From positions 3,968,001 through 4,032,000 of the forward strand of contig NZ_JAGSHX010000006.1 in assembly GCF_018138715.1 (NCBI RefSeq): a stretch of DNA of 64,000 bases, in the 5' to 3' direction. Shown piece after piece: positions 1-64,000 of the stretch; the stretch's first letter is position 1, and the number at the start of each line of letters is the position of its first letter. This stretch comes from Streptomyces asiaticus (GTDB taxonomy: Bacteria > Actinomycetota > Actinomycetes > Streptomycetales > Streptomycetaceae). The notes below the pieces were generated by a model, which had not been told where the DNA came from, made no database searches, and saw only the letters and a program-made list of their open reading frames with translations. The position numbers and the translations under genes were made by a program.

Positions 1-2
1 AG

Positions 3-245
3 TTCGACGTGTTGAAGGCGGGTTCGGAGCCGGGCCAGGTGCCGCCGGCCGACCCGAAGCCGCAGGGTGGCAAGAAGCCGCTGCCGCACAAGCCCGAGGG
101 CGACACGGAGATCAGCCCGAAGGGCAGCCTGGCCGAAACCGGGTCCTCCTCCGCGCTGCCGATGATCGCCGTGATCGGTGGTGTGGCGATGGCGGCGGGC
201 GGAGGCGCGGTCTTCGTGGTCCGCCGCCGTCGCGCCACGGTCTGA
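3..245 (+). CDS. C-terminal part of a sortase-anchored (LAETG) surface protein, 5' truncated by window edge
   Basis: The reading frame is open from the first base, so the gene begins outside the window and only the last 80 or so codons are seen. The visible part is a Pro/Lys/Gly-rich spacer (many PxxP and GKKP steps), then LAETGSSS, a hydrophobic stretch (ALPMIAVIGGVAMAAGGGAVFVV) and an RRRRATV tail. LAxTG + transmembrane helix + positive tail is the cell-wall sorting signal used by class E sortases of Streptomyces, as in the chaplins. The protein is therefore exported, cleaved between T and G, and linked to peptidoglycan. The ectodomain lies outside the window, so its function cannot be judged. 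A GTG at position 9 is internal, not a credible start. Confidence 0.8.
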   Translation, partial: FDVLKAGSEPGQVPPADPKPQGGKKPLPHKPEGDTEISPKGSLAETGSSSALPMIAVIGGVAMAAGGGAVFVVRRRRATV

Positions 246-267
246 CGGTCCTCACGACGGTTCTGAG

Positions 268-308
268 GGGGCGCCGTACGGGCTGGTCTCCGGCCCGTAC
301 GGCGCCCC
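268..308. terminator. Strong hairpin terminator between convergent genes
   Basis: A perfect 16-bp inverted repeat, GGGGCGCCGTACGGGC (268-283) and its complement (293-308), with a 9-nt loop. It begins 22 bp after the stop codon of the LAETG gene and lies before the end of the convergent oxidoreductase gene, so it can serve both. There is no T-run, which is usual for Streptomyces hairpin terminators. Confidence 0.8.
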
Positions 309-323
309 GTCGCTCATGCCCGG

Positions 324-383
324 CGCTCAACTGCCCTGCGCTCAGGCACGCGGCGCTCAGCCGCCCGGCGCTCAGGCGCGCGG
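324..383. repeat. 15-bp tandem repeat x4 spanning the GMC oxidoreductase stop codon
   Basis: Four consecutive 15-bp units starting CGCTCA at 324, 339, 354 and 369 (the unit at 369 reads CGCTCAGGCGCGCGG). A fifth, displaced CGCTCA lies at 311. The last unit contains the stop codon of the minus-strand oxidoreductase (complement TCA at 372-374). Because the period is 15, TGA recurs in the same frame in each unit: four tandem in-frame stops. Confidence 0.85.
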
Positions 384-2246
384 CGGGACCTTCGGCACCG
401 GCAGCAGCGGGAGCCTCAACGCCCCGAAGGCGTCCGCCGGTACGGCGGGGCTGCGCGGCGGGACGGGCCGCAGGCGCTCGTACGGCGCCTCCGGGGCCGG
501 GCGGGGGTCGGGCTCGCCCTTGTTGGGCCACAGGGACATCGCCCGCTCGGCCTGGGCCGTGATGGTCAGGGACGGGTTGACGCCCAGGTTGGCCGAGACG
601 GCGGCGCCGTCGACCACATGGATGCCCGGATGGCCGTAGAGCCGGTGGTACGGGTCGATGACGCCCTCCTCCGGGGACGCCCCGATCGGGCAGCCGCCGA
701 GGAAGTGGGCGGTCAGCGGGGTGCCCATGAGCTCGCCGACGTTGCTGCCCGCGAAGCCGTTGATCGAGTCGGCGATGTGGCGGGCGGCCTCGGCGCCTTC
801 GGGGATGTGGTCGGGGTTGGGCTCGCCGTGGCCCTGGCGGGCGGTGAGCAGCCCCTTCCCCGGCCCCTTCGGCTTGCGGTAGGTGGTCAGCGAGTTGTCG
901 TGCGTCTGCATGACCAGGCCGATGATGGTCCGCTCCGACCAGCGGCGGTTGGACAGCGAGCGCACGGCCAGGGTGGGGTGCCGGAGGTTGGCGCCCAGGA
1001 AGCGCAGCCAGCGCGGAACACGCCCGCCGTGCGGGATCTGGAGGATGGAGAGCATCCCCATCGCGTTGGAGCCCTTGCCGTAGCGGACGGGCTCGATATG
1101 GGTGTTCTCGTCCGGGTGGATGGACGAGGTGATCGCGACGCCCCGGGTGAAGTCCGCCCGCCCCTCCCCGCCCCGTGCGCGGCGGTAGCGGCGGTCGGTG
1201 GTCTGCGCGCCCACCAGAGCCTCTGAGTTGGTGCGGGTGAGGATGCCGAGCCGCTCCGAGACGCGCGGCAGCAGCCCCTTGTCCCGCATCGTGTGCAGCA
1301 GCGTCTGGGTGCCGTACGTACCGGCGGCGAGGACGACGTACCGGGAGCGCAGCGCCTTCGGCTTGCCCTTACGGCGGTTGTCGGTCGGGACGGTGGTGAC
1401 CGTATAGCCGCCGTGCGGATCGTCGCACAGGGCGACGACGGTCGTCATCGGGTGGACCACGGCTCCGGACTGCTCGGCGAGGTGGAGATAGTTCTCGTTG
1501 AGGGTGTTCTTGGCGCCGTGGCGGCAGCCGGTCATGCACTCACCGCACTCCGTGCACGCCTTACGGGTCGGGCCCGCGCCGCCGAAGTACGGATCGGGAA
1601 CGGCCCCGCCCGGCGCGGCCTTGGTGGTGCCGTCGGCGTCGTGGCCGTCCCCGAAGAAGACCCCCACGGGCGCCATATGGAAGGTGTCGCCCACGCCCAT
1701 CTTCTCGGCGGCCGCCTTGAGGTGGACATCGGACGGGGTGAGGGTGTGGTTGAGGCGCGCCCCGAGCATCCGCCGCGCCTGGTCGTAGTACGGGCTCAGC
1801 TCCTCCTGCCAGTCGGTGATGTGCCCCCACTGGCGGTCCCGGAAGAACGGCTCGGGCGGTACGTAGAGGGTGTTGGCGTAGTTGAGCGAACCGCCCCCGA
1901 CCCCGGCGCCCGCCAGCACCATGACCTTGCCCAGGACATGGATGCGCTGGATGCCGAAGCAGCCGAGGGCCGGAGCCCAGAGGTAGTTGCGGAGGTCCCA
2001 GGAGTTCTTGGGCAGGGTTTCGGGGGTGAACCGGCGGCCCGCCTCGAGGACGCCGACCCGATAGCCCTTCTCGGTCAGACGCAGGGCCGATACCGATCCG
2101 CCGAATCCCGACCCGATCACGATCACGTCGTAGTCGACGTCACCGTCGTCGGGATGGGTGCCGGCATGGACGTCGAGATCGTCGGCGAAGTCCTCGTCGT
2201 GGCCGGGCTCTTGCGCCCGCTTTTGGGCAGACTTCTCCCCTGACAC
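372..2246 (-). CDS. GMC-family FAD-dependent oxidoreductase (cholesterol-oxidase/ChoD-like)
   Basis: A 624-residue flavoprotein. An acidic N-terminus is followed by a Rossmann FAD-binding strand YDVIVIGSGFGG (residues about 39-50), and the C-terminal GMC signature includes HVVDGAAVSANLGVNPSLT. In the middle is a C-x2-C-x2-C-x3-C cluster (CTECGECMTGCRHGAKN), as in mycobacterial ChoD-type cholesterol oxidases and related actinobacterial GMC enzymes. It probably oxidises an alcohol group of a lipid or sterol-like substrate; the substrate cannot be inferred. The GTG at 2246 is chosen because GGGAGG lies 5 nt upstream. A longer frame to 2300 would overlap the upstream aldehyde dehydrogenase, which ends at 2272, 25 bp before this start. 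The two are probably co-transcribed as an alcohol-to-aldehyde-to-acid pair. Confidence 0.85.
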   Translation of the reverse strand: MSGEKSAQKRAQEPGHDEDFADDLDVHAGTHPDDGDVDYDVIVIGSGFGGSVSALRLTEKGYRVGVLEAGRRFTPETLPKNSWDLRNYLWAPALGCFGIQRIHVLGKVMVLAGAGVGGGSLNYANTLYVPPEPFFRDRQWGHITDWQEELSPYYDQARRMLGARLNHTLTPSDVHLKAAAEKMGVGDTFHMAPVGVFFGDGHDADGTTKAAPGGAVPDPYFGGAGPTRKACTECGECMTGCRHGAKNTLNENYLHLAEQSGAVVHPMTTVVALCDDPHGGYTVTTVPTDNRRKGKPKALRSRYVVLAAGTYGTQTLLHTMRDKGLLPRVSERLGILTRTNSEALVGAQTTDRRYRRARGGEGRADFTRGVAITSSIHPDENTHIEPVRYGKGSNAMGMLSILQIPHGGRVPRWLRFLGANLRHPTLAVRSLSNRRWSERTIIGLVMQTHDNSLTTYRKPKGPGKGLLTARQGHGEPNPDHIPEGAEAARHIADSINGFAGSNVGELMGTPLTAHFLGGCPIGASPEEGVIDPYHRLYGHPGIHVVDGAAVSANLGVNPSLTITAQAERAMSLWPNKGEPDPRPAPEAPYERLRPVPPRSPAVPADAFGALRLPLLPVPKVPPRA

Positions 2247-2271
2247 TGGTACCTCCCTTGCAATGTGCTGG

Positions 2272-3882
2272 TCAGCGCAGGCGCAGTGCCTTGAGCGCAC
2301 GCAGGCTGCGGGTCATGAAGTCCGCGTATTTCTCGTCCGTCATCCCGAAGGCCGGGCCGAGCGGCATCAGCCGCTGCTGGGCGACCGTCTGCGGTTCGGT
2401 GAACCTGAGGATGCCCTCGGAGCCATGGCGGCGGCCGAGTCCGGAGTCGCCCATGCCGCCCATGGGAGACGCGACGCTGCCGAAGGCGGCGGCGTAGCTC
2501 TCGTTGAGGTTGACGGTGCCCGCGCGGAGCCGGGTGGCGATCGCGCGGCCGCGCCGGGCGTCCTTGGTCCAGACGCTGGCGTTCAGACCGTAGGACGTCG
2601 CGTTGGCGCGCTCGATGGCCTCGCCCTCGTCGCGGAAGCGGTAGACGGAGACGACCGGGCCGAAGGTCTCCTCGGTGCAGACGGCCATCGGGGACTCCAC
2701 GCCGTCCAGGATCGTCGGCTCGTAGAAGTACGGGCCGATGTCGGGGCGGGCGCGGCCGCCGGCGAGCACCGTGGCGCCCTTGGAGACGGCCTCGTCCACA
2801 TGGCGGGTGACGGTCTCCAGCTGGCGCTCCGAGACGAGCGAGCCCATCTCCGCCCCGTACGCCAGGGCGGTGCCGAGCCGCATGGCCTTCGTACGGGCCG
2901 CGAAGCGCTCCAGGAAGTCGTCCGCGATCGACTCGTGGACGTACAGCCGCTCCATGGAGATGCACAGCTGTCCGGCGGAGGCGAAGCTGCCGCGCACCGC
3001 GCCGTCGACCGCGCGGGCGAGGTCGGCGTCGCGCAGCACCAGCATGGCGTTCTTGCCGCCGAGTTCGAGGGAGCAGCCCACCAGGCGGGCGGCGGCGGCC
3101 TGGGCCACCTCGCGGCCGGTGCGAGTGGAGCCGGTGAACGCGACGTAGTCGGCGCGCTCGACCACGGCGGGGCCCACCACCGGACCGTCCCCGATCACGA
3201 CCTGCCACACCCCGGCCGGAAGGCCGGCCTCCACCATGAGTTCGCGCGCCCACAGGGCGGACAGCGCGGTCTCGGTGTCGGGCTTCATCACCACGGCGTT
3301 GCCCGCCACGAAGGCGGGGATCGCATCGCCCACGGAGAGCTGGAGGGGGTAGTTCCAGGGCGCTATGAGGCCCACGACCCCGCGCGGCTGGCGCAGTTCG
3401 GTGACCTTGGTGAGGGTGGGCACCGCGCCCAGATGACCCTTGGGGCGCAGATACGCGGGCGCCTTACGGCCGTAATGGCGGGCCACGATGGCGACGCCCT
3501 GGACCTCCTCCTGGGCGTGCAGCCGGGTCTTGCCGGTCTCCAGCTGGATCAGGTCCAGGATCTCCGGCTGGCGGCGCAGCAGCAGATCGTGGAAGCGGAG
3601 GAGGACGGCGGCGCGCCGGCGGACGGGGGTCGCGGCCCAGGCCCGCTGGGCGGCACGGGCGCATCCGAAGGCGGTGGCGACGTCCTCGGGGGTGGACTCG
3701 GGCAGGGCGGCGGCGAGGACTTCCCCGGTGAACGGGGTGTGGCTGACGGTGGTGCCGCTGCCGCCGACACCCCGGGTGAGCCGGGTGATCAGCTCGGGAG
3801 TGACGACGTCGGCGGCGGTGCGGGTGCCTTCGGGGGCGACCGGGTTGCCGGCGCCGCCCTGCGTGATGTGCGAGTCCGTCAT
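2272..3882 (-). CDS. Aldehyde dehydrogenase, succinate-semialdehyde dehydrogenase type
   Basis: A 536-residue NAD(P)-dependent aldehyde dehydrogenase. Visible family features are PWNYPLQ (175-181, cofactor pocket), GSTRTG (251-256), catalytic Glu273 in ELGGKNAM, nucleophile Cys307 in AGQLCIS, and EETFGPVV near residue 410. It has an N-terminal extension of about 30 residues compared with the shortest homologues. By overall resemblance it belongs to the succinic-semialdehyde dehydrogenase group of Streptomyces, but substrate assignment by eye is uncertain. It oxidises an aldehyde to a carboxylate in the cytoplasm. The gene lies just upstream of the GMC oxidoreductase in the same direction and may take that enzyme's product. 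The upstream gap to the kinase gene is 88 bp. Confidence 0.85.
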   Translation of the reverse strand: MTDSHITQGGAGNPVAPEGTRTAADVVTPELITRLTRGVGGSGTTVSHTPFTGEVLAAALPESTPEDVATAFGCARAAQRAWAATPVRRRAAVLLRFHDLLLRRQPEILDLIQLETGKTRLHAQEEVQGVAIVARHYGRKAPAYLRPKGHLGAVPTLTKVTELRQPRGVVGLIAPWNYPLQLSVGDAIPAFVAGNAVVMKPDTETALSALWARELMVEAGLPAGVWQVVIGDGPVVGPAVVERADYVAFTGSTRTGREVAQAAAARLVGCSLELGGKNAMLVLRDADLARAVDGAVRGSFASAGQLCISMERLYVHESIADDFLERFAARTKAMRLGTALAYGAEMGSLVSERQLETVTRHVDEAVSKGATVLAGGRARPDIGPYFYEPTILDGVESPMAVCTEETFGPVVSVYRFRDEGEAIERANATSYGLNASVWTKDARRGRAIATRLRAGTVNLNESYAAAFGSVASPMGGMGDSGLGRRHGSEGILRFTEPQTVAQQRLMPLGPAFGMTDEKYADFMTRSLRALKALRLR

Positions 3883-3970
3883 GGGGGCGAGAGTAGGCCC
3901 GCCCGGCGGCTTTGGGTACCCGGCGGTAACAACTTTCGCCGCCGGCCCCGGGCGGGCCCGCCCAACTCCC

Positions 3971-5785
<1,815 letters not shown>

Positions 5786-5862
5786 GCGCCCATCATTACC
5801 CAGTCGGCGGCACCGCTGTGGAGACGCCGTGGGCGCTCGTGACAAAGCCGTTGCGACGTCGC

Positions 5863-7605
5863 TCAGTTCTCCGCGCCGGTGCGCGCGAACGTGGCGGCGA
5901 CGGTGTCGAAATGCCGCTTGCCCAGGGATTTCTCGCCTACGGGGGCGGATAGCCACAGGTCGTACATTTTGCCGTTTTCATTCCAGCTCAGGTCGTATGT
6001 CTGCCGTGAGCCGCCGTCGTCGGCCGAGCCGTTCCAGATGAACGCCCACAGGGCGGCGGGGCGGCCGTTGCGCTCCGTCTCGATGACCTGGCCGCTGCGG
6101 TAGCCCGGATAGTCCTGCGGGCCCTTGGCGTCCGCCTTACGGCTGAGCCCGAGCGGGCCCTCGGGGCTCTGCTCCTGGACGTGTATCCCGATCCGGAACT
6201 CCATACCGGGCGAGTTGTAGTAGACCCGGGGCGCCTTGTATTCGCGGGCGAACCCCTCGGGCACGGCGAGCGAGAAGCCGACCGGGTCCTTGACCAGCTC
6301 ATAGCCGTCGGGGATCCGCGTCGAGGGGCTCGTCGTGGGCTCGGAGTCCTTCACGGGCCGCTGCGGCGCCTTCTCGGGGGCGCTCGGGCTCCGCGCACTC
6401 TCCTTGTCGGCACTCTGGCTCGTACGCCCGCCCAGCGCCGCGTCGCCGTCACCGCCCCTGTCGTCCAGCAGCGCGACGACGCCCGCGGCCACACCGGCGA
6501 GCGCGACCACCGCGGCGGCCGCCATAAGGACAACACGGCCGCGCCCACCACGGCCGGAACGGGACCGGGCGGCGGCCGCGACGGGCGCGGCAGGAGGGGC
6601 AGCGGCGGCCGCGGGAACGGAGGCGGCCGGGGGCGCGGAAGCGGGGAACGGCGCGGGGGCGGACATCGGAGACACCGGGGGCGGCACGGGTACGGACGCC
6701 GACGAACCGCGGCCGTCCGGGCCGAACGGCACGCTGGGCTGGGTCGGGGTGTACTCCAACGGGATCTCGGGGGTGTCGCCCACCTCCTGGGCCATCAGCA
6801 GCATCCGCTCGACCTCGTCGGCGCCCAGCCGCTCCTCCGGATCCCGCCGCAACAGCCCCTCGATGACCGGCTTCAGGGGTCCTGCCGCCTCCGGCACGGG
6901 GATCTCGTCGAAGACGACGGCGTGCAGCACTCCGGCCAGCGACTCGCGATGGAAGGGGGATTCACCGCCCACCAGCGTGCAGAGCAGCACACCCAGCGAC
7001 CACAGGTCCGACTCCGGCCCGGTGCGCCGCCCCGACATCCGCTCCGGCGCGGTGTATTCGGGCGACCCCACGAACGAGCCGGTCTCGGTGATCGTGGTGG
7101 ACCCGGTGACCTGCGCGATCCCGAAGTCCGTCAGCACGACCCGGCCGGTGCCCGACTCCACGAGCACATTGGCGGGCTTGATGTCGCGGTGCAGCACCCC
7201 GCGCGCGTGCGCGGCGCGCAACGCGCCCAGCAGCGCGGCCGCGATCCGCCCCGCCTCGCGCCCCCCGACGGGGCCGTCCGCGCCCAGCCGGTCGGCGAGC
7301 GAGAGCCCGTCGACCAGCTCCATGACGATCCAGGCGCAGTCGTCCTCCTCGATCACATCGTGGAGGACGATCACGTTCGGATGCTTGATCTGTGCGACGG
7401 TCCGGGCCTCGCGCAGGGTGCGCTCGCCGCGCAACTGCGAGTCGAAGGCGGTGAGCCCCTCGTCCACATGGAGTTCCTTGACCGCGACATCGCGGCCCAG
7501 CAACTCGTCGACGGCCCGCCAGACCGTGCCCATTCCGCCACGTCCGAGCCGCGTGGCCAACCGGTAGCGGTTGGCAATCAGACGGCCTTCTCCCCCGGTA
7601 CCCAT
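5863..7605 (-). CDS. Membrane Ser/Thr protein kinase (PknB type), first of a tandem pair
   Basis: A 580-residue kinase with its domain at the very N-terminus: GRGGMG (21-26), Lys43 in VAVKE, HRDIKPAN (Asp141), DFG (160-162) and the activation-loop motif SPEYTAPE. A Pro/Ala-rich juxtamembrane linker (about 300-350) precedes one transmembrane helix (357-380). The extracellular part has a Ser/Lys/Pro-rich stalk and then a globular region of about 140 residues beginning DGYELVKDPVGFSLAVPEGF. The neighbouring kinase's outer domain opens similarly (SLAVPGEYRRVQDD), so the two ectodomains look homologous and a gene duplication is likely. ATG 7605 (MGTGGEG) is preferred; an in-frame GTG at 7644 would add 13 residues without a clear RBS. 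Confidence 0.9.
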   Translation of the reverse strand: MGTGGEGRLIANRYRLATRLGRGGMGTVWRAVDELLGRDVAVKELHVDEGLTAFDSQLRGERTLREARTVAQIKHPNVIVLHDVIEEDDCAWIVMELVDGLSLADRLGADGPVGGREAGRIAAALLGALRAAHARGVLHRDIKPANVLVESGTGRVVLTDFGIAQVTGSTTITETGSFVGSPEYTAPERMSGRRTGPESDLWSLGVLLCTLVGGESPFHRESLAGVLHAVVFDEIPVPEAAGPLKPVIEGLLRRDPEERLGADEVERMLLMAQEVGDTPEIPLEYTPTQPSVPFGPDGRGSSASVPVPPPVSPMSAPAPFPASAPPAASVPAAAAAPPAAPVAAAARSRSGRGGRGRVVLMAAAAVVALAGVAAGVVALLDDRGGDGDAALGGRTSQSADKESARSPSAPEKAPQRPVKDSEPTTSPSTRIPDGYELVKDPVGFSLAVPEGFAREYKAPRVYYNSPGMEFRIGIHVQEQSPEGPLGLSRKADAKGPQDYPGYRSGQVIETERNGRPAALWAFIWNGSADDGGSRQTYDLSWNENGKMYDLWLSAPVGEKSLGKRHFDTVAATFARTGAEN

Positions 7606-7796
7606 GGGCTCATCTTGCCTCACCCCACGGAGGCCCTCGAACACCGGACCACGGACCCGCCCTCACGGGCGATTGAGCCCGGGTGCGCCATGCGGAAGTC
7701 TGGGACCCGCCGATGTTAAAGGGGCGGACCGCGGCCGCCCCCATCGGGCACCTTCGCGCTTCCGGTCCCTAGCGCCCCGGAGGCGAACCGAGCCTC

Positions 7797-7844
7797 AAAA
7801 AAAGGGGGGTGGGCCGCCCCGCGGCGGGGGTCCACGGGGCGGCC
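7797..7844 (-). terminator. Rho-independent-type terminator of the M64 peptidase gene
   Basis: Inverted repeat GGCCGCCCC (7812-7820) and GGGGCGGCC (7836-7844), with a 15-nt loop. Read on the minus strand it is followed by C-rich sequence and then a run of seven T (7803-7797). It lies about 45 bp downstream of the peptidase stop codon. A genuine T-run is rare in this GC-rich sequence and supports the call. The rest of the gap 7606-7888 holds a second small stem (7721-7741) and nothing coding that I can see. Confidence 0.65.
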
Positions 7845-7888
7845 AGTCAGGAGAGGCGCCACAGGCCGGGCGCCAGTTGGTGGGTTGG

Positions 7889-9253
7889 TCAGCCAGTGAC
7901 CTTCCATGTCCGGGAACCGCTCAACAGCTTCCGCAGGGCCGGGTCCTTCACCGCGCTCGTGCCGTCCGTCGCCTTCGCGGTGACCTTGTGGGTCGTGCCG
8001 TCGCTCGGGACGCCAAGACCCGCCGGGGTGACGCTCGTCTTACCGTTCGCGGCGGTGACCTCCGTACCGTCCACGTACCACTTCAGCGACGCGCCCTTGG
8101 GCACGTCCACCTCTATGGCCGCCGACCGCTTCACGGCCGTCGTGGTGGCCGTACGGCTGCTGAGCGCGCCGGCGTGGCGGTAGAAGCCCGCGATCATCGC
8201 CTCGCGGCCGGGGAGGCTGAACTCCCGCCCCAGGGTGCGCATGATCGAGTTGTCGGTGGGACGGTTGATGCCCTTGGGGTAGTAGCGGCCGCCCTCGTAG
8301 GCGCCGACCGTGCCGCCGTCGGGCGAGGTCTGGCCGATCCAGCGGTACCACTTCTTCTGCTGGGCGGTCAGCTGCGCCGCACTCAGCTTCGTGGCGTTGG
8401 ACTCGTCGGGCTCGGCGCCCGTGTAGGTGCCGTACTCCGGATAGAAGTACTCGTCGGCCAGCTTGCCGAGCGAGTGGCCGGTCTCATGGACCGCGATCTG
8501 GTCGGAGTCGGCGTGGTCGGAGGCGGCGGTGGCGATCCCGTCGTAGCCGACCTGCGAGGTGAGGGTGTAGCCCGCGCCGCCGTACTTGGTGGAGTTGGAC
8601 AGCACCACCACCAGATCGGCCTGCGGCGCCTTGGCCGCGTAGGACTCGACCTTGGCGGTGTCCACGCACAGCAGCCGCTCGATGTCGTCGCACCAGAAGT
8701 ACGAGCCGAGGGCGGTGTCCTTGACGACGTCCCTGGACGGGTCGCCGGAGACGCCGGACTGGTTGGAGACGGCGTCCACGGTCCAGACGTTGAAGAGGTC
8801 CTTGTACGAGGCGTAGGGCTGCACGGCGGACATCTGCTCCCACTTGGAGCGCGCGTCGGCGTGGAAGTCCCCCTGCTGGCCCGCGGTGTAGCCGTCGCCA
8901 ATGAAGACGACGTCCAGCTTGTCGGCCGTGGTGCCGTTGTCGACGACCGAGCCCACCTGGCCGTCGGCGGCGGCCTCCTTGGCGGACAGGGAGCGGGCGG
9001 CACGGGCCAGCCGCTCGGGAGTGGCGGCCGGGACCTCGGTGTGGCGGGGGTGGCCGCCCGGGCCGGTGAAGTACTCCACGTCCAGGGCGCTCCGCGACGA
9101 GGTGGCGTCGGCGGCGGACGAGCCGGACGCTCCCGGCGACGCGGTGGCCGGGGCGGTCATGGCCGCGGCCGCCGCCAGGGCGATGCCTCCGGCGACGGCC
9201 GCGGTGCGCAGGGGGATGCGGCTGCGTATGCGGCTCCGTATGCGTCTGCGCAC
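7889..9253 (-). CDS. Secreted zinc metallopeptidase, M64 (IgA peptidase) family
   Basis: A 454-residue exported protein. The start GTG 9253 has GGGAG 6 nt upstream. The N-terminus is very basic (VRRRIRSRIRSRIPLR), then a hydrophobic core (AAVAGGIALAAAAA) and an ATASPG cleavage region, i.e. a signal peptide. The catalytic site is HETGHSLGKLADEY (His256, Glu257, His260, with downstream DEY 267-269), the zinc motif of M64 peptidases. The FIGDGYT motif near residue 117 is also typical of the family. The C-terminal 90 residues form a separate beta-rich domain (WYVDGTEVTAANGKTS), probably Ig-like. It is predicted to degrade proteins outside the cell. It is monocistronic with its own promoter and terminator. 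Confidence 0.9.
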   Translation of the reverse strand: MRRRIRSRIRSRIPLRTAAVAGGIALAAAAAMTAPATASPGASGSSAADATSSRSALDVEYFTGPGGHPRHTEVPAATPERLARAARSLSAKEAAADGQVGSVVDNGTTADKLDVVFIGDGYTAGQQGDFHADARSKWEQMSAVQPYASYKDLFNVWTVDAVSNQSGVSGDPSRDVVKDTALGSYFWCDDIERLLCVDTAKVESYAAKAPQADLVVVLSNSTKYGGAGYTLTSQVGYDGIATAASDHADSDQIAVHETGHSLGKLADEYFYPEYGTYTGAEPDESNATKLSAAQLTAQQKKWYRWIGQTSPDGGTVGAYEGGRYYPKGINRPTDNSIMRTLGREFSLPGREAMIAGFYRHAGALSSRTATTTAVKRSAAIEVDVPKGASLKWYVDGTEVTAANGKTSVTPAGLGVPSDGTTHKVTAKATDGTSAVKDPALRKLLSGSRTWKVTG

Positions 9254-9284
9254 GGTGACTCCCGAAGTCCTCGCGATAAGCGGC

Positions 9285-9313
9285 CAGTTAAGCAGGATTA
9301 ATTCGCCGCTCAA
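9285..9313 (-). promoter_or_regulatory. Candidate promoter of the M64 peptidase gene
   Basis: On the minus strand TTGAGC (9313-9308), a 17-bp spacer and TAACTG (9290-9285) give an acceptable SigHrdB-like arrangement. It leaves a leader of roughly 25 nt before the GTG at 9253. The local sequence is noticeably AT-richer (TTAAGCAGGATTAATT) than its surroundings, as expected for a promoter. Judged by eye only. Confidence 0.4.
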
Positions 9314-9399
9314 CCTAAGGGGTCCGGGTGTCGGGGGCAATGGGAATTAGGGAAGTGGCTAGGAAATCGGGCACCGCACAACCATGCCGCGCGCTCCTC

Positions 9400-9487
9400 G
9401 CTCAACACCTCCCCTCCTCCCGGTCAACCCCTCCCGACCTGCCGCTCAGCCCCTCCCCGCACGCTCCCTCCCCGCTCACCCCCTCCC
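9400..9487. repeat. 22-bp imperfect tandem repeat spanning the iminopeptidase stop codon
   Basis: The motif CTCAnCnCCTCCC (with variant GTCAACCCCTCCC) recurs with TCA at 9402, 9424, 9446 and 9476, spacings 22, 22 and 30 bp. The copy at 9476-9478 is the complement of the TGA stop of the minus-strand iminopeptidase. The array occupies the gap downstream of that gene; the remaining sequence to 9314 shows nothing else. Confidence 0.7.
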
Positions 9488-10834
9488 GTCACGCGCCAGC
9501 CGCAGAAGCCGGTCCAGCACCCGGCGGCCCCCGGCCCGGATCCCGTCGTGCTCGAACTCGTCCGTCACCCAGGTGCGCAGACCCCGGATCGCCCGCGCGG
9601 TGGCCAGGGAGTGCTCCGTGTCCACGTACAGGTCGTCGTGGTAGATCACGGCGGCCACCGGCACGGTGTTACGGGCCAGCCGCTCGGTGTCGTACAACGG
9701 GCCCCAGCCGGTGCGCGCGGCGAGCAGTTCGGCGGTGCGGGCGAGCGGGCGCAGCGCCGCGTGGGTGTCGAGCATCCAGGGGTGCACCGTCTCGCCCGTA
9801 AGGAGCACCGGACGGTCCTCCGCGACCGCCTTACCGGCGTCGAACGCGGGGAATTCGGCGCGGACCCGCTCCGCGGCCCAGTCGGTGGCCCGGCCGTCCT
9901 GGGCGTAGGTCGACTCCAGCAGGAGGCTGAAGAGCGGGGTGGCGGCGCGCGAGAGGACGGCCGCCACCTGCTCGCGGAAGGCGTCGCTCAGCCGCGGCCC
10001 GTCGGCGGTGGGCACGAACGCGTCCTCCAGGAGGTAGTGCAGCCGGTGTGAGCCGTCGCCGGCGCCGAGCAGGAAGCCGAGCTGCTGGAGAGCGGGGACG
10101 GTGAGCCGGGTCCCGTCCGTCAGGACCTCCTCGTGGTCGGTCAGATGCCGCACCAGGGCCCGGACGGCGTCCGCGTCCCGCGGATAGCGGGCGTAGTGGG
10201 CGAGGGTCTTGCGCTCCATCCGCGGATAGGCCGTCCGGTAGACGGCGTCCACGTCGGTGCCGGGGTCGATCGCGGGCAGTCCGCCGGCCAGCAGCACCGC
10301 GTCCAGCCCCTCGGGCGCGTGGGACAGATAGCTCACGGCGCAGAAGCCGCCGAAGCTCTGGCCGAGCACGGTCCACGGGCGGTCCCCCATCAGCCGGTGC
10401 CGGATCAGCTCGCAGTCGCGGACGATCGCGTCGGCGCGGAAGTGGGAGAGGTACGCGGCCTGCTCCTCGGGTCCGCCGCGCAGCGGCAGCGTCTGGCGGT
10501 TGGCCGGGGTGGAGCGGCCGGTGCCGCGCTGGTCGAGCAGGAGCACGCGGTATTCGTCCAGCGCGCGGTCCAGCCAGCCGGAGCGGCCCACCGGGCGGTC
10601 CGCGCCGCAGCCGGGTCCGCCCTGGAGGTAGAGCAGCCAGGGGAGCCGCTCGCGCTCGGCGGCGGATTTGCCCGCGGCAACGACCTCTCGTGCGTAAAGC
10701 CGGATCAGCTCGCCCTCGGGAGCCTTATGGTCGAGCGGTACGTCGAAGTGATAGTCGGCGAGGAGCAGTTCCGGCTGACGGACGGTCGTCACGGCGCCCG
10801 GCCCGGCCGGTACCGCTGTGCTTGCCTGCTGCAT
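9476..10834 (-). CDS. Alpha/beta hydrolase, proline iminopeptidase-like (peptidase S33)
   Basis: A 452-residue hydrolase. Motifs are GGPG (72-75, oxyanion region of S33 peptidases), DQRGTGRS (101-108) and the nucleophile elbow GQSFGG with Ser160. The cap region is long and helical, as in prolyl aminopeptidases of about 430-450 residues. It should release N-terminal proline (or similar residues) from peptides in the cytoplasm; no signal peptide is visible. The start ATG 10834 is preceded by GAGG at 8 nt. It is transcribed divergently from an XRE/TPR regulator 67 bp away, which may control it. Confidence 0.85.
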   Translation of the reverse strand: MQQASTAVPAGPGAVTTVRQPELLLADYHFDVPLDHKAPEGELIRLYAREVVAAGKSAAERERLPWLLYLQGGPGCGADRPVGRSGWLDRALDEYRVLLLDQRGTGRSTPANRQTLPLRGGPEEQAAYLSHFRADAIVRDCELIRHRLMGDRPWTVLGQSFGGFCAVSYLSHAPEGLDAVLLAGGLPAIDPGTDVDAVYRTAYPRMERKTLAHYARYPRDADAVRALVRHLTDHEEVLTDGTRLTVPALQQLGFLLGAGDGSHRLHYLLEDAFVPTADGPRLSDAFREQVAAVLSRAATPLFSLLLESTYAQDGRATDWAAERVRAEFPAFDAGKAVAEDRPVLLTGETVHPWMLDTHAALRPLARTAELLAARTGWGPLYDTERLARNTVPVAAVIYHDDLYVDTEHSLATARAIRGLRTWVTDEFEHDGIRAGGRRVLDRLLRLARDGRG

Positions 10835-10857
10835 CCTTCAATCCTCACGTTAAATGG

Positions 10858-10877
10858 ACTTAGCTCGGCGATTAAGT
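10858..10877. promoter_or_regulatory. Inverted repeat in the iminopeptidase/regulator divergent promoter
   Basis: ACTTA (10858-10862) and TAAGT (10873-10877) form a 5-bp inverted repeat with a 10-bp spacer, inside a short AT-rich stretch in the 67-bp gap between divergent genes. Its position suits an operator for the adjacent HTH regulator or overlapping promoters. The repeat is short, so chance is possible. Confidence 0.35.
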
Positions 10878-10901
10878 TACCGCCGGGGAGAAGAGGGCAC
10901 G

Positions 10902-12374
10902 GTGGCCGACAGAAGTGCCGGTGACGGGCGCACGGCGGGAACGGTGACGGGGGCGGCCGGGGCGGAGTCGTCCGCCGAGCTAGGGCGCAGGGTGCTCAGA
11001 CTGCGTACCGAACGCGGCTTCACCCAGCGGCAGCTGGCCGAGCCCGCGTACACCGCCGCCTATGTCTCCACCCTCGAGGCCGGGAAGGTGCGCCCCTCCG
11101 AGGCCGCGCTGCGCCATCTCGCGGACCGGCTCGGCGTCAGCTACGAGGAGCTGACCACCGGCCGCTCACCCCGCGACGCCACCCGGCTGCGGGCCGCCGT
11201 CACCGACGCCCGGCGGGCGCTGGCGACCGGCGCCGCCGAGGACGCCGCCGTGCTGTTCGCGGAGGTGCGCGACGAGGCGGAGCGGCTCGGGTTCGCCGAG
11301 GAGCGCTCGGCGGCCCTGCTGGGGCTCGGCGACTGCGCGCTGGAGACCGGTGACCTCACCGTCGCCCGGGACCACTTCGAGGCCGTGGAGCGGCTGCTCG
11401 CCGGGGAACCGCTGCCCCGCCGGATCCCGGCGATCCGCGGCCGGGCCGTGGCCCATCTCCTCGCGGGCGAACTGCGCTACTCCTGCTATCTGCTGGAGAG
11501 CTCCATCGACGAGCTCAACGCCTCGGGGCTGCACGACCCGTACGCGCTGCTGCTGCTCTATACGGCGGCCATCGCGCCCTATATGGACATGGGGGCGCAC
11601 GCCCGTGCCGTACGCGCCGCCGAGTTGGCGCTCGCGCTGGCGCCGAGCGTGGACGACCCGGGGCTCATCGCCCGGATGCACCGCGGCGTGGCCCGCACCC
11701 TGATCGCCGAGGGGCGGACGGCCGAGGCCGACGCCTCCCTGGCCAAGGCGCAGGAGCTGTACGAGCAGCTGCGCATCCACACCGACCTGGCCCACTGCCA
11801 CTGGATGCGCGGCTATGTGCACGCCCAGGACGGCAATCTGGAGCGCGCCGAGCGCGAACTGCGCACCGCCCGGGACATGCTGGCCTCCAAACGGGCCGCG
11901 CTGTTCACCGTGCAGGTGGAGGTCGAGCTGGCGGATGTGCTGCGCCGTCGCGGCCGTACGGCGGAGGCGGAGGCCCTGCTGCTGCCGCTGCTGGCACGCA
12001 CCCCCGCCGCGGGGGCCGCGGACACCGCCGGAGAGCCGGACGCGGCGCCCGGTGAGGCCAGGCCGGGCGAGGCCGGGCTGACCGCCGACCGCGGCGCGGT
12101 CCACGCGGGCGGCGCCCACCGGCTGCTGGGCCTGATCGCGGACGAACGGGGCGACGCCGAGGCCGCGGAGGAGCACTACTGCGCGGCGCTGTCCCTGCTC
12201 GAACGCACCGGCGCCGCCGGTGATCTGGCCGACCTCTGCCGGCTGCTGGGCGATCTGCTCCGCCGGGAGGGCCGCCTGGAGGCCGCGATGGACGCCTACC
12301 GCACCGGGCTCGGCCATCGCGCCGCGCCCGGCACCACCACCCTGGGCCCGGCCCCCGCCGAGCCCCCCATGTGA
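10902..12374 (+). CDS. XRE-family transcriptional regulator with TPR domain
   Basis: A 490-residue protein. Residues about 25-85 are a Cro/CI-type helix-turn-helix (LGRRVLRLRTERGFTQRQLA, then YVSTLEAGKVRPSEAALRHLA). The rest is helical repeat sequence of TPR type (A/G/L-rich helices of about 34 residues, e.g. GDCALETGDLTVARDHFEAV and RGYVHAQDGNLERAERELRTA), usually a peptide- or protein-sensing module. It ends in an unstructured Pro-rich tail. Start GTG 10902 has GAGGG just upstream. Divergence from the iminopeptidase gene suggests local control. It could equally be a global developmental regulator, since Streptomyces has many such proteins. Confidence 0.8.
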   Translation: MADRSAGDGRTAGTVTGAAGAESSAELGRRVLRLRTERGFTQRQLAEPAYTAAYVSTLEAGKVRPSEAALRHLADRLGVSYEELTTGRSPRDATRLRAAVTDARRALATGAAEDAAVLFAEVRDEAERLGFAEERSAALLGLGDCALETGDLTVARDHFEAVERLLAGEPLPRRIPAIRGRAVAHLLAGELRYSCYLLESSIDELNASGLHDPYALLLLYTAAIAPYMDMGAHARAVRAAELALALAPSVDDPGLIARMHRGVARTLIAEGRTAEADASLAKAQELYEQLRIHTDLAHCHWMRGYVHAQDGNLERAERELRTARDMLASKRAALFTVQVEVELADVLRRRGRTAEAEALLLPLLARTPAAGAADTAGEPDAAPGEARPGEAGLTADRGAVHAGGAHRLLGLIADERGDAEAAEEHYCAALSLLERTGAAGDLADLCRLLGDLLRREGRLEAAMDAYRTGLGHRAAPGTTTLGPAPAEPPM

Positions 12375-12832
12375 GGCGTCCATCGGCCCCTCCCCGCCCC
12401 CACCGACCGCCCGCCCGGCCCCTCCCCGTAGCTTCTCGGGGGCCGGCCGGCGCCTGGGTCGCCGGGCCGGGCGCCTGGTCGGGGCGCACCGCACGGCAGG
12501 CGGTCGGAGAGATGAACAGGCCGCCGCGTGTGGGGGTCGCGGCGGCCTGACCGCGGCAACGCCCCGCTGCCGTGTCCGCCGATCGCGCATCGGGAGGCAC
12601 TCCGGCGCGGTCACGGGGCTGGGGTTCGGGACGACCCCACGGGGTGATGCGGCTTGACATCCACTCTGCCTGCCGGGAGCCGCCGGGGAAATCCACCATT
12701 GGTCTGCCGTCACCCCCTCCGACCGGCGGGGGTGTTCCCGCCCACTGACGGAGCCAACCACTCCATATTCGCTCTCCGATGAGGCAGGCTGTCCGGGCAA
12801 TGGGCATGACAGCTGAGGCAAGGGAGCGGCCG
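12375..12832. other. Intergenic region, 458 bp, no gene seen
   Basis: It contains the hairpin at 12517-12549 and otherwise GC-rich sequence without convincing codon bias in any frame. It must carry the promoter of the response-regulator/kinase pair. A TTGACA at 12654-12659 lacks a matching -10 element at 16-19 bp. Confidence 0.5.
12517..12549 (+). terminator. Hairpin terminator after the XRE/TPR regulator
   Basis: A perfect 12-bp inverted repeat CAGGCCGCCGCG (12517-12528) with its complement at 12538-12549 and a 9-nt loop, 143 bp after the regulator's stop codon and before the two-component genes. Confidence 0.65.
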
Positions 12833-13501
12833 GTGATCCGTGTGGCTGTGGTGGACGACGAGGCGCTCGTACGATCCGGTCTGCGACTGATCCTGGGCAC
12901 GGCCCCGGACATCGAGGTGGTCGCCGAATGTTCCGGAGCCTCCGCGGTGGACACGGTGCTGGGCAGCAAGGCCGATGTGGTGCTGCTCGACATCCGGATG
13001 CCGGACGCCGACGGGCTCAGCGTCCTCAGACAGTTGCGGGCCGCGCCCGCCTCCCCCGCCGTGGCGATGCTGACGACCTTCGACGTCCAGGAGTACCTGG
13101 CGGCCGCGCTGCGCGCCGGAGCCGCGGGCTTCCTCCTCAAGGACACCGATCCGGAGCAGCTCGTACGGGCCGTGCGCACGCTCGCCGAGGGCGGCAGCGT
13201 GCTCGACCCGGCCGTCACCCGCGCCGTGATCGGCGGCTATCTCGCCGCCGAGGCGGAGGCGACGGCCGCCGAGGCCGTCGAGGCGCTCACCCCGCGCGAG
13301 CGCGAGGTGCTGACGCTGCTGGGCGAGGGGCTCGCCAATCCGCAGATCGCCGAGCGGATGGGGCTGGCGCCCAGCACCGTCAAGGACCATGTACGGGCGG
13401 TGCTCGGCAAGCTGGGCGGGCTCAACCGCGTCCAGGCGGCGATCGTCGCCGACCGCGCCGGGCTCGTCACCAGCCGTCCGCCGATAGGTGGCCCCCGATG
13501 A
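12833..13501 (+). CDS. NarL/LuxR-type response regulator
   Basis: A 222-residue two-component regulator. The receiver domain (1-120) has VVDDE (acidic pocket, residues 6-10), phosphoacceptor Asp53 in VVLLDIRMPD, a Thr switch in MLTTFD and the conserved Lys in FLLKDTD. The LuxR-type HTH is at about 153-215 (LTPREREVLTLLGEGLANPQIA, then STVKDHV). Start GTG 12833 has AGGGAG at 6 nt spacing; upstream ATGs at 12779 and 12806 lack this. The stop overlaps the next start (ATGA), so kinase and regulator are translationally coupled. The signal is unknown. The family often controls membrane-stress or antibiotic-response genes. Confidence 0.92.
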   Translation: MIRVAVVDDEALVRSGLRLILGTAPDIEVVAECSGASAVDTVLGSKADVVLLDIRMPDADGLSVLRQLRAAPASPAVAMLTTFDVQEYLAAALRAGAAGFLLKDTDPEQLVRAVRTLAEGGSVLDPAVTRAVIGGYLAAEAEATAAEAVEALTPREREVLTLLGEGLANPQIAERMGLAPSTVKDHVRAVLGKLGGLNRVQAAIVADRAGLVTSRPPIGGPR

Positions 13502-15018
13502 CCGTCTCCCCGCTGCCTCCGCCCCGGAGTCCGTCCCCCGGCACGCCGGACACACAGGGCGCGCCCAGTGCGCCTGGTACGCCCGGTGCGCCCGGTGCGC
13601 CCGGTGCGTCCCCGGCCGCGTCGTCCGCGCCCGCGCCCGCCTCCTCCCTCTCCTCGCCGCCGTCCGCCCCGGTCTTCCGGCGGCGGCCGCCGCAGCGAGT
13701 CATGCGCTGGGGCTCGCTGATCGTCCCCGTCCTGCTCGCGGTCGCCGACGCGCTGCTCGTCAACGGCGTCACCTTCGGCCTCGAGCTCAACGTCTCGCTG
13801 GTGGCGGCGGCCGCGCTGCTGGTGCGCCGGAAACTGCCCGCGCTGGTCTTCCTGGTGACGCTGCCGGGGATCCTCATCGGCTACGTCTGGTTCGCGCCGA
13901 TGATCGCCCTCTACACGGTGGCCCGGCTCCGCCCCGACCGGCGGCTGCTGGGGGTCTCCGCGCTGCTGCTGGCCGCCGCGCACTTCATCCCCTGGCCGGT
14001 CTCCGACTTCGAGCCGACCGCGTACCGGGAGAACACCCTCACGCTGATCGACGCGTGTGTGACCTCGGTGGGGCCCATCGCGCTGGGCCTCCTGGTGCGT
14101 ACGCGCGGGGAACTCGCCGCCCGGATCGAGGACCTGACCCGCAGCCGCCGCCGCGCGGACGAGCTGATCGCCGAGCAGGTGCTGTCCACCGAACGCGCCC
14201 GGCTCGCCCGCGAGATGCACGACGTGGTCGCCCATCAGGTCAGCCTCATCAGCCTCCAGGCCGGTGCGGTGCAGATCAGCGCGGAGGACGCGAAGGCGCG
14301 GGAGGGCGCGCGGACCATCCGCGAGCTGTCCGTGCGGACCCTGGACGAACTCCGCCATATGGTCGGCATCCTGCGCGCGGCGGGCGGCGACCACGAGGAG
14401 CTGACCCCGCAGCCCCGGCTGGCCGACCTGCCCCGGCTGATCGAACTCAGCGCGCTGGACGTCAGCTTCGAGACGGACAGCGCGACCCAGCGGCCGGGCC
14501 ACTCGGAGGCGGTGGAACGTGCCGCCTTCCGCATCGTCCAGGAGGCGCTCACCAACGTCCGCAAGCACGCGCCGGGGGCGCGGGTGACGGTACGGGTCAA
14601 CGACGCGCAGGCGGAGGGACCGGAGGCGGCGGACGGCCCGGGAGGGGATCGCGAGGAGGTTCGGGGAACGGCTCAGGAGGCGGCACCCGGGGCGGCCCGG
14701 GGAGCGGCACACAAGACGGCGCCCGGGGCGGTCCGGGGAGCGGCACATCAGACGGCACCGGGGGCGGCTCACGCGGCGCCCGGGACGGCTCACGCGGCGG
14801 AGGAGACGCGGGGCCTGCGGGTCGAGGTGCGCAACGGCCCGCCCGACGCCTCCGCCGTGGCCCCTGGGCTGCCGGGCGGCGGTCACGGTCTGGTCGGGCT
14901 GCGGGAGCGCGCACAGTTGCTGGGCGGCACGCTGGAGGCCGGGCCCACGGAGGAGGGCGGCTTCGTCGTACGGGCCGACTTCCCCCAGACCCCGCGCGTC
15001 ACGGGCCCGGCGGCATGA
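13498..15018 (+). CDS. DesK/NarX-type sensor histidine kinase with repeat-expanded ATPase domain
   Basis: A 506-residue kinase coupled to the preceding response regulator. Residues 1-66 are Pro/Ala/Ser-rich with GAPGAPGAP repeats. About four to five hydrophobic segments (70-200) form the membrane sensor. The HisKA_3 dimerisation helix carries REMHDVVAHQVSL with phospho-His241. The HATPase N-box is RIVQEALTNVRKHA (about 345-358) and the G-box GGGHGLVGLRERA is near residue 465. Between them, about residues 371-436, lies a low-complexity insertion of repeated APGAARGAAH-type blocks at the place where DesK-type ATPase domains normally have a short loop. I expect it to be tolerated as a surface loop, but it is unusual. 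Confidence 0.9.
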   Translation: MTVSPLPPPRSPSPGTPDTQGAPSAPGTPGAPGAPGASPAASSAPAPASSLSSPPSAPVFRRRPPQRVMRWGSLIVPVLLAVADALLVNGVTFGLELNVSLVAAAALLVRRKLPALVFLVTLPGILIGYVWFAPMIALYTVARLRPDRRLLGVSALLLAAAHFIPWPVSDFEPTAYRENTLTLIDACVTSVGPIALGLLVRTRGELAARIEDLTRSRRRADELIAEQVLSTERARLAREMHDVVAHQVSLISLQAGAVQISAEDAKAREGARTIRELSVRTLDELRHMVGILRAAGGDHEELTPQPRLADLPRLIELSALDVSFETDSATQRPGHSEAVERAAFRIVQEALTNVRKHAPGARVTVRVNDAQAEGPEAADGPGGDREEVRGTAQEAAPGAARGAAHKTAPGAVRGAAHQTAPGAAHAAPGTAHAAEETRGLRVEVRNGPPDASAVAPGLPGGGHGLVGLRERAQLLGGTLEAGPTEEGGFVVRADFPQTPRVTGPAA

Positions 15019-15167
15019 ACGGGCCGCGTGGCGCCCTGGGCACCTCCGCGGGCGTACGGACGCCCCTGGGCGGATGGACGCCTCCGGGCGCCCTGGGCCG
15101 ACGTCCGGGCGCCCTGGGCGGATCGGTGGAAGTCGGCTGCGGTTCGGTGGCGCCCCGAAGGAGCGTG

Positions 15168-15221
15168 GGCTGTGTCGATATGCGGCTCCGCCGCGGCTGT
15201 GTCGATATGCGGCTCCGCCGC
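15168..15221. repeat. Perfect 27-bp tandem duplication between convergent genes
   Basis: Two identical, adjacent 27-bp copies (15168-15194 and 15195-15221), each containing TGTGTCGATATGCGG. They lie in the 270-bp gap between the histidine kinase and STAS genes. The same gap also has several CGCCCTGGGC copies (about 15034-15118). There is no coding evidence. Confidence 0.85.
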
Positions 15222-15288
15222 GTGGGCGACCAGCCACGACGGCGCCGCGGACGATCGACGGCAGGTCAGGGCACTTCCAGCGGAGCGC

Positions 15289-15681
15289 TCAGGCCGACAG
15301 GGAGTCGACCGCGTCCTCGCCGTCCTCGTCCAGCTCCGTGGCCGCCCCCAGATCGGGGTAGACGTCGAACAGCCGCCGCACTCCCAGGGCCGCCAGCACC
15401 CGGTGCACATGCGAACCGTGCGCGGCGTCCTGCGGCGGCAGGATCAGCCGCAGCCGGCCCGAGCACGACCGCATCAGCCGACGCGCCGCGATCAGTACAC
15501 CGACCCCGCTGGAGTCGCAGAACCGGACCTCCGAGAGATCCAGAACCAGCCAATGGCGGCCCTCGGCGACCGCGTCGTGGACGTGCTGCCGGACTGCGGG
15601 CGAGGTCACCAGGTCCATTTCTCCCGAGACCTGGAGAACGACCCACTCCCCCCGCCGGTCCTCCATCACCTTCAACGTCAC
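15289..15681 (-). CDS. STAS-domain anti-sigma-factor antagonist
   Basis: A 130-residue single STAS domain: beta strand EWVVLQVSGEMDLVTSP, then the phosphorylatable-loop region DLSEVRFCDSSGVGVLIAARR, where the Ser of DSSG is the usual target of an anti-sigma kinase such as RsbW. It should bind and sequester an anti-sigma factor when unphosphorylated. The C-terminus is acidic (ELDEDGEDAVDSLSA). Start GTG 15681; an ATG at 15666 is an alternative. It is divergent from a sigma-factor gene whose own partner is a zinc-type anti-sigma, so STAS and sigma may belong to different circuits. I recall the S. coelicolor equivalents as neighbours near SCO4409-4410. Confidence 0.88.
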   Translation of the reverse strand: MTLKVMEDRRGEWVVLQVSGEMDLVTSPAVRQHVHDAVAEGRHWLVLDLSEVRFCDSSGVGVLIAARRLMRSCSGRLRLILPPQDAAHGSHVHRVLAALGVRRLFDVYPDLGAATELDEDGEDAVDSLSA

Positions 15682-15977
15682 GCGCCCGAAGCCCTTCGCT
15701 CGCCGCTAACCGGAATTTGCTGTTCCCGGGCGGCTGCCCGCCCGTCCGCGCATGAAACTCCCCCAGGCATACGCCTTGAGGGACGACCCTATGCCGGGCC
15801 GAAGCGTTTCGTCTCCCCGATCCTGCGCAAAGCGACCGTCCCCATACCATGCGCAGCCACGTTCTCACGCACTTTGCCTGATGGACGCGTGTTGTGAGAG
15901 CCACCGGCATTACATTCGATATGAACGTGGGCATAGTGCCTGGAGGGCCGGCCGGACAACTCGGGATTGGGGGCCGC

Positions 15978-16556
15978 ATGACGAACGACGCACCGCCCCG
16001 CTGGGACCGCAGGATGCAACAGCGGCTGGCACGCGGCGAAGCGGCCGCACTCGCCGAGCTCTATGACCGTTTCGCCTCGCTTGTCCACACTTTGGCGCAT
16101 CGGGTCCTCGAGGACGACACCGGTGCCGACCGCGTCACCCGGGAAGTCTTCGGCTACGTCTGGGAGAACCCGGACGCGTACGACCCCCAGCAGGGCTCGC
16201 TGCGCGCCTGGATCGCCATGCTCACCCAGCGTCAGGCGGTGCACCGGCTACGCGCGTCGCAGACCGCCTCGGCCTGCGGGGACACCCTCACGGGCGATGC
16301 CCTGGAGGAGCGGATCCGCGAGGCGTCCGTGGCCGCCCGCGCCGACTACATCGTCACGTCGATGCCCGCCCCGCTGCGCGCCGCCCTGGAACTCGCCTAC
16401 TTCGACCGCCGCGACTACCGGCAGGCCGCGGCCGCCCTCGGGGTGACCGAGGACGAGGCCAGGCGCCGCCTCCGGCTGGGCCTCCAGCTGCTGTCCACGG
16501 CCCATGTCCAGCCGCCCCGCACGGTCTCGCCTCCCGGCTACGGGCGGGCGCTGTGA
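15978..16556 (+). CDS. ECF-like RNA polymerase sigma factor
   Basis: A 192-residue small sigma-70 family protein. Region 2 is about residues 15-85 (LARGEAAALAELYDRFASLVHTLAHRVL, then FGYVWENPDAYDPQQGSLRAWIAMLT). Region 4 is about 120-175, with a helix-turn-helix in YRQAAAALGVTEDEARRRLRLGL. Region 4 is somewhat divergent. ATG 15978 follows a GGGGG tract. The last codons overlap the start of the next gene (GTGA), which encodes a putative zinc-binding anti-sigma factor. That is the classic sigma/anti-sigma arrangement. I do not see a recognisable autoregulatory -35 element upstream. Confidence 0.88.
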   Translation: MTNDAPPRWDRRMQQRLARGEAAALAELYDRFASLVHTLAHRVLEDDTGADRVTREVFGYVWENPDAYDPQQGSLRAWIAMLTQRQAVHRLRASQTASACGDTLTGDALEERIREASVAARADYIVTSMPAPLRAALELAYFDRRDYRQAAAALGVTEDEARRRLRLGLQLLSTAHVQPPRTVSPPGYGRAL

Positions 16557-18370
16557 CCGGGCGCGGCGGGCCGGACCCGTACGACGACGCCTACGACGAG
16601 GGCTCCGGCGGCTCCGGGGACGGAAGAGACGGGCCCGGACGGGGCGGCGACGCGGATCCGCCGTCCCACCCCGCCGGGCCACCACGCATACCGCCGCCGC
16701 GGTCGGCCGCCGAGGACAGCGGCCACTGGCCGGGCGCCCTGGACGGCGGCATCCCCGCCCCGCGCCCGCCGACGGCGGACGAGACACGGGCGGACGAGGC
16801 ACGCGTGAACAAGGCAGCGGCGGAACGGACACCGAAGCCCGGACCGGAGCCCGATCCGGGACCGGGACCGGAACCCGATCCGGCCCCCGAATCGGAACCC
16901 GCCGCGGGCTCCGAACCGGAAGCGACACCGAAACCGGCGCCGCGCCCGGACCATAAGCCGGAGCCAGCCCTGGGCCCCGAACCGGAACCGACCCCGGACC
17001 CCGCCCCGGAAGCGAATCCGGAAACGGAAACGGAAACGGATCCGCGCCTGGAACCAGAACCGGAACCGGAGCCGGGCCCAGAGCCGCGCCCAGAGCCGCG
17101 TCCGGCCCCGGAACCACCCGCCTCCCCGGCACCACCCGCCTCCGCGGCACTGCCCGCGCCCGCGGTCACGGGCGCCCCACCGGCCCCGCCCATGCCACCG
17201 GCCGCGCCCGCCCCACCGGCCCCGCCCCTGGCGGCGCCCACCCCCTCCGCGGCCCATCCGCTCTCGCACGATCTGCTCCGCTCGCTGCTCGGCGCCTGGG
17301 CGCTCACCGCGTGCTCGCAGGAGGAGACCTCCGCCGTCGAGGCGCATCTCAACCACTGCCCCTCCTGCGCCGAGGAGGCGCTGCGGCTGCGTGACGCCGT
17401 CGGGCTGCTGCACACCGAGCACAGCCTGGACCTCGACCCGATGCTGCGCTCCCGGGTGCTCGCGGGCTGTCTGGGCCGCCGCCCGGCCCGGATACCCATG
17501 CCCGGCTGGGCCGGTGCCTACGACGCCGAGGCCGCCCGGCTGGACGCGCTGCTGCGCGACATGGGCGAGGCCGAGTGGCGTGCGCCGGTGCGGCTCAAGT
17601 GGTTCGACGGGCGACGGCTCACCGGCCGGGACACCACCGTCGCCGGGGTGATCGGCCATCTGATGGTCGTGGACGGCATCGTCGCCGCCTCCCTCGGCCT
17701 CCCGGACCCGATGGGCGCCGCCGCCCCCGGCTCACCCCTGGCCCGTACGGAGGCGTACTGGCACCACGAGCCCGGCGCCGCGTACGGGGCCGGTCCGCCC
17801 GGGGCGGTACGGGAGTTGTGGCGCGAGCAGGGCCATGCCCTGGTCCGTACGGTGTCCTTCGCCGGCCGCGGGGTCGCCGAGCTCGATGTGGAGTACGGGG
17901 ACTTCGCGCTGCCGATCCGCGACGCGTTCCTCGACCGTGCCCTGGAGTGCTGGGTGCACGCCGGGGACATCGCCGAGGCCATCGACTACCCCTATGAACC
18001 ACCGGCCTCGGCCCATCTCAAGGCCATGATCGACCTGTGTGCCCGGCTGCTTCCGGGGACGCTGGCCGAGCGGCGCCGGGCCGGGCTCGCGGCCCCGCCC
18101 CGCCGGCTGGTCGAGGCGGGCACCCCGGGCCGTACGCTCCATCTCCAGGTGGAGGGCACGGGCGGCGGCGACTGGTACATCCCGCTGGACTCCCCGGCGG
18201 CGACGGCCGCGCCGGAGGAGGCGGTGGCGACGATCGCGCTGGACCAGGAGGCGTTCTATCTGCTGGCGTCCGGGCATGTGCCGCCGCAGGAGGCGGCGGC
18301 GGGCCTGTCCGGGGACACCGAGGCGATCCGGGATGTGCTCTTCGCCACAGCGTCCCTGTCCCGCCTCTGA
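16553..18370 (+). CDS. Putative anti-sigma factor: zinc-finger (ZAS/HC2) fused to a maleylpyruvate-isomerase-like domain
   Basis: A 605-residue protein, translationally coupled (GTGA) to the sigma gene. Residues 1-90 are Gly/Asp-rich. About 90-235 is a Pro/Glu low-complexity track (repeated PEPEPx, PGPEPDP). Then comes a ZAS-like helix pair with H265-x3-C269-x2-C272 (LNHCPSCAEE), the signature of zinc anti-sigma factors. About 320-600 is a DinB/MDMPI-fold domain (ARLDALLRDMGEAEWRAPVRLKWFDGRRLTGRDTTVAGVIGHLMVVDG), related to mycothiol-dependent maleylpyruvate isomerases. I see no transmembrane helix. The inference is a soluble anti-sigma whose MDMPI-like domain may sense a thiol or metal state. 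Which domain holds the sigma factor is inferred from the ZAS motif. Confidence 0.8.
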   Translation: MTGRGGPDPYDDAYDEGSGGSGDGRDGPGRGGDADPPSHPAGPPRIPPPRSAAEDSGHWPGALDGGIPAPRPPTADETRADEARVNKAAAERTPKPGPEPDPGPGPEPDPAPESEPAAGSEPEATPKPAPRPDHKPEPALGPEPEPTPDPAPEANPETETETDPRLEPEPEPEPGPEPRPEPRPAPEPPASPAPPASAALPAPAVTGAPPAPPMPPAAPAPPAPPLAAPTPSAAHPLSHDLLRSLLGAWALTACSQEETSAVEAHLNHCPSCAEEALRLRDAVGLLHTEHSLDLDPMLRSRVLAGCLGRRPARIPMPGWAGAYDAEAARLDALLRDMGEAEWRAPVRLKWFDGRRLTGRDTTVAGVIGHLMVVDGIVAASLGLPDPMGAAAPGSPLARTEAYWHHEPGAAYGAGPPGAVRELWREQGHALVRTVSFAGRGVAELDVEYGDFALPIRDAFLDRALECWVHAGDIAEAIDYPYEPPASAHLKAMIDLCARLLPGTLAERRRAGLAAPPRRLVEAGTPGRTLHLQVEGTGGGDWYIPLDSPAATAAPEEAVATIALDQEAFYLLASGHVPPQEAAAGLSGDTEAIRDVLFATASLSRL

Positions 18371-18413
18371 GCGAGTTCCCCGAGTCCCCCCGAGTCGTCG
18401 ACTCGCCGAGTCG

Positions 18414-19283
18414 TCAGTCGAAGACGACCGTACGGTGCCCGTTGAGCAGCACCCGGCGCTCGCTGTGCCACTTCACGGCGCGGGCCAGCGCCTGGCACTC
18501 CACATCGCGGCCGACCGCCACCAGCTGGTCCGGGGTGAGCCCATGGCCGACGCGCTCGACCTCCTGCTCGATGATCGGGCCCTCGTCCAGATCGGCGGTC
18601 ACATAGTGGGCGGTGGCCCCGATCAGCTTGACCCCGCGCGCATGCGCCTGGTGGTACGGCTTGGCGCCCTTGAAGCTCGGCAGGAAGCTGTGGTGGATGT
18701 TGATGATCCGGCCCGACAGCTCCTTGCACAGGTCGTCGGAGAGCACCTGCATATAGCGGGCCAGCACCACCAGTTCCACATGCTCCGCGCGCACCAGGTC
18801 CAGCAGCCGGGCCTCGGCCTCCCGCTTGGTGTCCTTCGTCACGGGGATGTGGTGGAACGGAATCCCGTAGGAGCCCACCAGCTCCCGGAAGTCGGTGTGG
18901 TTGGAGACCACCGCGGCGATCTCGACCGGCAGCGCGCCGATCCGCGACCGGAAGAGAAGATCGTTCAGGCAGTGCCCGAACTTGCTGACCATGAGCAGGA
19001 TGCGCATCTTCTCGTCGGCGCGATGGATCTCCCAGTCCATCCGGAAGGACTCGCCGACCGCCGCGAAGCTGGCCCGCAGATCCGCCACCTTCACCGGCGA
19101 GACGGCCCGGAAGGCCACCCGCATGAAGAAGAGTCCCGTGTCACGGTCCCCGAACTGCTGACTGTCCTCGATGTTGCAGCCGGTCATGAACAGATAGCTC
19201 GACACGGCGTGCACGATCCCCTGCTTGTCCGGGCAGGACAGCGTCAGGATGTACTGGTCGGGGACGGGATGCGACTCGCTCAT
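18414..19283 (-). CDS. purU: Formyltetrahydrofolate deformylase
   Basis: A 289-residue protein, normal length for PurU. The N-terminal ACT domain (residues 8-90) reads YILTLSCPDKQGIVHAVSSYL. The C-terminal formyltransferase-like hydrolase domain contains RYMQVLSD and the active-site segment INIHHSFLPSFKGA, with catalytic Asn/His and the downstream Asp in TADLDEGPII. It hydrolyses 10-formyl-tetrahydrofolate to formate and tetrahydrofolate in the cytoplasm. ATG 19283 has GGAG 4 nt upstream; an in-frame extension to 19319 has no RBS. It is convergent with the anti-sigma gene across a 43-bp gap full of GAGTC/GACTC sequence. Confidence 0.95.
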   Translation of the reverse strand: MSESHPVPDQYILTLSCPDKQGIVHAVSSYLFMTGCNIEDSQQFGDRDTGLFFMRVAFRAVSPVKVADLRASFAAVGESFRMDWEIHRADEKMRILLMVSKFGHCLNDLLFRSRIGALPVEIAAVVSNHTDFRELVGSYGIPFHHIPVTKDTKREAEARLLDLVRAEHVELVVLARYMQVLSDDLCKELSGRIINIHHSFLPSFKGAKPYHQAHARGVKLIGATAHYVTADLDEGPIIEQEVERVGHGLTPDQLVAVGRDVECQALARAVKWHSERRVLLNGHRTVVFD

Positions 19284-19334
19284 GACTCCATAGCGTCCCA
19301 CACCCGCGACGGCGCCCACGCCCGCGGACGTCGT

Positions 19335-19781
19335 TCAGACCGCCTGCGTCATGATCGCCAGTACTTCGAGGGTGCGCGGTGGGGTGTCCGGATCCTCGCC
19401 GTCGTTGGTGGCCAGCCGCACATGGGCCTCGCGGGCCGCCCGTACGGCCTCCGGCCAGCCATGGTGCTCGAGGTACGCCGAGACGGGGGCGTCCGCGCCC
19501 GCCTGGTGCATGATCCTCAGCACCCGCAGCACGGCGACATCGACCAGCGCCGCCTCCTGCGAGTCACGGAAGATCGTGCCGACGTACTTCTCGGCGGACC
19601 AGTTGTCCAGCCAGGTGTCCTCGACCAGCCGGTAGACGGCGTCCGTCACATCCCCGTACCCAGGCTGGCCGGCCAGCCAGCACTCCTGCTGGAATACGGG
19701 GTCCGAGAGCATATGCAGCGCCGAGCGCACATTGGTGCGCCAGCGCCACCAAGGCATGTCGTTGGCAGGCATGGCCCCCAT
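19335..19781 (-). CDS. Conserved hypothetical protein, helical, about 148 residues
   Basis: I do not recognise a named domain. The protein is soluble and mainly helical (PWWRWRTNVRSALHMLSDPVFQQECWLAG, then YRLVEDTWLDNWSAEKYVGTIF), tryptophan-rich in its first third, with no signal peptide or membrane segment. ATG 19781 (MGAMPANDM) is taken, but ATG 19772 (MPANDM) behind a G-run is equally plausible, and a longer frame extends to 19853. Codon bias is typical. It sits upstream of purU on the same strand with a 51-bp gap and is divergent from a substrate-binding lipoprotein. I believe it is conserved next to purU in Streptomyces, but that is memory, not shown here. Confidence 0.65.
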   Translation of the reverse strand: MGAMPANDMPWWRWRTNVRSALHMLSDPVFQQECWLAGQPGYGDVTDAVYRLVEDTWLDNWSAEKYVGTIFRDSQEAALVDVAVLRVLRIMHQAGADAPVSAYLEHHGWPEAVRAAREAHVRLATNDGEDPDTPPRTLEVLAIMTQAV

Positions 19782-19952
19782 GGTGGTCGAGCGACGGGCA
19801 CGACGGGAAGACTTCTCCGAACCTTGCACAGTCACTGATCGTACGTTCTTCACACATAGAGACGGATCAGCCCCCGCTGTTCACCTCTACGTCGCCATCC
19901 CTTGTCTTGTCATAGCGGCTGCGTTCCTCGCGAAGCACCAAGCTCGCTTGCC

Positions 19953-21263
19953 ATGACCGGACGGCGACGCCCCTCCTCCCGCCCCTTCCGAGCCGCCGTG
20001 GCGGCACTGTGTACGGCGGTCGGCGCGTCGCTGCTGTCCGGCTGCGGCGCGGTGCTGTCGAACAAGAGCGACAGCGACCCCATCACCGTCATGACCTGGG
20101 CCCCAGAGGGCACCAAAGCGACCAATATGCCGGGAATGCCCGCCATGGCGAAGGCATTTGCCCGCTGGGTCAACGACTCCGGCGGCATTCACGGCCGCAA
20201 GCTCGAGGTCGTCACCTGCAACGAGCGCAACGACGCCGTCCAGGCCGCCGGCTGCGCCCAGCGGGCCAAGGAGGACAAGGCCGTCGCGGTGGTCGGCTCG
20301 TACAGCCAGTACGGCCGGTCCTTCATCTCCCCGCTGGAGGTCGCCGGCATCCCCTACATAGGCGGCTACGGGCTGACGCAGGAGGAGTTCGACAGCCCGT
20401 ACTCCTACCCGGTCAACGGCGGCCAGGCGGCCCTGCTGGTGGGCAACGGGCGCCAGCTGGCCTCCCGCTGCGCGCGCACCGCGCTGGTGCGCCCCGACAC
20501 CATCGCGGGCGACGAACTCCCCCAGCTCCTCAACACCGGCCTCAGGGCGGGCAATCGCGCCGACGCCCATGACGTCCGCGCCCCCGAGGGCGCGGGCGAC
20601 TACAGCAAGCAGGCCACCACGGCCCTGGAGGGCGTCGGCGCCGACAGCTCCCTCGGCGGCGCCGGCCAGGGCGCGGCCCTGGACAACTCCTGCGTCACCG
20701 CGGCGCTCGGCAACCGCACCGGCACCTTCTTCGACTCCTTCCGCCGGGTCCAGGAGAACCATCCCAGGGTGCGGATAGCCTCCATCCTCGGCGGCGTCCG
20801 GCAATCCCTGATCGACTCCACCGGCGGCACCTCCAGCCCCCTGGAGGGCACCTACGCCACCGGCTGGTACCCGGCCGGGGACGATCCGCGCTGGAACCCC
20901 ATGAAGAAGGTCATCAACAAGTACGCCTTCGACGACAACCGCATCGACCCGGACGACCCCGGGACGCAGACCACCTGGATCGGCTACACGGTGCTGCGCT
21001 CGGTGCTGATGTCCCTGCACGCCGACGACATCAGCGCCCGCACCGTGCGCAACGCGCTGGACAACGGCCACGCGGTCAACACCGGCGGGCTGACGCCCAC
21101 GCTGCGCTGGGGCTACGACGACACGCTGCACGTGCCCAACTACTCGCGGATCGTCAACGCGGACGTCACCTACCAGATGGTGCGCGACGGCCGGCTGGTG
21201 GCGGTGCGCAAGGGCTTCGTCAACGTGTCCAAGATCCTGGAGCGCTACCACCCGGCGGACTGA
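19953..21263 (+). CDS. Orphan ABC-type (branched-chain amino-acid-like) substrate-binding lipoprotein
   Basis: A 436-residue lipoprotein. The N-terminal signal ends in the lipobox LLSG-C (Cys about 31). The mature part is a periplasmic-binding fold type I: ITVMTWAPEGTKATNMPGMPAMAKAFARWVNDSGGIHGRKLEVVTCNE, then VAVVGSYSQYGRSFISPLEVAGIPYIGGY, as in LivJ/urea-type receptors. No permease or ATPase gene is adjacent, so it is either an orphan receptor serving a distant transporter or a signalling receptor. Start ATG 19953 begins MTGRRRPSS; an in-frame GTG at 19902 gives a longer, less basic start. No strong RBS is visible. Confidence 0.82.
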   Translation: MTGRRRPSSRPFRAAVAALCTAVGASLLSGCGAVLSNKSDSDPITVMTWAPEGTKATNMPGMPAMAKAFARWVNDSGGIHGRKLEVVTCNERNDAVQAAGCAQRAKEDKAVAVVGSYSQYGRSFISPLEVAGIPYIGGYGLTQEEFDSPYSYPVNGGQAALLVGNGRQLASRCARTALVRPDTIAGDELPQLLNTGLRAGNRADAHDVRAPEGAGDYSKQATTALEGVGADSSLGGAGQGAALDNSCVTAALGNRTGTFFDSFRRVQENHPRVRIASILGGVRQSLIDSTGGTSSPLEGTYATGWYPAGDDPRWNPMKKVINKYAFDDNRIDPDDPGTQTTWIGYTVLRSVLMSLHADDISARTVRNALDNGHAVNTGGLTPTLRWGYDDTLHVPNYSRIVNADVTYQMVRDGRLVAVRKGFVNVSKILERYHPAD

Positions 21264-21291
21264 GCCGAGGATCGACCGCGGACCACGGGTC

Positions 21292-21321
21292 GGCCGGGGA
21301 ACGGCGGCACCGCCCCCGGCC
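21292..21321. terminator. Hairpin terminator between convergent genes
   Basis: GGCCGGGG (21292-21299) pairs with CCCCGGCC (21314-21321). A nested GGCGG/CCGCC pair fills the loop, giving a compact GC hairpin 28 bp after the receptor gene and before the end of the convergent membrane-protein gene. Confidence 0.6.
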
Positions 21322-21360
21322 GCCCGGTCACAGGTGAGTGGCCCCGGTCACAGGTCGGTG
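21321..21360. repeat. 20-bp direct repeat x2 spanning the stop codon of the proline-rich membrane protein
   Basis: Two adjacent 20-bp copies (21321-21340 and 21341-21360) share CCCGGTCACAGGT. The second copy contains the complement of the gene's TGA stop (TCA 21348-21350), and the first copy repeats it 20 bp further downstream. Confidence 0.75.
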
Positions 21361-22901
21361 GCCTGGCGCGAGGTGAGGCCGTACTGGGAGGCGATCGGGT
21401 TCCACAGCCCCGAGGCCGTCTTCTTGGCCCGGGTCGCCTCGCCACTGGCCCGCTCGGCCGCCCCGACCCGGGGCGAACGGCGGGCCTTGCCCTTGGGGCA
21501 GCCCTTCTTGCCGCCGACCTGGTCGGCCCAGGCCGCGTACTCGTTGTCGGCCCTGGCCGAGGACTTCCACGCCCTGGTGAGCGACGCGGTCAGCCGCGCG
21601 TGGTCGGGCAGCTTGTCCACCGACAGCTTGCCCAGCCGGGTCACCAGGTCATTGCGCTGGCCCGCGGCGGTCCGCAGATCGGATGCCGCCGTGGTCAGGT
21701 CCTTGCAGGACTTGATGTTGTCCACGGCCTTGATCACCGCAGACCGGCTGTTGTTGCTGTCCGCGAGCAGCGCGTCCAGCGCCTTCGCCTGCGTCTCGAC
21801 GGGGTCGGCGGCCTTGGAGGACTCCGCGGCGCTCGGCGAGGCGCTGCTCAGCGTCGAGTTGTCCTTACCGCCGTCGTCACCGCCCATACTGAGCACGGCT
21901 CCCGCGGCGAGTCCGGCGACGGCGCAGCTCGCCACCACCACGACGCCGATGATCATGCCTCGCGACATCCGGCGCCGGCCACCGCCGCCATGACCGCCGT
22001 CACCACGGCCGCCGGACGGCGGTTGCGGAACGTCCGGGCCGAACTGCGGAAGCTGCTGTGTCTCATCGGCGCCACCGGCACCGCCGGCGTCGCGGAACAG
22101 ACCGTCGAACTCCGAGGGCGGCGGCCGGTCCCCGGGAAGGCCGGGACGGATCGCGTACGGGGCGCTGCCGGGCCGCTGCGGAATCGGCGCGGGCGCGGCG
22201 GGCGCGGCGGGCGTGGGCGGGAGCACCGCGGTCTCCTCCGCGGCCGCTGCCGCGGGGGGCTGCTGGCGGTGGGCGCCCCGGCGGCCGGGGCGGACGGCGC
22301 GCAGCTGGGTGGTGGACTCGGCCGGTGACTCGGGCCGGTTCTCGGGCGGCAGCGGCGCGCTCTTGACCGGGGCGAGCGTGGTGGTGGGGGTGTCCAGGGG
22401 CGGCGGGGCCTCACCCGGGACCGGGGGTATGACCTGGGTCGCGTCCGCGTCCCCGGCGGGCTGCGGCGGCATCACCTGGGTCTCGTCGGCGGCCTGGTAC
22501 GGCAGCGGCTGGGGCTGGTACGGCGCCGGGACGTTGTGCGGCGGCTGAGCGCTGTGCGGCGGCTGGGCCGGTCTCTCCGGGGGCGTCCAGTCCTGCTGCT
22601 GCCCGTACGGCTGCGCCTCGGGCGGCGGCGGGGCGCCGAACTCGGCCCGCGGGGGCAGTTCCCCCTGCGACGGCGGCGCGCCGAACTCACCCGGCGGCGG
22701 CAGTTCGCCCTGCTGCTGCGGTTCCGGAGCGCTCTGCGGCCCCCAAGGCTGCCCCCACGCCTGGCCCCCGGCCGGGGCTCCCTGTTGGGCGTCCGAGGGC
22801 CTGTGGTCCCCGTGGGCGGGGAGCACAACCCCCTCGCGCACAGGCTGCGCGGGCGGGACCGCGGGAAGCCGCGGCTCATTCCCCTGACCGCTCTGCGTCA
22901 C
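21348..22901 (-). CDS. Proline-rich single-pass membrane protein of unknown function
   Basis: A 517-residue protein. About residues 1-310 are disordered Pro/Gln/Gly-rich sequence with short repeats (GELPPPGEFGAPP / GELPPRAEFGAPP). Then come a basic stop (GRRRMSRG), one transmembrane helix (about 315-337, MIIGVVVVASCAVAGLAAGAVL) and an extracellular helical region of about 180 residues (ETQAKALDALLADSNNSRSAVIKAVDNIKSCKDL) ending TSRQATDL. Two cysteines in the outer part may pair. GTG 22901 has AGGAG 7 nt upstream. Streptomyces has many such proteins with a cytoplasmic Pro-rich arm and a small outer domain. No function can be assigned. Confidence 0.75.
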   Translation of the reverse strand: MTQSGQGNEPRLPAVPPAQPVREGVVLPAHGDHRPSDAQQGAPAGGQAWGQPWGPQSAPEPQQQGELPPPGEFGAPPSQGELPPRAEFGAPPPPEAQPYGQQQDWTPPERPAQPPHSAQPPHNVPAPYQPQPLPYQAADETQVMPPQPAGDADATQVIPPVPGEAPPPLDTPTTTLAPVKSAPLPPENRPESPAESTTQLRAVRPGRRGAHRQQPPAAAAAEETAVLPPTPAAPAAPAPIPQRPGSAPYAIRPGLPGDRPPPSEFDGLFRDAGGAGGADETQQLPQFGPDVPQPPSGGRGDGGHGGGGRRRMSRGMIIGVVVVASCAVAGLAAGAVLSMGGDDGGKDNSTLSSASPSAAESSKAADPVETQAKALDALLADSNNSRSAVIKAVDNIKSCKDLTTAASDLRTAAGQRNDLVTRLGKLSVDKLPDHARLTASLTRAWKSSARADNEYAAWADQVGGKKGCPKGKARRSPRVGAAERASGEATRAKKTASGLWNPIASQYGLTSRQATDL

Positions 22902-23116
22902 CGGGACTCCTTGGTTATACGGAACGACGGAATCGTCGGGTCACGCTACCGGTTCCCCAGAGGGCGCGGTGCCCATGAGCCCACCGGGACGGAGAGAGAC
23001 TGGTCACCGCGACATAGGGCACATCACCACGATCAGGGGCGATATGAACCCCGTCCGTACCCGGAGTAAACACAACACAACACACTCCACAACACCCATG
23101 TCTCACCACACGGGCA

Positions 23117-24514
23117 TCAGGCCACCTGCACCTGGAGCCGCGCCCCGAACTCCCGCACCACCGGCTCGTCCCGGTACGGCTCCAGGCGCTGCTGGAAGTC
23201 GTCCAGATACTCCGCGCCCCGGTTGGAGCGCAGCGTGCCCAGCAGATCCACCGCCTGGGTGCCCACATGGCACGCCTGCTCCACCTCGCGCTGCTGCACA
23301 TGCGCGGTGGCCAGCAGCAGCAGCCCGATCGCCCGCCGCCGCACCCGCCCCTCCGGAAGGCCCTCCAGGGCCTCCTCGGCGCGCCGCCCGGCCTGCTCGG
23401 CCTGGCCCAGGTCGCGGTGACAGTGGGCCAGTTCATCGGCGAGATAGGCATGGCCGAAGTGGCGGATCCAGTCGGGTTCGTCGCCCGTGGCCGAGCCCGA
23501 ACCGCTGCCCACCGCCCGCTCCATGGCGTCCAGCGCCCGCCCGGCCGCGGACTGGCAGGCCCGCGCGTCCCCCATCAGGGCGTGGCCGCGCGCCTCGGCC
23601 GCCAGGAACATCGATTCGGCACGCGGCGGCACCTGGCCCCGCGCGCCCTCCTGCGCGGCCTTCGCCAGCTGGGCGATCTCCCGGGGATTGCCCAGCTGGG
23701 CGGCGAGATGGCTCATGCTCGCGGCGAGCACATAGCCGCCGTAGCCCCGGTCCCCGGCGGCCTGGGCGAGCCGCAGCGCCTGGATGTAGTAGCGCTGGGC
23801 GAGACCGGACTGCCCGGTGTCGACCGCCATATAGCCCGCCAGCTCCGTCAACCGCGCGACGGCCGCGAACAGTTCGCGCCCGACCGCCTCGGTGTACGAG
23901 CCGGCCAGCAGCCCGGAGACCACACTGTTCAGATAGTGGACGACGACGGGTCGCACATGGCCGCTGCCGTAGCGGTGGTCCAGGTCGACGAGCGCGTCCG
24001 TGGTGGCCCGCACCGCCGCGACGTCGGACCGCCCCACCCGGGCGCCCGCGGTGCGCGCCACCTGGGCGTCGGCACCGGTGATCAGCCAGTCGCGGCTGGG
24101 CTCGACCAGCGCGGAGGCGGCGACCGTCGAGCCGCTGAGGAAGTCGCGGCGCCCCACATCGCTGCGCCACAACTCGCAGACCTGCTCTATCGCGCCGAGG
24201 ACGGTGGGCGAGAACTGGAGACCGACCCCGGAGGCGAGGTTCTTGCCGTTGGCCATGCCGATCTCGTCGATCGTGACGGTACGGCCGAGCTTGCGGCCGA
24301 GCGCCTCGGCGATGATGCCCGGCGCCCGGCCCCGCGGCTGCTGACCGCGCAGCCAACGGGCAACGGACGTCTTGTCGTACCGCAGATCGAGACCGTGCTC
24401 GGCGCCGCACATATTGACCCTGCGCGCCAACCCGGCGTTGGAGCAGCCGGCTTCCTGGATGAGCGCCTGCAACCGTTCGTTCGGCTGCCGCGCCACAAGC
24501 GGCCTAGCGGCCAT
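23117..24514 (-). CDS. XRE-like transcriptional regulator with TPR-type C-terminus (NsdA-like family)
   Basis: A 465-residue protein. The N-terminal 90 residues resemble an HTH (NERLQALIQEAGCSNAGLARRVN, then YDKTSVARWLRGQQPRGRAPGIIAEALGRKLGR). Next is a Streptomyces-specific segment (LASGVGLQFSPTVLGAIEQV, then GRRDFLSGSTVAASALVEPSRDWL), and then TPR-like helices to the end (GYMAVDTGQSGLAQRYYIQALRLAQAAGD). This layout is that of the NsdA/NsdB-type regulators of sporulation and antibiotic production; exact orthology is uncertain. ATG 24514 has GGGGG 7 nt upstream. It is divergent from a PrimPol-domain gene across 385 bp. Confidence 0.8.
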   Translation of the reverse strand: MAARPLVARQPNERLQALIQEAGCSNAGLARRVNMCGAEHGLDLRYDKTSVARWLRGQQPRGRAPGIIAEALGRKLGRTVTIDEIGMANGKNLASGVGLQFSPTVLGAIEQVCELWRSDVGRRDFLSGSTVAASALVEPSRDWLITGADAQVARTAGARVGRSDVAAVRATTDALVDLDHRYGSGHVRPVVVHYLNSVVSGLLAGSYTEAVGRELFAAVARLTELAGYMAVDTGQSGLAQRYYIQALRLAQAAGDRGYGGYVLAASMSHLAAQLGNPREIAQLAKAAQEGARGQVPPRAESMFLAAEARGHALMGDARACQSAAGRALDAMERAVGSGSGSATGDEPDWIRHFGHAYLADELAHCHRDLGQAEQAGRRAEEALEGLPEGRVRRRAIGLLLLATAHVQQREVEQACHVGTQAVDLLGTLRSNRGAEYLDDFQQRLEPYRDEPVVREFGARLQVQVA

Positions 24515-24899
24515 GACATTACCCCCAGTGACTGCTTGCGTTCTCGGCGTATCCGTCCCTGTTGCTGAGTGATGCCCCGCAGATATCGCAGGTATACGGC
24601 GAATGCGGAACTTGCCCGTATTGACCGCATGCTCCGTATCGTTCGCGTACGGCGCCGATCCGAGTCCGGGACCGCCCTCCCCCTGGCGCCGCGGCATGGC
24701 CACCGGACACTCGCACGCCCGTCACGCATGGTGGCTACCCGCTCACGGAGCCGCAACCCCACACGCGCCCCCGCCCGTGCACCCATGCGCCCCGCCGTGC
24801 CGTCACCGCGCACCCCGGACCCCCGACAGCACCGCCCGTGCGGGGGCCCGGCCGTAACCCTCGTTGACGGCGGAAGTTGTCCTGTGCGTGGAAGAGACC
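24515..24899. other. Divergent intergenic region, 385 bp
   Basis: It separates the NsdA-like regulator (minus strand) from the PrimPol-domain gene (plus strand) and must contain both promoters. The stretch 24540-24660 is relatively AT-rich (GATATCGCAGGTATACGG, then TATTGACCGCATG), which suits promoters. No element pair is clear enough to call, and no gene is evident. Confidence 0.5.
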
Positions 24900-25565
24900 A
24901 TGGACGTGACAGGACCAACGCGGTTCCCCGCGGGAACCTCGCAGATCCCTCAGCAGCGCGGGGAGCGGCTGCGCGACGCGGCGGTGCGGTACGCCGAGGA
25001 GCGGCACTGGGACGTGCTCTCCGGCACCTGGCTCGAGGCCGTGGACGGAGTGGAGCGCTGCTCCTGCGGAACCGCCGACTGCCCGGCCCCCGGCGCCCAT
25101 CCGACCGGCCGGGACTGGGTGAACCAGGCCACCGGCAGCGCGGTCGTGGTCCGCCGCATGTGGGCCAGGACGCCGCGCGCCGCCATCCTGCTGCCCACCG
25201 GCCGCACCTTCGACGCGCTCGACGTCCCGGAGTCCGCGGGCTGTCTGGCGCTCGCCCGCATGGAGCGCCGCCAGGTCGAACTGGGCCCGGTCACCTGCAC
25301 CCCCGGGCGGCGGATGCTCTTCTTCGTCCTCCCGGGTGCCGCCGCCAAGGTCCCCGACCTGGTACGGAACCTGGGCTGGCCGCCGAACGCGATCGACCTG
25401 ACCGCCCGCGGCGAGGGCGACTACGTGGTCGCGCCGCCGACCCGGGTGGGCGTGCGCGGCCCGATCCAGTGGGCCCGGCGGCCCACCGCCGCCAACCGCT
25501 GGCTGCCCGACGCGGAAGAGCTGGTGAGCGCCCTGGCCTACGCCTGCGGCCGCGAGCGCCGCTGA
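24900..25565 (+). CDS. Small bifunctional DNA primase/polymerase (PrimPol)-domain protein
   Basis: A 221-residue protein resembling only the N-terminal PrimPol domain (PF09250 type): RLRDAAVRYAEERHWDVLSGTW, then the CSCGTADCPAPGAHPTGRDW segment (Cys and His that may bind metal), and IDLTARGEGDYVVAPPTRVG, where the domain usually has GEGGYVVAPPS. The catalytic acidic residues expected in the first half (DxD-like) are not obvious; ALDVPESAG replaces them, so activity is doubtful. Plasmid and phage PrimPols are fused to a helicase, but this one is a stand-alone chromosomal version common in Streptomyces. ATG 24900 has GGAAGAG upstream. It precedes an ABC exporter by 116 bp. Confidence 0.7.
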   Translation: MDVTGPTRFPAGTSQIPQQRGERLRDAAVRYAEERHWDVLSGTWLEAVDGVERCSCGTADCPAPGAHPTGRDWVNQATGSAVVVRRMWARTPRAAILLPTGRTFDALDVPESAGCLALARMERRQVELGPVTCTPGRRMLFFVLPGAAAKVPDLVRNLGWPPNAIDLTARGEGDYVVAPPTRVGVRGPIQWARRPTAANRWLPDAEELVSALAYACGRERR

Positions 25566-25681
25566 CACTCCGGAGGGCTCCCCGGGACGGCCCCCTATCG
25601 TGGAGCGACGGCGGGGCGTCATGACCGGCCCCCGCGTGACACGTCAGTGGGACACGTCCCACGGGAGAACGGGGTGAGCCG

Positions 25682-26497
25682 GTGCCGCAGGAGCAAGCAG
25701 CAGACAGCACACAGCCACAGTCGTCCCGGGCCGCCGCCGTGCGGGTGAGCGGCCTGTGGAAGAGCTACGGGGAGCAGATCGCGGTCGCCGGGATCGATCT
25801 GGAGCTGCCCGCCGGGCAGTTCATCGGGCTCGTCGGCCCCAACGGTGCCGGTAAGACCACCACGCTTTCGATGATCACCGGGCTGCTGCGCCCCGACAAG
25901 GGGACCGTGGAGATCGGCGGCCATGACGTCTGGCGGGATCCGGTCGAGGTCAAGGCGCGGATCGGGGTGCTGCCCGAGGGACTGCGGATGTTCGAGCGGC
26001 TCTCCGGCCGGGAGCTGCTCACCTACACCGGGCGGCTGCGCGGGCTGCCCGGTGCGGAGGTCGACCGGCGCGCCACCCAGCTGCTGGACGTCCTCGATCT
26101 CGCGGGCTCCCAGAGCAAGCTGGTCATCGACTACTCCACCGGTATGCGGAAGAAGATCGGACTGGCCGCCGCGCTGCTCCACAACCCCGAAGTCCTCTTC
26201 CTCGACGAGCCCTTCGAGGGCGTCGACCCGGTCTCCGCCCAGACCATCCGCGGCGTCCTGGAGCGCTACACCCGCTCCGGCGCGACCGTCGTCTTCTCCA
26301 GCCATGTCATGGAGCTGGTGGAGTCGCTGTGCGACTGGGTGGCGGTGATCGCGAGCGGGCGGATCCGGGCCCATGGCCCGCTGGCCGAGGTGCGGGGCGA
26401 CGCACCCTCCCTCCAGGACGCCTTCCTGGAACTGGTCGGCGCCAACCGGCGCCAGGCGGGCCAGAGCCTCGACTGGCTGGGCGGCGGCGCCCGATGA
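25682..26497 (+). CDS. ABC transporter ATP-binding protein
   Basis: A 271-residue single nucleotide-binding domain. Walker A is GPNGAGKTT (about 52-60) and Walker B is VLFLDEPFEGVD. The H-loop is VFSSHVMELVE. The signature motif is the degenerate YSTGMRKKIGLA instead of LSGGQ, common in the CcmA/NatA-like exporter ATPases that partner large integral membrane subunits. GTG 25682 follows GGGGTGAG. The stop overlaps the permease start (ATGA), so the two form one transporter. Confidence 0.9.
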   Translation: MPQEQAADSTQPQSSRAAAVRVSGLWKSYGEQIAVAGIDLELPAGQFIGLVGPNGAGKTTTLSMITGLLRPDKGTVEIGGHDVWRDPVEVKARIGVLPEGLRMFERLSGRELLTYTGRLRGLPGAEVDRRATQLLDVLDLAGSQSKLVIDYSTGMRKKIGLAAALLHNPEVLFLDEPFEGVDPVSAQTIRGVLERYTRSGATVVFSSHVMELVESLCDWVAVIASGRIRAHGPLAEVRGDAPSLQDAFLELVGANRRQAGQSLDWLGGGAR

Positions 26498-28179
26498 CGC
26501 TCACCGACCCGCTCGACGCCAAGGGCCCGCTCGGCACCGCGGCGCCCGCCCCGCCCGCCGTCCCCACCGGCTCCCCCACCCCCGTCTTCGTCTCCCTGAA
26601 GCTGGCGCTGCTGCGCAACGGGCTGCGCCAGTCCAGCGGCCGGCGGGCCGCGTACCTCACCTCGCTGGTGATGGCCATGCTGTTCGCCGTGTTGCAGCTG
26701 CTCGGCCTGGTGCTGCTGCGCGGTACGAACCACGTCGACGCTCTGGTCACGCTGTTGACGGCGGTGCTCGCGCTCGGCTGGGCGGTGATGCCGCTGTTCT
26801 ACCCCGGCGGTGACGAGACCCTCGACCCGACCCGGCTGGTGATGCTGCCGCTGCGGCCGCGCTCGCTGATCACCGCGCTGCTGGTCTCCTCGCTGATCGG
26901 CATCGGCCCGCTGTTCACCCTGACCCTGGCGGCCGGTTCGGCGATCGCCGTCGCGCACGGGACGGCGGCCGCGGTGGCGGCGGTCCTGGCCGTGGTGCTG
27001 ACGGTGCTGGTGTGCGTGGCGCTGGCCCGCGCCGTCGCCACGGCCAACACCCGCCTCCTCACCAGCCGTAAGGGCCGCGATCTGGCGGTGCTCAGCGGTC
27101 TGTTCGTGGCGATCGGCGCGCAGTTCGTGAACCTCGGGGCCCAGCAGCTCGGCGGTAAGAACGGCCTGTCCGTGCTGGAACCGGCGTCCGCGGTGCTGCG
27201 CTGGGTGCCGCCCGCGGCGGCGGTGGACGCCGTCCAGGGCGTGAGCGACGGCGCCTACGGGGTGGCAACGGCCCAGTTCGCGCTCACCGTCGCCGCGTTG
27301 GCGCTGCTGATGTGGTGGTGGCGCTCCACCCTCACCCACCTGATGACCACGCCGGACTCCTCCACGATCCAGGCGGCGGCGCCGCGCGAGCGCCGGTCCT
27401 CCGGCGCGGCCGACACCCCGGACGCCTCGGGCCCGTTCGCCCGGCTGCTGCCCTCCGGCCGCACCGGCACGGTGCTGCTGCGGACGCTGCGCTACGCCGT
27501 ACGGGACCCGAAGACCAAGTCGGCGTGGGTCACCTCGCTGGGCGTCGGCCTGCTGCTGCCCTTCATCACCGCGGCCCAGGGCAACGGCTCGATCTACTGG
27601 GCCTGCTGGGCGTCGGGGATGCTCGGCATGCTGATGTACAACCAGTTCGGCCAGGACACCTCCGCCTTCTGGATGGTCGCGCAGACGATCTCCTCACCCC
27701 GTGACGCCTATCTGGAGCTGCGGGGCCGTGCGATGGCGCTGCTCCTGGTCGCGGTGCCATACGTGGCGGTGGCGGTGCTCGGCTGCGCCGCCGTCCTGAA
27801 GAACTGGTCGGCCGCCCCCGAGGCGCTCGGGATCGCCCTGGCGCTGCTCGGCTCGATGCTGGCGACCGGCGCCCTGACCTCGGTGCTGGCCCCGTACTCG
27901 ATTCCGCAGGACAGCGGCTACAAGAACGTCGTCCCGGCGCAGGCGGGGATCGCCTGGCTCAGCATCCTCGGCGGGATGATCGCGGGTTCCGTGCTGTGCG
28001 CGCCGGTGCTGGGCCTGACGATCTGGCTGCATGTCTCCGGGACGCACGGCTTGCTGTGGGTGGTGTTCCCGCTGGGCGCGCTGTACGGCGCGGCGATCGC
28101 GGAGGCCGGCCTGCGGGTGGCGGCGCCACGGGTCGCGGCGCGACTGCCGGAGATCCTGGCGGCGGTCAGCAAGGGGTGA
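26494..28179 (+). CDS. ABC transporter permease (about 12 membrane segments)
   Basis: A 561-residue integral membrane protein translated from the overlapping ATGA with the ATPase gene. Hydrophobic helices start at about residue 55 (YLTSLVMAMLFAVLQLLGLV) and continue to the C-terminus in two halves separated by a soluble loop (about 290-325, ERRSSGAADTPDASGPF). It resembles Streptomyces NatB/CcmB-like transporter subunits with a full-length fused permease. It probably exports a hydrophobic compound or peptide, or acts in resistance. The substrate is unknown. Confidence 0.85.
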   Translation: MTLTDPLDAKGPLGTAAPAPPAVPTGSPTPVFVSLKLALLRNGLRQSSGRRAAYLTSLVMAMLFAVLQLLGLVLLRGTNHVDALVTLLTAVLALGWAVMPLFYPGGDETLDPTRLVMLPLRPRSLITALLVSSLIGIGPLFTLTLAAGSAIAVAHGTAAAVAAVLAVVLTVLVCVALARAVATANTRLLTSRKGRDLAVLSGLFVAIGAQFVNLGAQQLGGKNGLSVLEPASAVLRWVPPAAAVDAVQGVSDGAYGVATAQFALTVAALALLMWWWRSTLTHLMTTPDSSTIQAAAPRERRSSGAADTPDASGPFARLLPSGRTGTVLLRTLRYAVRDPKTKSAWVTSLGVGLLLPFITAAQGNGSIYWACWASGMLGMLMYNQFGQDTSAFWMVAQTISSPRDAYLELRGRAMALLLVAVPYVAVAVLGCAAVLKNWSAAPEALGIALALLGSMLATGALTSVLAPYSIPQDSGYKNVVPAQAGIAWLSILGGMIAGSVLCAPVLGLTIWLHVSGTHGLLWVVFPLGALYGAAIAEAGLRVAAPRVAARLPEILAAVSKG

Positions 28180-28199
28180 CGACGCGGGCGCGAGCGCGG

Positions 28200-28234
28200 G
28201 CGGCGGGGCCGGGGGCGAGCCCCGGCCCCGCCGC
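28200..28234. terminator. Very strong hairpin terminator
   Basis: A perfect 15-bp inverted repeat GCGGCGGGGCCGGGG (28200-28214) and its complement (28220-28234), with a 5-nt loop GCGAG. It lies 20 bp downstream of the ABC permease and before the end of a convergent small gene. A short GACCGCCGCGCACCC-type direct repeat follows at 28260-28290. Confidence 0.85.
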
Positions 28235-28310
28235 GTGCCGTCGTACGAAACCTCCGGACCCGACCGCCGCGCACCCGACCGCCGCGCACCCAACTGCCGT
28301 AACGTTCCGG

Positions 28311-28655
28311 CTAGTCGAGGTACTTGCTGTACACCCAGCCCCTGGTCCCGGCATGAATTCCGGTCGTGGTCCGCTTGAGGATCTTTCCGTAGGACCAGCT
28401 GTTCTCAAAGCCCCGGGTGCGGCAGAAGTACCGGAAGGAATCCCCTCGGTAAAGCGTCCCTATAGCGCGGTACCGCTTTCCCGGACCGGTGCGGAATCTG
28501 GCGCCACTGGTCGAGACCTTGAAATTGACATCCGGGGAATTGAACTGGCACGCCGATGACCCCACCGCCGACGCCGTTGGCGCCAGGGCGATGAAACCGC
28601 CCAGCATCAGCGCCGTCGAGAGCACGACCATCGAGGCTTTACGTTTGATCTTCAC
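28311..28655 (-). CDS. Small secreted SH3-like protein
   Basis: A 114-residue protein. The signal peptide reads VKIKRKASMVVLSTALMLGGFIALAPTASA, cleaved after ASA. The mature part of about 84 residues has an SH3b-like pattern: FKVSTSGARFRTGPGKRYRAIGTLYRGDSFRYFCRTRG, then a Trp/Tyr-rich end GTRGWVYSKYLD. The RTGPG...IGTLYRGDSF...GWVYSKYL pattern matches bacterial SH3 domains that bind cell wall or peptides. Two cysteines (in ACQF and YFCR) may form a disulphide outside the cell. GTG 28655 follows a G-run (GGGGGGTGG); an in-frame ATG at 28685 lacks a proper signal start. Base composition is lower in GC than its neighbours, suggesting an independent origin. Confidence 0.75.
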   Translation of the reverse strand: MKIKRKASMVVLSTALMLGGFIALAPTASAVGSSACQFNSPDVNFKVSTSGARFRTGPGKRYRAIGTLYRGDSFRYFCRTRGFENSWSYGKILKRTTTGIHAGTRGWVYSKYLD

Positions 28656-28779
28656 GCGACCACCCCCCGTGATCAGTAAATTCATTGCGCGTCAAGGAGC
28701 GTAGCACCCGTCAATCCGGAAGCTGAGGACCCGGTAAAACCCCAACGGCCGCTCGGCGAGTCGCCGATGGACCGGTGCG

Positions 28780-28838
28780 GCTGACAAGTTGAAGGCCGGG
28801 TGCCGCTGACAAGTTGAAGGCCGAAGGGAATTGTCAGC
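28780..28838. repeat. 25-bp direct repeat x2 and overlapping hairpin at the LMO-like gene end
   Basis: GCTGACAAGTTGAAGGCCG occurs at 28780-28798 and again at 28805-28823 (period 25). The second copy's GCTGACAA (28805-28812) is the inverse complement of TTGTCAGC (28831-28838), which includes the stop codon of the minus-strand oxidase. An 8-bp stem with an 18-nt loop can therefore form across the stop. It may act as terminator. Confidence 0.6.
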
Positions 28839-30021
28839 CGAGCGCCTCCGGAGTCAGCCCCGCGGCATCGGTATGGCCCGACAGCGCCAGCGTCAACTCG
28901 AACTCGGCCAGCAGCGCGCGGATCACATGCTCCACCCCCGGCTGCCCGTCCAGCCCGAGCCCATAGGCATACGGCCGCCCCAGCAGCACCGCGCGAGCGC
29001 CGAGGGCGAGCGCCTTGAACACATCGTCACCGGTGCGCACTCCACTGTCGAAGAGCACCGCCAGCCGGTCGCCGACCGCCTCCACCACCCCCGGCAGCGC
29101 GTCGGCCGCCCCGATCGAGCCGCCCACCTGGCGGCCGCCGTGGTTGGACACGACGACGCCGTCCATCCCCGCGTCCGCCGCGCGCCGGGCGTCGTCGGGG
29201 TGCAGCACCCCCTTCAGCACGATCGGGCCGTCCCAGTGCTCGCGCAGGAACACCAGGTCCTCCCAGGTCTTCCCGGGGTCGCCGAACAGCTGCACAAAGT
29301 GCAGCACCGCGGCGTCCCGGTCCTCGTGGACCGGCTTGGCGAGCCCGGCCTGGAACGCCGGATCGGTGAAGTAGTTGGCGGTGCCCACACCGTGCAGGAA
29401 CGGCAGATACGCCTGGTCGAGATCGCGCGGCCGCCAGGCCAGCAGCGGAGTGTCGAGGGTGACCACCAGGGCCGTGAAACCCGAGGACTTGGCGCGGCTC
29501 AGAAAGCTCCTGGTGACCTCGCGGTCCTTGCCCCAGTAGAGCTGGAACCACCGCTCACCGTCGCCCATCGCCTCCGCCACCCGCTCCATCGGCGTACTGG
29601 AGGCGGAGGAGAGGATGAACGGCACGCCCTGCGCCGCGGCGGCACGCGCCGCCGCGCACTCGGCGTCCGGGTGCATGATCGACAGCACTCCGATCGGCGC
29701 GAGCGCGAGCGGCGCTGGCAGCCGGGTGCCGAACAGCTCGACCGAGAGATTCCGCCGCCGTACGTCACGGAGCATCCGGGGCACGATCCGATGCCGGTCC
29801 AGCGCCGCCCGGTTGGCCCGCTCGGTGCTGCCGACGCCCGCGCTGCCCGCCACATAGCCCACCGGCCCCGGCCCCAGCCGCGCCTCGGCCAGCTCCTCGA
29901 GCCGGGTGAGATCGGCGGGAAGCCGGGGAACGGCGCCGGTCATCCCGTTCAGATAGATCTCGTACTGAAATGCCGCCCAGTCCTTGCCGGGTTCCGGTTC
30001 GGTGCTGTCGCCACCGATCAT
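28834..30021 (-). CDS. FMN-dependent alpha-hydroxy-acid oxidase, lactate 2-monooxygenase-like
   Basis: A 395-residue TIM-barrel flavoenzyme. The first 60 residues (FQYEIYLNGMTGAVPRLP, then GPGPVGYVAGSAG) match lactate 2-monooxygenase more than other family members. Active-site motifs are the Tyr of YVAG, QLYWGKDR, VVTLDTPLLAWRPRDLD, VLKGVLHPDDARR (Lys) and SNHGGRQVGG (His/Arg, catalytic base). It also has the GRPYAYGLGLDG flavin-phosphate loop. The enzyme oxidises a 2-hydroxyacid, possibly L-lactate, with or without decarboxylation. ATG 30021 has AAGGGAAG upstream. It is divergent from a lipoprotein gene. Confidence 0.88.
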   Translation of the reverse strand: MIGGDSTEPEPGKDWAAFQYEIYLNGMTGAVPRLPADLTRLEELAEARLGPGPVGYVAGSAGVGSTERANRAALDRHRIVPRMLRDVRRRNLSVELFGTRLPAPLALAPIGVLSIMHPDAECAAARAAAAQGVPFILSSASSTPMERVAEAMGDGERWFQLYWGKDREVTRSFLSRAKSSGFTALVVTLDTPLLAWRPRDLDQAYLPFLHGVGTANYFTDPAFQAGLAKPVHEDRDAAVLHFVQLFGDPGKTWEDLVFLREHWDGPIVLKGVLHPDDARRAADAGMDGVVVSNHGGRQVGGSIGAADALPGVVEAVGDRLAVLFDSGVRTGDDVFKALALGARAVLLGRPYAYGLGLDGQPGVEHVIRALLAEFELTLALSGHTDAAGLTPEALG

Positions 30022-30063
30022 GTGCTTCCCTTCGCCTGTCCATTACTGGTCAATTTCCCATTG

Positions 30064-30107
30064 TTGTAAGGGAGTAGAGGACTCGTAGGATCGACGAACC
30101 GTCGATC
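30064..30107 (+). promoter_or_regulatory. Promoter of the lipoprotein gene with an overlapping 19-bp palindrome
   Basis: TTGTAA (30064-30069), a 16-bp spacer and TAGGAT (30086-30091) form a good SigHrdB-type promoter. From 30089 to 30107 runs GATCGACG-AAC-CGTCGATC, a perfect 8+8 inverted repeat overlapping the end of the -10 and the expected start point. This is either a repressor operator or a 5' mRNA hairpin. It predicts a leader of about 70 nt to the TTG start. Confidence 0.6.
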
Positions 30108-30165
30108 GCGTTCAAGAGATCACACCGGAACGCGATGAGGTCACGTTCCCGCATTGGAGTTCCAC

Positions 30166-30801
30166 TTGCCGCTGACCAAGACAACGTGGCTGCTGCGCGC
30201 CGGCGCGCCCGTTGCCGTACTGGCTCTCGCCCTGACCGCGTGCGGACCATTCGGCGAAAAGGACGATACCTCCGAGAACGCGCGGCACACTTCCCGCTCG
30301 GGTGTCACCGATGGTCACCGGAGCGGTGCGCAGAAGGTCGGTATGCGATCGGACGGTGAGCCGCCGCTCCGGCCGGGCCAGACCGGTACGCGTGCGTTCA
30401 AGGAGGACACCGGGGTCGAGCCCACCTATCGGATCGCGGCGCAGAAGGTCGACATCGGCACGGCGGCCGAGGCGAAGGCGCTGGTGTCGAACCCCGCGGA
30501 CGCCGAGGGCAAGGTACCCGCGGTGGTCTATGTGAAGTACACCCATGTGCGCGGGGCCACGGTGAAGGAGTATCCGCGGGTCGGGGACTACGCGGAGGTG
30601 TACGCGGACGGGCGGCGCGGAGCGAAGGTCACCGGCACTGCCGGACGGCCCAAGGGGTGCGCGGACTCGGATGAGATCAAGAACTGGAGGAACGGGCAGA
30701 GCTATCTGCTCTGCAACACCTTCCTGATCCCCGCGCGGGCGAGGTCGGTCAAGGTCATGTGGACGGAGATCGGCGGCAAGCCGTTCGTCTGGACGTTCTG
30801 A
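30166..30801 (+). CDS. Putative lipoprotein of unknown function
   Basis: A 211-residue exported protein. The signal has basic residues, then VAVLALALTAC with lipobox LALTA-C (Cys about 27). The mature part begins with a charged, flexible segment (GEKDDTSENARHTSRSGVTDGHRSG). It continues into a beta-rich domain (YRIAAQKVDIGTAAEAKALV, then VPAVVYVKYTHVRGATV and GQSYLLCNTFLIP) with two further cysteines. TTG 30166 is chosen because GGAG lies 6 nt upstream; an upstream in-frame TTG at 30154 has no RBS. I do not recognise the family. It follows a promoter with a palindromic element. Confidence 0.7.
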   Translation: MPLTKTTWLLRAGAPVAVLALALTACGPFGEKDDTSENARHTSRSGVTDGHRSGAQKVGMRSDGEPPLRPGQTGTRAFKEDTGVEPTYRIAAQKVDIGTAAEAKALVSNPADAEGKVPAVVYVKYTHVRGATVKEYPRVGDYAEVYADGRRGAKVTGTAGRPKGCADSDEIKNWRNGQSYLLCNTFLIPARARSVKVMWTEIGGKPFVWTF

Positions 30802-30826
30802 ACGGGGCGTCTGGACGTTCTGAACG
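30786..30826. repeat. 19-bp direct repeat (period 22) duplicating the lipoprotein gene end
   Basis: CGTCTGGACGTTCTGAACG occurs at 30786-30804 and 30808-30826. The first copy holds the last codons and the TGA of the lipoprotein gene, and the second lies just downstream, so gene end and stop codon are duplicated. Confidence 0.8.
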
Positions 30827-30869
30827 CGGCGCCGAATCATCGGGGTTGAGCCGCGCAGGGCCTGTGCGG

Positions 30870-31739
30870 CTAGACGGGCAGGACCGAGGCCAGGAAGGGC
30901 TCCACGGCGCGGCGCCAGCCGTCCGGCTGGTCGTAGTGGACGAGATGGCCCGCGTCCACCACCTCCGCATACTGCCCCCGGGGCAGCACCCGGACCATCT
31001 CCTGCGCCTCCGCGCGGCCCAGCTCACCGTCCAGCCCGCGCACGACCAGGGTGGGGCACTCGACCAGCGCGAGCTCCTCCCAATGGGCGTCATGGACCCA
31101 GCTGTCACGGACCTTCAGCATCTGACGGCAGGAGAACGCCGGGCGCCAGCCGTCCGAGCGCTCGGCCATGACCTCCGCGAAGAAGTCGCCCCGGGGCGGA
31201 TTCGGGCGCTCCAGCGTCGGATCGTCCTCACCGAACCACTTGCGCACATCGGCGAGCGTGGCGAACGGCACCGGCCAGGAGCGGAACCAATCGGCCCACT
31301 CGCGCTGCGAGGCGGCGCCGAGGGCCGAGGCCCGCATATCGCAGATGACCAGCGCCCGGACCAGATCGGGGCGGCGGGCGGCGAGCTGCCAGGCGGTGAG
31401 GGCGCCCATGGCGTGGCCGATCAGGGTGACGGGGGCGAGGCCGAGCTGCTCCACGGCCGCCTCGGCGTCGTCCACATAGGTGGAGCGGCCGAACGGCCCC
31501 TCGGCCGGCTTCTGACTGCGGCCGTGGCCGCGCTGGTCGAGGGCGACCGCCCGATAGCGGGTGGAGAGCCATCGGGCCGTCTCCGCCCAGTGGGCGGCCC
31601 GGCCCAGCAGCCCATGGAGCAACAGCACTCCGGGGCCCCGCGCTCCCTCGCGGCCAGCGCCTGCCTTGGGCGGATCGGTGAACTCCCAGGCGGCGAGTCG
31701 CACGCCGCCGGCCCCGCTCACCTCGATACGTCGCACCAT
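30870..31739 (-). CDS. Alpha/beta-hydrolase-fold protein with alanine at the nucleophile position
   Basis: A 289-residue alpha/beta hydrolase fold. The oxyanion-strand motif is VLLLHGLLG (38-46), DQRGHGRS (68-75) is the usual strand-4/5 turn, and VDAGHLVHYDQP near residue 262 holds the triad His. The nucleophile elbow, normally G-x-S-x-G, reads GHAMGA with Ala110, read directly as GCC. Classical Ser-dependent hydrolysis is therefore unlikely. The protein may be a non-catalytic ligand receptor or use another mechanism. ATG 31739 is preferred (GGAGG 11 nt upstream); a longer frame to 31802 is possible. Confidence 0.72.
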   Translation of the reverse strand: MVRRIEVSGAGGVRLAAWEFTDPPKAGAGREGARGPGVLLLHGLLGRAAHWAETARWLSTRYRAVALDQRGHGRSQKPAEGPFGRSTYVDDAEAAVEQLGLAPVTLIGHAMGALTAWQLAARRPDLVRALVICDMRASALGAASQREWADWFRSWPVPFATLADVRKWFGEDDPTLERPNPPRGDFFAEVMAERSDGWRPAFSCRQMLKVRDSWVHDAHWEELALVECPTLVVRGLDGELGRAEAQEMVRVLPRGQYAEVVDAGHLVHYDQPDGWRRAVEPFLASVLPV

Positions 31740-32284
31740 GTGGTCTGGCACCTCCAGCCCTCTCTCGAACGCCCTCACAGTATCGAACTCATATTCGAAC
31801 ACGGGGCATTGCCGTTCAACACCCCTCGTTCGAGTGACCGTGCTCGGGGATTGATCGTCTGCGCCCTGGGGAGACAGCTAGCGGGAGGCGGACTGCTCGG
31901 GGAAGGGAGTCCGCGGGGGACGACCCTGGGAGCTCGGGGCTCCGGGTCACCAGGGCCCCGGGTCGCACCGGCCGCGTCCGCGCGGTCCGTGCGACCCGGG
32001 GCCCAGCGGGGGGACATGGGGAAGCGGGGCCCCGGCACCTGACGGCACCGGGGCCCTCGCTCGAGAACACCCCCTCGGCGGCACAGCCCATCGGGCCCAC
32101 CGGACCCCCTCCCCTGACGATCCGAGCGTCAGCGACAGCGTCGCACGCGGCGGCCCGGCCCGCTCGGTTTCTGTCGACTCCGGTATCGGGAAAATCCGTC
32201 GTCGCAGGTCGTGACGGCCGAATGGCTTGAACCGGGTGTATCGGTCAGCGTGTCGAGGCGAGGGAGGTTGTGCGGGGGTGTATT
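31740..32284. other. Intergenic region with two hairpins, no gene seen
   Basis: About 730 bp lie between the hydrolase start and the dmdR1 stop; this entry covers all but the repeat array. A perfect 16-bp inverted repeat (31953-31968 / 31989-32004, arms beginning GGGCCCCGGGTCGCAC) has a 20-nt loop. A 9-bp stem GGGCCCCGG / CCGGGGCCC (32027-32035 / 32048-32056) follows. They could terminate transcripts arriving from dmdR1 (minus strand) after reading through the 23-bp array. The hydrolase promoter must be near 31780-31820. No frame shows coding bias. Confidence 0.55.
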
Positions 32285-32469
32285 CGCGCGGCGTCGGGAA
32301 GGAAGGTCAGCGCGGTGTCGGAAGCGAGGTCCGCGCGGTGTCGGAAGCGAGCTCAGCGCGGTGTTGAAGGCCAGGTCAGCGCGGTGTCGGAAGCGAGCTC
32401 AGCGCGGTGTTGAAGGCCAGGTCAGCGCGCTGTTGGGAAGCGAGGTCAAGGAGCGAGGTCAGGGAGCGT
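32285..32469. repeat. 23-bp minisatellite (about 7 units) downstream of dmdR1
   Basis: Seven successive units begin at 32285, 32308, 32331, 32354, 32377, 32400 and 32423 (the last 24 bp), with core CAGCGCGGTGT. Two unit types (ending GGAAGCGAGnT or TGAAGGCCAGGT) alternate from the third unit on, giving a partial 46-bp higher-order period. Truncated units continue to 32469, where GTCAGCGC contains the complement of the dmdR1 stop codon. Confidence 0.85.
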
Positions 32470-32982
32470 CAGCGCTTGGCCACGAAGACATGCGAGGCGA
32501 TCTCCGCCTCCAGCTCCGCCGCCTCACCGCTGCTGCCGACCAGCACCCCGCCCGCCGACTCGGTGACGCTCACCACGGAGCCCGGCTGCACCCCGGCCCG
32601 CCGCAGGGTGTACATCACCTGGGCGTCGGCCTGGATGGGCTCGCCGATGCGGCGCACCACCACCGTCTTGCCCTCCGAACCCGGCTCCAGCTCGCGCAGG
32701 CTCACCATGGACTCGTCCAGGAACGGATCGGCCTCGGCCTTCTCGCCCAGCTCCTCCAGGCCCGGAATCGGGTTTCCGTACGGCGACTCGGTCGGATGGC
32801 GGAGCAGCTCCAGCACCCGCCGCTCCACCGCCTCGCTCATCACATGCTCCCAGCGGCACGCCTCGGCGTGGACCTGCTCCCACTCCAGCCCGATCACATC
32901 GACGAGCAGGCACTCCGCGAGCCGGTGCTTGCGCATCACGCGGGTGGCCAGCCGACGGCCCTCCTCGGTCAGCTCCAGGTGA
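32407..32982 (+). CDS. Possible antisense ORF to dmdR1 (adm-like), doubtful
   Basis: A 191-codon open frame lies on the strand opposite dmdR1 and starts in the minisatellite. In S. coelicolor an antiparallel gene overlapping dmdR1 (adm, roughly 21 kDa product) has been described, and this frame has matching size and position. However, it has the Ser/Arg/Thr-rich composition typical of shadow frames opposite GC-rich genes, and no clear RBS. It is listed only because of the precedent. Confidence 0.2.
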   Translation: MLKARSARCWEARSRSEVRERQRLATKTCEAISASSSAASPLLPTSTPPADSVTLTTEPGCTPARRRVYITWASAWMGSPMRRTTTVLPSEPGSSSRRLTMDSSRNGSASAFSPSSSRPGIGFPYGDSVGWRSSSSTRRSTASLITCSQRHASAWTCSHSSPITSTSRHSASRCLRITRVASRRPSSVSSR

Positions 32983-33161
32983 CGGTCGCCCGCGACCGTG
33001 ACCAGCCCATCGCGCTCCATCCGCGCCACTGTCTGGCTGACCGTCGGACCGCTCTGCTCGAGCCGCTCCGCGATCCGGGCGCGCATGGGGACCACGCCCT
33101 CCTCCTCGAGCTCGAGGATGGTTCGGAGATACATCTCCGTGGTGTCGATCAGTCCGGACAT
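32469..33161 (-). CDS. dmdR1: Iron-dependent DtxR-family repressor DmdR1
   Basis: A 230-residue protein matching the DtxR/IdeR family over its full length. The winged HTH (MYLRTILELEEEGVVPMRARIAERL, then GPTVSQTVARMERDGL) occupies residues 8-65. The metal-binding and dimerisation domain has CRWEHVMSEAVERRVL, with Cys, Glu and His ligands typical of DtxR (residues about 102-110). A C-terminal SH3-like domain runs about 150-230. It senses Fe(II) and represses siderophore and iron-uptake genes through 19-bp iron boxes. ATG 33161 has GAGGGG 5 nt upstream. It is divergent from the SIS-domain gene. I see no iron box in its own promoter. Its 3' end runs into a 23-bp minisatellite. Confidence 0.93.
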   Translation of the reverse strand: MSGLIDTTEMYLRTILELEEEGVVPMRARIAERLEQSGPTVSQTVARMERDGLVTVAGDRHLELTEEGRRLATRVMRKHRLAECLLVDVIGLEWEQVHAEACRWEHVMSEAVERRVLELLRHPTESPYGNPIPGLEELGEKAEADPFLDESMVSLRELEPGSEGKTVVVRRIGEPIQADAQVMYTLRRAGVQPGSVVSVTESAGGVLVGSSGEAAELEAEIASHVFVAKR

Positions 33162-33313
33162 GCGTGCCCCTCGAAGTGTCGTGCGGTGGCCCTCAACCAA
33201 TTCTGACGCATCCCACCGACAACGGGGCCGAGTCGGCCCCTTCCGCCACGAGGGACCGGGCTGCTATTCACAGCGTCATGATCGAAACCCCCCACAGGGA
33301 AGGCGACGCGTTG

Positions 33314-34069
33314 ATGAGCGAGTCCAAACCGGCCGGGCGATTCTTCGACGCGGCCATCGGCCTGCTGCGGCAGGTGCGGGACGAGGAGGGCGAGCATATC
33401 GCCGCGGCGGGCACCCTGATCGCCGATACCGTCGCCGCGGGCGGCCGCCTCTTCACATTCGGCGCCGGGCACTCCTCCCTGCCCGCGCAGGACGTCGTCT
33501 ACCGCGCGGGCGGGCTCGCGCTGATGAACCTGCTGCCGGTGCCGGGCGCGGTGGGCGTGGACGTCGTCCCCGCCACCCTGGGCAGCGCGCTCGAACGCGT
33601 CGACGGGCTCGCCACGACCGTCCTCGACAGCAGCCCGCTCCGGGCCGGGGACCTGCTGATCGTGATCTCGCTGTCCGGGCGCAACGCCCTGCCCGTGGAG
33701 ATGGCCATCAGCGCGCGGGAGCGCGGCATCAAGGTGATCGGGTTGACCTCGGTCGGCTACGCGACCGGCACGACCTCGCGCAACCCTTCCGGTGGCTTCC
33801 TCAAGGACCACTGCGACCTGGTCGTCGACAACAAGATCGCGGTCGGGGACGCGGAGCTCACGGCGGACGGCGTCGGCGCGCCCTTCGCGCCCGCGTCCAC
33901 CGTCGTGACGAGCGCGATCATGCAGTCCATGGTGGCGGCCGGGATCGGGGAGCTGGCCGAGCGCGGGATCGAGCCGCCCATGCTGAGGTCGGGGAACGTG
34001 GACGGCGGGCACGAGTGGAACCGTAAGGTGATGGCCGAATACGGGGACCGGATCTTCTACCGCCGATGA
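33314..34069 (+). CDS. SIS-domain (sugar isomerase/phosphosugar-binding) protein
   Basis: A 251-residue protein with one SIS domain: GGRLFTFGAGHSSLPAQDVVYRAGG near residue 40 and GDLLIVISLSGRNALPVEMA near 115 carry the phosphosugar-binding Ser/Gly loops. It ends with a conserved NVDGGHEWN segment. The family (UPF0309-like, sugar isomerase domain) probably handles an amino-sugar phosphate such as N-acetylmuramate-6-phosphate; the exact substrate is unknown. ATG 33314 is chosen (GGGAAGG about 10 nt upstream), with alternatives at 33278 and TTG 33311. It is convergent with the PAS protein gene and followed by a strong terminator. Confidence 0.82.
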   Translation: MSESKPAGRFFDAAIGLLRQVRDEEGEHIAAAGTLIADTVAAGGRLFTFGAGHSSLPAQDVVYRAGGLALMNLLPVPGAVGVDVVPATLGSALERVDGLATTVLDSSPLRAGDLLIVISLSGRNALPVEMAISARERGIKVIGLTSVGYATGTTSRNPSGGFLKDHCDLVVDNKIAVGDAELTADGVGAPFAPASTVVTSAIMQSMVAAGIGELAERGIEPPMLRSGNVDGGHEWNRKVMAEYGDRIFYRR

Positions 34070-34092
34070 CGGTCCGCCGCCGGTGCTCCACT

Positions 34093-34119
34093 GCCCGGTG
34101 CCCCCCGTGGGCACCGGGC
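34093..34119. terminator. Hairpin terminator after the SIS gene
   Basis: A perfect 11-bp inverted repeat GCCCGGTGCCC (34093-34103) and GGGCACCGGGC (34109-34119) with a 5-nt loop, 23 bp after the SIS stop codon, between convergent genes. Confidence 0.8.
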
Positions 34120-34139
34120 GCGCGCCGGTTCCGGGTGCC

Positions 34140-34200
34140 GCGTCAGCGCCGCCCGGCACGCCGCCAGCACCGCCCGGCACGGCGTCAGCGCCTGCGTACG
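34140..34200. repeat. About 20-bp tandem repeat x3 spanning the PAS-protein stop codon
   Basis: GCGTCAGCGCCGCCCGGCAC (34140-34159), a variant copy (34160-34180) and a third (34181-34200). The third includes the complement of the stop codon (TCA 34185-34187) of the minus-strand PAS gene, and the first repeats GTCAGCGC downstream. Confidence 0.7.
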
Positions 34201-35747
34201 GCCAGGTCCACCGAGGCGGCGACCCGGGCCGCGACGTCCTCCGCGTACGTCGCGTCCGTCCGGTCGAAGCCCCGGCGGCTGGAGGTGCGCAGGAAGGTGA
34301 CCACGCCGAGGGTGCGGCCGCGGCTGCGCAGCACCGCGCACAGGCCGTGCACCGCGCCCTCCGGCCATTTGCGGGTCGCCGCCCACTGGACCGCCCCCGA
34401 CTCGTCCGAGCGTCTCGCGCTCGCCCGTACCGAACCGCAGCGCTCGACCGACTGGAGCGCCGGATGGCCCTCCGGGTAGGCCAACGGGATGCCGCCCGGG
34501 ACGACGGGCGGGCAGGGGCCGGGGGTGCCGGTGGGCGTGGCCGCCGCCCGGACCAGCCGGATCCGGTCGGCCGGGGCGCCCGGCGGCGGGTCCAGGACCA
34601 GGTCGATCAGGGCGTGGTCGGCGAAGCCGGCCAGCGCGAAGTCCAGGTGGACCGAGGCGGCCTCCATCGGGTCCTCGCATTCGGCCGCCGCCCGCGCCGC
34701 CCGGTGCAGCTGGTTGCCCCGGAAGCGCATCCGGGCGCTCTCCTGCTCCTGGCCCTTCGCCTCCGTCACGTCCTGGAAGATCCAGGCCACCCCGAGCGGC
34801 GCCGGCTCCTCGGTGAGCGGTGAGGCCAGCCGGAGGAAGCCGCTGCGCCAGCAGCGGCGGCGCGCCGCCGCCCCGGTCTCGCCGCGGTCGGTGCCCTCGC
34901 CGCGCACGGCCTCGTCGTCGTCGAGCAGTTCGTAGCGGACACCCTCCGCGCCCTCGAGACCGTCCGCCGCGTCGGCGTCGGTGTCGGTGTCCCGCAGCGT
35001 CACCCACAGCTCGGTGGGCGCCGGGGGCGCGCCCTCCGCCAGGACGTGCTGGAGCGCGGCCTCCGCCTCCTCCACACCCTGGTCCAGGAAGTCGCCCAGC
35101 GGCCGTCCGGGCGCGGCCTTACGGGTGGTGCGCAGCGCGCCCGCCGCGTTGGCGTTGACGACGGCCACCCGCAGATCCGCGTCGACCAGGACCACGTTCC
35201 ACGACGCGTCGTCCAGCAGCGCCTCGCTCAGCGCGATCGACCGCTCCAGGTCGACCTGGGCGTGCACCTCGCTGAAGGCGCAGTACACCCCGGCCGGGCG
35301 GCCGTCCGCGCCCGGCACCCCCGAGGACTGGGTACGGACCAGGACCCGGCCGCCGTCCTTGGTCAGCAGCGCGAACTCGTGCACCCGGCGCCCCGTGGCG
35401 CCCATGGCCTCCGTAAGGCGCGCCTCGACGTCCCGGGCGTCCCCCGGGCGGGCCGCCCAGCCGCCCAGCCCCTTGCGGCCGACCGCCTCCGCCGCCGTCC
35501 ACCCGAGGATGCGCTCGGCCTCGTGGTTCCAGTGGGTCACCGTGCCGTCGGCGTCGAACGCGCACAGGGCGGCGTCCATCCCGTCGAGCAGCGCGGCGAG
35601 CAGTTCGGAGTCGGACCGCTCGGGGCCGTCCGGGCAGTCGGGGTGGCCGGACGCCGACGGGGCCGCGCCCGGCTGTCCCGGGACCCCCCGCGAGGACCGG
35701 GCGGAACGCGCTGGACGTGCGGGTTCGGAACGTTGTGAAGCGCTCAC
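34185..35747 (-). CDS. PAS and GAF-domain signalling protein without recognisable output domain
   Basis: A 520-residue soluble protein. After a 45-residue disordered start come a PAS domain (LLDGMDAALCAFDADGTVTHWNHEAERILGWTAAEAVGRK, residues about 50-165), a second PAS-like region (ALLDDASWNVVLVDADLRVAVVNANAAG, about 172-310) and a GAF-like C-terminal domain (MEAASVHLDFALAGFADHALIDLVLD, about 350-515). No HATPase, PP2C, GGDEF or HTH follows. Homologues in Streptomyces often end in a PP2C phosphatase, so this may be a sensor-only member or a regulator of a sigma-factor partner-switch. GTG 35747 follows AAGGGG. Confidence 0.78.
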   Translation of the reverse strand: MSASQRSEPARPARSARSSRGVPGQPGAAPSASGHPDCPDGPERSDSELLAALLDGMDAALCAFDADGTVTHWNHEAERILGWTAAEAVGRKGLGGWAARPGDARDVEARLTEAMGATGRRVHEFALLTKDGGRVLVRTQSSGVPGADGRPAGVYCAFSEVHAQVDLERSIALSEALLDDASWNVVLVDADLRVAVVNANAAGALRTTRKAAPGRPLGDFLDQGVEEAEAALQHVLAEGAPPAPTELWVTLRDTDTDADAADGLEGAEGVRYELLDDDEAVRGEGTDRGETGAAARRRCWRSGFLRLASPLTEEPAPLGVAWIFQDVTEAKGQEQESARMRFRGNQLHRAARAAAECEDPMEAASVHLDFALAGFADHALIDLVLDPPPGAPADRIRLVRAAATPTGTPGPCPPVVPGGIPLAYPEGHPALQSVERCGSVRASARRSDESGAVQWAATRKWPEGAVHGLCAVLRSRGRTLGVVTFLRTSSRRGFDRTDATYAEDVAARVAASVDLAVRRR

Positions 35748-35886
35748 CTGACACCCCTTGCTGGACGTGGCTGTCTGTGGTGGGGCACGTCGGACATTGA
35801 ACTCGAACGTGACGCGCGCCACACCGCATTCGTCGAAATCGTTGCCTCACGGAAATTCGCTTGTGTGTGGCAGGAGGGGGTTCTTA

Positions 35887-35961
35887 GTGTGGCGGTACAC
35901 GAGAAGGGAGGTGGTTCGGCAGATGTATGAAATCCGGACGCGTGAGGTGACTGCGGGCTAG
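35887..35961 (+). CDS. Candidate 24-residue Arg-rich small protein
   Basis: GTG 35887 is preceded by an excellent RBS (GGAGGGGG, 35873-35880, 6 nt spacing) and opens a 24-codon frame with the product MWRYTRREVVRQMYEIRTREVTAG. It is basic and amphipathic with a single Trp. It sits in the divergent region 140 bp upstream of the PAS gene on the other strand. A second RBS-like GGGAGG precedes the internal ATG at 35923. It could be a small regulatory protein or leader peptide, or chance. Nothing in the family is known to me. Confidence 0.35.
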   Translation: MWRYTRREVVRQMYEIRTREVTAG

Positions 35962-36121
35962 CAGTCCGTCGTCGCGCTCAGCGCATTCGCCGGACTTGCG
36001 CACCAGAGGTGCGCGGCCGGCCAATCCCAAGCAGTCACCCGACCCGCGGGTCGCCGGTACGTCCGACCGGCCCCCTACCGCCTCAGGGCGTCAGGGGAGA
36101 GACCCGCGGGTTGTCCGCGTT

Positions 36122-36265
36122 CTGAGGGCGTTCTGCGTACTCAGTGCGTTCTGCGTACTCAGTGCGTTCTGCGTGCTCAGGGCGCTCTACGTCCTCAGGG
36201 CGTTCTACGTGCTCAGTGCGTTCTACGTGCTCAGGGCGCTCTACGTCCTCAGGGCGTCCTACGGG
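36122..36265. repeat. 18-bp minisatellite x8 spanning the pdxH stop codon
   Basis: Eight 18-bp units, each starting CTCAG (first one CTGAG), at 36122, 36140, 36158, 36176, 36194, 36212, 36230 and 36248. The last unit contains the complement of the pdxH stop TAG (36259-36261). With an 18-bp period, TAG recurs in frame four more times (at 36241, 36223, 36205 and 36187). Confidence 0.92.
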
Positions 36266-36975
36266 TACAGCCGCTCGACCCGCCAGCCGCCGCCCTCCTC
36301 CTCGGGCAGCCGGACATACCGCAGCCGGTCGTGCAGCCGGTTCTCCCGGCCCTGCCAGAACTCCACCGCCTCCGGCACCACCCGGAACCCGCCCCACTCC
36401 GGCGGCACCGGCACCTGCTCGCCCGGTGGATAGCGGTCCGCCAGCTCCTCGTACGAGCGGTCCAGCTCCTCCCGCGAGCCCACCACCGTGGACTGCGAGC
36501 TCGCCCACGCCCCCAGCTGCGAGCCGTGCGGCCGGGTGCGGAAGTACGCCGCCGTCTCGTCACGCCCGGTGCGCCGCGCGGTGCCCGTCACGATGACCTG
36601 CCGGGCGATGGGGTGCCAGGGGAAGAGCAGGCCGACCTGCGGGTTCTCGCCCAGCTCACGGCCCTTGCGAGAGCCGTAGTTGGTGTAGAAGACGAAGCCG
36701 CGCTCGTCGAAGCTCTTCATCAGGACCGTGCGGGAGCTGGGGCGGCCCTGCGCGTCGGCCGTCGAGACGACCATGGCGTTCGGCTCGAACAGCCCGCTGC
36801 CGACGGCGTCCTCGAACCACCGGGTGAACTGCCCGAACGGATCATCCGCCAGATCCGCCTCGTCGAAGCCGGCCGCGCGGTAGTGCTCGCGCATGGCGGC
36901 CGGGTCGTACGTACGCGCGGAGGAAGCCGAGGGCTCCGAGTCAACGTGAGGCACGGGCATATCTTGCAACATCAT
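36259..36975 (-). CDS. pdxH: Pyridoxamine 5'-phosphate oxidase
   Basis: A 238-residue protein, slightly longer than the 215-220 usual for PdxH because of an N-terminal tail. Family motifs are [43 protein letters not shown] (FMN-binding Arg/Ser/Lys), [23 protein letters not shown], and the C-terminal [17 protein letters not shown] with WRVERLYP, the signature end. It oxidises pyridoxamine/pyridoxine 5'-phosphate to PLP using FMN and O2. Start ATG 36975 or the adjacent 36972, or ATG 36960; no strong RBS decides. It is divergent from the citrate synthase gene. Confidence 0.93.
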
Positions 36976-37311
36976 CGGTCCGTCGCACGGGCGGCCCCGG
37001 AAGAGCGCTCTCCCTCCCCCGCCCCGGCACCCCGTAACCCTCCCGCGATCCGGAGGGGATGTGCCACTTCTCACGCTTCCCCATGGGCAGCGCACGCACC
37101 AGACTGAGCGGACCACGCGCCACCCGTTCGGCGCCTGGGCAGGCACCACCCCCCGTGTCCCGGAGGTCACTCCCCGCCACGGTTGGGTGACCACCACCCG
37201 CACGGGGCACATCACGGAGTGACCGGTACGGACCGCGAGCCGTGTCAGGCGGCCGCGTAACCGTTCCGGCATCGTCCGCCGCCGACCGTCGTCCGCATGA
37301 GGAGCCGCCTG
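36976..37311. other. Divergent intergenic region pdxH / citrate synthase, 336 bp
   Basis: No gene is seen. It holds both promoters. An inverted pair GGTCAC...GGTGACC about 16 bp apart (near 37165-37193), followed by TCACGGAGTGA (near 37212-37222), is a possible regulator site. No -10/-35 pair is convincing. Confidence 0.4.
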
Positions 37312-38415
37312 ATGTCCGACTTCGTACCCGGACTCGAAGGAGTCGTCGCGTTCGAGACGGAGATCGCCGAACCCGACAAGGAAGGCGGCGCGCTCCGCTA
37401 CCGAGGCGTGGACATCGAGGACCTGGTGGGTCACGTCTCCTTCGGGAACGTCTGGGGGCTGCTGGTCGACGGCGCCTTCAACCCGGGGCTGCCGGCCGCC
37501 GAGCCGTTCCCCATCCCGGTCCACTCCGGGGACGTCCGGGTCGATGTGCAGTCCGCGCTGGCCATGCTCGCGCCCGTCTGGGGCCTCAAACCACTGCTGG
37601 ACATCGACGAGGAGCAGGCCCGCGAGGACCTGGCGCGCGCGGCGGTGATGGCCCTGTCCTACGTGGCCCAGTCGGCCCGCGGCCAGGGGAAGCCGATGGT
37701 GCCGCAGCGGGAGATCGACAAGGCCGAAACCATCGTGGAGCGCTTCATGCGGCGCTGGCGCGGTGAGCCGGACCCCAAGCACGTGGCCGCCGTCGACGCG
37801 TACTGGACCTCGGCGGCCGAGCACGGCATGAACGCCTCCACCTTCACCGCCCGCGTCATCGCCTCCACCGGCGCCGATGTCGCCGCCGCGCTCTCCGGCG
37901 CGGTGGGCGCCATGTCGGGGCCGCTGCACGGCGGCGCGCCCTCCCGGGTGCTCGGCATGATCGAGGAGATCGAGCGCACCGGGGACGCCACCCGCTACGT
38001 CAAGCAGGCGCTCGACCGGGGTGAGCGGCTGATGGGCTTCGGCCACCGGGTCTACCGCGCCGAGGACCCGCGGGCGCGGGTCCTGCGGCGCACCGCCAAG
38101 GAGCTGGGCGCACCGCGCTTCGAGGTCGCCGAGGCGCTGGAGCGGGCCGCCCTGGACGAGCTCCACAACCGCAGGCCGGACCGTGTGCTGGCGACGAACG
38201 TGGAGTTCTGGGCGGCCATCGTGCTGGACTTCGCGGAGGTCCCGGCGCCCATGTTCACCTCGATGTTCACCTGCGCCCGTACGGCGGGCTGGAGCGCGCA
38301 CATCCTGGAGCAGAAGCGGACCGGCCGTCTGGTGCGGCCGTCGGCCCGGTACGTCGGCCCCGGCACGCGCAGCCCGCACGAGGTCGACGGCTACGGGGAC
38401 ACCGCCTCGCGGTAG
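37312..38415 (+). CDS. Citrate synthase (second, short type II-like isoform)
   Basis: A 367-residue protein of the citrate/2-methylcitrate synthase family. N-terminal [28 protein letters not shown], active-site His in [15 protein letters not shown], second His in [16 protein letters not shown] and the catalytic Asp/Arg region in [31 protein letters not shown] are all present. It condenses acetyl-CoA (or another acyl-CoA) with oxaloacetate. Streptomyces usually has a longer main citrate synthase elsewhere, so this may be a secondary or methylcitrate-type enzyme. ATG 37312 follows GAGGAG at 7 nt. An in-frame ATG at 37297 would place the RBS inside the gene. Confidence 0.88.
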
Positions 38416-38508
38416 GCCCGCTCGCGATAGAGCCACTCGCGGTAGGCCAGCTCGCGATAGAGCCGCTCGCGATGGGTCCGCGCGCGACAGGTCAGCGCGC
38501 GACAGGTC
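38404..38508. repeat. 15-bp minisatellite x7 filling the gap between convergent stop codons
   Basis: Units of 15 bp start at 38404, 38419, 38434, 38449, 38464, 38479 and 38494 (e.g. CGCTCGCGATAGAGC). The first contains the TAG of citrate synthase (38413-38415), and TAG recurs in frame at 38428, 38443 and 38458. The far end reaches the TGA complement of the convergent TetR gene (38507-38509), with another in-frame TGA complement at 38492. Confidence 0.93.
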
Positions 38509-39175
38509 AGGAGGCGGCCGGGGCGGGGTGGTCGTGGGCCGGGTGGTCGCCGGCCGGGTGGTCGTCCGGGTCCTTCTGGGCCAGGATCCCCTCCAGGATC
38601 CGCGACCACTGGGCCACCACCCGCTCCCGGCGGTGCCGGTCGTCCGTCAGCAGGTTGGCCAGGCCGAGGCCCCGCCCCATGTCGAGCAGGCCCTGGACGG
38701 CCTCCCGGACGCCCGGCACCGACTCGTCGGCGCCCAGCAGCTCCACCGCGATCCGATGCGTCTCCCGGCCGATCTTCGCCTCCAGCGCGCTCACCCGGGC
38801 GCCCAGCTGCTCCTCGTACGAGGCCGCCACCCACAGCTGGAGGGCGGCCCGGAAGAGCGGGCCGGTGTAGAGGGTGATCAGCGCCTCGACCACCGCGGGG
38901 ACGCGGCCCTCCCGGTGCGGGGCGGGGAGGGCGCGCAGCTCCGCCGAGCGCTCCTCGGCGACATGCTCGACGGCGGCCGTGAAGAGGTCCTCGCGGGTCG
39001 GGAAGTGGTGCTGGGCCGCGCCCCGCGACACCCCGGCCCGCTCGGCGACCACCGCGACCGTGGAACCGGCCCAGCCGCGCTCGGCGAGGCATGCCACGGC
39101 GGCCTCCAGCAGCCGCCTGCGGGTGGCGCGGCTGCGGTCCTGCTTGGGGTCGCGCAATGCCGTACGGGGGGTCAT
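38507..39175 (-). CDS. TetR-family repressor, last gene of the acyl-CoA catabolic operon
   Basis: A 222-residue protein. The N-terminal HTH ([47 protein letters not shown]) is a canonical TetR domain. The C-terminal ligand domain is helical. The protein ends in a repeat-like tail [19 protein letters not shown]. The start overlaps the enoyl-CoA hydratase stop (ATGA), so it is co-translated with the operon and probably autoregulates it in response to an acyl-CoA. A palindromic operator candidate lies before the first operon gene at 49673-49684. Its stop codon sits in the 15-bp minisatellite. Confidence 0.88.
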
Positions 39176-40140
39176 CGGGACGCCCCGGCGGGGCCCGTGT
39201 TTCCTGCGGCCCCCTCGTCCCCCGCGTCCGGTATCGCCTCCGTGTCCGGTACCGCCTCCGCGTCGGACGCCGTCTGCCGCACCCACGCCGGATCGCGCCG
39301 CTCCAGGAACGACGTCATGCCCTCGCGCGCCTCCTCGGAGGCGAAGAGGCGGGCCGACAGCGCGGCCAGCGCCTCGCCGTCCCGGTCGAAGGCGCGCAGC
39401 ACATCGGCGGTCACCAGCCGCTTGGACTCGGCCAGGCCCCGCGGGGAGCCCCGGCGCAGCCCGTCGAGGACCGGCGCCAGCGCCTCGTCCGCGTCCCCCT
39501 CCGGATCCGCGAGCGTGACCAGCCCGATCCGGGCCGCCTCGGCGGCGTCGAACCGCTCACCCGTGAGGTAGTAGCGGGCCGCCGCGCGCCGGTCCAGCCG
39601 GGGCAGCAGCGGCATCGAGATGACGGCCGGGGCGAGGCCGAGCCGGGCCTCGGTGAAGGCGAAGCTGGCGCCGCGCCCGGCCGCCGAGATGTCGCAGGCC
39701 CCGAGCAGCCCGAGCCCACCGGCCCGTACGTGCCCGGTGACGCGGGCGACCACCGGCTTGGGCAGCTCCACGATCGACCGCAACAGATCCACGAGACCGG
39801 ACGCCCCGGACGCCGAGGGCGGTTCGCTCAGATCCGCGCCCGCGCAGAAGGTGGTGCCGGTGTGGGTGAGCAGCACCGCCCGCACACGATCGTCCCGCCC
39901 GGCCGCCGCCAGCGCCTCGCGCAACTCGGCGACCAGACGCGAGGAGAGGGCGTTGCGGTTGTGCGGCGAGTCCAGGGTGAGGGTGGTGATCCCGCGCGCG
40001 AAGGCGGACCGTACGAAGGGCATAGGTGCTTCGGCCGTAAGGCCGTCGCTCGTGGAGCCGTCGGCCGTAAGGCCCTCGTCCAGCGGGCGGTCGGTCAGCG
40101 GGCGGCCGGCCGTGGGGCCGGCCGTGGGGCTGTCGGTCAT
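39172..40140 (-). CDS. Enoyl-CoA hydratase/isomerase with repeat-derived N-terminal extension
   Basis: A 322-residue crotonase-fold enzyme. The conserved core starts at about residue 40 (MPFVRSAFARGITTLTLDSPHNRNALS). GTTFCAGADLSEP forms the oxyanion-hole loop, and GHVRAGGLGLLGACDISAAGRGASFAFTEARLGLAPAVIS carries the second oxyanion Gly and the acid/base region. It hydrates an enoyl-CoA. The first 39 residues (TAGPTAGRPLTDRPLDEGL and so on) are low complexity and seem to come from an expanded junction sequence. The chosen ATG 40140 overlaps the ligase stop (ATGA). ATG 40023 matches the usual family start but has no RBS. Confidence 0.87.
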   Translation of the reverse strand: MTDSPTAGPTAGRPLTDRPLDEGLTADGSTSDGLTAEAPMPFVRSAFARGITTLTLDSPHNRNALSSRLVAELREALAAAGRDDRVRAVLLTHTGTTFCAGADLSEPPSASGASGLVDLLRSIVELPKPVVARVTGHVRAGGLGLLGACDISAAGRGASFAFTEARLGLAPAVISMPLLPRLDRRAAARYYLTGERFDAAEAARIGLVTLADPEGDADEALAPVLDGLRRGSPRGLAESKRLVTADVLRAFDRDGEALAALSARLFASEEAREGMTSFLERRDPAWVRQTASDAEAVPDTEAIPDAGDEGAAGNTGPAGASR

Positions 40141-41720
40141 GGGGCGGTCGAACTCCTTTCCCTGGCGCGCAGTTCACGCCTGAGGATCTTGCCGGTGGCC
40201 GAGCGCGGCACGGCGTCCGTGAACTCCACACGGCGCACCTTCTTGTACGGGGCCACCTGTCCGGCAACGTAGGCGATCAGGTCGTCCTCCGAGATCCGGG
40301 TCCCGGGCCTGGGCACCACATACGCCTTGGGGATCTCATTGCCCGCCCCGTCCGTCACCCCGATCACGGCGGCGTCGACGACGGCCTCATGCGCGAGCAG
40401 CACGGCCTCCAGGTCGGCCGGGGCGACCTGGTAGCCCTTGTACTTGATCAGCTCCTTCACCCGGTCCACCACATACAGCCAGCCGTCCGCGTCCACATGC
40501 CCGACGTCACCGGTGTGCAGCCAGCCCTCGGGGTCGATCATCGCGTCGGTGTCCTCGGGACGGCCCAGGTAGCCCTTCATCACCTGCGGTCCCCGGATGA
40601 CGATCTCGCCGTCCTCGCCCACGGCCACGTCCGTGCCGCCGTCCGGGTCCACGATGCGCATCTCGGTGCTCGGGAGCAGCTTTCCGACGGTCCCGGGCGG
40701 GGCGTTCTTCGCGTCGCGCGGCACCAGATGGGAGCCCGGGGACAGCTCCGTCATCCCGAACGCCTGAAGCAGCGGCGGTACGCCGAGCCGCTGGGCGCAC
40801 GCCTCCGCGAGCCGGGCGTCCAGCGGGGCCGCCGCGCTCAGCACATACCGCACCGACGACAGGTCATGGCCGTCCACGGCCGGGTGCTTGGCGAGCGCGA
40901 GCACGATCGGCGGGGCCACATAGAGCGCCTGGGCGCGGTGCTTCTCGATCGCCGCGAGGAAGGTGTCGAGTTCGAAGCGGGGCAGCACGATCACGGTGCC
41001 GCCGTTGCGGAGCGGCGCGTTCATGAGCGCCGTAAGGCCGTAGCTGTGGAAGAACGGCAGGACGGCCAGCACCCGCTCCCCCGGCCGGTTGGGCACCAGC
41101 GTCTCCACCTGCGCGAGGTTGGTGGCGACGTTGCGGTGGGTGAGCATCACGCCCTTGGGGGTGCCGGTGGTGCCGGAGGAGTACGGCAGGACGGCGATGT
41201 CCTCGGCCGGGTCGATCTCCACCACCGGTTCGGGCGCGGTGCTGCTCAGCATCGAGCGCAGCGAACGGTGGCCGCTCGCCTCGTCGCAGACGAAGATCTC
41301 CCGTATCCCGCCCGCCCGTTCGGCGGCCTGCCGCGCCACGCCCAGCAGCGCCGAGACGGTGATGATCCACGACGCGGCCGCGTCCCGTAGCTGCTTGGCG
41401 AACTCCTCCGGCGTCGCCAGCGGATGCACCGTGGTGACCGCGGCCCCGGTGCGGGTGGCGCCGTAGAACGCCGGTGGGTACATGATCGAGTTGGGGCTGT
41501 GCAGGGCCACCACATCGCCCTTGCGCACCCCCGCCTCGGCCAGCGCGGCCCCGATCCGGCGCGACGCGCGGTCCAGCGCGGCATAGCTCAGGGCCGCCCC
41601 GGTCACGCCGTCCACCAGCGCGGTCAGGTCGCCGAACTCCTCGGCCGGGCGGGCCAGTACGGCGTCGTGGATGGGCAGATCGACGGGCGGTACATCGGGA
41701 TACTCGCTGCGCAGCACCAT
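40137..41720 (-). CDS. AMP-forming acyl-CoA ligase, 4-coumarate:CoA ligase (4CL)-like
   Basis: A 527-residue ANL-superfamily enzyme. The P-loop is YSSGTTGTPKG (180-190). FGMTELSPGSHL is motif A5, GWLHTGDVGHVDADGWLYVVDRVKELIKYKGYQVAP is A7-A8, and the catalytic Lys is in PRSATGKILRREL near the C-terminus. It activates a carboxylic acid to its CoA thioester via an adenylate. I recall the S. coelicolor homologue in this gene context (SCO4383, ScCCL) as a cinnamate/4-coumarate:CoA ligase. Here the operon suggests an acid that is then dehydrogenated and carboxylated. ATG 41720 follows GAGGGGAG. It overlaps the hydratase start. Confidence 0.9.
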   Translation of the reverse strand: MVLRSEYPDVPPVDLPIHDAVLARPAEEFGDLTALVDGVTGAALSYAALDRASRRIGAALAEAGVRKGDVVALHSPNSIMYPPAFYGATRTGAAVTTVHPLATPEEFAKQLRDAAASWIITVSALLGVARQAAERAGGIREIFVCDEASGHRSLRSMLSSTAPEPVVEIDPAEDIAVLPYSSGTTGTPKGVMLTHRNVATNLAQVETLVPNRPGERVLAVLPFFHSYGLTALMNAPLRNGGTVIVLPRFELDTFLAAIEKHRAQALYVAPPIVLALAKHPAVDGHDLSSVRYVLSAAAPLDARLAEACAQRLGVPPLLQAFGMTELSPGSHLVPRDAKNAPPGTVGKLLPSTEMRIVDPDGGTDVAVGEDGEIVIRGPQVMKGYLGRPEDTDAMIDPEGWLHTGDVGHVDADGWLYVVDRVKELIKYKGYQVAPADLEAVLLAHEAVVDAAVIGVTDGAGNEIPKAYVVPRPGTRISEDDLIAYVAGQVAPYKKVRRVEFTDAVPRSATGKILRRELRARERSSTAP

Positions 41721-41790
41721 GGCCGCTCCCCTCAGCTCTGATGGACCTACCTGTCCGTTCTGCCCTACCCGCGTACGGCTTGAAGCCCGC

Positions 41791-42951
41791 TCAGTACGAC
41801 TTGGGCAGACCCAGGGTCTGGTGGGAGACGTAGTTGAGGATCATCTCGCGGCTGACGGGGGCGATCCGGGCCACCCGGGCGGCCGTGATCAGCCGGACCA
41901 GCCCGTACTCGGCGGTCAGGCCGTTGCCGCCGAGGGTGTGCACGGCCTGGTCCACCGCCTTCACCGCGGCCTCCCCGGCCGCGTACTTGGCCATGTTGGC
42001 GGCCTCGCCCGCGCCCGCGTCATCGCCCTCGTCGTACAGGTACGCCGCCTTCGCCATCATCAGCCGGGCCAGCTCCAGCTCGATATGGGCCTGGGCGAGG
42101 GGGTGGGCGATCGCCTGGTGTGCGCCTATGGGCTCCTTCCACACCTGGCGGGTGCGGGCGTAGTCCACGGCCTTGTCGAGCGCGTAGCGGCCCATCCCCA
42201 GCGCGAACGCCGCCGTCATGATGCGCTCCGGGTTGAGCCCCGCGAACAGCTGGAGCAGCCCGGCGTCCTCGTCGCCCACCAGCGCGTCGGCGGGCAGCGT
42301 CACGTCGTCCAGCACCAGCTCGAACTGCTTCTCCGCGGCGGCCAGCTCCATGGGGATGTGGTGGTGGGAGAAGCCGTGGGTCTCGCGCGGGACGATGAAC
42401 AGACAGGGCTTGAGCTTCCCGGTCCTGGCGTCCTCGGTGCGGCCGACGATGAGAACCGCGTCGGCGTTGTCCACACCGGTGATGAAGACCTTACGGCCGT
42501 TGAGTATCCAGCCGCCGCCCTCGTCCCGGCGGGCGGTGGTGGTGATGCGGTGCGAGTTGGATCCGGCGTCGGGCTCGGTGATGCCAAAGGCCATGATGAC
42601 GCTGCCGTCGGCCAGGCCCGGCAGCCAGCGCTCCTTCTGCTCGGCGGTGCCGAACCGGGCGATGACGGTGCCGCAGATGGCGGGCGAGACGACGAGCATG
42701 AGCAGCGGGCAGCCCGCCGCACCCAGCTCCTCCAGGACGATGGACAGCTCGGTGATGCCACCGCCCCCGCCGCCGTACTCCTCGGGGAGGTTGACGCCTA
42801 GGTAGCCCAGCTTTCCTGCCTCGGCCCACAGTTCGGCGGCCCCGTCGCCCTCCTGGGGGCCGCCCGGGGCGTGTCCCTTGGCGAAGGACGACACCGCGGC
42901 GCGGAGCGCCACGCGCTCCGGGGTGTCCACCGGCGTGTGCGAGCTGGTCAT
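41791..42951 (-). CDS. Acyl-CoA dehydrogenase
   Basis: A 386-residue FAD enzyme of normal length. GYLGVNLPEEYGGGGGGITELSIVLEELG is the N-terminal helical domain. IMAFGITEPDAGSN is flavin/substrate signature 1, and the WILNGRKVFITGVDNAD strand, QVWKEPIGAHQAIAHPLA and the C-terminal VHTLGGNGLTAEYGLVRLITAARV (signature 2) follow. The usual catalytic Glu position (signature 2) appears as AEYG. It introduces an alpha,beta double bond. ATG 42951 has GGAGGAG upstream; the open frame to 43191 upstream is only repeat sequence. It sits between the carboxylase and the ligase, 70 bp from the latter. Confidence 0.9.
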   Translation of the reverse strand: MTSSHTPVDTPERVALRAAVSSFAKGHAPGGPQEGDGAAELWAEAGKLGYLGVNLPEEYGGGGGGITELSIVLEELGAAGCPLLMLVVSPAICGTVIARFGTAEQKERWLPGLADGSVIMAFGITEPDAGSNSHRITTTARRDEGGGWILNGRKVFITGVDNADAVLIVGRTEDARTGKLKPCLFIVPRETHGFSHHHIPMELAAAEKQFELVLDDVTLPADALVGDEDAGLLQLFAGLNPERIMTAAFALGMGRYALDKAVDYARTRQVWKEPIGAHQAIAHPLAQAHIELELARLMMAKAAYLYDEGDDAGAGEAANMAKYAAGEAAVKAVDQAVHTLGGNGLTAEYGLVRLITAARVARIAPVSREMILNYVSHQTLGLPKSY

Positions 42952-43096
42952 GGACGGCTCCTCCCACGTGCGTGCGTTGTGCGGGCCACGTGCGCTGTGC
43001 TGTGCGGGCCCCTTGCGGTGCGTTGCGCGGTCCGGCTGTGCTGCGGTGCGTCGCGGTCCCACGCGGCCCGTACGGAGTGGTGTGCGAGCTGTGCGG

Positions 43097-43196
43097 CCCG
43101 TACGGACGGTGTGGCCCGTACGGACGGTGCGGCCCGTACGGACGGTGCGGCCCGTACGGACGGTGTGGCCCGTACGGGCCGTACGGGCCACACCGT
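43097..43196. repeat. 18-bp minisatellite x5 ending in a 17-bp hairpin, between carboxylase and dehydrogenase genes
   Basis: CCCGTACGGACGGTGYGG units at 43097, 43115, 43133, 43151 and 43169 (18-bp period). The last unit is extended into a perfect inverted repeat, ACGGTGTGGCCCGTACG (43160-43176) and its complement (43180-43196), with a 3-nt loop. On the operon strand this hairpin comes 14 bp after the carboxylase stop codon, so it could attenuate transcription or stabilise the upstream mRNA end. Confidence 0.85.
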
Positions 43197-43209
43197 GTGC
43201 GGGGCCGGG

Positions 43210-45165
43210 TCACTCCCCCGCCGCCACGACGGCGAGCAGGGCTCCGACCTCGACCTGGCGGCCGGGGGCGGCGTGCAGGGCGGTGAGCACCCCGGCGGCG
43301 GGCGCGGTCACGCGGTGCTCCATCTTCATGGCCTCCAGCCACAGCAGGGGCTGTCCGGCCTCGACCCGGTCCCCGACGGCCACCTCGGCGACCCGCACCA
43401 CCGTGCCCGGCATGGGCGCCAGCAGCGAGCCGGGCTCGGTGCGGGCGGTGGGGTCGGGGAAGCGGGGCAGCGCGGTGAACACATGGCCGCCCTGGGGCGT
43501 GTCGACACAGCGGCGGTCCCCATAGGCCGTCACCTCGAACGTCCGCCGGACCCCGGCCACGACCAGGACGACCCGCGCCGGCTCGGCCTCCCGCCCCGGC
43601 TCGGCGTCCCGCCCCGGCTCGACGCCCAGCAGCCGGACGTCGGAGAAGCCCTCCGCGAGCAGTCCGTCGCGGGTGAGGCGGTAGCGCACCTCGTGCTCGG
43701 TGCCGCCCGGTTCCGCGCGGTAGCTCCTCAGCTGCGGCTGGGACGGCACATTGCGCCAGCCGCCCAACCGCCCGGCCACGGTCGCCGGCCGCCGCGCCGC
43801 GTCGGCGAGGGCGGCGGCGAGGGCGGCGAGCGGGCCCGACTCGTCGTCGTCCGAGGCGGCGGTCAGCTCGGGCAGACGGCGTTCGAGGAACCCGGTGTCC
43901 ATACGGCCCGCCGCGAACTCCGGGTGGCGCAGCACCCGTACGAGCAGCTCGCGGTTGGTCACCGGGCCGTGGATCCGGGCCCGCTCCAGCCCGTGGGCCA
44001 GCCGCCGCACCGCCTCGGCCCGGGTGGGGGCCACGGCGATGACCTTGGCCAGCATCGGGTCGTAGTGGACGCCGATCATGTCCCCGCCGTCCGGCCCGGA
44101 GTCCACCCGCAGCCCGGGGATCTCCAGCCGGTGCAGGATCCCCGTCTGCGGCCGCCAGTCGCGCGCCGGGTCCTCGGCGTACAGCCGCGCCTCGATCGCG
44201 TGCCCCCGGGGCGCGGGAGGCTCGGCGTCGAGCCGCTCCCCCTCCGCGATCCGCAGCTGGAGCGCCACCAGGTCGAGGCCGTGGATCTCCTCGGTGACCG
44301 GGTGCTCGACCTGGAGGCGGGTGTTCATCTCCAGGAAGTACGCCCGCCCCGAGGGCGAGACCAGGAACTCCACCGTGCCCGCGCCCTCGTAGCCGATCGC
44401 GCGCGCCGCGTTCGCCGCCGATTCGGCCAGGGTGCGCCGTAGTTCCTCGCCCAGCCCGGGGGCGGGGGCCTCCTCGATGACCTTCTGGTGGCGGCGTTGG
44501 AGGGAGCAGTCGCGGGTGCCGAGGGTCCATACCGTGCCGTGGGTGTCGGCGAGCACCTGGACCTCGACATGGCGGGCGCCCTCCATATAGGGCTCCACGA
44601 AGATCTCGCCGTCGCCGAAGGCGGAGGCCGCCTCGGCGCGGGCGGAGTCGAGTTCGGCGGGGAGCGCGTCGAGCTCGCGCACCACCCGCATGCCCCGGCC
44701 GCCGCCGCCCGCCGCCGCCTTGACCAGCACGGGCAGATCGTCGGCGGTGACCTCGGCCGGGTCGAGCGGATCGAGCAGCGGCACGCCCGCCTTGCGCATG
44801 ATCTCCTTGGCCCGGGTCTTGGAGGCCATGGCCTCCATCGCCTCGGGCGGCGGCCCCACCCACACCAGCCCCGCCGCCCTTACGGCGCGCGCGAAGTCGG
44901 CGTGCTCGGAGAGGAAGCCATAGCCGGGGTGGACGGCGTCGGCCCCGGCGACCAGGGCCGCCTTCACCAGGAGATCGCCCCGCAGATAGGTGTCGGCCGG
45001 GGCGTCGCCCGGCAGCCTTACGGCGGCGTCGGCCTCGCGCGCGTGGGGCGCGCCGGCGTCCGCGTCGGAGTGCACCGCGACGGTGGCGATGCCGAGATCA
45101 CGGCAGGTGCGGACGATACGCCGCGCTATCTCGGCGCGGTTGGCGACCAGGAGGGAACGGATCAC
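43210..45165 (-). CDS. Acyl-CoA carboxylase alpha subunit (biotin carboxylase + BCCP)
   Basis: A 651-residue protein. The biotin carboxylase part (residues 1-450) has the N-terminal IRSLLVANRAEIARRIVRTC, the ATP-grasp loop KAAAGGGGRGMRVV, and the EMNTRLQVEHPVTE and RLYAEDPARDW segments. A linker of about 100 residues contains a small repeat (PGRDAEPGREAEPA). The C-terminal biotinyl domain carries EAMKMEH with biotinyl-Lys near residue 614. It carboxylates biotin and works with the beta subunit encoded just upstream. The short length and operon partners (dehydrogenase, AtuA-like) fit methylcrotonyl/geranyl-type rather than acetyl-CoA carboxylase. GTG 45165 follows GAGG at 5 nt and lies 7 nt after the stop of a linker micro-ORF. 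Confidence 0.92.
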   Translation of the reverse strand: MIRSLLVANRAEIARRIVRTCRDLGIATVAVHSDADAGAPHAREADAAVRLPGDAPADTYLRGDLLVKAALVAGADAVHPGYGFLSEHADFARAVRAAGLVWVGPPPEAMEAMASKTRAKEIMRKAGVPLLDPLDPAEVTADDLPVLVKAAAGGGGRGMRVVRELDALPAELDSARAEAASAFGDGEIFVEPYMEGARHVEVQVLADTHGTVWTLGTRDCSLQRRHQKVIEEAPAPGLGEELRRTLAESAANAARAIGYEGAGTVEFLVSPSGRAYFLEMNTRLQVEHPVTEEIHGLDLVALQLRIAEGERLDAEPPAPRGHAIEARLYAEDPARDWRPQTGILHRLEIPGLRVDSGPDGGDMIGVHYDPMLAKVIAVAPTRAEAVRRLAHGLERARIHGPVTNRELLVRVLRHPEFAAGRMDTGFLERRLPELTAASDDDESGPLAALAAALADAARRPATVAGRLGGWRNVPSQPQLRSYRAEPGGTEHEVRYRLTRDGLLAEGFSDVRLLGVEPGRDAEPGREAEPARVVLVVAGVRRTFEVTAYGDRRCVDTPQGGHVFTALPRFPDPTARTEPGSLLAPMPGTVVRVAEVAVGDRVEAGQPLLWLEAMKMEHRVTAPAAGVLTALHAAPGRQVEVGALLAVVAAGE

Positions 45166-45321
45166 GGGTTCCTCACTCACATCCGGAAGACGCCAAAGCG
45201 AAACCACGACGCGCGCCCGGCACCAACGCGGCGAGCGAGGCAAGCGAGGCAAACGAGGCAAACGAACGGGCGGACAAACAGGCACGGCTCACGGGTTCCT
45301 CACTCACATCCGGAAGACGCC
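45162..45321. repeat. Perfect 33-bp direct repeat (period 127) at the beta/alpha carboxylase junction
   Basis: The same 33 bp (containing ACTCACATCCGGAAGACGCC) occur at 45162-45194 and 45289-45321. Each copy includes, on the operon strand, the end of the beta-subunit frame, TGA, the GAGG ribosome site and a GTG start. Similarity extends imperfectly for about 25 bp beyond. The spacer holds a GCGAGGCAA-type 9-bp tandem repeat (45231-45262). Confidence 0.92.
45173..45292 (-). CDS. Linker micro-ORF (39 codons) between carboxylase beta and alpha genes
   Basis: GTG 45292 is a duplicate of the alpha-subunit start with the same GAGG site, 11 nt after the beta-subunit stop. The frame runs through 9-bp repeats (product segment SFASFASLASLAALVPGARR) and stops at TGA 45175-45173, which overlaps the GAGG site of the true alpha-subunit start. 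It looks like a by-product of junction duplication that keeps the ribosome moving between the two subunits. The peptide is probably without function. Confidence 0.5.
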   Translation of the reverse strand: MSRACLSARSFASFASLASLAALVPGARRGFALASSGCE

Positions 45322-46902
45322 GAAGCCACCGCGCGCGCCCTCGACCGGCGCGGTGTGCAGGGCGGACAGACACAGGCCGAGCACGGTGCGGGTGTCGCGC
45401 GGGTCGATGACGCCGTCGTCGTAGAGCCGCCCGGAGAGGAAGAGCGGCAGCGACTCGGACTCGATCTGCTGCTCCACCATGGCGCGCAGCGCGGCGTCGG
45501 CCTCCTCGTCGTACGGCTGCCCCTTGGCGGCGGCGGACTGCCGGGCGACGATCGACATCACCCCGGCGAGCTGCTGCGGCCCCATCACGGCGGACTTGGC
45601 GCTGGGCCAGGCGAAGAGGAAGCGGGGGTCGTACGCCCGGCCGCACATCCCGTAGTGACCGGCGCCGTACGAGGCGCCGATGAGCACCGACAGATGCGGT
45701 ACGCGGGAGTTGGAGACGGCGTTGATCATCATGGCGCCGTGCTTGATGATCCCGCCCTGCTCGTAGTCGCGGCCGACCATGTAGCCCGTGGTGTTGTGCA
45801 GGAAGAGCAGCGGGATGTCGCGCTGGTTGGCGAGCTGGATGAACTGCGCGGCCTTCTGCGACTCCTCGCTGAACAGCACCCCCTGGGCGTTGGCCAGGAC
45901 CCCGACCGGATAGCCGTGCAGCGCGGCCCAGCCGGTGGCCAGGCTGCGCCCGTACAGCGGCTTGAACTCGTCGAAGTCGGAGCCGTCGACGATCCGGGCG
46001 ATCACCTCGCGCGGATCGAAGGGGACCTTCAGGTCGCTCGGAACGATGCCGAGCAGCTCCTCGGCGTCGTACTTCGGCGGTTCGGCCGGCCCCGGATCGG
46101 AGTGCGCCTTGCGCCAGTTGAGGCGGGCCACGACCCGGCGGGCCTGGCGCAGCGCGTCCGGCTCGTCGGTGGCGAAGTAGTCGGCCAGCCCGGAGGTGCG
46201 GGCGTGCATCTCGGCGCCGCCCAGCGACTCGTCGTCGCTCTCCTCGCCGGTGGCCATCTTCACCAGCGGCGGACCGCCCAGGAAGACCTTGGAGCGCTCC
46301 TTGACCATGATCACGTGGTCGGACATCCCGGGGATGTACGCGCCTCCGGCGGTGGAGTTGCCGAAGACCACGGCGATCGTGGGAATTCCCTCCGCGGACA
46401 GCCGGGTGAGATCCCGGAACATCGCCCCGCCGGGGATGAAGATCTCCTTCTGGGAGGGGAGATCGGCACCGCCGGACTCGACGAGGCTGACGACCGGGAG
46501 GCGGTTCGCCCGGGCGATCTCATGCGCGCGCAGCGACTTCTTCAGCGTCCACGGATTGCTCGCACCACCCCGCACGGTGGGGTCGTTGGCACTGATCAGG
46601 CACTCGACACCGGAGATCACCCCGATACCGGTGACGACGGACGCCCCGACCGGGTAGTCGCTGCCCCACGCGGCCAGCGGGGACAGCTCCAGAAAGGGCG
46701 TATCGGGGTCCAGGAGCAGTTCGATCCGCTCCCGGACGAGCAGCTTCCCGCGCTTGCGGTGCCGCTCGACGTACTTCTCGCCGCCGCCCGCCAGTGCCTT
46801 GGCGTGTTCGGCCTCCAGCTCACCGAGCTTGGCGAGCATCGCCTCGCGGTGGGCCGTGTAGTCGGCGCCTGCGGGATCGAGCGCGGACGCGAGCACGGTC
46901 AC
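45304..46902 (-). CDS. Acyl-CoA carboxylase beta subunit (carboxyltransferase), methylcrotonyl/geranyl-CoA type
   Basis: A 532-residue protein, the usual size for MCC/GCC beta. Carboxyltransferase N half: GKLLVRERIELLLDPDTPFLEL, then LVESGGADLPSQKEIFIPGGAMFRDLTRLSA. C half: LANAQGVLFSEESQKAAQFIQL, LLFLHNTTGYMVGRDYEQGGIIKHGAMM and the oxyanion-forming GASYGAGHYGMCGRAYDPRFLFAWP. YMVGRDYEQGGI is a motif of methylcrotonyl- and geranyl-CoA carboxylases. It transfers CO2 from biotin to the acyl-CoA gamma-carbon. GTG 46902 has GGAGG upstream and overlaps the stop of the 28-codon micro-ORF. Confidence 0.92.
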   Translation of the reverse strand: MTVLASALDPAGADYTAHREAMLAKLGELEAEHAKALAGGGEKYVERHRKRGKLLVRERIELLLDPDTPFLELSPLAAWGSDYPVGASVVTGIGVISGVECLISANDPTVRGGASNPWTLKKSLRAHEIARANRLPVVSLVESGGADLPSQKEIFIPGGAMFRDLTRLSAEGIPTIAVVFGNSTAGGAYIPGMSDHVIMVKERSKVFLGGPPLVKMATGEESDDESLGGAEMHARTSGLADYFATDEPDALRQARRVVARLNWRKAHSDPGPAEPPKYDAEELLGIVPSDLKVPFDPREVIARIVDGSDFDEFKPLYGRSLATGWAALHGYPVGVLANAQGVLFSEESQKAAQFIQLANQRDIPLLFLHNTTGYMVGRDYEQGGIIKHGAMMINAVSNSRVPHLSVLIGASYGAGHYGMCGRAYDPRFLFAWPSAKSAVMGPQQLAGVMSIVARQSAAAKGQPYDEEADAALRAMVEQQIESESLPLFLSGRLYDDGVIDPRDTRTVLGLCLSALHTAPVEGARGGFGVFRM

Positions 46903-46985
46903 AGCGACACCTCCGGTATGTCCAGACGGCGAGAGGGCGACCCATCGCCAACGGCCGTGGCCGGGGGGCCGGAACGGGGGGTCAC
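46899..46985 (-). CDS. Linker micro-ORF (28 codons) between the AtuA-like and carboxylase beta genes
   Basis: GTG 46985 overlaps the AtuA-like gene's stop (GTGA), and its own TGA overlaps the carboxylase beta GTG (GTGA again). Its C-terminus RLDIPEVSL copies the AtuA-like C-terminus HLDIPEVLL. The AtuA gene end with its coupled start site was therefore tandemly duplicated (period 83 bp), leaving a short coupled ORF. Both overlaps are intact, so ribosomes can pass AtuA, micro-ORF and beta subunit in succession. Confidence 0.55.
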   Translation of the reverse strand: MTPRSGPPATAVGDGSPSRRLDIPEVSL

Positions 46986-48682
46986 AGCAGTACCTCCGGT
47001 ATGTCGAGGTGGCGGGAGCGCAGCCACTCGCCGACGGCCTTGGCCTGGGGGTCGAAGCGGGCCTGCGCGGCGACGCCCTCGCCGAGCAGCCCGTCCACGA
47101 CGAAGTTCAGGGCCCGCAGCCGGGGCAGCGGATGGCGGGTGACGTTCAGTTCGGCCGTCTCCGGGAGCAGCTCCCGCAGCCGGTCGACGGTGAGGGTGTG
47201 GGCCAGCCAGCGCCAGGCGCCCTCGCCGCGCGCCCAGACGCCGATGTTGGCGCTGCCGCCCTTGTCGCCGCTGCGGGCCCCGGCGACGGCGCCGAGCGGG
47301 GCACGGCGGGTCGGGCCCGGCGGCAGCGGGGGCGGCAGCGGCAGCGGGGGTTCCGGCACCCGGACCCCGGCCGAGGTGGGCGCCGGGGGAACGGACAGCC
47401 GGGAGCCATCCGGCAGTACGGCGGTGTGCGGCACGGTGTCGGCCGGGGTCTCCACGGCCTCGAAGACGCCGTAAGGGGAGCCCTTTCCGGGCGGGGCGGT
47501 GACATGGAAGCCGGGGTAGCTGGCGAGGGCCAGTTCGACGGCGGCGCCGCTGATCACCCTGCCCACCGCCGCCGGGTCCCGGTCGCGCACCACCAGCCGC
47601 AGCAGCGCGCTCGCCTCCTCCTGGACGGCCGCGTCGGGGTGGTCGGTACGGGAGAGGGTCCAGCGGACCTCGGCGGGGCGGCGTTTGCTCATCGCCCCCT
47701 CCATCTGGTCCCGTACGAGCGCCGCCTTGGCCTCGATGTCCAGGCCGGTGAGCACGAACACCACCTCGTTGCGGTGGCCGCCGAGCCGGGTCAGCCCGGT
47801 CTTGAGGGTGCGGGGCGGCGCCTCGCCCCGTACGCCGTGGACGCGCACCCGGTCCGGGCCGTCCTGGGCCAGCCGCACCGAGTCCAGCCGGGCGGTGACA
47901 TCCGGGCCCGGATAGCGGGCGCCCGCCGTCTCGTAGAGGAGCTGGGCGGTGACGGTGCCGACCGTGACGGCGCCGCCGGTGTGCGGATGCTTGGTGATCA
48001 CGCTGGAGCCGTCGGGGTGGATCTCGGCGAAGGGAAAGCCGGGGCGGCGGACGTCGTGCTCGGCGAAGAAGGAGTAGTTGCCGCCGGTCGCCTGGGTACC
48101 GCACTCCAGGATGTGCCCGGCGACCACGGCTCCGGCGAGCGCGTCCCAGTCGTCGGCGGCCCATCCGAAGTGCGCGGCGGCCGGGCCCGTCACCAGCGCG
48201 GCGTCCGTCACCCGCCCGGTGACCACCACATCAGCGCCACCGCGCAGACAGGCCGTGATCCCGGCCCCGCCGAGATACGCGTTGGCGGTGACCACGCCCG
48301 GCCCCCAGTCGCGGGCGCCCAGAAGGTCGTCGCCCTCCACATGGGCCACCCGGCACGCGATCCCGAGCCGCTCGGCGAGCTCGCGGATCGCGTCCGCCAG
48401 CCCGGCCGGGTTGAGCCCGCCCGCGTTGGTGACGAGCCGTACGCCGCGCTCCATGGCGAGCCCCAGGGTGTCCTCGAGCTGGCGCAGAAAGGTCGTGGCA
48501 TAGCCCCGCGCCGGGTCCTTGGCGCGGTCCCGGCCCAGGATGAGCATGGTCAACTCGGCGAGGTAGTCACCGGTCAGCACGTCCAGGGGCCCACCGGTGA
48601 GCATCTCGCGCAGCGCGTCGAAGCGGTCGCCGTAGAAGCCGGAGGCGTTGCCGATGCGGAGGGGGCGGGGCGGAGGGGTCAC
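46982..48682 (-). CDS. AtuA-like protein (acyclic terpene utilisation family, DUF1446)
   Basis: A 566-residue cytoplasmic protein. The DUF1446 N-terminal part reads LRIGNASGFYGDRFDALREML, then VRLVTNAGGLNPAGLADAIREL and RVAHVEGDDLLG, with GRVTDAALVTGPAAAHFGW and GHILECGTQATGGNYSFF further on. The C-terminal AtuA-like small domain (about 460-560) begins RRAPLGAVAGARSGDKGGSANIGVW. The family is required for citronellol/geraniol degradation in Pseudomonas (atu cluster) but its reaction is not settled. Here it is coupled to carboxylase genes as in atu clusters. GTG 48682 overlaps the stop of the TIGR03084 gene. Confidence 0.87.
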   Translation of the reverse strand: MTPPPRPLRIGNASGFYGDRFDALREMLTGGPLDVLTGDYLAELTMLILGRDRAKDPARGYATTFLRQLEDTLGLAMERGVRLVTNAGGLNPAGLADAIRELAERLGIACRVAHVEGDDLLGARDWGPGVVTANAYLGGAGITACLRGGADVVVTGRVTDAALVTGPAAAHFGWAADDWDALAGAVVAGHILECGTQATGGNYSFFAEHDVRRPGFPFAEIHPDGSSVITKHPHTGGAVTVGTVTAQLLYETAGARYPGPDVTARLDSVRLAQDGPDRVRVHGVRGEAPPRTLKTGLTRLGGHRNEVVFVLTGLDIEAKAALVRDQMEGAMSKRRPAEVRWTLSRTDHPDAAVQEEASALLRLVVRDRDPAAVGRVISGAAVELALASYPGFHVTAPPGKGSPYGVFEAVETPADTVPHTAVLPDGSRLSVPPAPTSAGVRVPEPPLPLPPPLPPGPTRRAPLGAVAGARSGDKGGSANIGVWARGEGAWRWLAHTLTVDRLRELLPETAELNVTRHPLPRLRALNFVVDGLLGEGVAAQARFDPQAKAVGEWLRSRHLDIPEVLL

Positions 48683-49557
48683 GGGGCGCCTCCGGGGCGG
48701 TGTCCGGGCACGTCGCCCTGCGGGGCGGGGCTTATGGCGTCACCTGGGGCATCACCGCCGTTGTGCTCCGTCCGCTGCCCCGGAGCGCGCCCCTTGCCGG
48801 GCGGGCCCGCGAACGCCTGGGCGATGTCCAGCCAGCGGTCCGCGTCCGGCCCTTCGGCGCGTACGGCCAGATCGTCGCGGTGGGCCCGCTGGGTCACCAG
48901 CAGACAGAAGTCCAGCGCGGGCCCGGTGACCCGCTGGCCGGCGGCCTCCGGCCCGTACGTCCACAGCTCACCGTCCGGAGCGGTGAGTTCGACCCGGAAC
49001 TCCTCGGCCGGCGGCTCCATCCCCCGCGCCGCGTACGCGTAGCCCCGCGCCCGGACCCCGATCCGGGCCACATGGCGCAGCCGGGCGGTGGGGGCCCGGC
49101 GCACGCCCAGGGTGTCGGCGACGTCCTGGCCGTGCGCCCAGGTCTCCATCAGCCGGGCGGTCGCCATCGACATCACGCTCATCGGCGGCCCGTACCACGG
49201 CAGCCGGGCACGCGGCGGCTGCGCGGCCAGCGTCCGGAGCAACCGCTCCCGCCCCTCCCGCCACCGCCGCAGCAGCACCTCGGTCGGCACGGCCGCGCCG
49301 CGCTCGGCGCCCTCGTCCACGAACGCGTCCGGCGCGGCCCACGCCCGGCGCACCTCGTCCGCGAACCCCTGGGCGTCCTCGGCGGCTTGTACGGCCCGCT
49401 CGTCGGTCCACGCGAGATGGGCGATCTGGTGGGCGATGGTCCACCCGGGCGCGGGCGTCGCCAACCGCCACTCCGCACCCCCGAGCCCGGCCACCAGACC
49501 GTCCAACTCGTCCCCCTCCGCCCGCAGATCGCCGAGCAGAGCCTCCGTCTCGGACAC
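48679..49557 (-). CDS. TIGR03084-family DinB-like protein, first gene of the catabolic operon
   Basis: A 292-residue protein of the actinobacterial TIGR03084/MDMPI-like fold. ETEALLGDLRAEGDELDGLVAGLGGAEWRLATPAPGWTIAHQIAHLAWTDERAV carries the His of the metal site (TIAHQIAHL), and METWAHGQDVADTLG carries a second His. Such proteins are putative metal-dependent, possibly thiol-dependent enzymes and are found repeatedly beside AtuA and acyl-CoA carboxylase genes. GTG 49557 has GGGAG 6 nt upstream. The stop overlaps AtuA (GTGA). The C-terminal 40 residues are Gly/Pro-rich and poorly conserved in appearance. Confidence 0.82.
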   Translation of the reverse strand: MSETEALLGDLRAEGDELDGLVAGLGGAEWRLATPAPGWTIAHQIAHLAWTDERAVQAAEDAQGFADEVRRAWAAPDAFVDEGAERGAAVPTEVLLRRWREGRERLLRTLAAQPPRARLPWYGPPMSVMSMATARLMETWAHGQDVADTLGVRRAPTARLRHVARIGVRARGYAYAARGMEPPAEEFRVELTAPDGELWTYGPEAAGQRVTGPALDFCLLVTQRAHRDDLAVRAEGPDADRWLDIAQAFAGPPGKGRAPGQRTEHNGGDAPGDAISPAPQGDVPGHRPGGAP

Positions 49558-49604
49558 GCGTCGCTCCCGTCGTCGGGTCTGTCGTGTGTCGGCCTTCTCT
49601 CGCC

Positions 49605-49684
49605 CTCGTCGAGTGCGTCGAGTGCGTCGAGTGCTCTCGACGAGCGAGGGTGGCAGCGCGACGAGAAACAATCAAGCACGCTTG
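49605..49684 (-). promoter_or_regulatory. Operon control region: 9-bp repeats in a hairpin and a TetR-type operator candidate
   Basis: CAAGC-AC-GCTTG (49673-49684) is a perfect 5-bp inverted repeat in an AT-richer patch (AACAATCAAGCACGCTTGCA) upstream of the operon. Spaced CAAG/CTTG half-sites are typical of TetR repressors of acyl-CoA catabolism. Between it and the first gene, CTCGTCGAG (49605-49613) pairs with CTCGACGAG (49636-49644) around three GTCGAGTGC 9-bp repeats. Confidence 0.5.
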
Positions 49685-49729
49685 CATGATTCAGCCGGTT
49701 GAGACGGCCCGTCAGGGCACGCCGACAGT

Positions 49730-49775
49730 GGGGCCGGCCGGCCCGATGGGGTGTGTGGCTCGGCCGACCGGCCCC
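49730..49775 (-). terminator. Hairpin downstream of the FAD/Fe-S oxidase gene
   Basis: GGGGCCGG-C-CGGCC (49730-49742) pairs with GGCCG-A-CCGGCCCC (49762-49775): 13 bp with one mismatch and a loop of about 19 nt. It lies 23 bp after the TAA of the minus-strand oxidase gene. Confidence 0.6.
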
Positions 49776-49797
49776 CGGCAAACGCGACCGGCTCGCC

Positions 49798-54007
<4,210 letters not shown>

Positions 54008-54024
54008 CGGCTCACTCCGAGCGC

Positions 54025-54058
54025 AAGGGGCCCGCGGCCGACCAGCCGCGGGCCCCTT
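54025..54058. terminator. Strong bidirectional hairpin after serC
   Basis: A perfect 14-bp inverted repeat AAGGGGCCCGCGGC (54025-54038) and its complement (54045-54058), with a 6-nt loop. A/T ends give a short T-tail in both directions. It lies between convergent genes. Confidence 0.85.
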
Positions 54059-54073
54059 CGCATACGTCGACGC

Positions 54074-55078
54074 TCAGCTCCGGCGGAAGAGCCTGCGCAG
54101 GCCGAGGAAGACCACCAGCGCGCCGACGAACGTGAGCCCGGCCTTGACCAGGTTGCCGTTCTTGTCCTCGTCGGTGAGCTTGCCGTCGACGCGGTCGGAG
54201 TACTCCCCGTTCTTCTTCTGCTCCTTCGCGGTGGCGTCCGGCAGCAGCTCCCCGCCGAGGTCCACCGGCGTCACCTTGGAGCCCGCGCCCTCGGTGCCGT
54301 ACATGAGCGTGCCGCCGTCCGGGGTGAAGGTGACCGACTCGCCCTGCCGCTGGAGCGGCAGCCCCGGCTCCTCCTTCAGCCGCGTCGGCTTTCCGTTCCG
54401 CCAGCGGTACTCGGCGGCCGAGAAGTAGCCGCGGAGCACCAGCCGGGTGCCGTCCGGGGAGAACGCCCCGTCCGTGACCTCCAGGTCGAGGTCGGAGACC
54501 CGCTGGAAGACATTCACCCCGGAGGGGCTCAGCGTGGTCGGTCCGGCGTACAGCCCGGCGTCCTCGTCGCTCTTGCTGGCGATGTAGACGCGGCCCGTCT
54601 TGGGATGGACCATCAGCGCCTCGGCGTTGCGCGGCCCGCCCTGGTACTTGACGGTGAACTGGGTCGCGGTGACGGTGGTGTCCTTCAGCTGCTTCGGCTC
54701 CGGGAAGCGGTAGATCCACACATGGGACCACTGACCGCCCAGGTTGTCGCCGATATCGCCGACGTAGACATTGCCGTCCGGCCCTATCGAGATCGCTTCC
54801 ACATCGCGGGGATCCCCTATCCCGCGCAGGGTGACGCGCGCGACCGTCTTCCCGGTCCTGCCGTCCACGGCGTAGACGTACGGGCCGTCCGAACTGTCGT
54901 TGTGCGTCCAGTAGACACCGGGGTGGAGACGGCTCGCGGCGAGGCCGCTGGACTCGGTGATCCGTGAATCCTGGATCGTGAAGGGGGACGGCGACGACGA
55001 GTCGCCGGCGGCGGCCGGGGCGGCTGCGGACACGGTCAGCAGCGCGGCGGCACCGAGTACGAACGGAAGCGGACGCAT
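54074..55078 (-). CDS. Secreted, membrane-anchored beta-propeller-like protein
   Basis: A 334-residue protein. The signal peptide is MRPLPFVLGAAALLTVSAAAPAAAGD. The mature region has repeated beta-blade-like segments (VYWTHNDSSDGPYVYAVDGRTGKTVARV, then DVEAISIGPDGNVYVGDIGDN, LMVHPKTGRVYIASKS and GAFSPDGTRLVLRGYFSAAEYRW), like YVTN/esterase-type propellers. A Lys/Asp/Glu-rich stalk leads to a C-terminal helix (AGLTFVGALVVFLGLRRLFRRS) that anchors it in the membrane, with the basic tail inside. Function unknown, perhaps a surface binding protein. ATG 55078 has no strong RBS; the extension to 55183 is Arg/Gly-rich and unlikely. Confidence 0.78.
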   Translation of the reverse strand: MRPLPFVLGAAALLTVSAAAPAAAGDSSSPSPFTIQDSRITESSGLAASRLHPGVYWTHNDSSDGPYVYAVDGRTGKTVARVTLRGIGDPRDVEAISIGPDGNVYVGDIGDNLGGQWSHVWIYRFPEPKQLKDTTVTATQFTVKYQGGPRNAEALMVHPKTGRVYIASKSDEDAGLYAGPTTLSPSGVNVFQRVSDLDLEVTDGAFSPDGTRLVLRGYFSAAEYRWRNGKPTRLKEEPGLPLQRQGESVTFTPDGGTLMYGTEGAGSKVTPVDLGGELLPDATAKEQKKNGEYSDRVDGKLTDEDKNGNLVKAGLTFVGALVVFLGLRRLFRRS

Positions 55079-55174
55079 GGGCCCAAGCCTGCCATCCCGC
55101 CGGGGGCGTCCGGCGCCGGGACCACGCCGAGGGGCCCTTCCGGCCACGCATGGCCTCCGCCCGCGCCCGCCTCT

Positions 55175-55260
55175 CGTGATCAAAGCCCGCCTGCCGTGAG
55201 CCCGACTCCCGTGATCAAAGCCCGACTTCCGTGATCACGCATGACTTCCGCGATCACGGG
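55175..55260. repeat. About 15-20-bp repeats with CGTGATCACG palindromes
   Basis: CGTGATCAAAGCCCG at 55175 and 55210, related units CGTGAGCCCGACTCC (55195), CGTGATCACGCATGACTTC (55230) and CGCGATCACGGG (55249). CGTGATCACG is a perfect palindrome. They lie in the divergent region upstream of two membrane-protein genes. Confidence 0.65.
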
Positions 55261-55276
55261 CAGATAACGTCTGTCA

Positions 55277-55343
55277 ATTATTTGTGCGGGCGGCCACCCC
55301 GAAATAACCCCGAGATTATTTGATCTCATCCGGGGATTATTTG
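55277..55343. promoter_or_regulatory. Three ATTATTTG boxes in an AT-rich island
   Basis: ATTATTTG occurs at 55277-55284, 55315-55322 and 55336-55343, and GAAATAA just before the second copy forms an inverted half (AAATAA...TTATTT). Three identical 8-mers of pure A/T plus G within 67 bp of GC-rich DNA suggest an operator cluster or an Lsr2-type AT-rich binding zone controlling the gene at 55425. Confidence 0.5.
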
Positions 55344-55424
55344 GGCGAGAAATTTATCGGTCATTGACGGCATAGCGGGCGGCGGCATTGCAATGCAGAA
55401 AGGCCCCGCTTACGGTCTGAGCTC

Positions 55425-55976
55425 ATGAGCGAATACAGCCAGTCCTCTTATGCGCAAACCGCACCGCCCGCCCATTCCGCCGGTGCCCCGAACCATGGTG
55501 CGGCACCGGCCGCGCCGTCCAAGAAGATCGCGATCTTCGCGATCGTCGGCTCGGTCATCGCGCTGGTCGGCTCCATGGTCAACTGGGTGATCTCCGACGC
55601 CGAGGGCGCCACCGGGGGCATCAAGGGCATCGACGGCGACGGCATCATCACGCTGATCGTCGCCCTGGTCGCGGCGATCCTGTTCATCGCCGCCATGGCC
55701 ACCAAGAAGGCGGCGCTCTACCTGGTCGGCGGCGTTCTGGGGCTGGCCATGGCCATTGTCGCGGTCATCAACATGGCGGACCCCGAGCGGCTCGTCGTCC
55801 AGAAGCTGAAGGACGAGGAGGGGGTGTCGCAGCAGGTCGCGGAGAAGGCGGCGGAGCAGGCCGCGAAGCTGTACGACATGACCGCGGGGCCGGGGCTCTA
55901 CATGGTCCTGGTCGGCGCACTGATGGCCCTGGCCCTCGGCGTTCTCGGCTTTATGAAGTCCCGCGCCGCCCGGTAA
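55425..55976 (+). CDS. Small membrane protein, four predicted helices, unknown function
   Basis: A 183-residue protein. A 32-residue Ala/Pro/Ser-rich cytoplasmic start leads to hydrophobic helices at about 34-55 (KIAIFAIVGSVIALVGSMVNW), 72-91 (GIITLIVALVAAILFIAAMA), 94-116 (KKAALYLVGGVLGLAMAIVAVI) and 157-177 (GLYMVLVGALMALALGVLGF). The loop before the last helix is charged and helical (VQKLKDEEGVSQQVAEKAAEQAAKL). ATG 55425 follows an upstream region with triple ATTATTTG boxes. The family is not recognised. Confidence 0.72.
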   Translation: MSEYSQSSYAQTAPPAHSAGAPNHGAAPAAPSKKIAIFAIVGSVIALVGSMVNWVISDAEGATGGIKGIDGDGIITLIVALVAAILFIAAMATKKAALYLVGGVLGLAMAIVAVINMADPERLVVQKLKDEEGVSQQVAEKAAEQAAKLYDMTAGPGLYMVLVGALMALALGVLGFMKSRAAR

Positions 55977-56074
55977 TCCCAAAAGACCGGCCGCATTCGG
56001 CGGCCCCAAGTAGCGGCCATATCCGGCGACCCTGCTCGATTGAATTCAGACCGGAGCCGCAAAACCCCAAGACG

Positions 56075-56110
56075 CCCGCTTTTTGACCGCACGGGGGGCC
56101 AAAAAGCGGG
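56075..56110 (+). terminator. Hairpin terminator after the small membrane protein
   Basis: CCCGCTTTTTG (56075-56085) pairs with CAAAAAGCGGG (56100-56110): a perfect 11-bp stem and a 14-nt loop. The A5/T5 arms give poly-T on both strands. It lies about 100 bp after the stop at 55976. Confidence 0.7.
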
Positions 56111-56120
56111 CTTTCGGGTT

Positions 56121-56180
56121 TCCACGGGGAATTCTCGGCCCCCACGGGGAATTCTCGGGCTCCACGGGGAATTCTCGGCC
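56121..56180. repeat. 20-bp tandem repeat x3 (CCACGGGGAATTCTCGG core)
   Basis: Three consecutive 20-bp units at 56121, 56141 and 56161 share CCACGGGGAATTCTCGG exactly; only the flanking bases differ. They lie between the terminator and the aldo/keto reductase promoter, with no stop codon involved. Confidence 0.92.
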
Positions 56181-56264
56181 GGGGCCCTGCCGCCGCCGAT
56201 GACCGCGCACCCCCCGGCCCGCCCCCCTTGATTAGAGCGCACTCCAACGGCTTGGCTGATCTCC

Positions 56265-57260
56265 ATGGAGTACACGCAGCTCGGACGCACAGGTCTCAAG
56301 GTCAGCCGTATCGTCCTCGGCACCATGAACTTCGGTCCGCAGACGGAGGAGACCGACAGCCACTCGATCATGGATGCCGCGCTCGACGCGGGCATCAACT
56401 TCTTCGACACCGCCAATGTGTACGGCTGGGGCGAGAACAAGGGCCGCACCGAGGAAATCATCGGGAGCTGGTTCGCCAAGGGCGGCGGGCGGCGCGAGAA
56501 GACGGTCCTCGCGACCAAGGTGTACGGAAACATGGCCGCCGAGGGTGAGCCCTGGCCCAACAGCGACAAGCTCTCGGCCGTGAACATCCGCCGGGCCGTG
56601 GACGCCAGCCTCAAGCGGCTCGGCACGGACTACATCGACCTCTACCAGTTCCACCACGTGGACCGCTCCACCCCGTGGGACGAGATCTGGCAGGCCATCG
56701 ACGTCCTCGTACAGCAGGGCAAGATCATCTATGCGGGCTCCTCCAACCACGCGGGCTGGCACATCGCCCAGGCCAATGAGGCCGCGGCCCGCCGTGGTTC
56801 ATACGGGCTGGTCAGCGAGCAGTGCCTGTACAACCTGGCCGAGCGCCGCGCCGAGATGGAGGTCATCCCGGCCGCGCAGGGCTACGGCGTGGGCATCATC
56901 CCCTGGTCGCCGCTGCACGGCGGGCTGCTCGGCGGCGCGCTCCGCAAGGAGCGCGAGGGCGGCGGTTCGCGCAGCACGTCCGGGCGCAGCGCCGACGCGC
57001 TGAAGAACGCGACGGTACGCGACCAGATCCAGCGGTACGAGGACCTGCTGGCCAAGCACGGCATCGAGCCCGGCGAGGCGGCCCTGGCCTGGCTGCTCAC
57101 CCGGCCCGGGGTCACCGGTCCGATCGTGGGTCCGCGCACGGCCGAGCAGCTGGCGTCGGCGGTGCGGGCGTCGGAGCTGAAGCTGGGCGAGGAGGTGCTG
57201 ACGGAGCTGGACGAGATCTTCCCGGGTCCGGGGCCGTCGCCGGAGGCGTTCGCCTGGTAG
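56265..57260 (+). CDS. Aldo/keto reductase
   Basis: A 331-residue TIM-barrel NADPH-dependent oxidoreductase of the YajO/general-stress (AKR) type. GRTGLKVSRIVLGTMNFG, FFDTANVYGWGENKGRTEEIIG (Asp and Tyr of the tetrad), VLATKVYGNM (Lys) and YIDLYQFHHVDRSTPWDEIWQAIDVLVQQGKIIYAGSSN (His) give all four catalytic residues. The C-terminus has the cofactor segment GPIVGPRTAEQLASAVRA. It reduces aldehydes or ketones; the physiological substrate is unknown. ATG 56265 lacks a strong RBS. Confidence 0.9.
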   Translation: MEYTQLGRTGLKVSRIVLGTMNFGPQTEETDSHSIMDAALDAGINFFDTANVYGWGENKGRTEEIIGSWFAKGGGRREKTVLATKVYGNMAAEGEPWPNSDKLSAVNIRRAVDASLKRLGTDYIDLYQFHHVDRSTPWDEIWQAIDVLVQQGKIIYAGSSNHAGWHIAQANEAAARRGSYGLVSEQCLYNLAERRAEMEVIPAAQGYGVGIIPWSPLHGGLLGGALRKEREGGGSRSTSGRSADALKNATVRDQIQRYEDLLAKHGIEPGEAALAWLLTRPGVTGPIVGPRTAEQLASAVRASELKLGEEVLTELDEIFPGPGPSPEAFAW

Positions 57261-57278
57261 CCGAGGGCGAGAGCTGTG

Positions 57279-57309
57279 GGGGTGTGGGCCGCGCGGCGGC
57301 CCACACCCC
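57279..57309. terminator. Strong hairpin terminator after the aldo/keto reductase
   Basis: A perfect 14-bp inverted repeat GGGGTGTGGGCCGC (57279-57292) and its complement (57296-57309), with a 3-nt loop, 19 bp after the reductase stop. It is followed by a pyrimidine-rich tract (TCCTTCTCAGCCTTCTC). Confidence 0.85.
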
Positions 57310-57324
57310 TCCTTCTCAGCCTTC

Positions 57325-57414
57325 TCAGCCTCCGAGAGCGGCCGCCGCGGCGACGACGACGAGAATCAGCACCAGCGCGCCGCTCATGATCATGTTTCTG
57401 GTCTTGGGGTCCAC
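57325..57414 (-). CDS. Small hydrophobic single-helix membrane protein (29 residues)
   Basis: GTG 57414 opens a 29-codon frame with a charged start MDPKTRNMIMS followed by a nearly perfect transmembrane helix (GALVLILVVVAAAAALGG). AAGG lies directly upstream, and the gene is 23 bp after the thpR stop on the same strand. Net positive N-terminus, one helix and no tail are typical of small bacterial membrane proteins that modulate transporters or kinases. I have an impression that similar peptides are conserved after thpR in Streptomyces, which needs checking. Confidence 0.55.
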   Translation of the reverse strand: MDPKTRNMIMSGALVLILVVVAAAAALGG

Positions 57415-57436
57415 ACCTTGAGATTAGCCGGACCGC

Positions 57437-58030
57437 TCAGTGCCCCAGCAGCCAGGCCGCCACCACCTCGTAGCGCGGCTGCTGCCCCGGGACGCCCGGG
57501 GCCGGTGGATGGCTGCGCACCAGGCTGAGCTCGGACACGGTCCACTCCTGGCCCGCGAAGTCCGTGAGCCCGTCCACGTACGGCGCGAGGCTGGTGGCGG
57601 AGGTGTGGCGCGGGGAGCCGTGCCGCGAGGAGCGGGCGCGGGCGATGGTCAGATGCGGGTGGTACGGGCGGTGCCGGTCCATCGGGACCCCGGCCCGCCG
57701 GCCCCCCGCCTCGGCGGAGTCGGCCAGCCGCCGCAGGGCTTCGCTGTCGCCGTCGACGCCCACCCACACCACCCGGTCATCGAACCGCCCGCCACCCGCG
57801 AGCCGCAGCTCATGGGGGTGGTGCCGATGGGCGGCGCGGGCCAGCCGGGTGTGCAGCTCCGGCAGCACGTCCTCGGCCACCTCGCCGAAGAAGGCCAGCG
57901 TGAAGTGCCAGCCCTCCCGCTCGGTCCAGCGCAGCCCGTCCGCCCCCGGCAGCGCCCGGAGCGCCTTGACCCGCGCGGCCAGCTCGGCGACGGCCGCCTC
58001 CGGCGGCAACACGGCGGCGAAGAGTCTCAT
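57437..58030 (-). CDS. thpR: RNA 2',3'-cyclic phosphodiesterase
   Basis: A 197-residue member of the 2H phosphoesterase superfamily (LigT/ThpR). Two H-x-T/S motifs, HFTLAFFG (residue about 42) and HLTIARA (about 125), form the active site. The N-terminal MRLFAAVLPPEAAVAEL is typical. It hydrolyses RNA 2',3'-cyclic phosphate ends. ATG 58030 matches the usual family start; the open frame to 58048 adds little. A small membrane-protein ORF follows 23 bp after its stop. Confidence 0.9.
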   Translation of the reverse strand: MRLFAAVLPPEAAVAELAARVKALRALPGADGLRWTEREGWHFTLAFFGEVAEDVLPELHTRLARAAHRHHPHELRLAGGGRFDDRVVWVGVDGDSEALRRLADSAEAGGRRAGVPMDRHRPYHPHLTIARARSSRHGSPRHTSATSLAPYVDGLTDFAGQEWTVSELSLVRSHPPAPGVPGQQPRYEVVAAWLLGH

Positions 58031-58063
58031 CCGCCCAGTCTCCCGCACAACTCAGCCCCTCCA

Positions 58064-58093
58064 GGGGGCGCCTCCCAGCGGTAGCTGGGGGAG
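58064..58093. repeat. Streptomyces-type interspersed palindromic element
   Basis: A G-tract, CGCCTCCCAGCGGTAGCTGG and a further G-tract fold as a stem (CCCAGC-GGTA-GCTGGG) with complementary flanks. I recall near-identical 30-bp elements scattered between genes in several Streptomyces genomes, so it is probably a REP-like repeat. This window has only one copy, so the dispersed nature is from memory. Confidence 0.45.
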
Positions 58094-58120
58094 TTTGCGG
58101 AGCGGGGCCCGGGGCGGGGT

Positions 58121-58167
58121 CCCGGCAAGGCCGAAGAGGCGGCGCCCCGGCAAGACCGAAGGGGCGG
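58121..58167. repeat. 25-bp direct repeat x2 next to the MFS stop codon
   Basis: CCCGGCAAGGCCGAAGAGGC (58121-58140) continues for 2 bp and recurs as a variant at 58146-58167 (period 25), ending 2 bp before the complement of the MFS stop codon. Confidence 0.7.
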
Positions 58168-58168
58168 T

Positions 58169-59602
58169 TCAGGCCGTGGCGGCCAGCGACTTCTCCTCCG
58201 CCTCCGGGGTCCGGGGCACGAAGATCACATGCGGGTGGCCCCGGCGCAGATCCAGCTTCAGCCGCAGGCCGCCGACCCGTACCAGGATCAGCCCCACCGC
58301 GGCCGCGGCGGCCGCCGAGATCAGGCCGCCCGCGGCGAAGCCTATGCGGGCGCCGCAAGTGTCGGTCAGCCAGCCCACCAGCGGGCCGCCGATCGGCGTA
58401 CCGCCGACGAAGACCATCATGAACAGGCTCATCACCCGGCCGCGCATCGCGGGGTCCGTCGCGAGCTGGACGCTGGAGTTCGCGGTCACGTTGAACGTCA
58501 GGCTGAAGATCCCGATCGGCACCATGAGCGCCGCGAAGAGCCAGAAGTACGGGGTGGCCGCCGCGACCATCTCCAGCACGCCGAACATCAGCGCCGCCCC
58601 GACCAGCAGCCGCCGCCGGGCCACCACCCGCCGGGCGGCGAGCAGCGCGCCCGTCACCGAGCCGATCGCGATCAGGGTGTTGAGCAGGCCGTACGTACCA
58701 GGACCGGCGTGGAAGACATCGTCGGCGAAGGCGCTCAGCCAGATCGGGAAGTTGAAGCCGAAGGTGCCGATGAAGCCGACGAGCACGATCGGCCAGATCA
58801 GCTCGGGGTTCCCCGCCACATAGCGCAGCCCCTCCCGAAGCTGCCCCTTGCCGCGCGGCGCCCGCTCGACCTTGTGCAGCTCGCCGGTGCGCATCAGCAG
58901 CAGCCCGATGATCGGGGCGCCGAAGGAGACTCCGTTGATCAGGAAGGCCCAGCCGCTGCCCACGGCGGTGATCAGCACACCGGCGACCGCCGGGCCGATC
59001 AGCCGGGCGGACTGGAAGTTCGCGGAGTTGAGGCTGACCGCGTTCCGCAGGTCCTTGGGGCCGACCATCTCGTTGACGAAGACCTGGCGGGTCGGGTTGT
59101 CGACGACGGTGACCATGCCGAGCAGGAACGCGATGAGATAGACGTGCCAGACCTGCACATGGCCGCTGAGGGTGAGGGTGGCGAGGGCGAGCCCGCACAG
59201 CCCCAGCGCGGTCTGGGTGAAGAGCAGCAGCCGGCGCCGGGGACATCGGTCCGCGATGACCCCGCCGTAGAGGCCGAAGAGCAGCATGGGCAGGAACTGG
59301 AGCGCGGTGGTGATGCCGACCGCGGTGGAGGAGCCGGTGAGACTCAGGACCAGCCAGTCCTGGGCGATCCGCGACATCCAGGTGCCGGTGTTGGAGATCA
59401 TGGCACCGGTCGCGAACAGGCGGTAGTTGCGGATCCTCAGCGAACGGAAGGTCCCACCCCGGGTGCGTCCCGCGGTGATGCCGGGCGCGGGGTCGGATAC
59501 GGGGATTCCGGAGTTGCCCGGGTTTCCAGGGCCTCCGGGACCTCCGGGGTGTGCGGGGTTCTTCGGTGCGGGTGCGGAGTCTGCTCCGGGTCCCGTACTC
59601 AA
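58169..59602 (-). CDS. MFS transporter (EntS/MFS_3-like)
   Basis: A 477-residue, 12-helix major facilitator. After a 45-residue Gly/Pro-rich start, helices begin at NYRLFATGAMISNTGTWMSRIAQDWLVLSLTG. The loop 2-3 motif GLYGGVIADRCPRRRLL (G-x3-D-R-x-R/K type) is clear, and symmetric hydrophobic segments follow. It resembles siderophore/enterobactin-type and macrolide exporters. It probably exports a drug or metabolite and is controlled by the MarR gene 33 bp upstream. TTG 59602 has GGAGG 9 nt upstream. The minisatellite-like 25-bp repeat lies next to its end. Confidence 0.88.
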   Translation of the reverse strand: MSTGPGADSAPAPKNPAHPGGPGGPGNPGNSGIPVSDPAPGITAGRTRGGTFRSLRIRNYRLFATGAMISNTGTWMSRIAQDWLVLSLTGSSTAVGITTALQFLPMLLFGLYGGVIADRCPRRRLLLFTQTALGLCGLALATLTLSGHVQVWHVYLIAFLLGMVTVVDNPTRQVFVNEMVGPKDLRNAVSLNSANFQSARLIGPAVAGVLITAVGSGWAFLINGVSFGAPIIGLLLMRTGELHKVERAPRGKGQLREGLRYVAGNPELIWPIVLVGFIGTFGFNFPIWLSAFADDVFHAGPGTYGLLNTLIAIGSVTGALLAARRVVARRRLLVGAALMFGVLEMVAAATPYFWLFAALMVPIGIFSLTFNVTANSSVQLATDPAMRGRVMSLFMMVFVGGTPIGGPLVGWLTDTCGARIGFAAGGLISAAAAAAVGLILVRVGGLRLKLDLRRGHPHVIFVPRTPEAEEKSLAATA

Positions 59603-59635
59603 GTGCGTTCGCCTCCTGGCTGCCTCGGGTCGTTC

Positions 59636-60097
59636 CTACATGTGCGCGAGCTTCTCCAGCACGGGCGCGGCGGCGCGCAGCACCTCCCACTCGTCCTCGG
59701 TCAGCTCCCCGACCAGCTCGGCCAGCCAGGCGTTGCGCTTGCGTCGGCTCTCTTCGAGCATGGCCTCTGCCCGCTCGGTCGGCGAGACGACTTTCTGCCG
59801 CCGGTCCTCCGGATGCGGCTCGAGCCTGACCAGTCCCTTGGCCTCCAGCAGCGCCACGATGCGGGTCATCGACGGCGGCTGGACATGCTCCTTACGGGCC
59901 AGCTCGCCGGGGGTGGCGGAGCCGCACTGGGCCAGCGTGCCCAGGACCGCCATCTCGGTCGGGCTGAGCGATTCGTCCACCCGCTGGTGCTTGAGCCGCC
60001 GCGAGAGACGCATCACTCCGGACCGCAGTGCACTCACGGCGGCCGCGTCATCGGGGGGCGCCTCCGCCTGGTGCTGGGGGCGGGACAGATCCGGCAT
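59636..60097 (-). CDS. MarR-family transcriptional regulator
   Basis: A 153-residue winged-helix repressor. The core wHTH is LSPTEMAVLGTLAQCGSATPGELARKEHVQPPSMTRIVALLEAKGLVRLEPHPEDRRQKVVSPT, with the recognition helix in SMTRIV and the wing HPEDRRQ, as in classical MarR proteins. ATG 60097 sits 7 nt after a TATGCT -10 box, suggesting a leaderless message. An in-frame ATG at 60109 would be upstream of the start point. It precedes the MFS gene, so it is a repressor/pump pair. Confidence 0.9.
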   Translation of the reverse strand: MPDLSRPQHQAEAPPDDAAAVSALRSGVMRLSRRLKHQRVDESLSPTEMAVLGTLAQCGSATPGELARKEHVQPPSMTRIVALLEAKGLVRLEPHPEDRRQKVVSPTERAEAMLEESRRKRNAWLAELVGELTEDEWEVLRAAAPVLEKLAHM

Positions 60098-60104
60098 GGT
60101 CTTT

Positions 60105-60130
60105 AGCATAACTCATTACCTCGCCTAATG
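60105..60130 (-). promoter_or_regulatory. MarR promoter and 17-bp palindromic operator
   Basis: On the minus strand TATGCT (60110-60105) is a good -10 box. Just upstream is CATTA-CCTCGCC-TAATG (60114-60130), a perfect 5-bp inverted repeat with a 7-bp spacer. Its size and position fit a MarR operator covering the -35/-10 spacer, giving autorepression of MarR and the MFS gene. Confidence 0.6.
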
Positions 60131-60209
60131 AAACCCTGGTGACTTCCCTATTTCTATTTCACCCGAACGAGTGAATTGACTCCGGGTAGTAACGTACGGC
60201 GGCACGCAT

Positions 60210-60243
60210 GAGCGCCCAGGACCACGGGGGGTCCAGGGCGCTC
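60210..60243 (-). terminator. Interrupted hairpin upstream of marR
   Basis: GAGCGCCC-A-GGACC pairs with GGTCC-A-GGGCGCTC (60210-60223 / 60230-60243): 13 bp with one A-A mismatch, loop 6 nt. It lies between the permease end and the MarR promoter, possibly a second terminator. Confidence 0.5.
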
Positions 60244-60298
60244 GGGGCGGAACGCTCATGCGCCAGGCGGGACGGCGTACACCAGGGCGGGACGACGA

Positions 60299-60319
60299 CT
60301 CGGCCCAGGCTGGGCCGAG
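60299..60319 (-). terminator. Hairpin terminator of the AzgA-type permease gene
   Basis: CTCGGCCCA (60299-60307) pairs with TGGGCCGAG (60311-60319), a perfect 9-bp stem and 3-nt loop, starting 7 bp after the permease stop codon on the minus strand. Confidence 0.7.
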
Positions 60320-60325
60320 CTCGGC

Positions 60326-61792
60326 TCAGGAGACGCCGAGTGCCTGTTCGATCGGGTTGAGCAGGAAGTACACCAGGAAGCACAGCCCCACCACGCCCAG
60401 CAGCCACGGGATCTCCCGGGCCCGCCGGGTGGCGATGCGCAGCAGCAGGAACGAGAGGACGCCCAGCCCGATCCCGTTGGTGATGCTGTACGTGAACGGC
60501 ATCGAGATCATGGTCAGGAAGGCCGGGATCGCGATCGTGGAATCGCTCCAGTCGATCTCCTTGACGTTCGCCGCCATGATCAGGAAGCCGACGACCACCA
60601 GCGCGGGGGTCGCGGCCTGCGAGGGCACCACCTTGGCCAGCGGGGTGAAGACCAGCGCGAGCAGGAAGAGCCCGCCGGTCACCACGTTCGCGAGTCCGGT
60701 GCGCGCCCCCTCCCCGACGCCCGCCGTGGATTCGACGAAGCAGGTGTTGGCCGAGGCAGAGCCGAAGCCGCCGCCCGCCACCGCGACGCCGTCCATCATC
60801 AGGATCCGGCCCATGCCGGGCAGCTGACCGCGCTCATCGGTCAGCCCGGCCTCCTCGCCGACGCCGATGATCGTGCCCATCGCGTCGAAGAAGCCGGACA
60901 GCAGCACGGTGAAGACGAAGAGACAGCCGGTGAGCAGGCCGACCTCATGGAAGCCGCCGAAGAGGCTGACGTCGCCGACGAGGCCGAAGTCCGGCTTGTC
61001 GACCACCTTCTCCGGCACCGAGGGGATGGTCAGCCCCCACTGGGCGTCCGGGATCGTGGCCAGGGAGTTGATCACGATCGCGACCACGGTCATGGTCACG
61101 ATGCCGATCAGGATCGCGCCGCGCGTCTTGCGGACGATCAGGATGAAGGTGAGCGCGAGACCGGCCACGAAGACCAGCACCGGCCAGCCCTGGAGCCGCC
61201 CGGCCACGCCCAGGCCCAGGGGGACGGTGGTGTGCGCGGAGTCGGGGTTACGGCTGACGAAGCCGGAGTCGACCAGGCCGATCAGGGCGATGAAGAGCCC
61301 GATGCCGATCGCGATCGCCCGCCGCAGCCCGGACGGAATCGCGTCCATCACCCGCTGCCGCAGCCCGGAGGCGACGAGGATCATCAGCACCAGACCCGCG
61401 AGCACCACCATGCCCATCGCGTCCGGCCAGCTCATCTTGGGCGCGAGCTGGAGCGAGACCACGGCGTTGATGCCGAGGCCCGCGGCCAGCGCGATGGGAA
61501 CGTTGCCGACGATCCCCATGAGCAGCGTGGTCAGGCCCGCGATCAGGGCAGTGGCGGTGACCAGCTGGCCGTTGTTGAGCTGATGCCCGAACTTGTCCGT
61601 ACCGGCCCCGAGGATGATCGGGTTCAGTACGACGATGTAGGCCATCGCAAAGAACGTGGCCAGTCCGCCCCGGATCTCCCGGGAGACCGAGGAACCACGC
61701 TCGCTGATCTTGAAGAACGTGTCGATGCCGTTGGCGGGGGGAGTCGGAGCCTGCTTACCGGCGTCGACCGGCGCGGTGGCCGAGGGGGACAT
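60326..61792 (-). CDS. Adenine/guanine/hypoxanthine permease, AzgA-type (NCS2-like)
   Basis: A 488-residue transporter with about 13 hydrophobic segments. Signature stretches are GLATFFAMAYIVVLNPIILG, GNVPIALAAGLGINAVVSL, FDAMGTIIGVGEEAGLTDERGQLPGMGRILMMDGVAVAGGGFGSASANTCFVESTAGVGEGARTGLANVVTG and PSQAATPALVVVG. The last region (TxxxES-type with ESTAGV) holds substrate-binding Glu/Ser of this family. It imports purine bases with protons. ATG 61792 follows GAGG at 6 nt. It is divergent from the DUF2530 gene across 209 bp with two direct 15-mers. Confidence 0.92.
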   Translation of the reverse strand: MSPSATAPVDAGKQAPTPPANGIDTFFKISERGSSVSREIRGGLATFFAMAYIVVLNPIILGAGTDKFGHQLNNGQLVTATALIAGLTTLLMGIVGNVPIALAAGLGINAVVSLQLAPKMSWPDAMGMVVLAGLVLMILVASGLRQRVMDAIPSGLRRAIAIGIGLFIALIGLVDSGFVSRNPDSAHTTVPLGLGVAGRLQGWPVLVFVAGLALTFILIVRKTRGAILIGIVTMTVVAIVINSLATIPDAQWGLTIPSVPEKVVDKPDFGLVGDVSLFGGFHEVGLLTGCLFVFTVLLSGFFDAMGTIIGVGEEAGLTDERGQLPGMGRILMMDGVAVAGGGFGSASANTCFVESTAGVGEGARTGLANVVTGGLFLLALVFTPLAKVVPSQAATPALVVVGFLIMAANVKEIDWSDSTIAIPAFLTMISMPFTYSITNGIGLGVLSFLLLRIATRRAREIPWLLGVVGLCFLVYFLLNPIEQALGVS

Positions 61793-61830
61793 GGAGGACC
61801 TCAGTGTGCGTGACCATCAACAGCGGGTCC

Positions 61831-61863
61831 TTTGGATGATCGAACCGGTTTGGACGATCGAAC
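61831..61863. promoter_or_regulatory. Two direct 15-bp repeats upstream of the purine permease
   Basis: TTTGGATGATCGAAC (61831-61845) and TTTGGACGATCGAAC (61849-61863) differ at one base and are 18 bp apart, i.e. near two helical turns. They lie 40-70 bp upstream of the permease start, in the 5' leader or promoter. A regulator binding as a tandem dimer is the simplest reading. Confidence 0.5.
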
Positions 61864-62001
61864 AAGACATTCCACTCAGACCCAGAAGTATTCAGTATGA
61901 AACTATTAAGGTCCGATCGCCAAACCGGTCCCCGGTACGGCCGCTGTGAGGTCCAGCACGACCCCGGCCGGGCCCATGACCGGCCCCCTTAAGCTGTGGC
62001 C

Positions 62002-62283
62002 ATGACGAAGTGGACCCCCAAGCACGAGGCGCCGGAGCCCCTCGAGGGCAATGTCGTGGCCACGATCACCGGCGGCACGATCGTGTGGTTCGTCCTCTTC
62101 CTCACCCAGCTGCCCTTCTACGGCTGGTTCCACGAGCACGGACATCTGTGGTGGCTGTGGACCTGCCTGGCCGGCGGCGGGCTCGGGCTGCTCGGCATCT
62201 GGTACGTACGGGCCCGGGAGGCGGCGATCCGGCGCGGCTCGCGGAACGGGGACGCGCGGACGGCCGACGCGCAGAACGGCTGA
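62002..62283 (+). CDS. DUF2530 family two-helix membrane protein
   Basis: A 93-residue protein. A short polar start (TKWTPKHEAPEPLEGN) leads to helix 1 (TITGGTIVWFVLFLTQLPFYGWF), a His-rich turn (HEHGH) and helix 2 (LWWLWTCLAGGGLGLLGIWYV), then a basic tail. It is a conserved actinobacterial small membrane protein of unknown function. ATG 62002 sits 6 nt after TAAGCT, a -10-like box, with no RBS: probably leaderless. The last eight codons (ARTADAQNG) are made from the 15/16-bp minisatellite that continues downstream. Confidence 0.8.
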   Translation: MTKWTPKHEAPEPLEGNVVATITGGTIVWFVLFLTQLPFYGWFHEHGHLWWLWTCLAGGGLGLLGIWYVRAREAAIRRGSRNGDARTADAQNG

Positions 62284-62432
62284 CCCGCGGTACGGCTGAC
62301 GCGCGGAACGGCCGACGCTCGGTACGGCTGACGCTCGGAACGGCCGACGCTCGGACGGCCGACGCACGGAACGGCTGACGCTCGGACGGCCGACGCACGG
62401 AACGGCTGATACGCGGCACCGCTGACGCACAG
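62260..62432. repeat. 15/16-bp minisatellite (11 units) that overlaps the DUF2530 gene end
   Basis: Units anchored on ACGGCYGACGCnCGG start at 62260, 62275, 62291, 62307, 62323, 62339, 62355, 62370, 62386, 62401 and 62417. The unit at 62275 contains the stop codon (AACGGCTGA), and the unit at 62260 is inside the coding sequence. TGA recurs in six of the later units but not in frame, since the period is mixed 15 and 16. Confidence 0.9.
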
Positions 62433-62728
62433 AACGGCCAGCCCACTCCCGCGGCGGCGCGGCGCCGGGCCGTCCGCCGTTCCCGGCAGCGGCCCGGCGC
62501 CCTGGCCTGGTGCGCGGGCGCGCTCCCCTCCTCGCGACGCACCCGCTCACCCGTCTGTGGTGCGCACAGAAAGATGAGGGCCCCGCCGCGGGGACGCGCG
62601 GGCGGAGCCGGATGAGCCAACTGTACGATCTTCACGGGCTGTTCACAATGTTGCGGAAGCCTCACGACGGGCACTTTGTTCGGGAACTACCGTCTTGTGG
62701 TCACCAACTCACCAGTAATGTGAGGGAT
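62433..62728. other. Intergenic region upstream of the methyltransferase, 296 bp
   Basis: GC-rich sequence to about 62610, then an AT-richer stretch (CACAATGTTGCGGAAG...CTTTGTTCGGGAACTACCG, about 62640-62690) that should hold the methyltransferase promoter. There is no gene and no convincing promoter pair. Confidence 0.45.
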
Positions 62729-63547
62729 ATGACCGGTAACCGCTTTCGTGCCGATGAGATCGACACCAGCAAGCCGCACTCGGCCCGCATGTACGACTAC
62801 TTCCTGGGCGGCAAGACCCACTACGCAGTCGACACCCACGCCGCCGAACAGGTCGAGGCCGTCTGGCCCGACGTCAAGCCGTGGACCCGTGCCAACCGGT
62901 CATTCATGCACCGCGCGACCCGCTGGCTCGCGGGCGAGGCGGGCATACGTCAGTTCCTGGACATCGGCACCGGCATCCCCACCGAGCCCAACCTCCACCA
63001 GGTCGCCCAGAAGGCCGCCCCGGACTCCCGGGTCGTCTACGCGGACAACGACCCGATAGTGCTGGCCTACGCGCAGGCCCTGTTGCTCTCCACGCCCGAG
63101 GGCCGCACCGCCTACATCCACGCGGACGTCAGCGATCCGGAGGCGATCCTGGCCGCCGAGGATCTGAACGACACCCTCGATCTGTCCCAGCCGGTCGCGC
63201 TGTCGCTCAATGCGATCATGCACTTCATCGCGGACGAGCAGAAGCCGTACGAGATCGTGCGCCGACTGGTCGAGCCCTTGGCCTCGGGCAGCTATCTCGT
63301 GCTCTCGCACGGCGGTCTCGACCCCCGCCCCGGGGTCTCGGACGCGGTCACCAACCTCTACCGCAGCAGCGGCATCCATGTGCAGGGACGCACCCAGGAA
63401 GAGATCCTTCCGTTCTTCGACGGGCTGGAGCTGGTCGATCCGGGCGTGGTGATGCCGCACCGCTGGAAGCCCGAGAGCGAGCAGGCCAGGGCCGAGGCGG
63501 AGGCGGAGGAGCTGTGGATCTTCGCGGGCGTGGCCCGCAAGCCCTGA
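62729..63547 (+). CDS. SAM-dependent methyltransferase (Methyltransf_19 family)
   Basis: A 272-residue protein of the large Streptomyces family (PF04672-type). PHSARMYDYFLGGKTHYAVDTHAAEQV is the family start. FLDIGTGIPTEPNLHQVAQ is the SAM-binding motif I, and VVYADNDPIVLAYAQALL is motif II with the acidic SAM-ribose residue. A conserved NAIMHFIADEQKPYEIVRRLVEPLASGSYLVLSHG region follows. The substrate is unknown; such genes often neighbour XRE/DUF397 pairs, but none is here. ATG 62729 follows GAGGG. A strong terminator follows. Confidence 0.85.
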   Translation: MTGNRFRADEIDTSKPHSARMYDYFLGGKTHYAVDTHAAEQVEAVWPDVKPWTRANRSFMHRATRWLAGEAGIRQFLDIGTGIPTEPNLHQVAQKAAPDSRVVYADNDPIVLAYAQALLLSTPEGRTAYIHADVSDPEAILAAEDLNDTLDLSQPVALSLNAIMHFIADEQKPYEIVRRLVEPLASGSYLVLSHGGLDPRPGVSDAVTNLYRSSGIHVQGRTQEEILPFFDGLELVDPGVVMPHRWKPESEQARAEAEAEELWIFAGVARKP

Positions 63548-63555
63548 CCGGGGAA

Positions 63556-63581
63556 CGGGCCTTGCCCCGGGGCAAGGCCCG
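63556..63581. terminator. Perfect palindromic terminator
   Basis: CGGGCCTTGCCCC (63556-63568) directly abuts its complement (63569-63581), a 26-bp perfect palindrome with a minimal CCGG-type loop. It starts 9 bp after the methyltransferase stop, between convergent genes. Confidence 0.82.
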
Positions 63582-63608
63582 CGCGCACGCCCCGTACGCG
63601 CGCGCCCG

Positions 63609-64000
63609 TCAGTCGAACCAGCGGGCCCGTGCCAGCTCCTCCGTACGGGTCAGATCCTCCAGCAGGGCCGCCACCTCGAACCGGCGCGCCCAGTGGCCGG
63701 CGGCCCAGGACAGACCGGCCGCGACGCCCTCGACCGTCGAGGCGTGCAGGGTGCCGTCCACATACCGCCAGTCCAGCTCGATCTCGCCCGCACCCGCGCC
63801 CGAGCCCTCGCCCTCGCCCTCGATCAGCAGTTCCTCGTGCTCGATGTACGACAGCGGGGCGCCCGGGAGGAGTTCGCGGACCGCCTCGGGCACCTCGTGC
63901 GGATCGCCCTGTGAGGTCACCCGCGCCGGGTACGCCTCGCTCAGCCGCCGCACCTGGAACAGCTCGGCCAGCTCCGCCGCCCGCGTGGGCCGTACGGGCA
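63609..64000 (-). CDS. C-terminal end of a large gene, probably sacsin-N-terminal/Hsp90-like ATP-binding protein (truncated at window edge)
   Basis: The frame is open to the edge of the window (PVRPTRAAELAELFQVRRLSEAYPARV continues beyond the nominal start at 63953), so only about 130 C-terminal codons are present. The end FEVAALLEDLTRTEELARARWFD and the segment ELDWRYVDGTLHASTVEGVAAGLSWAAGHWARR resemble the tail of the large Streptomyces proteins with a sacsin-type ATP-binding domain, by my recollection. An acidic Gly/Glu repeat (EGEGEGSGAGAGEIE) sits in the middle. The ATPase part, if any, lies outside. Confidence 0.5.
   Translation of the reverse strand, partial: PVRPTRAAELAELFQVRRLSEAYPARVTSQGDPHEVPEAVRELLPGAPLSYIEHEELLIEGEGEGSGAGAGEIELDWRYVDGTLHASTVEGVAAGLSWAAGHWARRFEVAALLEDLTRTEELARARWFD

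Follow-up and report, generated by a model that had tools for sequence, protein, structure and literature searches.

Why do so many genes in one stretch of a Streptomyces chromosome end in direct repeats that contain the gene's own stop codon? The window, the whole 64-kb stretch of DNA analyzed here (G000:C6:3968001-4032000), belongs to an 11.88-Mb genome and had been described in a sequence-only reading, which listed eleven gene 3′ ends with such repeats and proposed a recurrent, stop-linked process acting chromosome-wide.

Tandem arrays cover stop codons in the window and genome

Tandem arrays were called with TRF, and stop coverage was counted at a score of 50. Gene calls came from a custom codon-model script rather than a curated annotation, and gene names are those of the sequence-only reading. 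The comparison set was 864 kb of the own genome, syntenic stretches of sister genomes, and 67 further Streptomyces loci, the last being those used of 80 returned after four close relatives and nine loci shorter than 10 kb were dropped. The repeats in the window, with the evidence for each in parentheses, were as follows.

306..385, minus strand: 15-bp (30-bp higher-order) array over the GMC-type oxidoreductase stop 372-374, in a convergent gap (TRF, sequence, gene calls)
9394..9487, minus strand: 22/15-bp array over the iminopeptidase stop 9476-9478 (TRF, gene calls)
21323..21363, minus strand: 20-bp, two-copy duplication over the Pro-rich membrane protein stop 21348-21350 (TRF, flank-anchored sister comparison)
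30786..30831, plus strand: 22-bp, 2.1-copy duplication over the lipoprotein stop 30799-30801 (TRF, sequence, sister comparison)
32286..32468, minus strand: 23-bp array adjoining the dmdR1 stop 32469-32471, with partial 13-bp copies beside the stop (TRF, sequence)
34144..34189, minus strand: 21-bp, 2.2-copy duplication over the PAS protein stop 34185-34187 (TRF, flank-anchored sister comparison)
36117..36263, minus strand: 18-bp, eight-copy array over the pdxH stop 36259-36261 (TRF, sequence)
38406..38510, no strand assigned: 15-bp, seven-copy array that fills a convergent gap and covers the citrate synthase stop 38413-38415 and the neighbor's stop 38507-38509 (TRF, gene calls)
45162..45321, minus strand: carboxylase-beta direct repeat, roughly 33 bp per copy with the copies some 139 bp apart, that includes the stop (45304) and the start of the following gene (45165) at a tight operon junction (sequence reading, not a TRF array)
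46897..47051, minus strand: 83-bp, 1.9-copy duplication across the AtuA-like stop 46982-46984 and the next start (46902) (TRF, sister comparison)
60282..60330, minus strand: 23-bp, 2.2-copy duplication over the stop 60326, missing from the earlier list (TRF, gene calls)
62240..62438, plus strand: 15/16-bp, 12.7-copy array over the DUF2530 stop 62281-62283 (TRF, sequence)

TRF match for the listed arrays was 76 to 95%. Tandem repeats lay over the stop at nine of the eleven loci originally named, as judged by TRF, sequence reading, and gene calls; the dmdR1 array adjoins its stop instead, and the carboxylase-beta element is a spaced direct repeat with no TRF array. TRF arrays covered 12 of the window's 48 stop codons, one of them by way of a repeat that is nearly all coding (40085-40150, over an overlapping stop at 40137).

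Across the 864 kb of the own genome, arrays covered 51 of 688 stops versus 13 of 688 starts. To call the habit chromosome-wide at the density of the window goes too far, as the remaining 800 kb had 41 of 642 stops covered (Fisher p = 1e-4). When counted by stops, the syntenic region was array rich in three sisters as well. When counted by gaps, the regional contrast was found in the own genome (p = 0.008) and in sister G189 (p = 0.014) and was not clear in G080 (0.28) or G408 (0.57). Among convergent gaps of up to 600 bp, arrays occurred in 26 of 54 in one own-genome stretch and in 26 of 64 in the other, and occupancy of convergent gaps was 0.33 to 0.73 across the own genome and its six sisters. 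We conclude that the repeats at gene ends are real and that the observation is sound, with the first account of it partly confirmed.

Arrays turn over rapidly among sister species

Gene order is conserved among the seven genomes of the clade, and the arrays mostly are not. By PdxH identity, the named relatives nearest to the own genome were S. antioxidans at 95%, Streptomyces sp. NEAU-Y11 at 89%, S. himastatinicus at 87%, and S. sparsogenes at 85%. The GMC oxidoreductase gap contained arrays of other periods in G189 (17 bp), G396 (37 bp), and G384 (14 bp) and no array in G408, G080, or G381, and the iminopeptidase end carried arrays in G396 (22 bp, at a different offset) and G381 (28 bp) and none in G408, G189, G080, or G384. 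Single-copy alleles were found in G408 for the Pro-rich membrane protein duplication and in G396 for the PAS protein duplication. At the lipoprotein 3′ end, G396 was without an array and G408 and G189 had arrays of different periods. The dmdR1 gap of S. antioxidans (L072) held a 14-bp array, and its pdxH gap held no array at a score of at least 50. The citrate synthase gap had a 15-bp unit both in the own genome, where it measured 91 bp, and in G396, where it measured 31 bp; in G189 it was 98 bp long with a 19-bp unit, and in G381 it was 1 bp. The carboxylase-beta junction was 138 bp in the own genome, a 94-bp version in G189, and an 11-bp gap in G408, G080, G381, and G384. The AtuA-like duplication had an allele of the same length in G396, G381, and G189 and one of single-copy length in G384, G080, and G408. 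Finally, the DUF2530 3′ ends of five sisters carried 14-, 15-, 16-, 17-, or 19-bp arrays and that of G384 none.

Sharing was defined as the same unit in the syntenic gap and was scored for convergent and tandem arrays. At 95 to 96% DNA identity, 37 of 165 arrays were common to both members of four pairs (own-G396, 8/42; G189-G080, 19/46; G408-G189, 5/40; G408-G080, 5/37). At 94% identity, 6 of 76 were shared in two pairs (own-G381, 2/33; G396-G381, 4/43), and at 91.5 to 92.9% identity, none of 105 was shared in three pairs (own versus G189, 0/38; versus G408, 0/34; versus G384, 0/33). Opposite 48 of these 105 arrays (14, 16, and 18, respectively), the same gap of the other genome carried a different array. 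The suggestion that the arrays vary rapidly among relatives therefore held in these species comparisons, and the arrays were not fixed by common descent. Coding arrays were also poorly shared (30/107 in the four closest pairs), and thus detection limits contribute to the low sharing and fast turnover is not proven to be special to 3′ flanks.

Coverage of stops was 65 of 802 over 340 kb of three sisters, 12 of 320 in five other complete genomes, and 35 of 1016 in the 67 other-species loci, many of which are drafts. The clade looks array rich relative to other Streptomyces, but because 5 of 75 stops were covered in S. antioxidans and other lineages ranged from 0/72 to 7/64, we do not argue strongly that this richness is specific to the clade.

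Duplication is probably not aimed at the stop codon

Duplication could be aimed at the stop, the repeat unit being set by the terminating ribosome or by the stop codon itself, and the roughly fourfold higher coverage of stops than of starts is consistent with such aiming. Array coverage in the own 864 kb was 2 to 3% inside genes and 8% over stops, and it peaked downstream of the stop, with 16% between +40 and +60 bp. Per available position, the near edges of arrays were spread broadly over about −15 to +50 bp relative to the stop and became 2- to 6-fold sparser beyond 100 bp. Arrays of the own genome and of three sisters started just downstream of the stop about as often as on it and no clear edge peak appeared at the stop, which argues against targeting; the equal frequency off the stop that the sequence-only reading had named as fatal to a stop-linked process was nearly reached. 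The exception was the tandem gaps of the 67 other-species loci, in which 23 of 77 edges clustered between −15 and +8 bp, a peak that speaks for targeting.

The null model for stop coverage let arrays start at any permitted site, the whole gap plus as much as one unit length of the gene end, and it accounted for most of the stop overlap of strong arrays. For convergent gaps pooled from the own genome, six sisters, and the 67 loci, 43 stop-covering arrays were observed at a score of at least 80 versus 42.7 expected; in this and the following counts, sister genomes are not independent, as they have some arrays in common. Taken separately at that score, convergent gaps gave no excess in the own genome (17 versus 14.8) or three sisters (17 versus 15.8) and a deficit in the 67 loci (7 versus 11.9, with 11 versus 20.0 in a second count), results that also tell against targeting. 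Over all gaps, the own genome had 25 stop-covering arrays versus 22.9 expected at a score of at least 80 and 46 versus 32.2 at a score of at least 50 (convergent part, 30 versus 20.5), and six sisters had 37 versus 20.9 at a score of at least 80. In tandem gaps, three sisters had 19 versus 8.8 at a score of at least 80 and 29 versus 12.6 at a score of at least 50, an excess that was still 1.7- to 2.4-fold with the 60 to 200 bp before the next start excluded. The 67 loci had 7 versus 4.3 and 16 versus 6.5 at the same respective scores, the latter excess rising to as much as 4-fold once the 200 bp before the start was excluded. A residual excess of about 1.3- to 2.5-fold, and up to 4-fold in one set, is thus left for weaker arrays and tandem gaps. 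The tandem-gap excess arises in part because arrays hug the gene end generally and a uniform null is too loose over long gaps, and although it favors targeting as far as it goes, that mechanism is in our estimation very improbable. We conclude that there may be a small stop preference in tandem gaps, that duplication is probably not directed at the stop codon, and that the stop-linked habit is mostly an edge effect, with the stop sitting at the border of the permitted zone.

Frame, folding, and spacing do not indicate a selected purpose

Tandem stops, 3′ mRNA structure, and spacers had been put forward as things the arrays might supply, and more generally the arrays could be functional, selected as tandem stops, terminators, insulators, or intergenic spacers. 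Such a role could account for the high occupancy of convergent gaps in the own genome and six sisters and for the finding that, in three species pairs, nearly half of the arrays had a different array as their syntenic counterpart. Coding arrays were in frame, with periods divisible by three in 220 of 231. Stop-covering arrays had no frame preference (periods modulo 3, 39/31/30; n = 100), which speaks against tandem stops as a purpose. Other noncoding arrays leaned to multiples of three (120/63/59), perhaps due to coding sequence missed by the gene caller. When units were re-expanded to array length and folded, they folded no better than shuffled units (mean z, −0.07; standard error of the mean [SEM], 0.07; 241 arrays), and the convergent subset gave a z of −0.19 (SEM, 0.11; 88 arrays). 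The stable hairpin per unit of an intrinsic terminator was therefore not seen in this test, which covered folding only, and a role in 3′ mRNA structure found no support. With the array subtracted, array-bearing convergent gaps were of ordinary length, 61 versus 73 bp for array-free gaps in the clade and 61 versus 54 bp elsewhere, which counts against spacers. Hairpins, spacing, and frame were each dropped as candidate functions on these fold, gap-length, and modulo-3 tests. Moreover, arrays were often missing at the same junctions in close sisters. We conclude from the frame, fold, and gap-length results that selection for tandem stops, terminators, or spacers is disfavored, and we consider a functional origin of the arrays most unlikely.

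Births of new duplications

Births were found by flank-anchored comparison, as gap-by-gap global alignment misplaced gaps; a k-mer-anchored indel caller yielded few clean single-step duplications and served only as a lead to the indel count below. A birth was defined as a two-copy array for which a sister allele was one unit shorter (within 1 bp), among seven genomes. Births accounted for 43 of 347 two-copy arrays examined, or 40 after de-duplication, 24 noncoding and 16 coding. The 24 noncoding births came from 73 arrays with flanks located (144 examined) and represent 22 or 23 events, as the 83-bp AtuA duplication was entered twice and one site appears in both G189 and G080. All 16 coding births were in frame, whereas noncoding births were distributed 9/8/7. 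Unit length was 15 to 27 bp in 21 of the 24 noncoding births, and 9 of the 24 rows covered a stop. Among births in convergent and tandem gaps with units of up to 60 bp, 6 of 19 covered a stop versus 3.9 expected, a further point in favor of stop targeting.

The ends of the noncoding births were mixed. Length minus two periods ranged from −11 to 14, with 2 bp or less of overlap in 14 of 24, and one extra base lay between the copies in three; in exact two-copy runs, end homology at birth is not separable from partial third copies. The small overlaps and the extra bases indicate that strict homology-driven slippage is not required at birth. We conclude that end homology at birth is mixed and that neither strict slippage nor end joining is established.

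Other mutations near gene ends

Indels of at least 6 bp were counted per kilobase in six genome pairs that are not independent. Array-associated indels numbered 5.9 in convergent gaps, 2.4 in tandem gaps, 0.65 in divergent gaps, and 0.29 in coding sequence, and indels outside arrays numbered 5.1, 1.4, 0.47, and 0.18, respectively. Within tandem gaps, non-array indels were 2.6 per kb at +0 to +30 bp, 1.9 at +30 to +60 bp, and 0.4 to 0.8 further out. Substitutions outside arrays, from four pairs, were 0.093 in convergent gaps, 0.080 at +0 to +30 bp, 0.053 at +30 to +60 bp, 0.047 to 0.062 at later tandem positions, and 0.029 to 0.040 in divergent gaps, compared with 0.068 at fourfold sites. The +30 to +60 interval thus has substitutions below the fourfold rate, yet its indels stay high. 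When only ungapped intervals were considered, substitutions were nearly flat by class (0.037/0.035/0.032; coding, 0.029). In divergent gaps, arrays were fairly scarce even at positions over 200 bp from the nearest start. We conclude that the indel and substitution gradients mostly parallel that of the arrays, imperfectly, and that the zone at gene ends by and large evolves as near-neutral DNA would, with arrays gathering where all indels do.

The imperfections bear on a mutagenic account, in which short duplications and indels arise more often at gene 3′ ends because of transcription termination, paused polymerase, or convergent transcription. Such an account would fit the sharp drop of tandem-gap indels past +60 bp, the raised indels without raised substitutions at +30 to +60 bp, the near absence of a substitution gradient in ungapped intervals, the scarcity of arrays in divergent gaps far from starts, and a convergent-to-divergent gradient of about 11-fold for indels versus about 2- to 3-fold for substitutions. 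However, convergent and first-30-bp substitutions were only 1.2 to 1.4 times the fourfold rate, as for near-neutral DNA, and strong selection against changes in promoter spacing yields the same indel gradient. A strand bias in pooled unit composition was gone when arrays were taken singly, and the tandem-gap arrays showed no gene-strand GC skew (58 positive and 65 negative of 125), which likewise disfavors a transcription-linked mutagen. We regard locally raised mutation as rather unlikely.

Relation to known repeat systems

Minisatellites, or variable-number tandem repeats (VNTRs), are head-to-tail copies of a unit of roughly 7 to 100 bp. The arrays had head-to-tail units by TRF, and their copy number varied among related genomes, here between species. 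Like bacterial minisatellites, they have short units, vary in copy number and presence among relatives, and occur inside genes almost only in frame; unlike usual minisatellites, they are dense behind genes and often swapped for other arrays between sister species. Ordinary bacterial minisatellites are the closest known system.

Borg repeats are described as perfect, A-rich repeats on archaeal extrachromosomal elements, with nearly unique, recent, and independent units, coding ones in multiples of three, and a first unit that may lie within or partly within a gene end (PMC9879509). On that description, the Streptomyces arrays are similar in having near-unique, recent units, partly at gene ends, with coding periods in threes and noncoding periods free, and differ in being imperfect (the match values given above), G+C rich, and chromosomal.

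Mycobacterial MIRUs are described as dispersed, apparently mobile units that insert at start codons, and the rnc-fpg1 junction as a few base pairs long in most relatives and hundreds with repeats, both genes being intact (PMC12548453, PMC2734929). The carboxylase junction, 11 bp in four sisters and 138 bp in the own genome, is alike, as are the AtuA (83 bp) and carboxylase-beta (about 139 bp) duplications at operon junctions, which carry a stop and a start and thus leave both proteins intact. Unlike MIRUs as described there, the Streptomyces units are close to unrelated. Among 155 noncoding units, array pairs sharing a 9-mer numbered 240 versus 210 expected (standard deviation [SD], 15) and pairs sharing a 12-mer numbered 17 versus 7 (SD, 3), and related units were not dispersed through the genome, with one dispersed element as the exception. 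The earlier statement that the units are unrelated is nearly right, apart from this slight surplus of common words. A literature search, which took in few subscription papers, found no report of such a pattern in Streptomyces.

A neutral explanation and its implications

The explanation we favor, at a probability of about 0.7, is neutral short tandem duplication and slippage in dispensable gene-end DNA, the arrays being young noncoding minisatellites. Short segments would duplicate in tandem, often with little end homology, and arrays would then expand, contract, and decay through slippage, whose part in later amplification we infer. Duplications may arise anywhere and would survive where sequence and spacing matter least, in the 60 to 100 bp behind a gene and above all in convergent gaps. 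A duplication starting in the last codons would be harmless because the first copy retains the original stop, and the permitted zone would reach about one unit length into the gene, so that coverage of the stop would be an edge effect. The location gradient would come from tolerance and not from locally more frequent mutation. This explanation is in keeping with what was directly observed of the location zone, the even frame, the turnover, the single-copy sister alleles, and the mostly parallel mutation gradients. It also upholds the original preference for neutral duplication that leaves the protein intact, a single recurrent kind of event producing many near-unrelated units.

A bolder and, to us, doubtful version would make Streptomyces 3′ ends duplication hot spots created by the ending of transcription or by convergent transcription, each junction repeatedly making its own minisatellite, with a strength that differs by lineage. 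Gene ends here are a natural place to test such mutagenicity. On the neutral explanation, the striking stop-holding pattern can follow from where mutations survive, and caution is due before such arrays are taken to be regulatory. The findings of lasting value are the density of the arrays and the speed of their turnover, with few common to relatives and, at 7 to 8.5% DNA divergence, no gene-end unit in common among 105 arrays. As fast markers, the arrays would also serve for typing Streptomyces.

Two duplications, in a single operon, were long and crossed tight stop-start junctions:

Window 45162-45321: long duplication, carboxylase-beta junction
Window 46897-47051: long duplication, AtuA-like junction

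The genes at the first junction lie 11 bp apart in four sister genomes and those at the second overlap in G384 and in another relative, G094; here, each pair is separated by the duplication. The two long junction duplications are a subtype distinct from the short arrays.

Duplications of 15-19 bp with one additional base separating the copies were found in two sisters:

G189, 340-kb stretch, 163196-163226
G189, 340-kb stretch, 89167-89205
G080, 162039-162077

The single additional base may have been left behind by a repair event of the non-templated or end-joining kind.

TRF also indicated repeat-rich stretches in or adjoining coding sequence, which are apparently in-frame protein repeats:

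Window 14662-14808: 36-bp period
Window 16821-17227: 24-bp period
Window 22622-22713: 45-bp period

One 24-base element, TGTGTCGATATGCGGCTCCGCCGC, was dispersed:

Window 15168-15222
G000:C6 (own genome), about 5649045-5649097

When up to 3 mismatches were accepted, 864 kb of the own genome contained 10 matches, every one intergenic and 8 in convergent gaps, and 20 shuffled controls contained none. Nine further matches were spread over 8 of the 67 loci from other species, and at two loci the element was tandemly duplicated with a 27-bp period. The element is possibly a recurring 3′-end hairpin.

In the own genome, TRF arrays covered 12/48 stop codons in the window versus 41/642 elsewhere. In three sisters, the syntenic 100 kb (centre) was compared with its flanks, giving 15/77 versus 10/197 in G189, 13/73 versus 6/177 in G080, and 10/75 versus 11/203 in G408. 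Counted instead by gaps with an array, the regional contrast was significant only in the own genome and G189 among these four genomes, and none of 38 arrays had a repeat unit common to those two. Two relatives were array-poor: no stop was covered in G094 (0/75; loci L195-L199) or G005 (0/72; loci L257-L260), and array coverage of convergent gaps was 0.06 and 0.00, respectively. Thus, array intensity varies between lineages.
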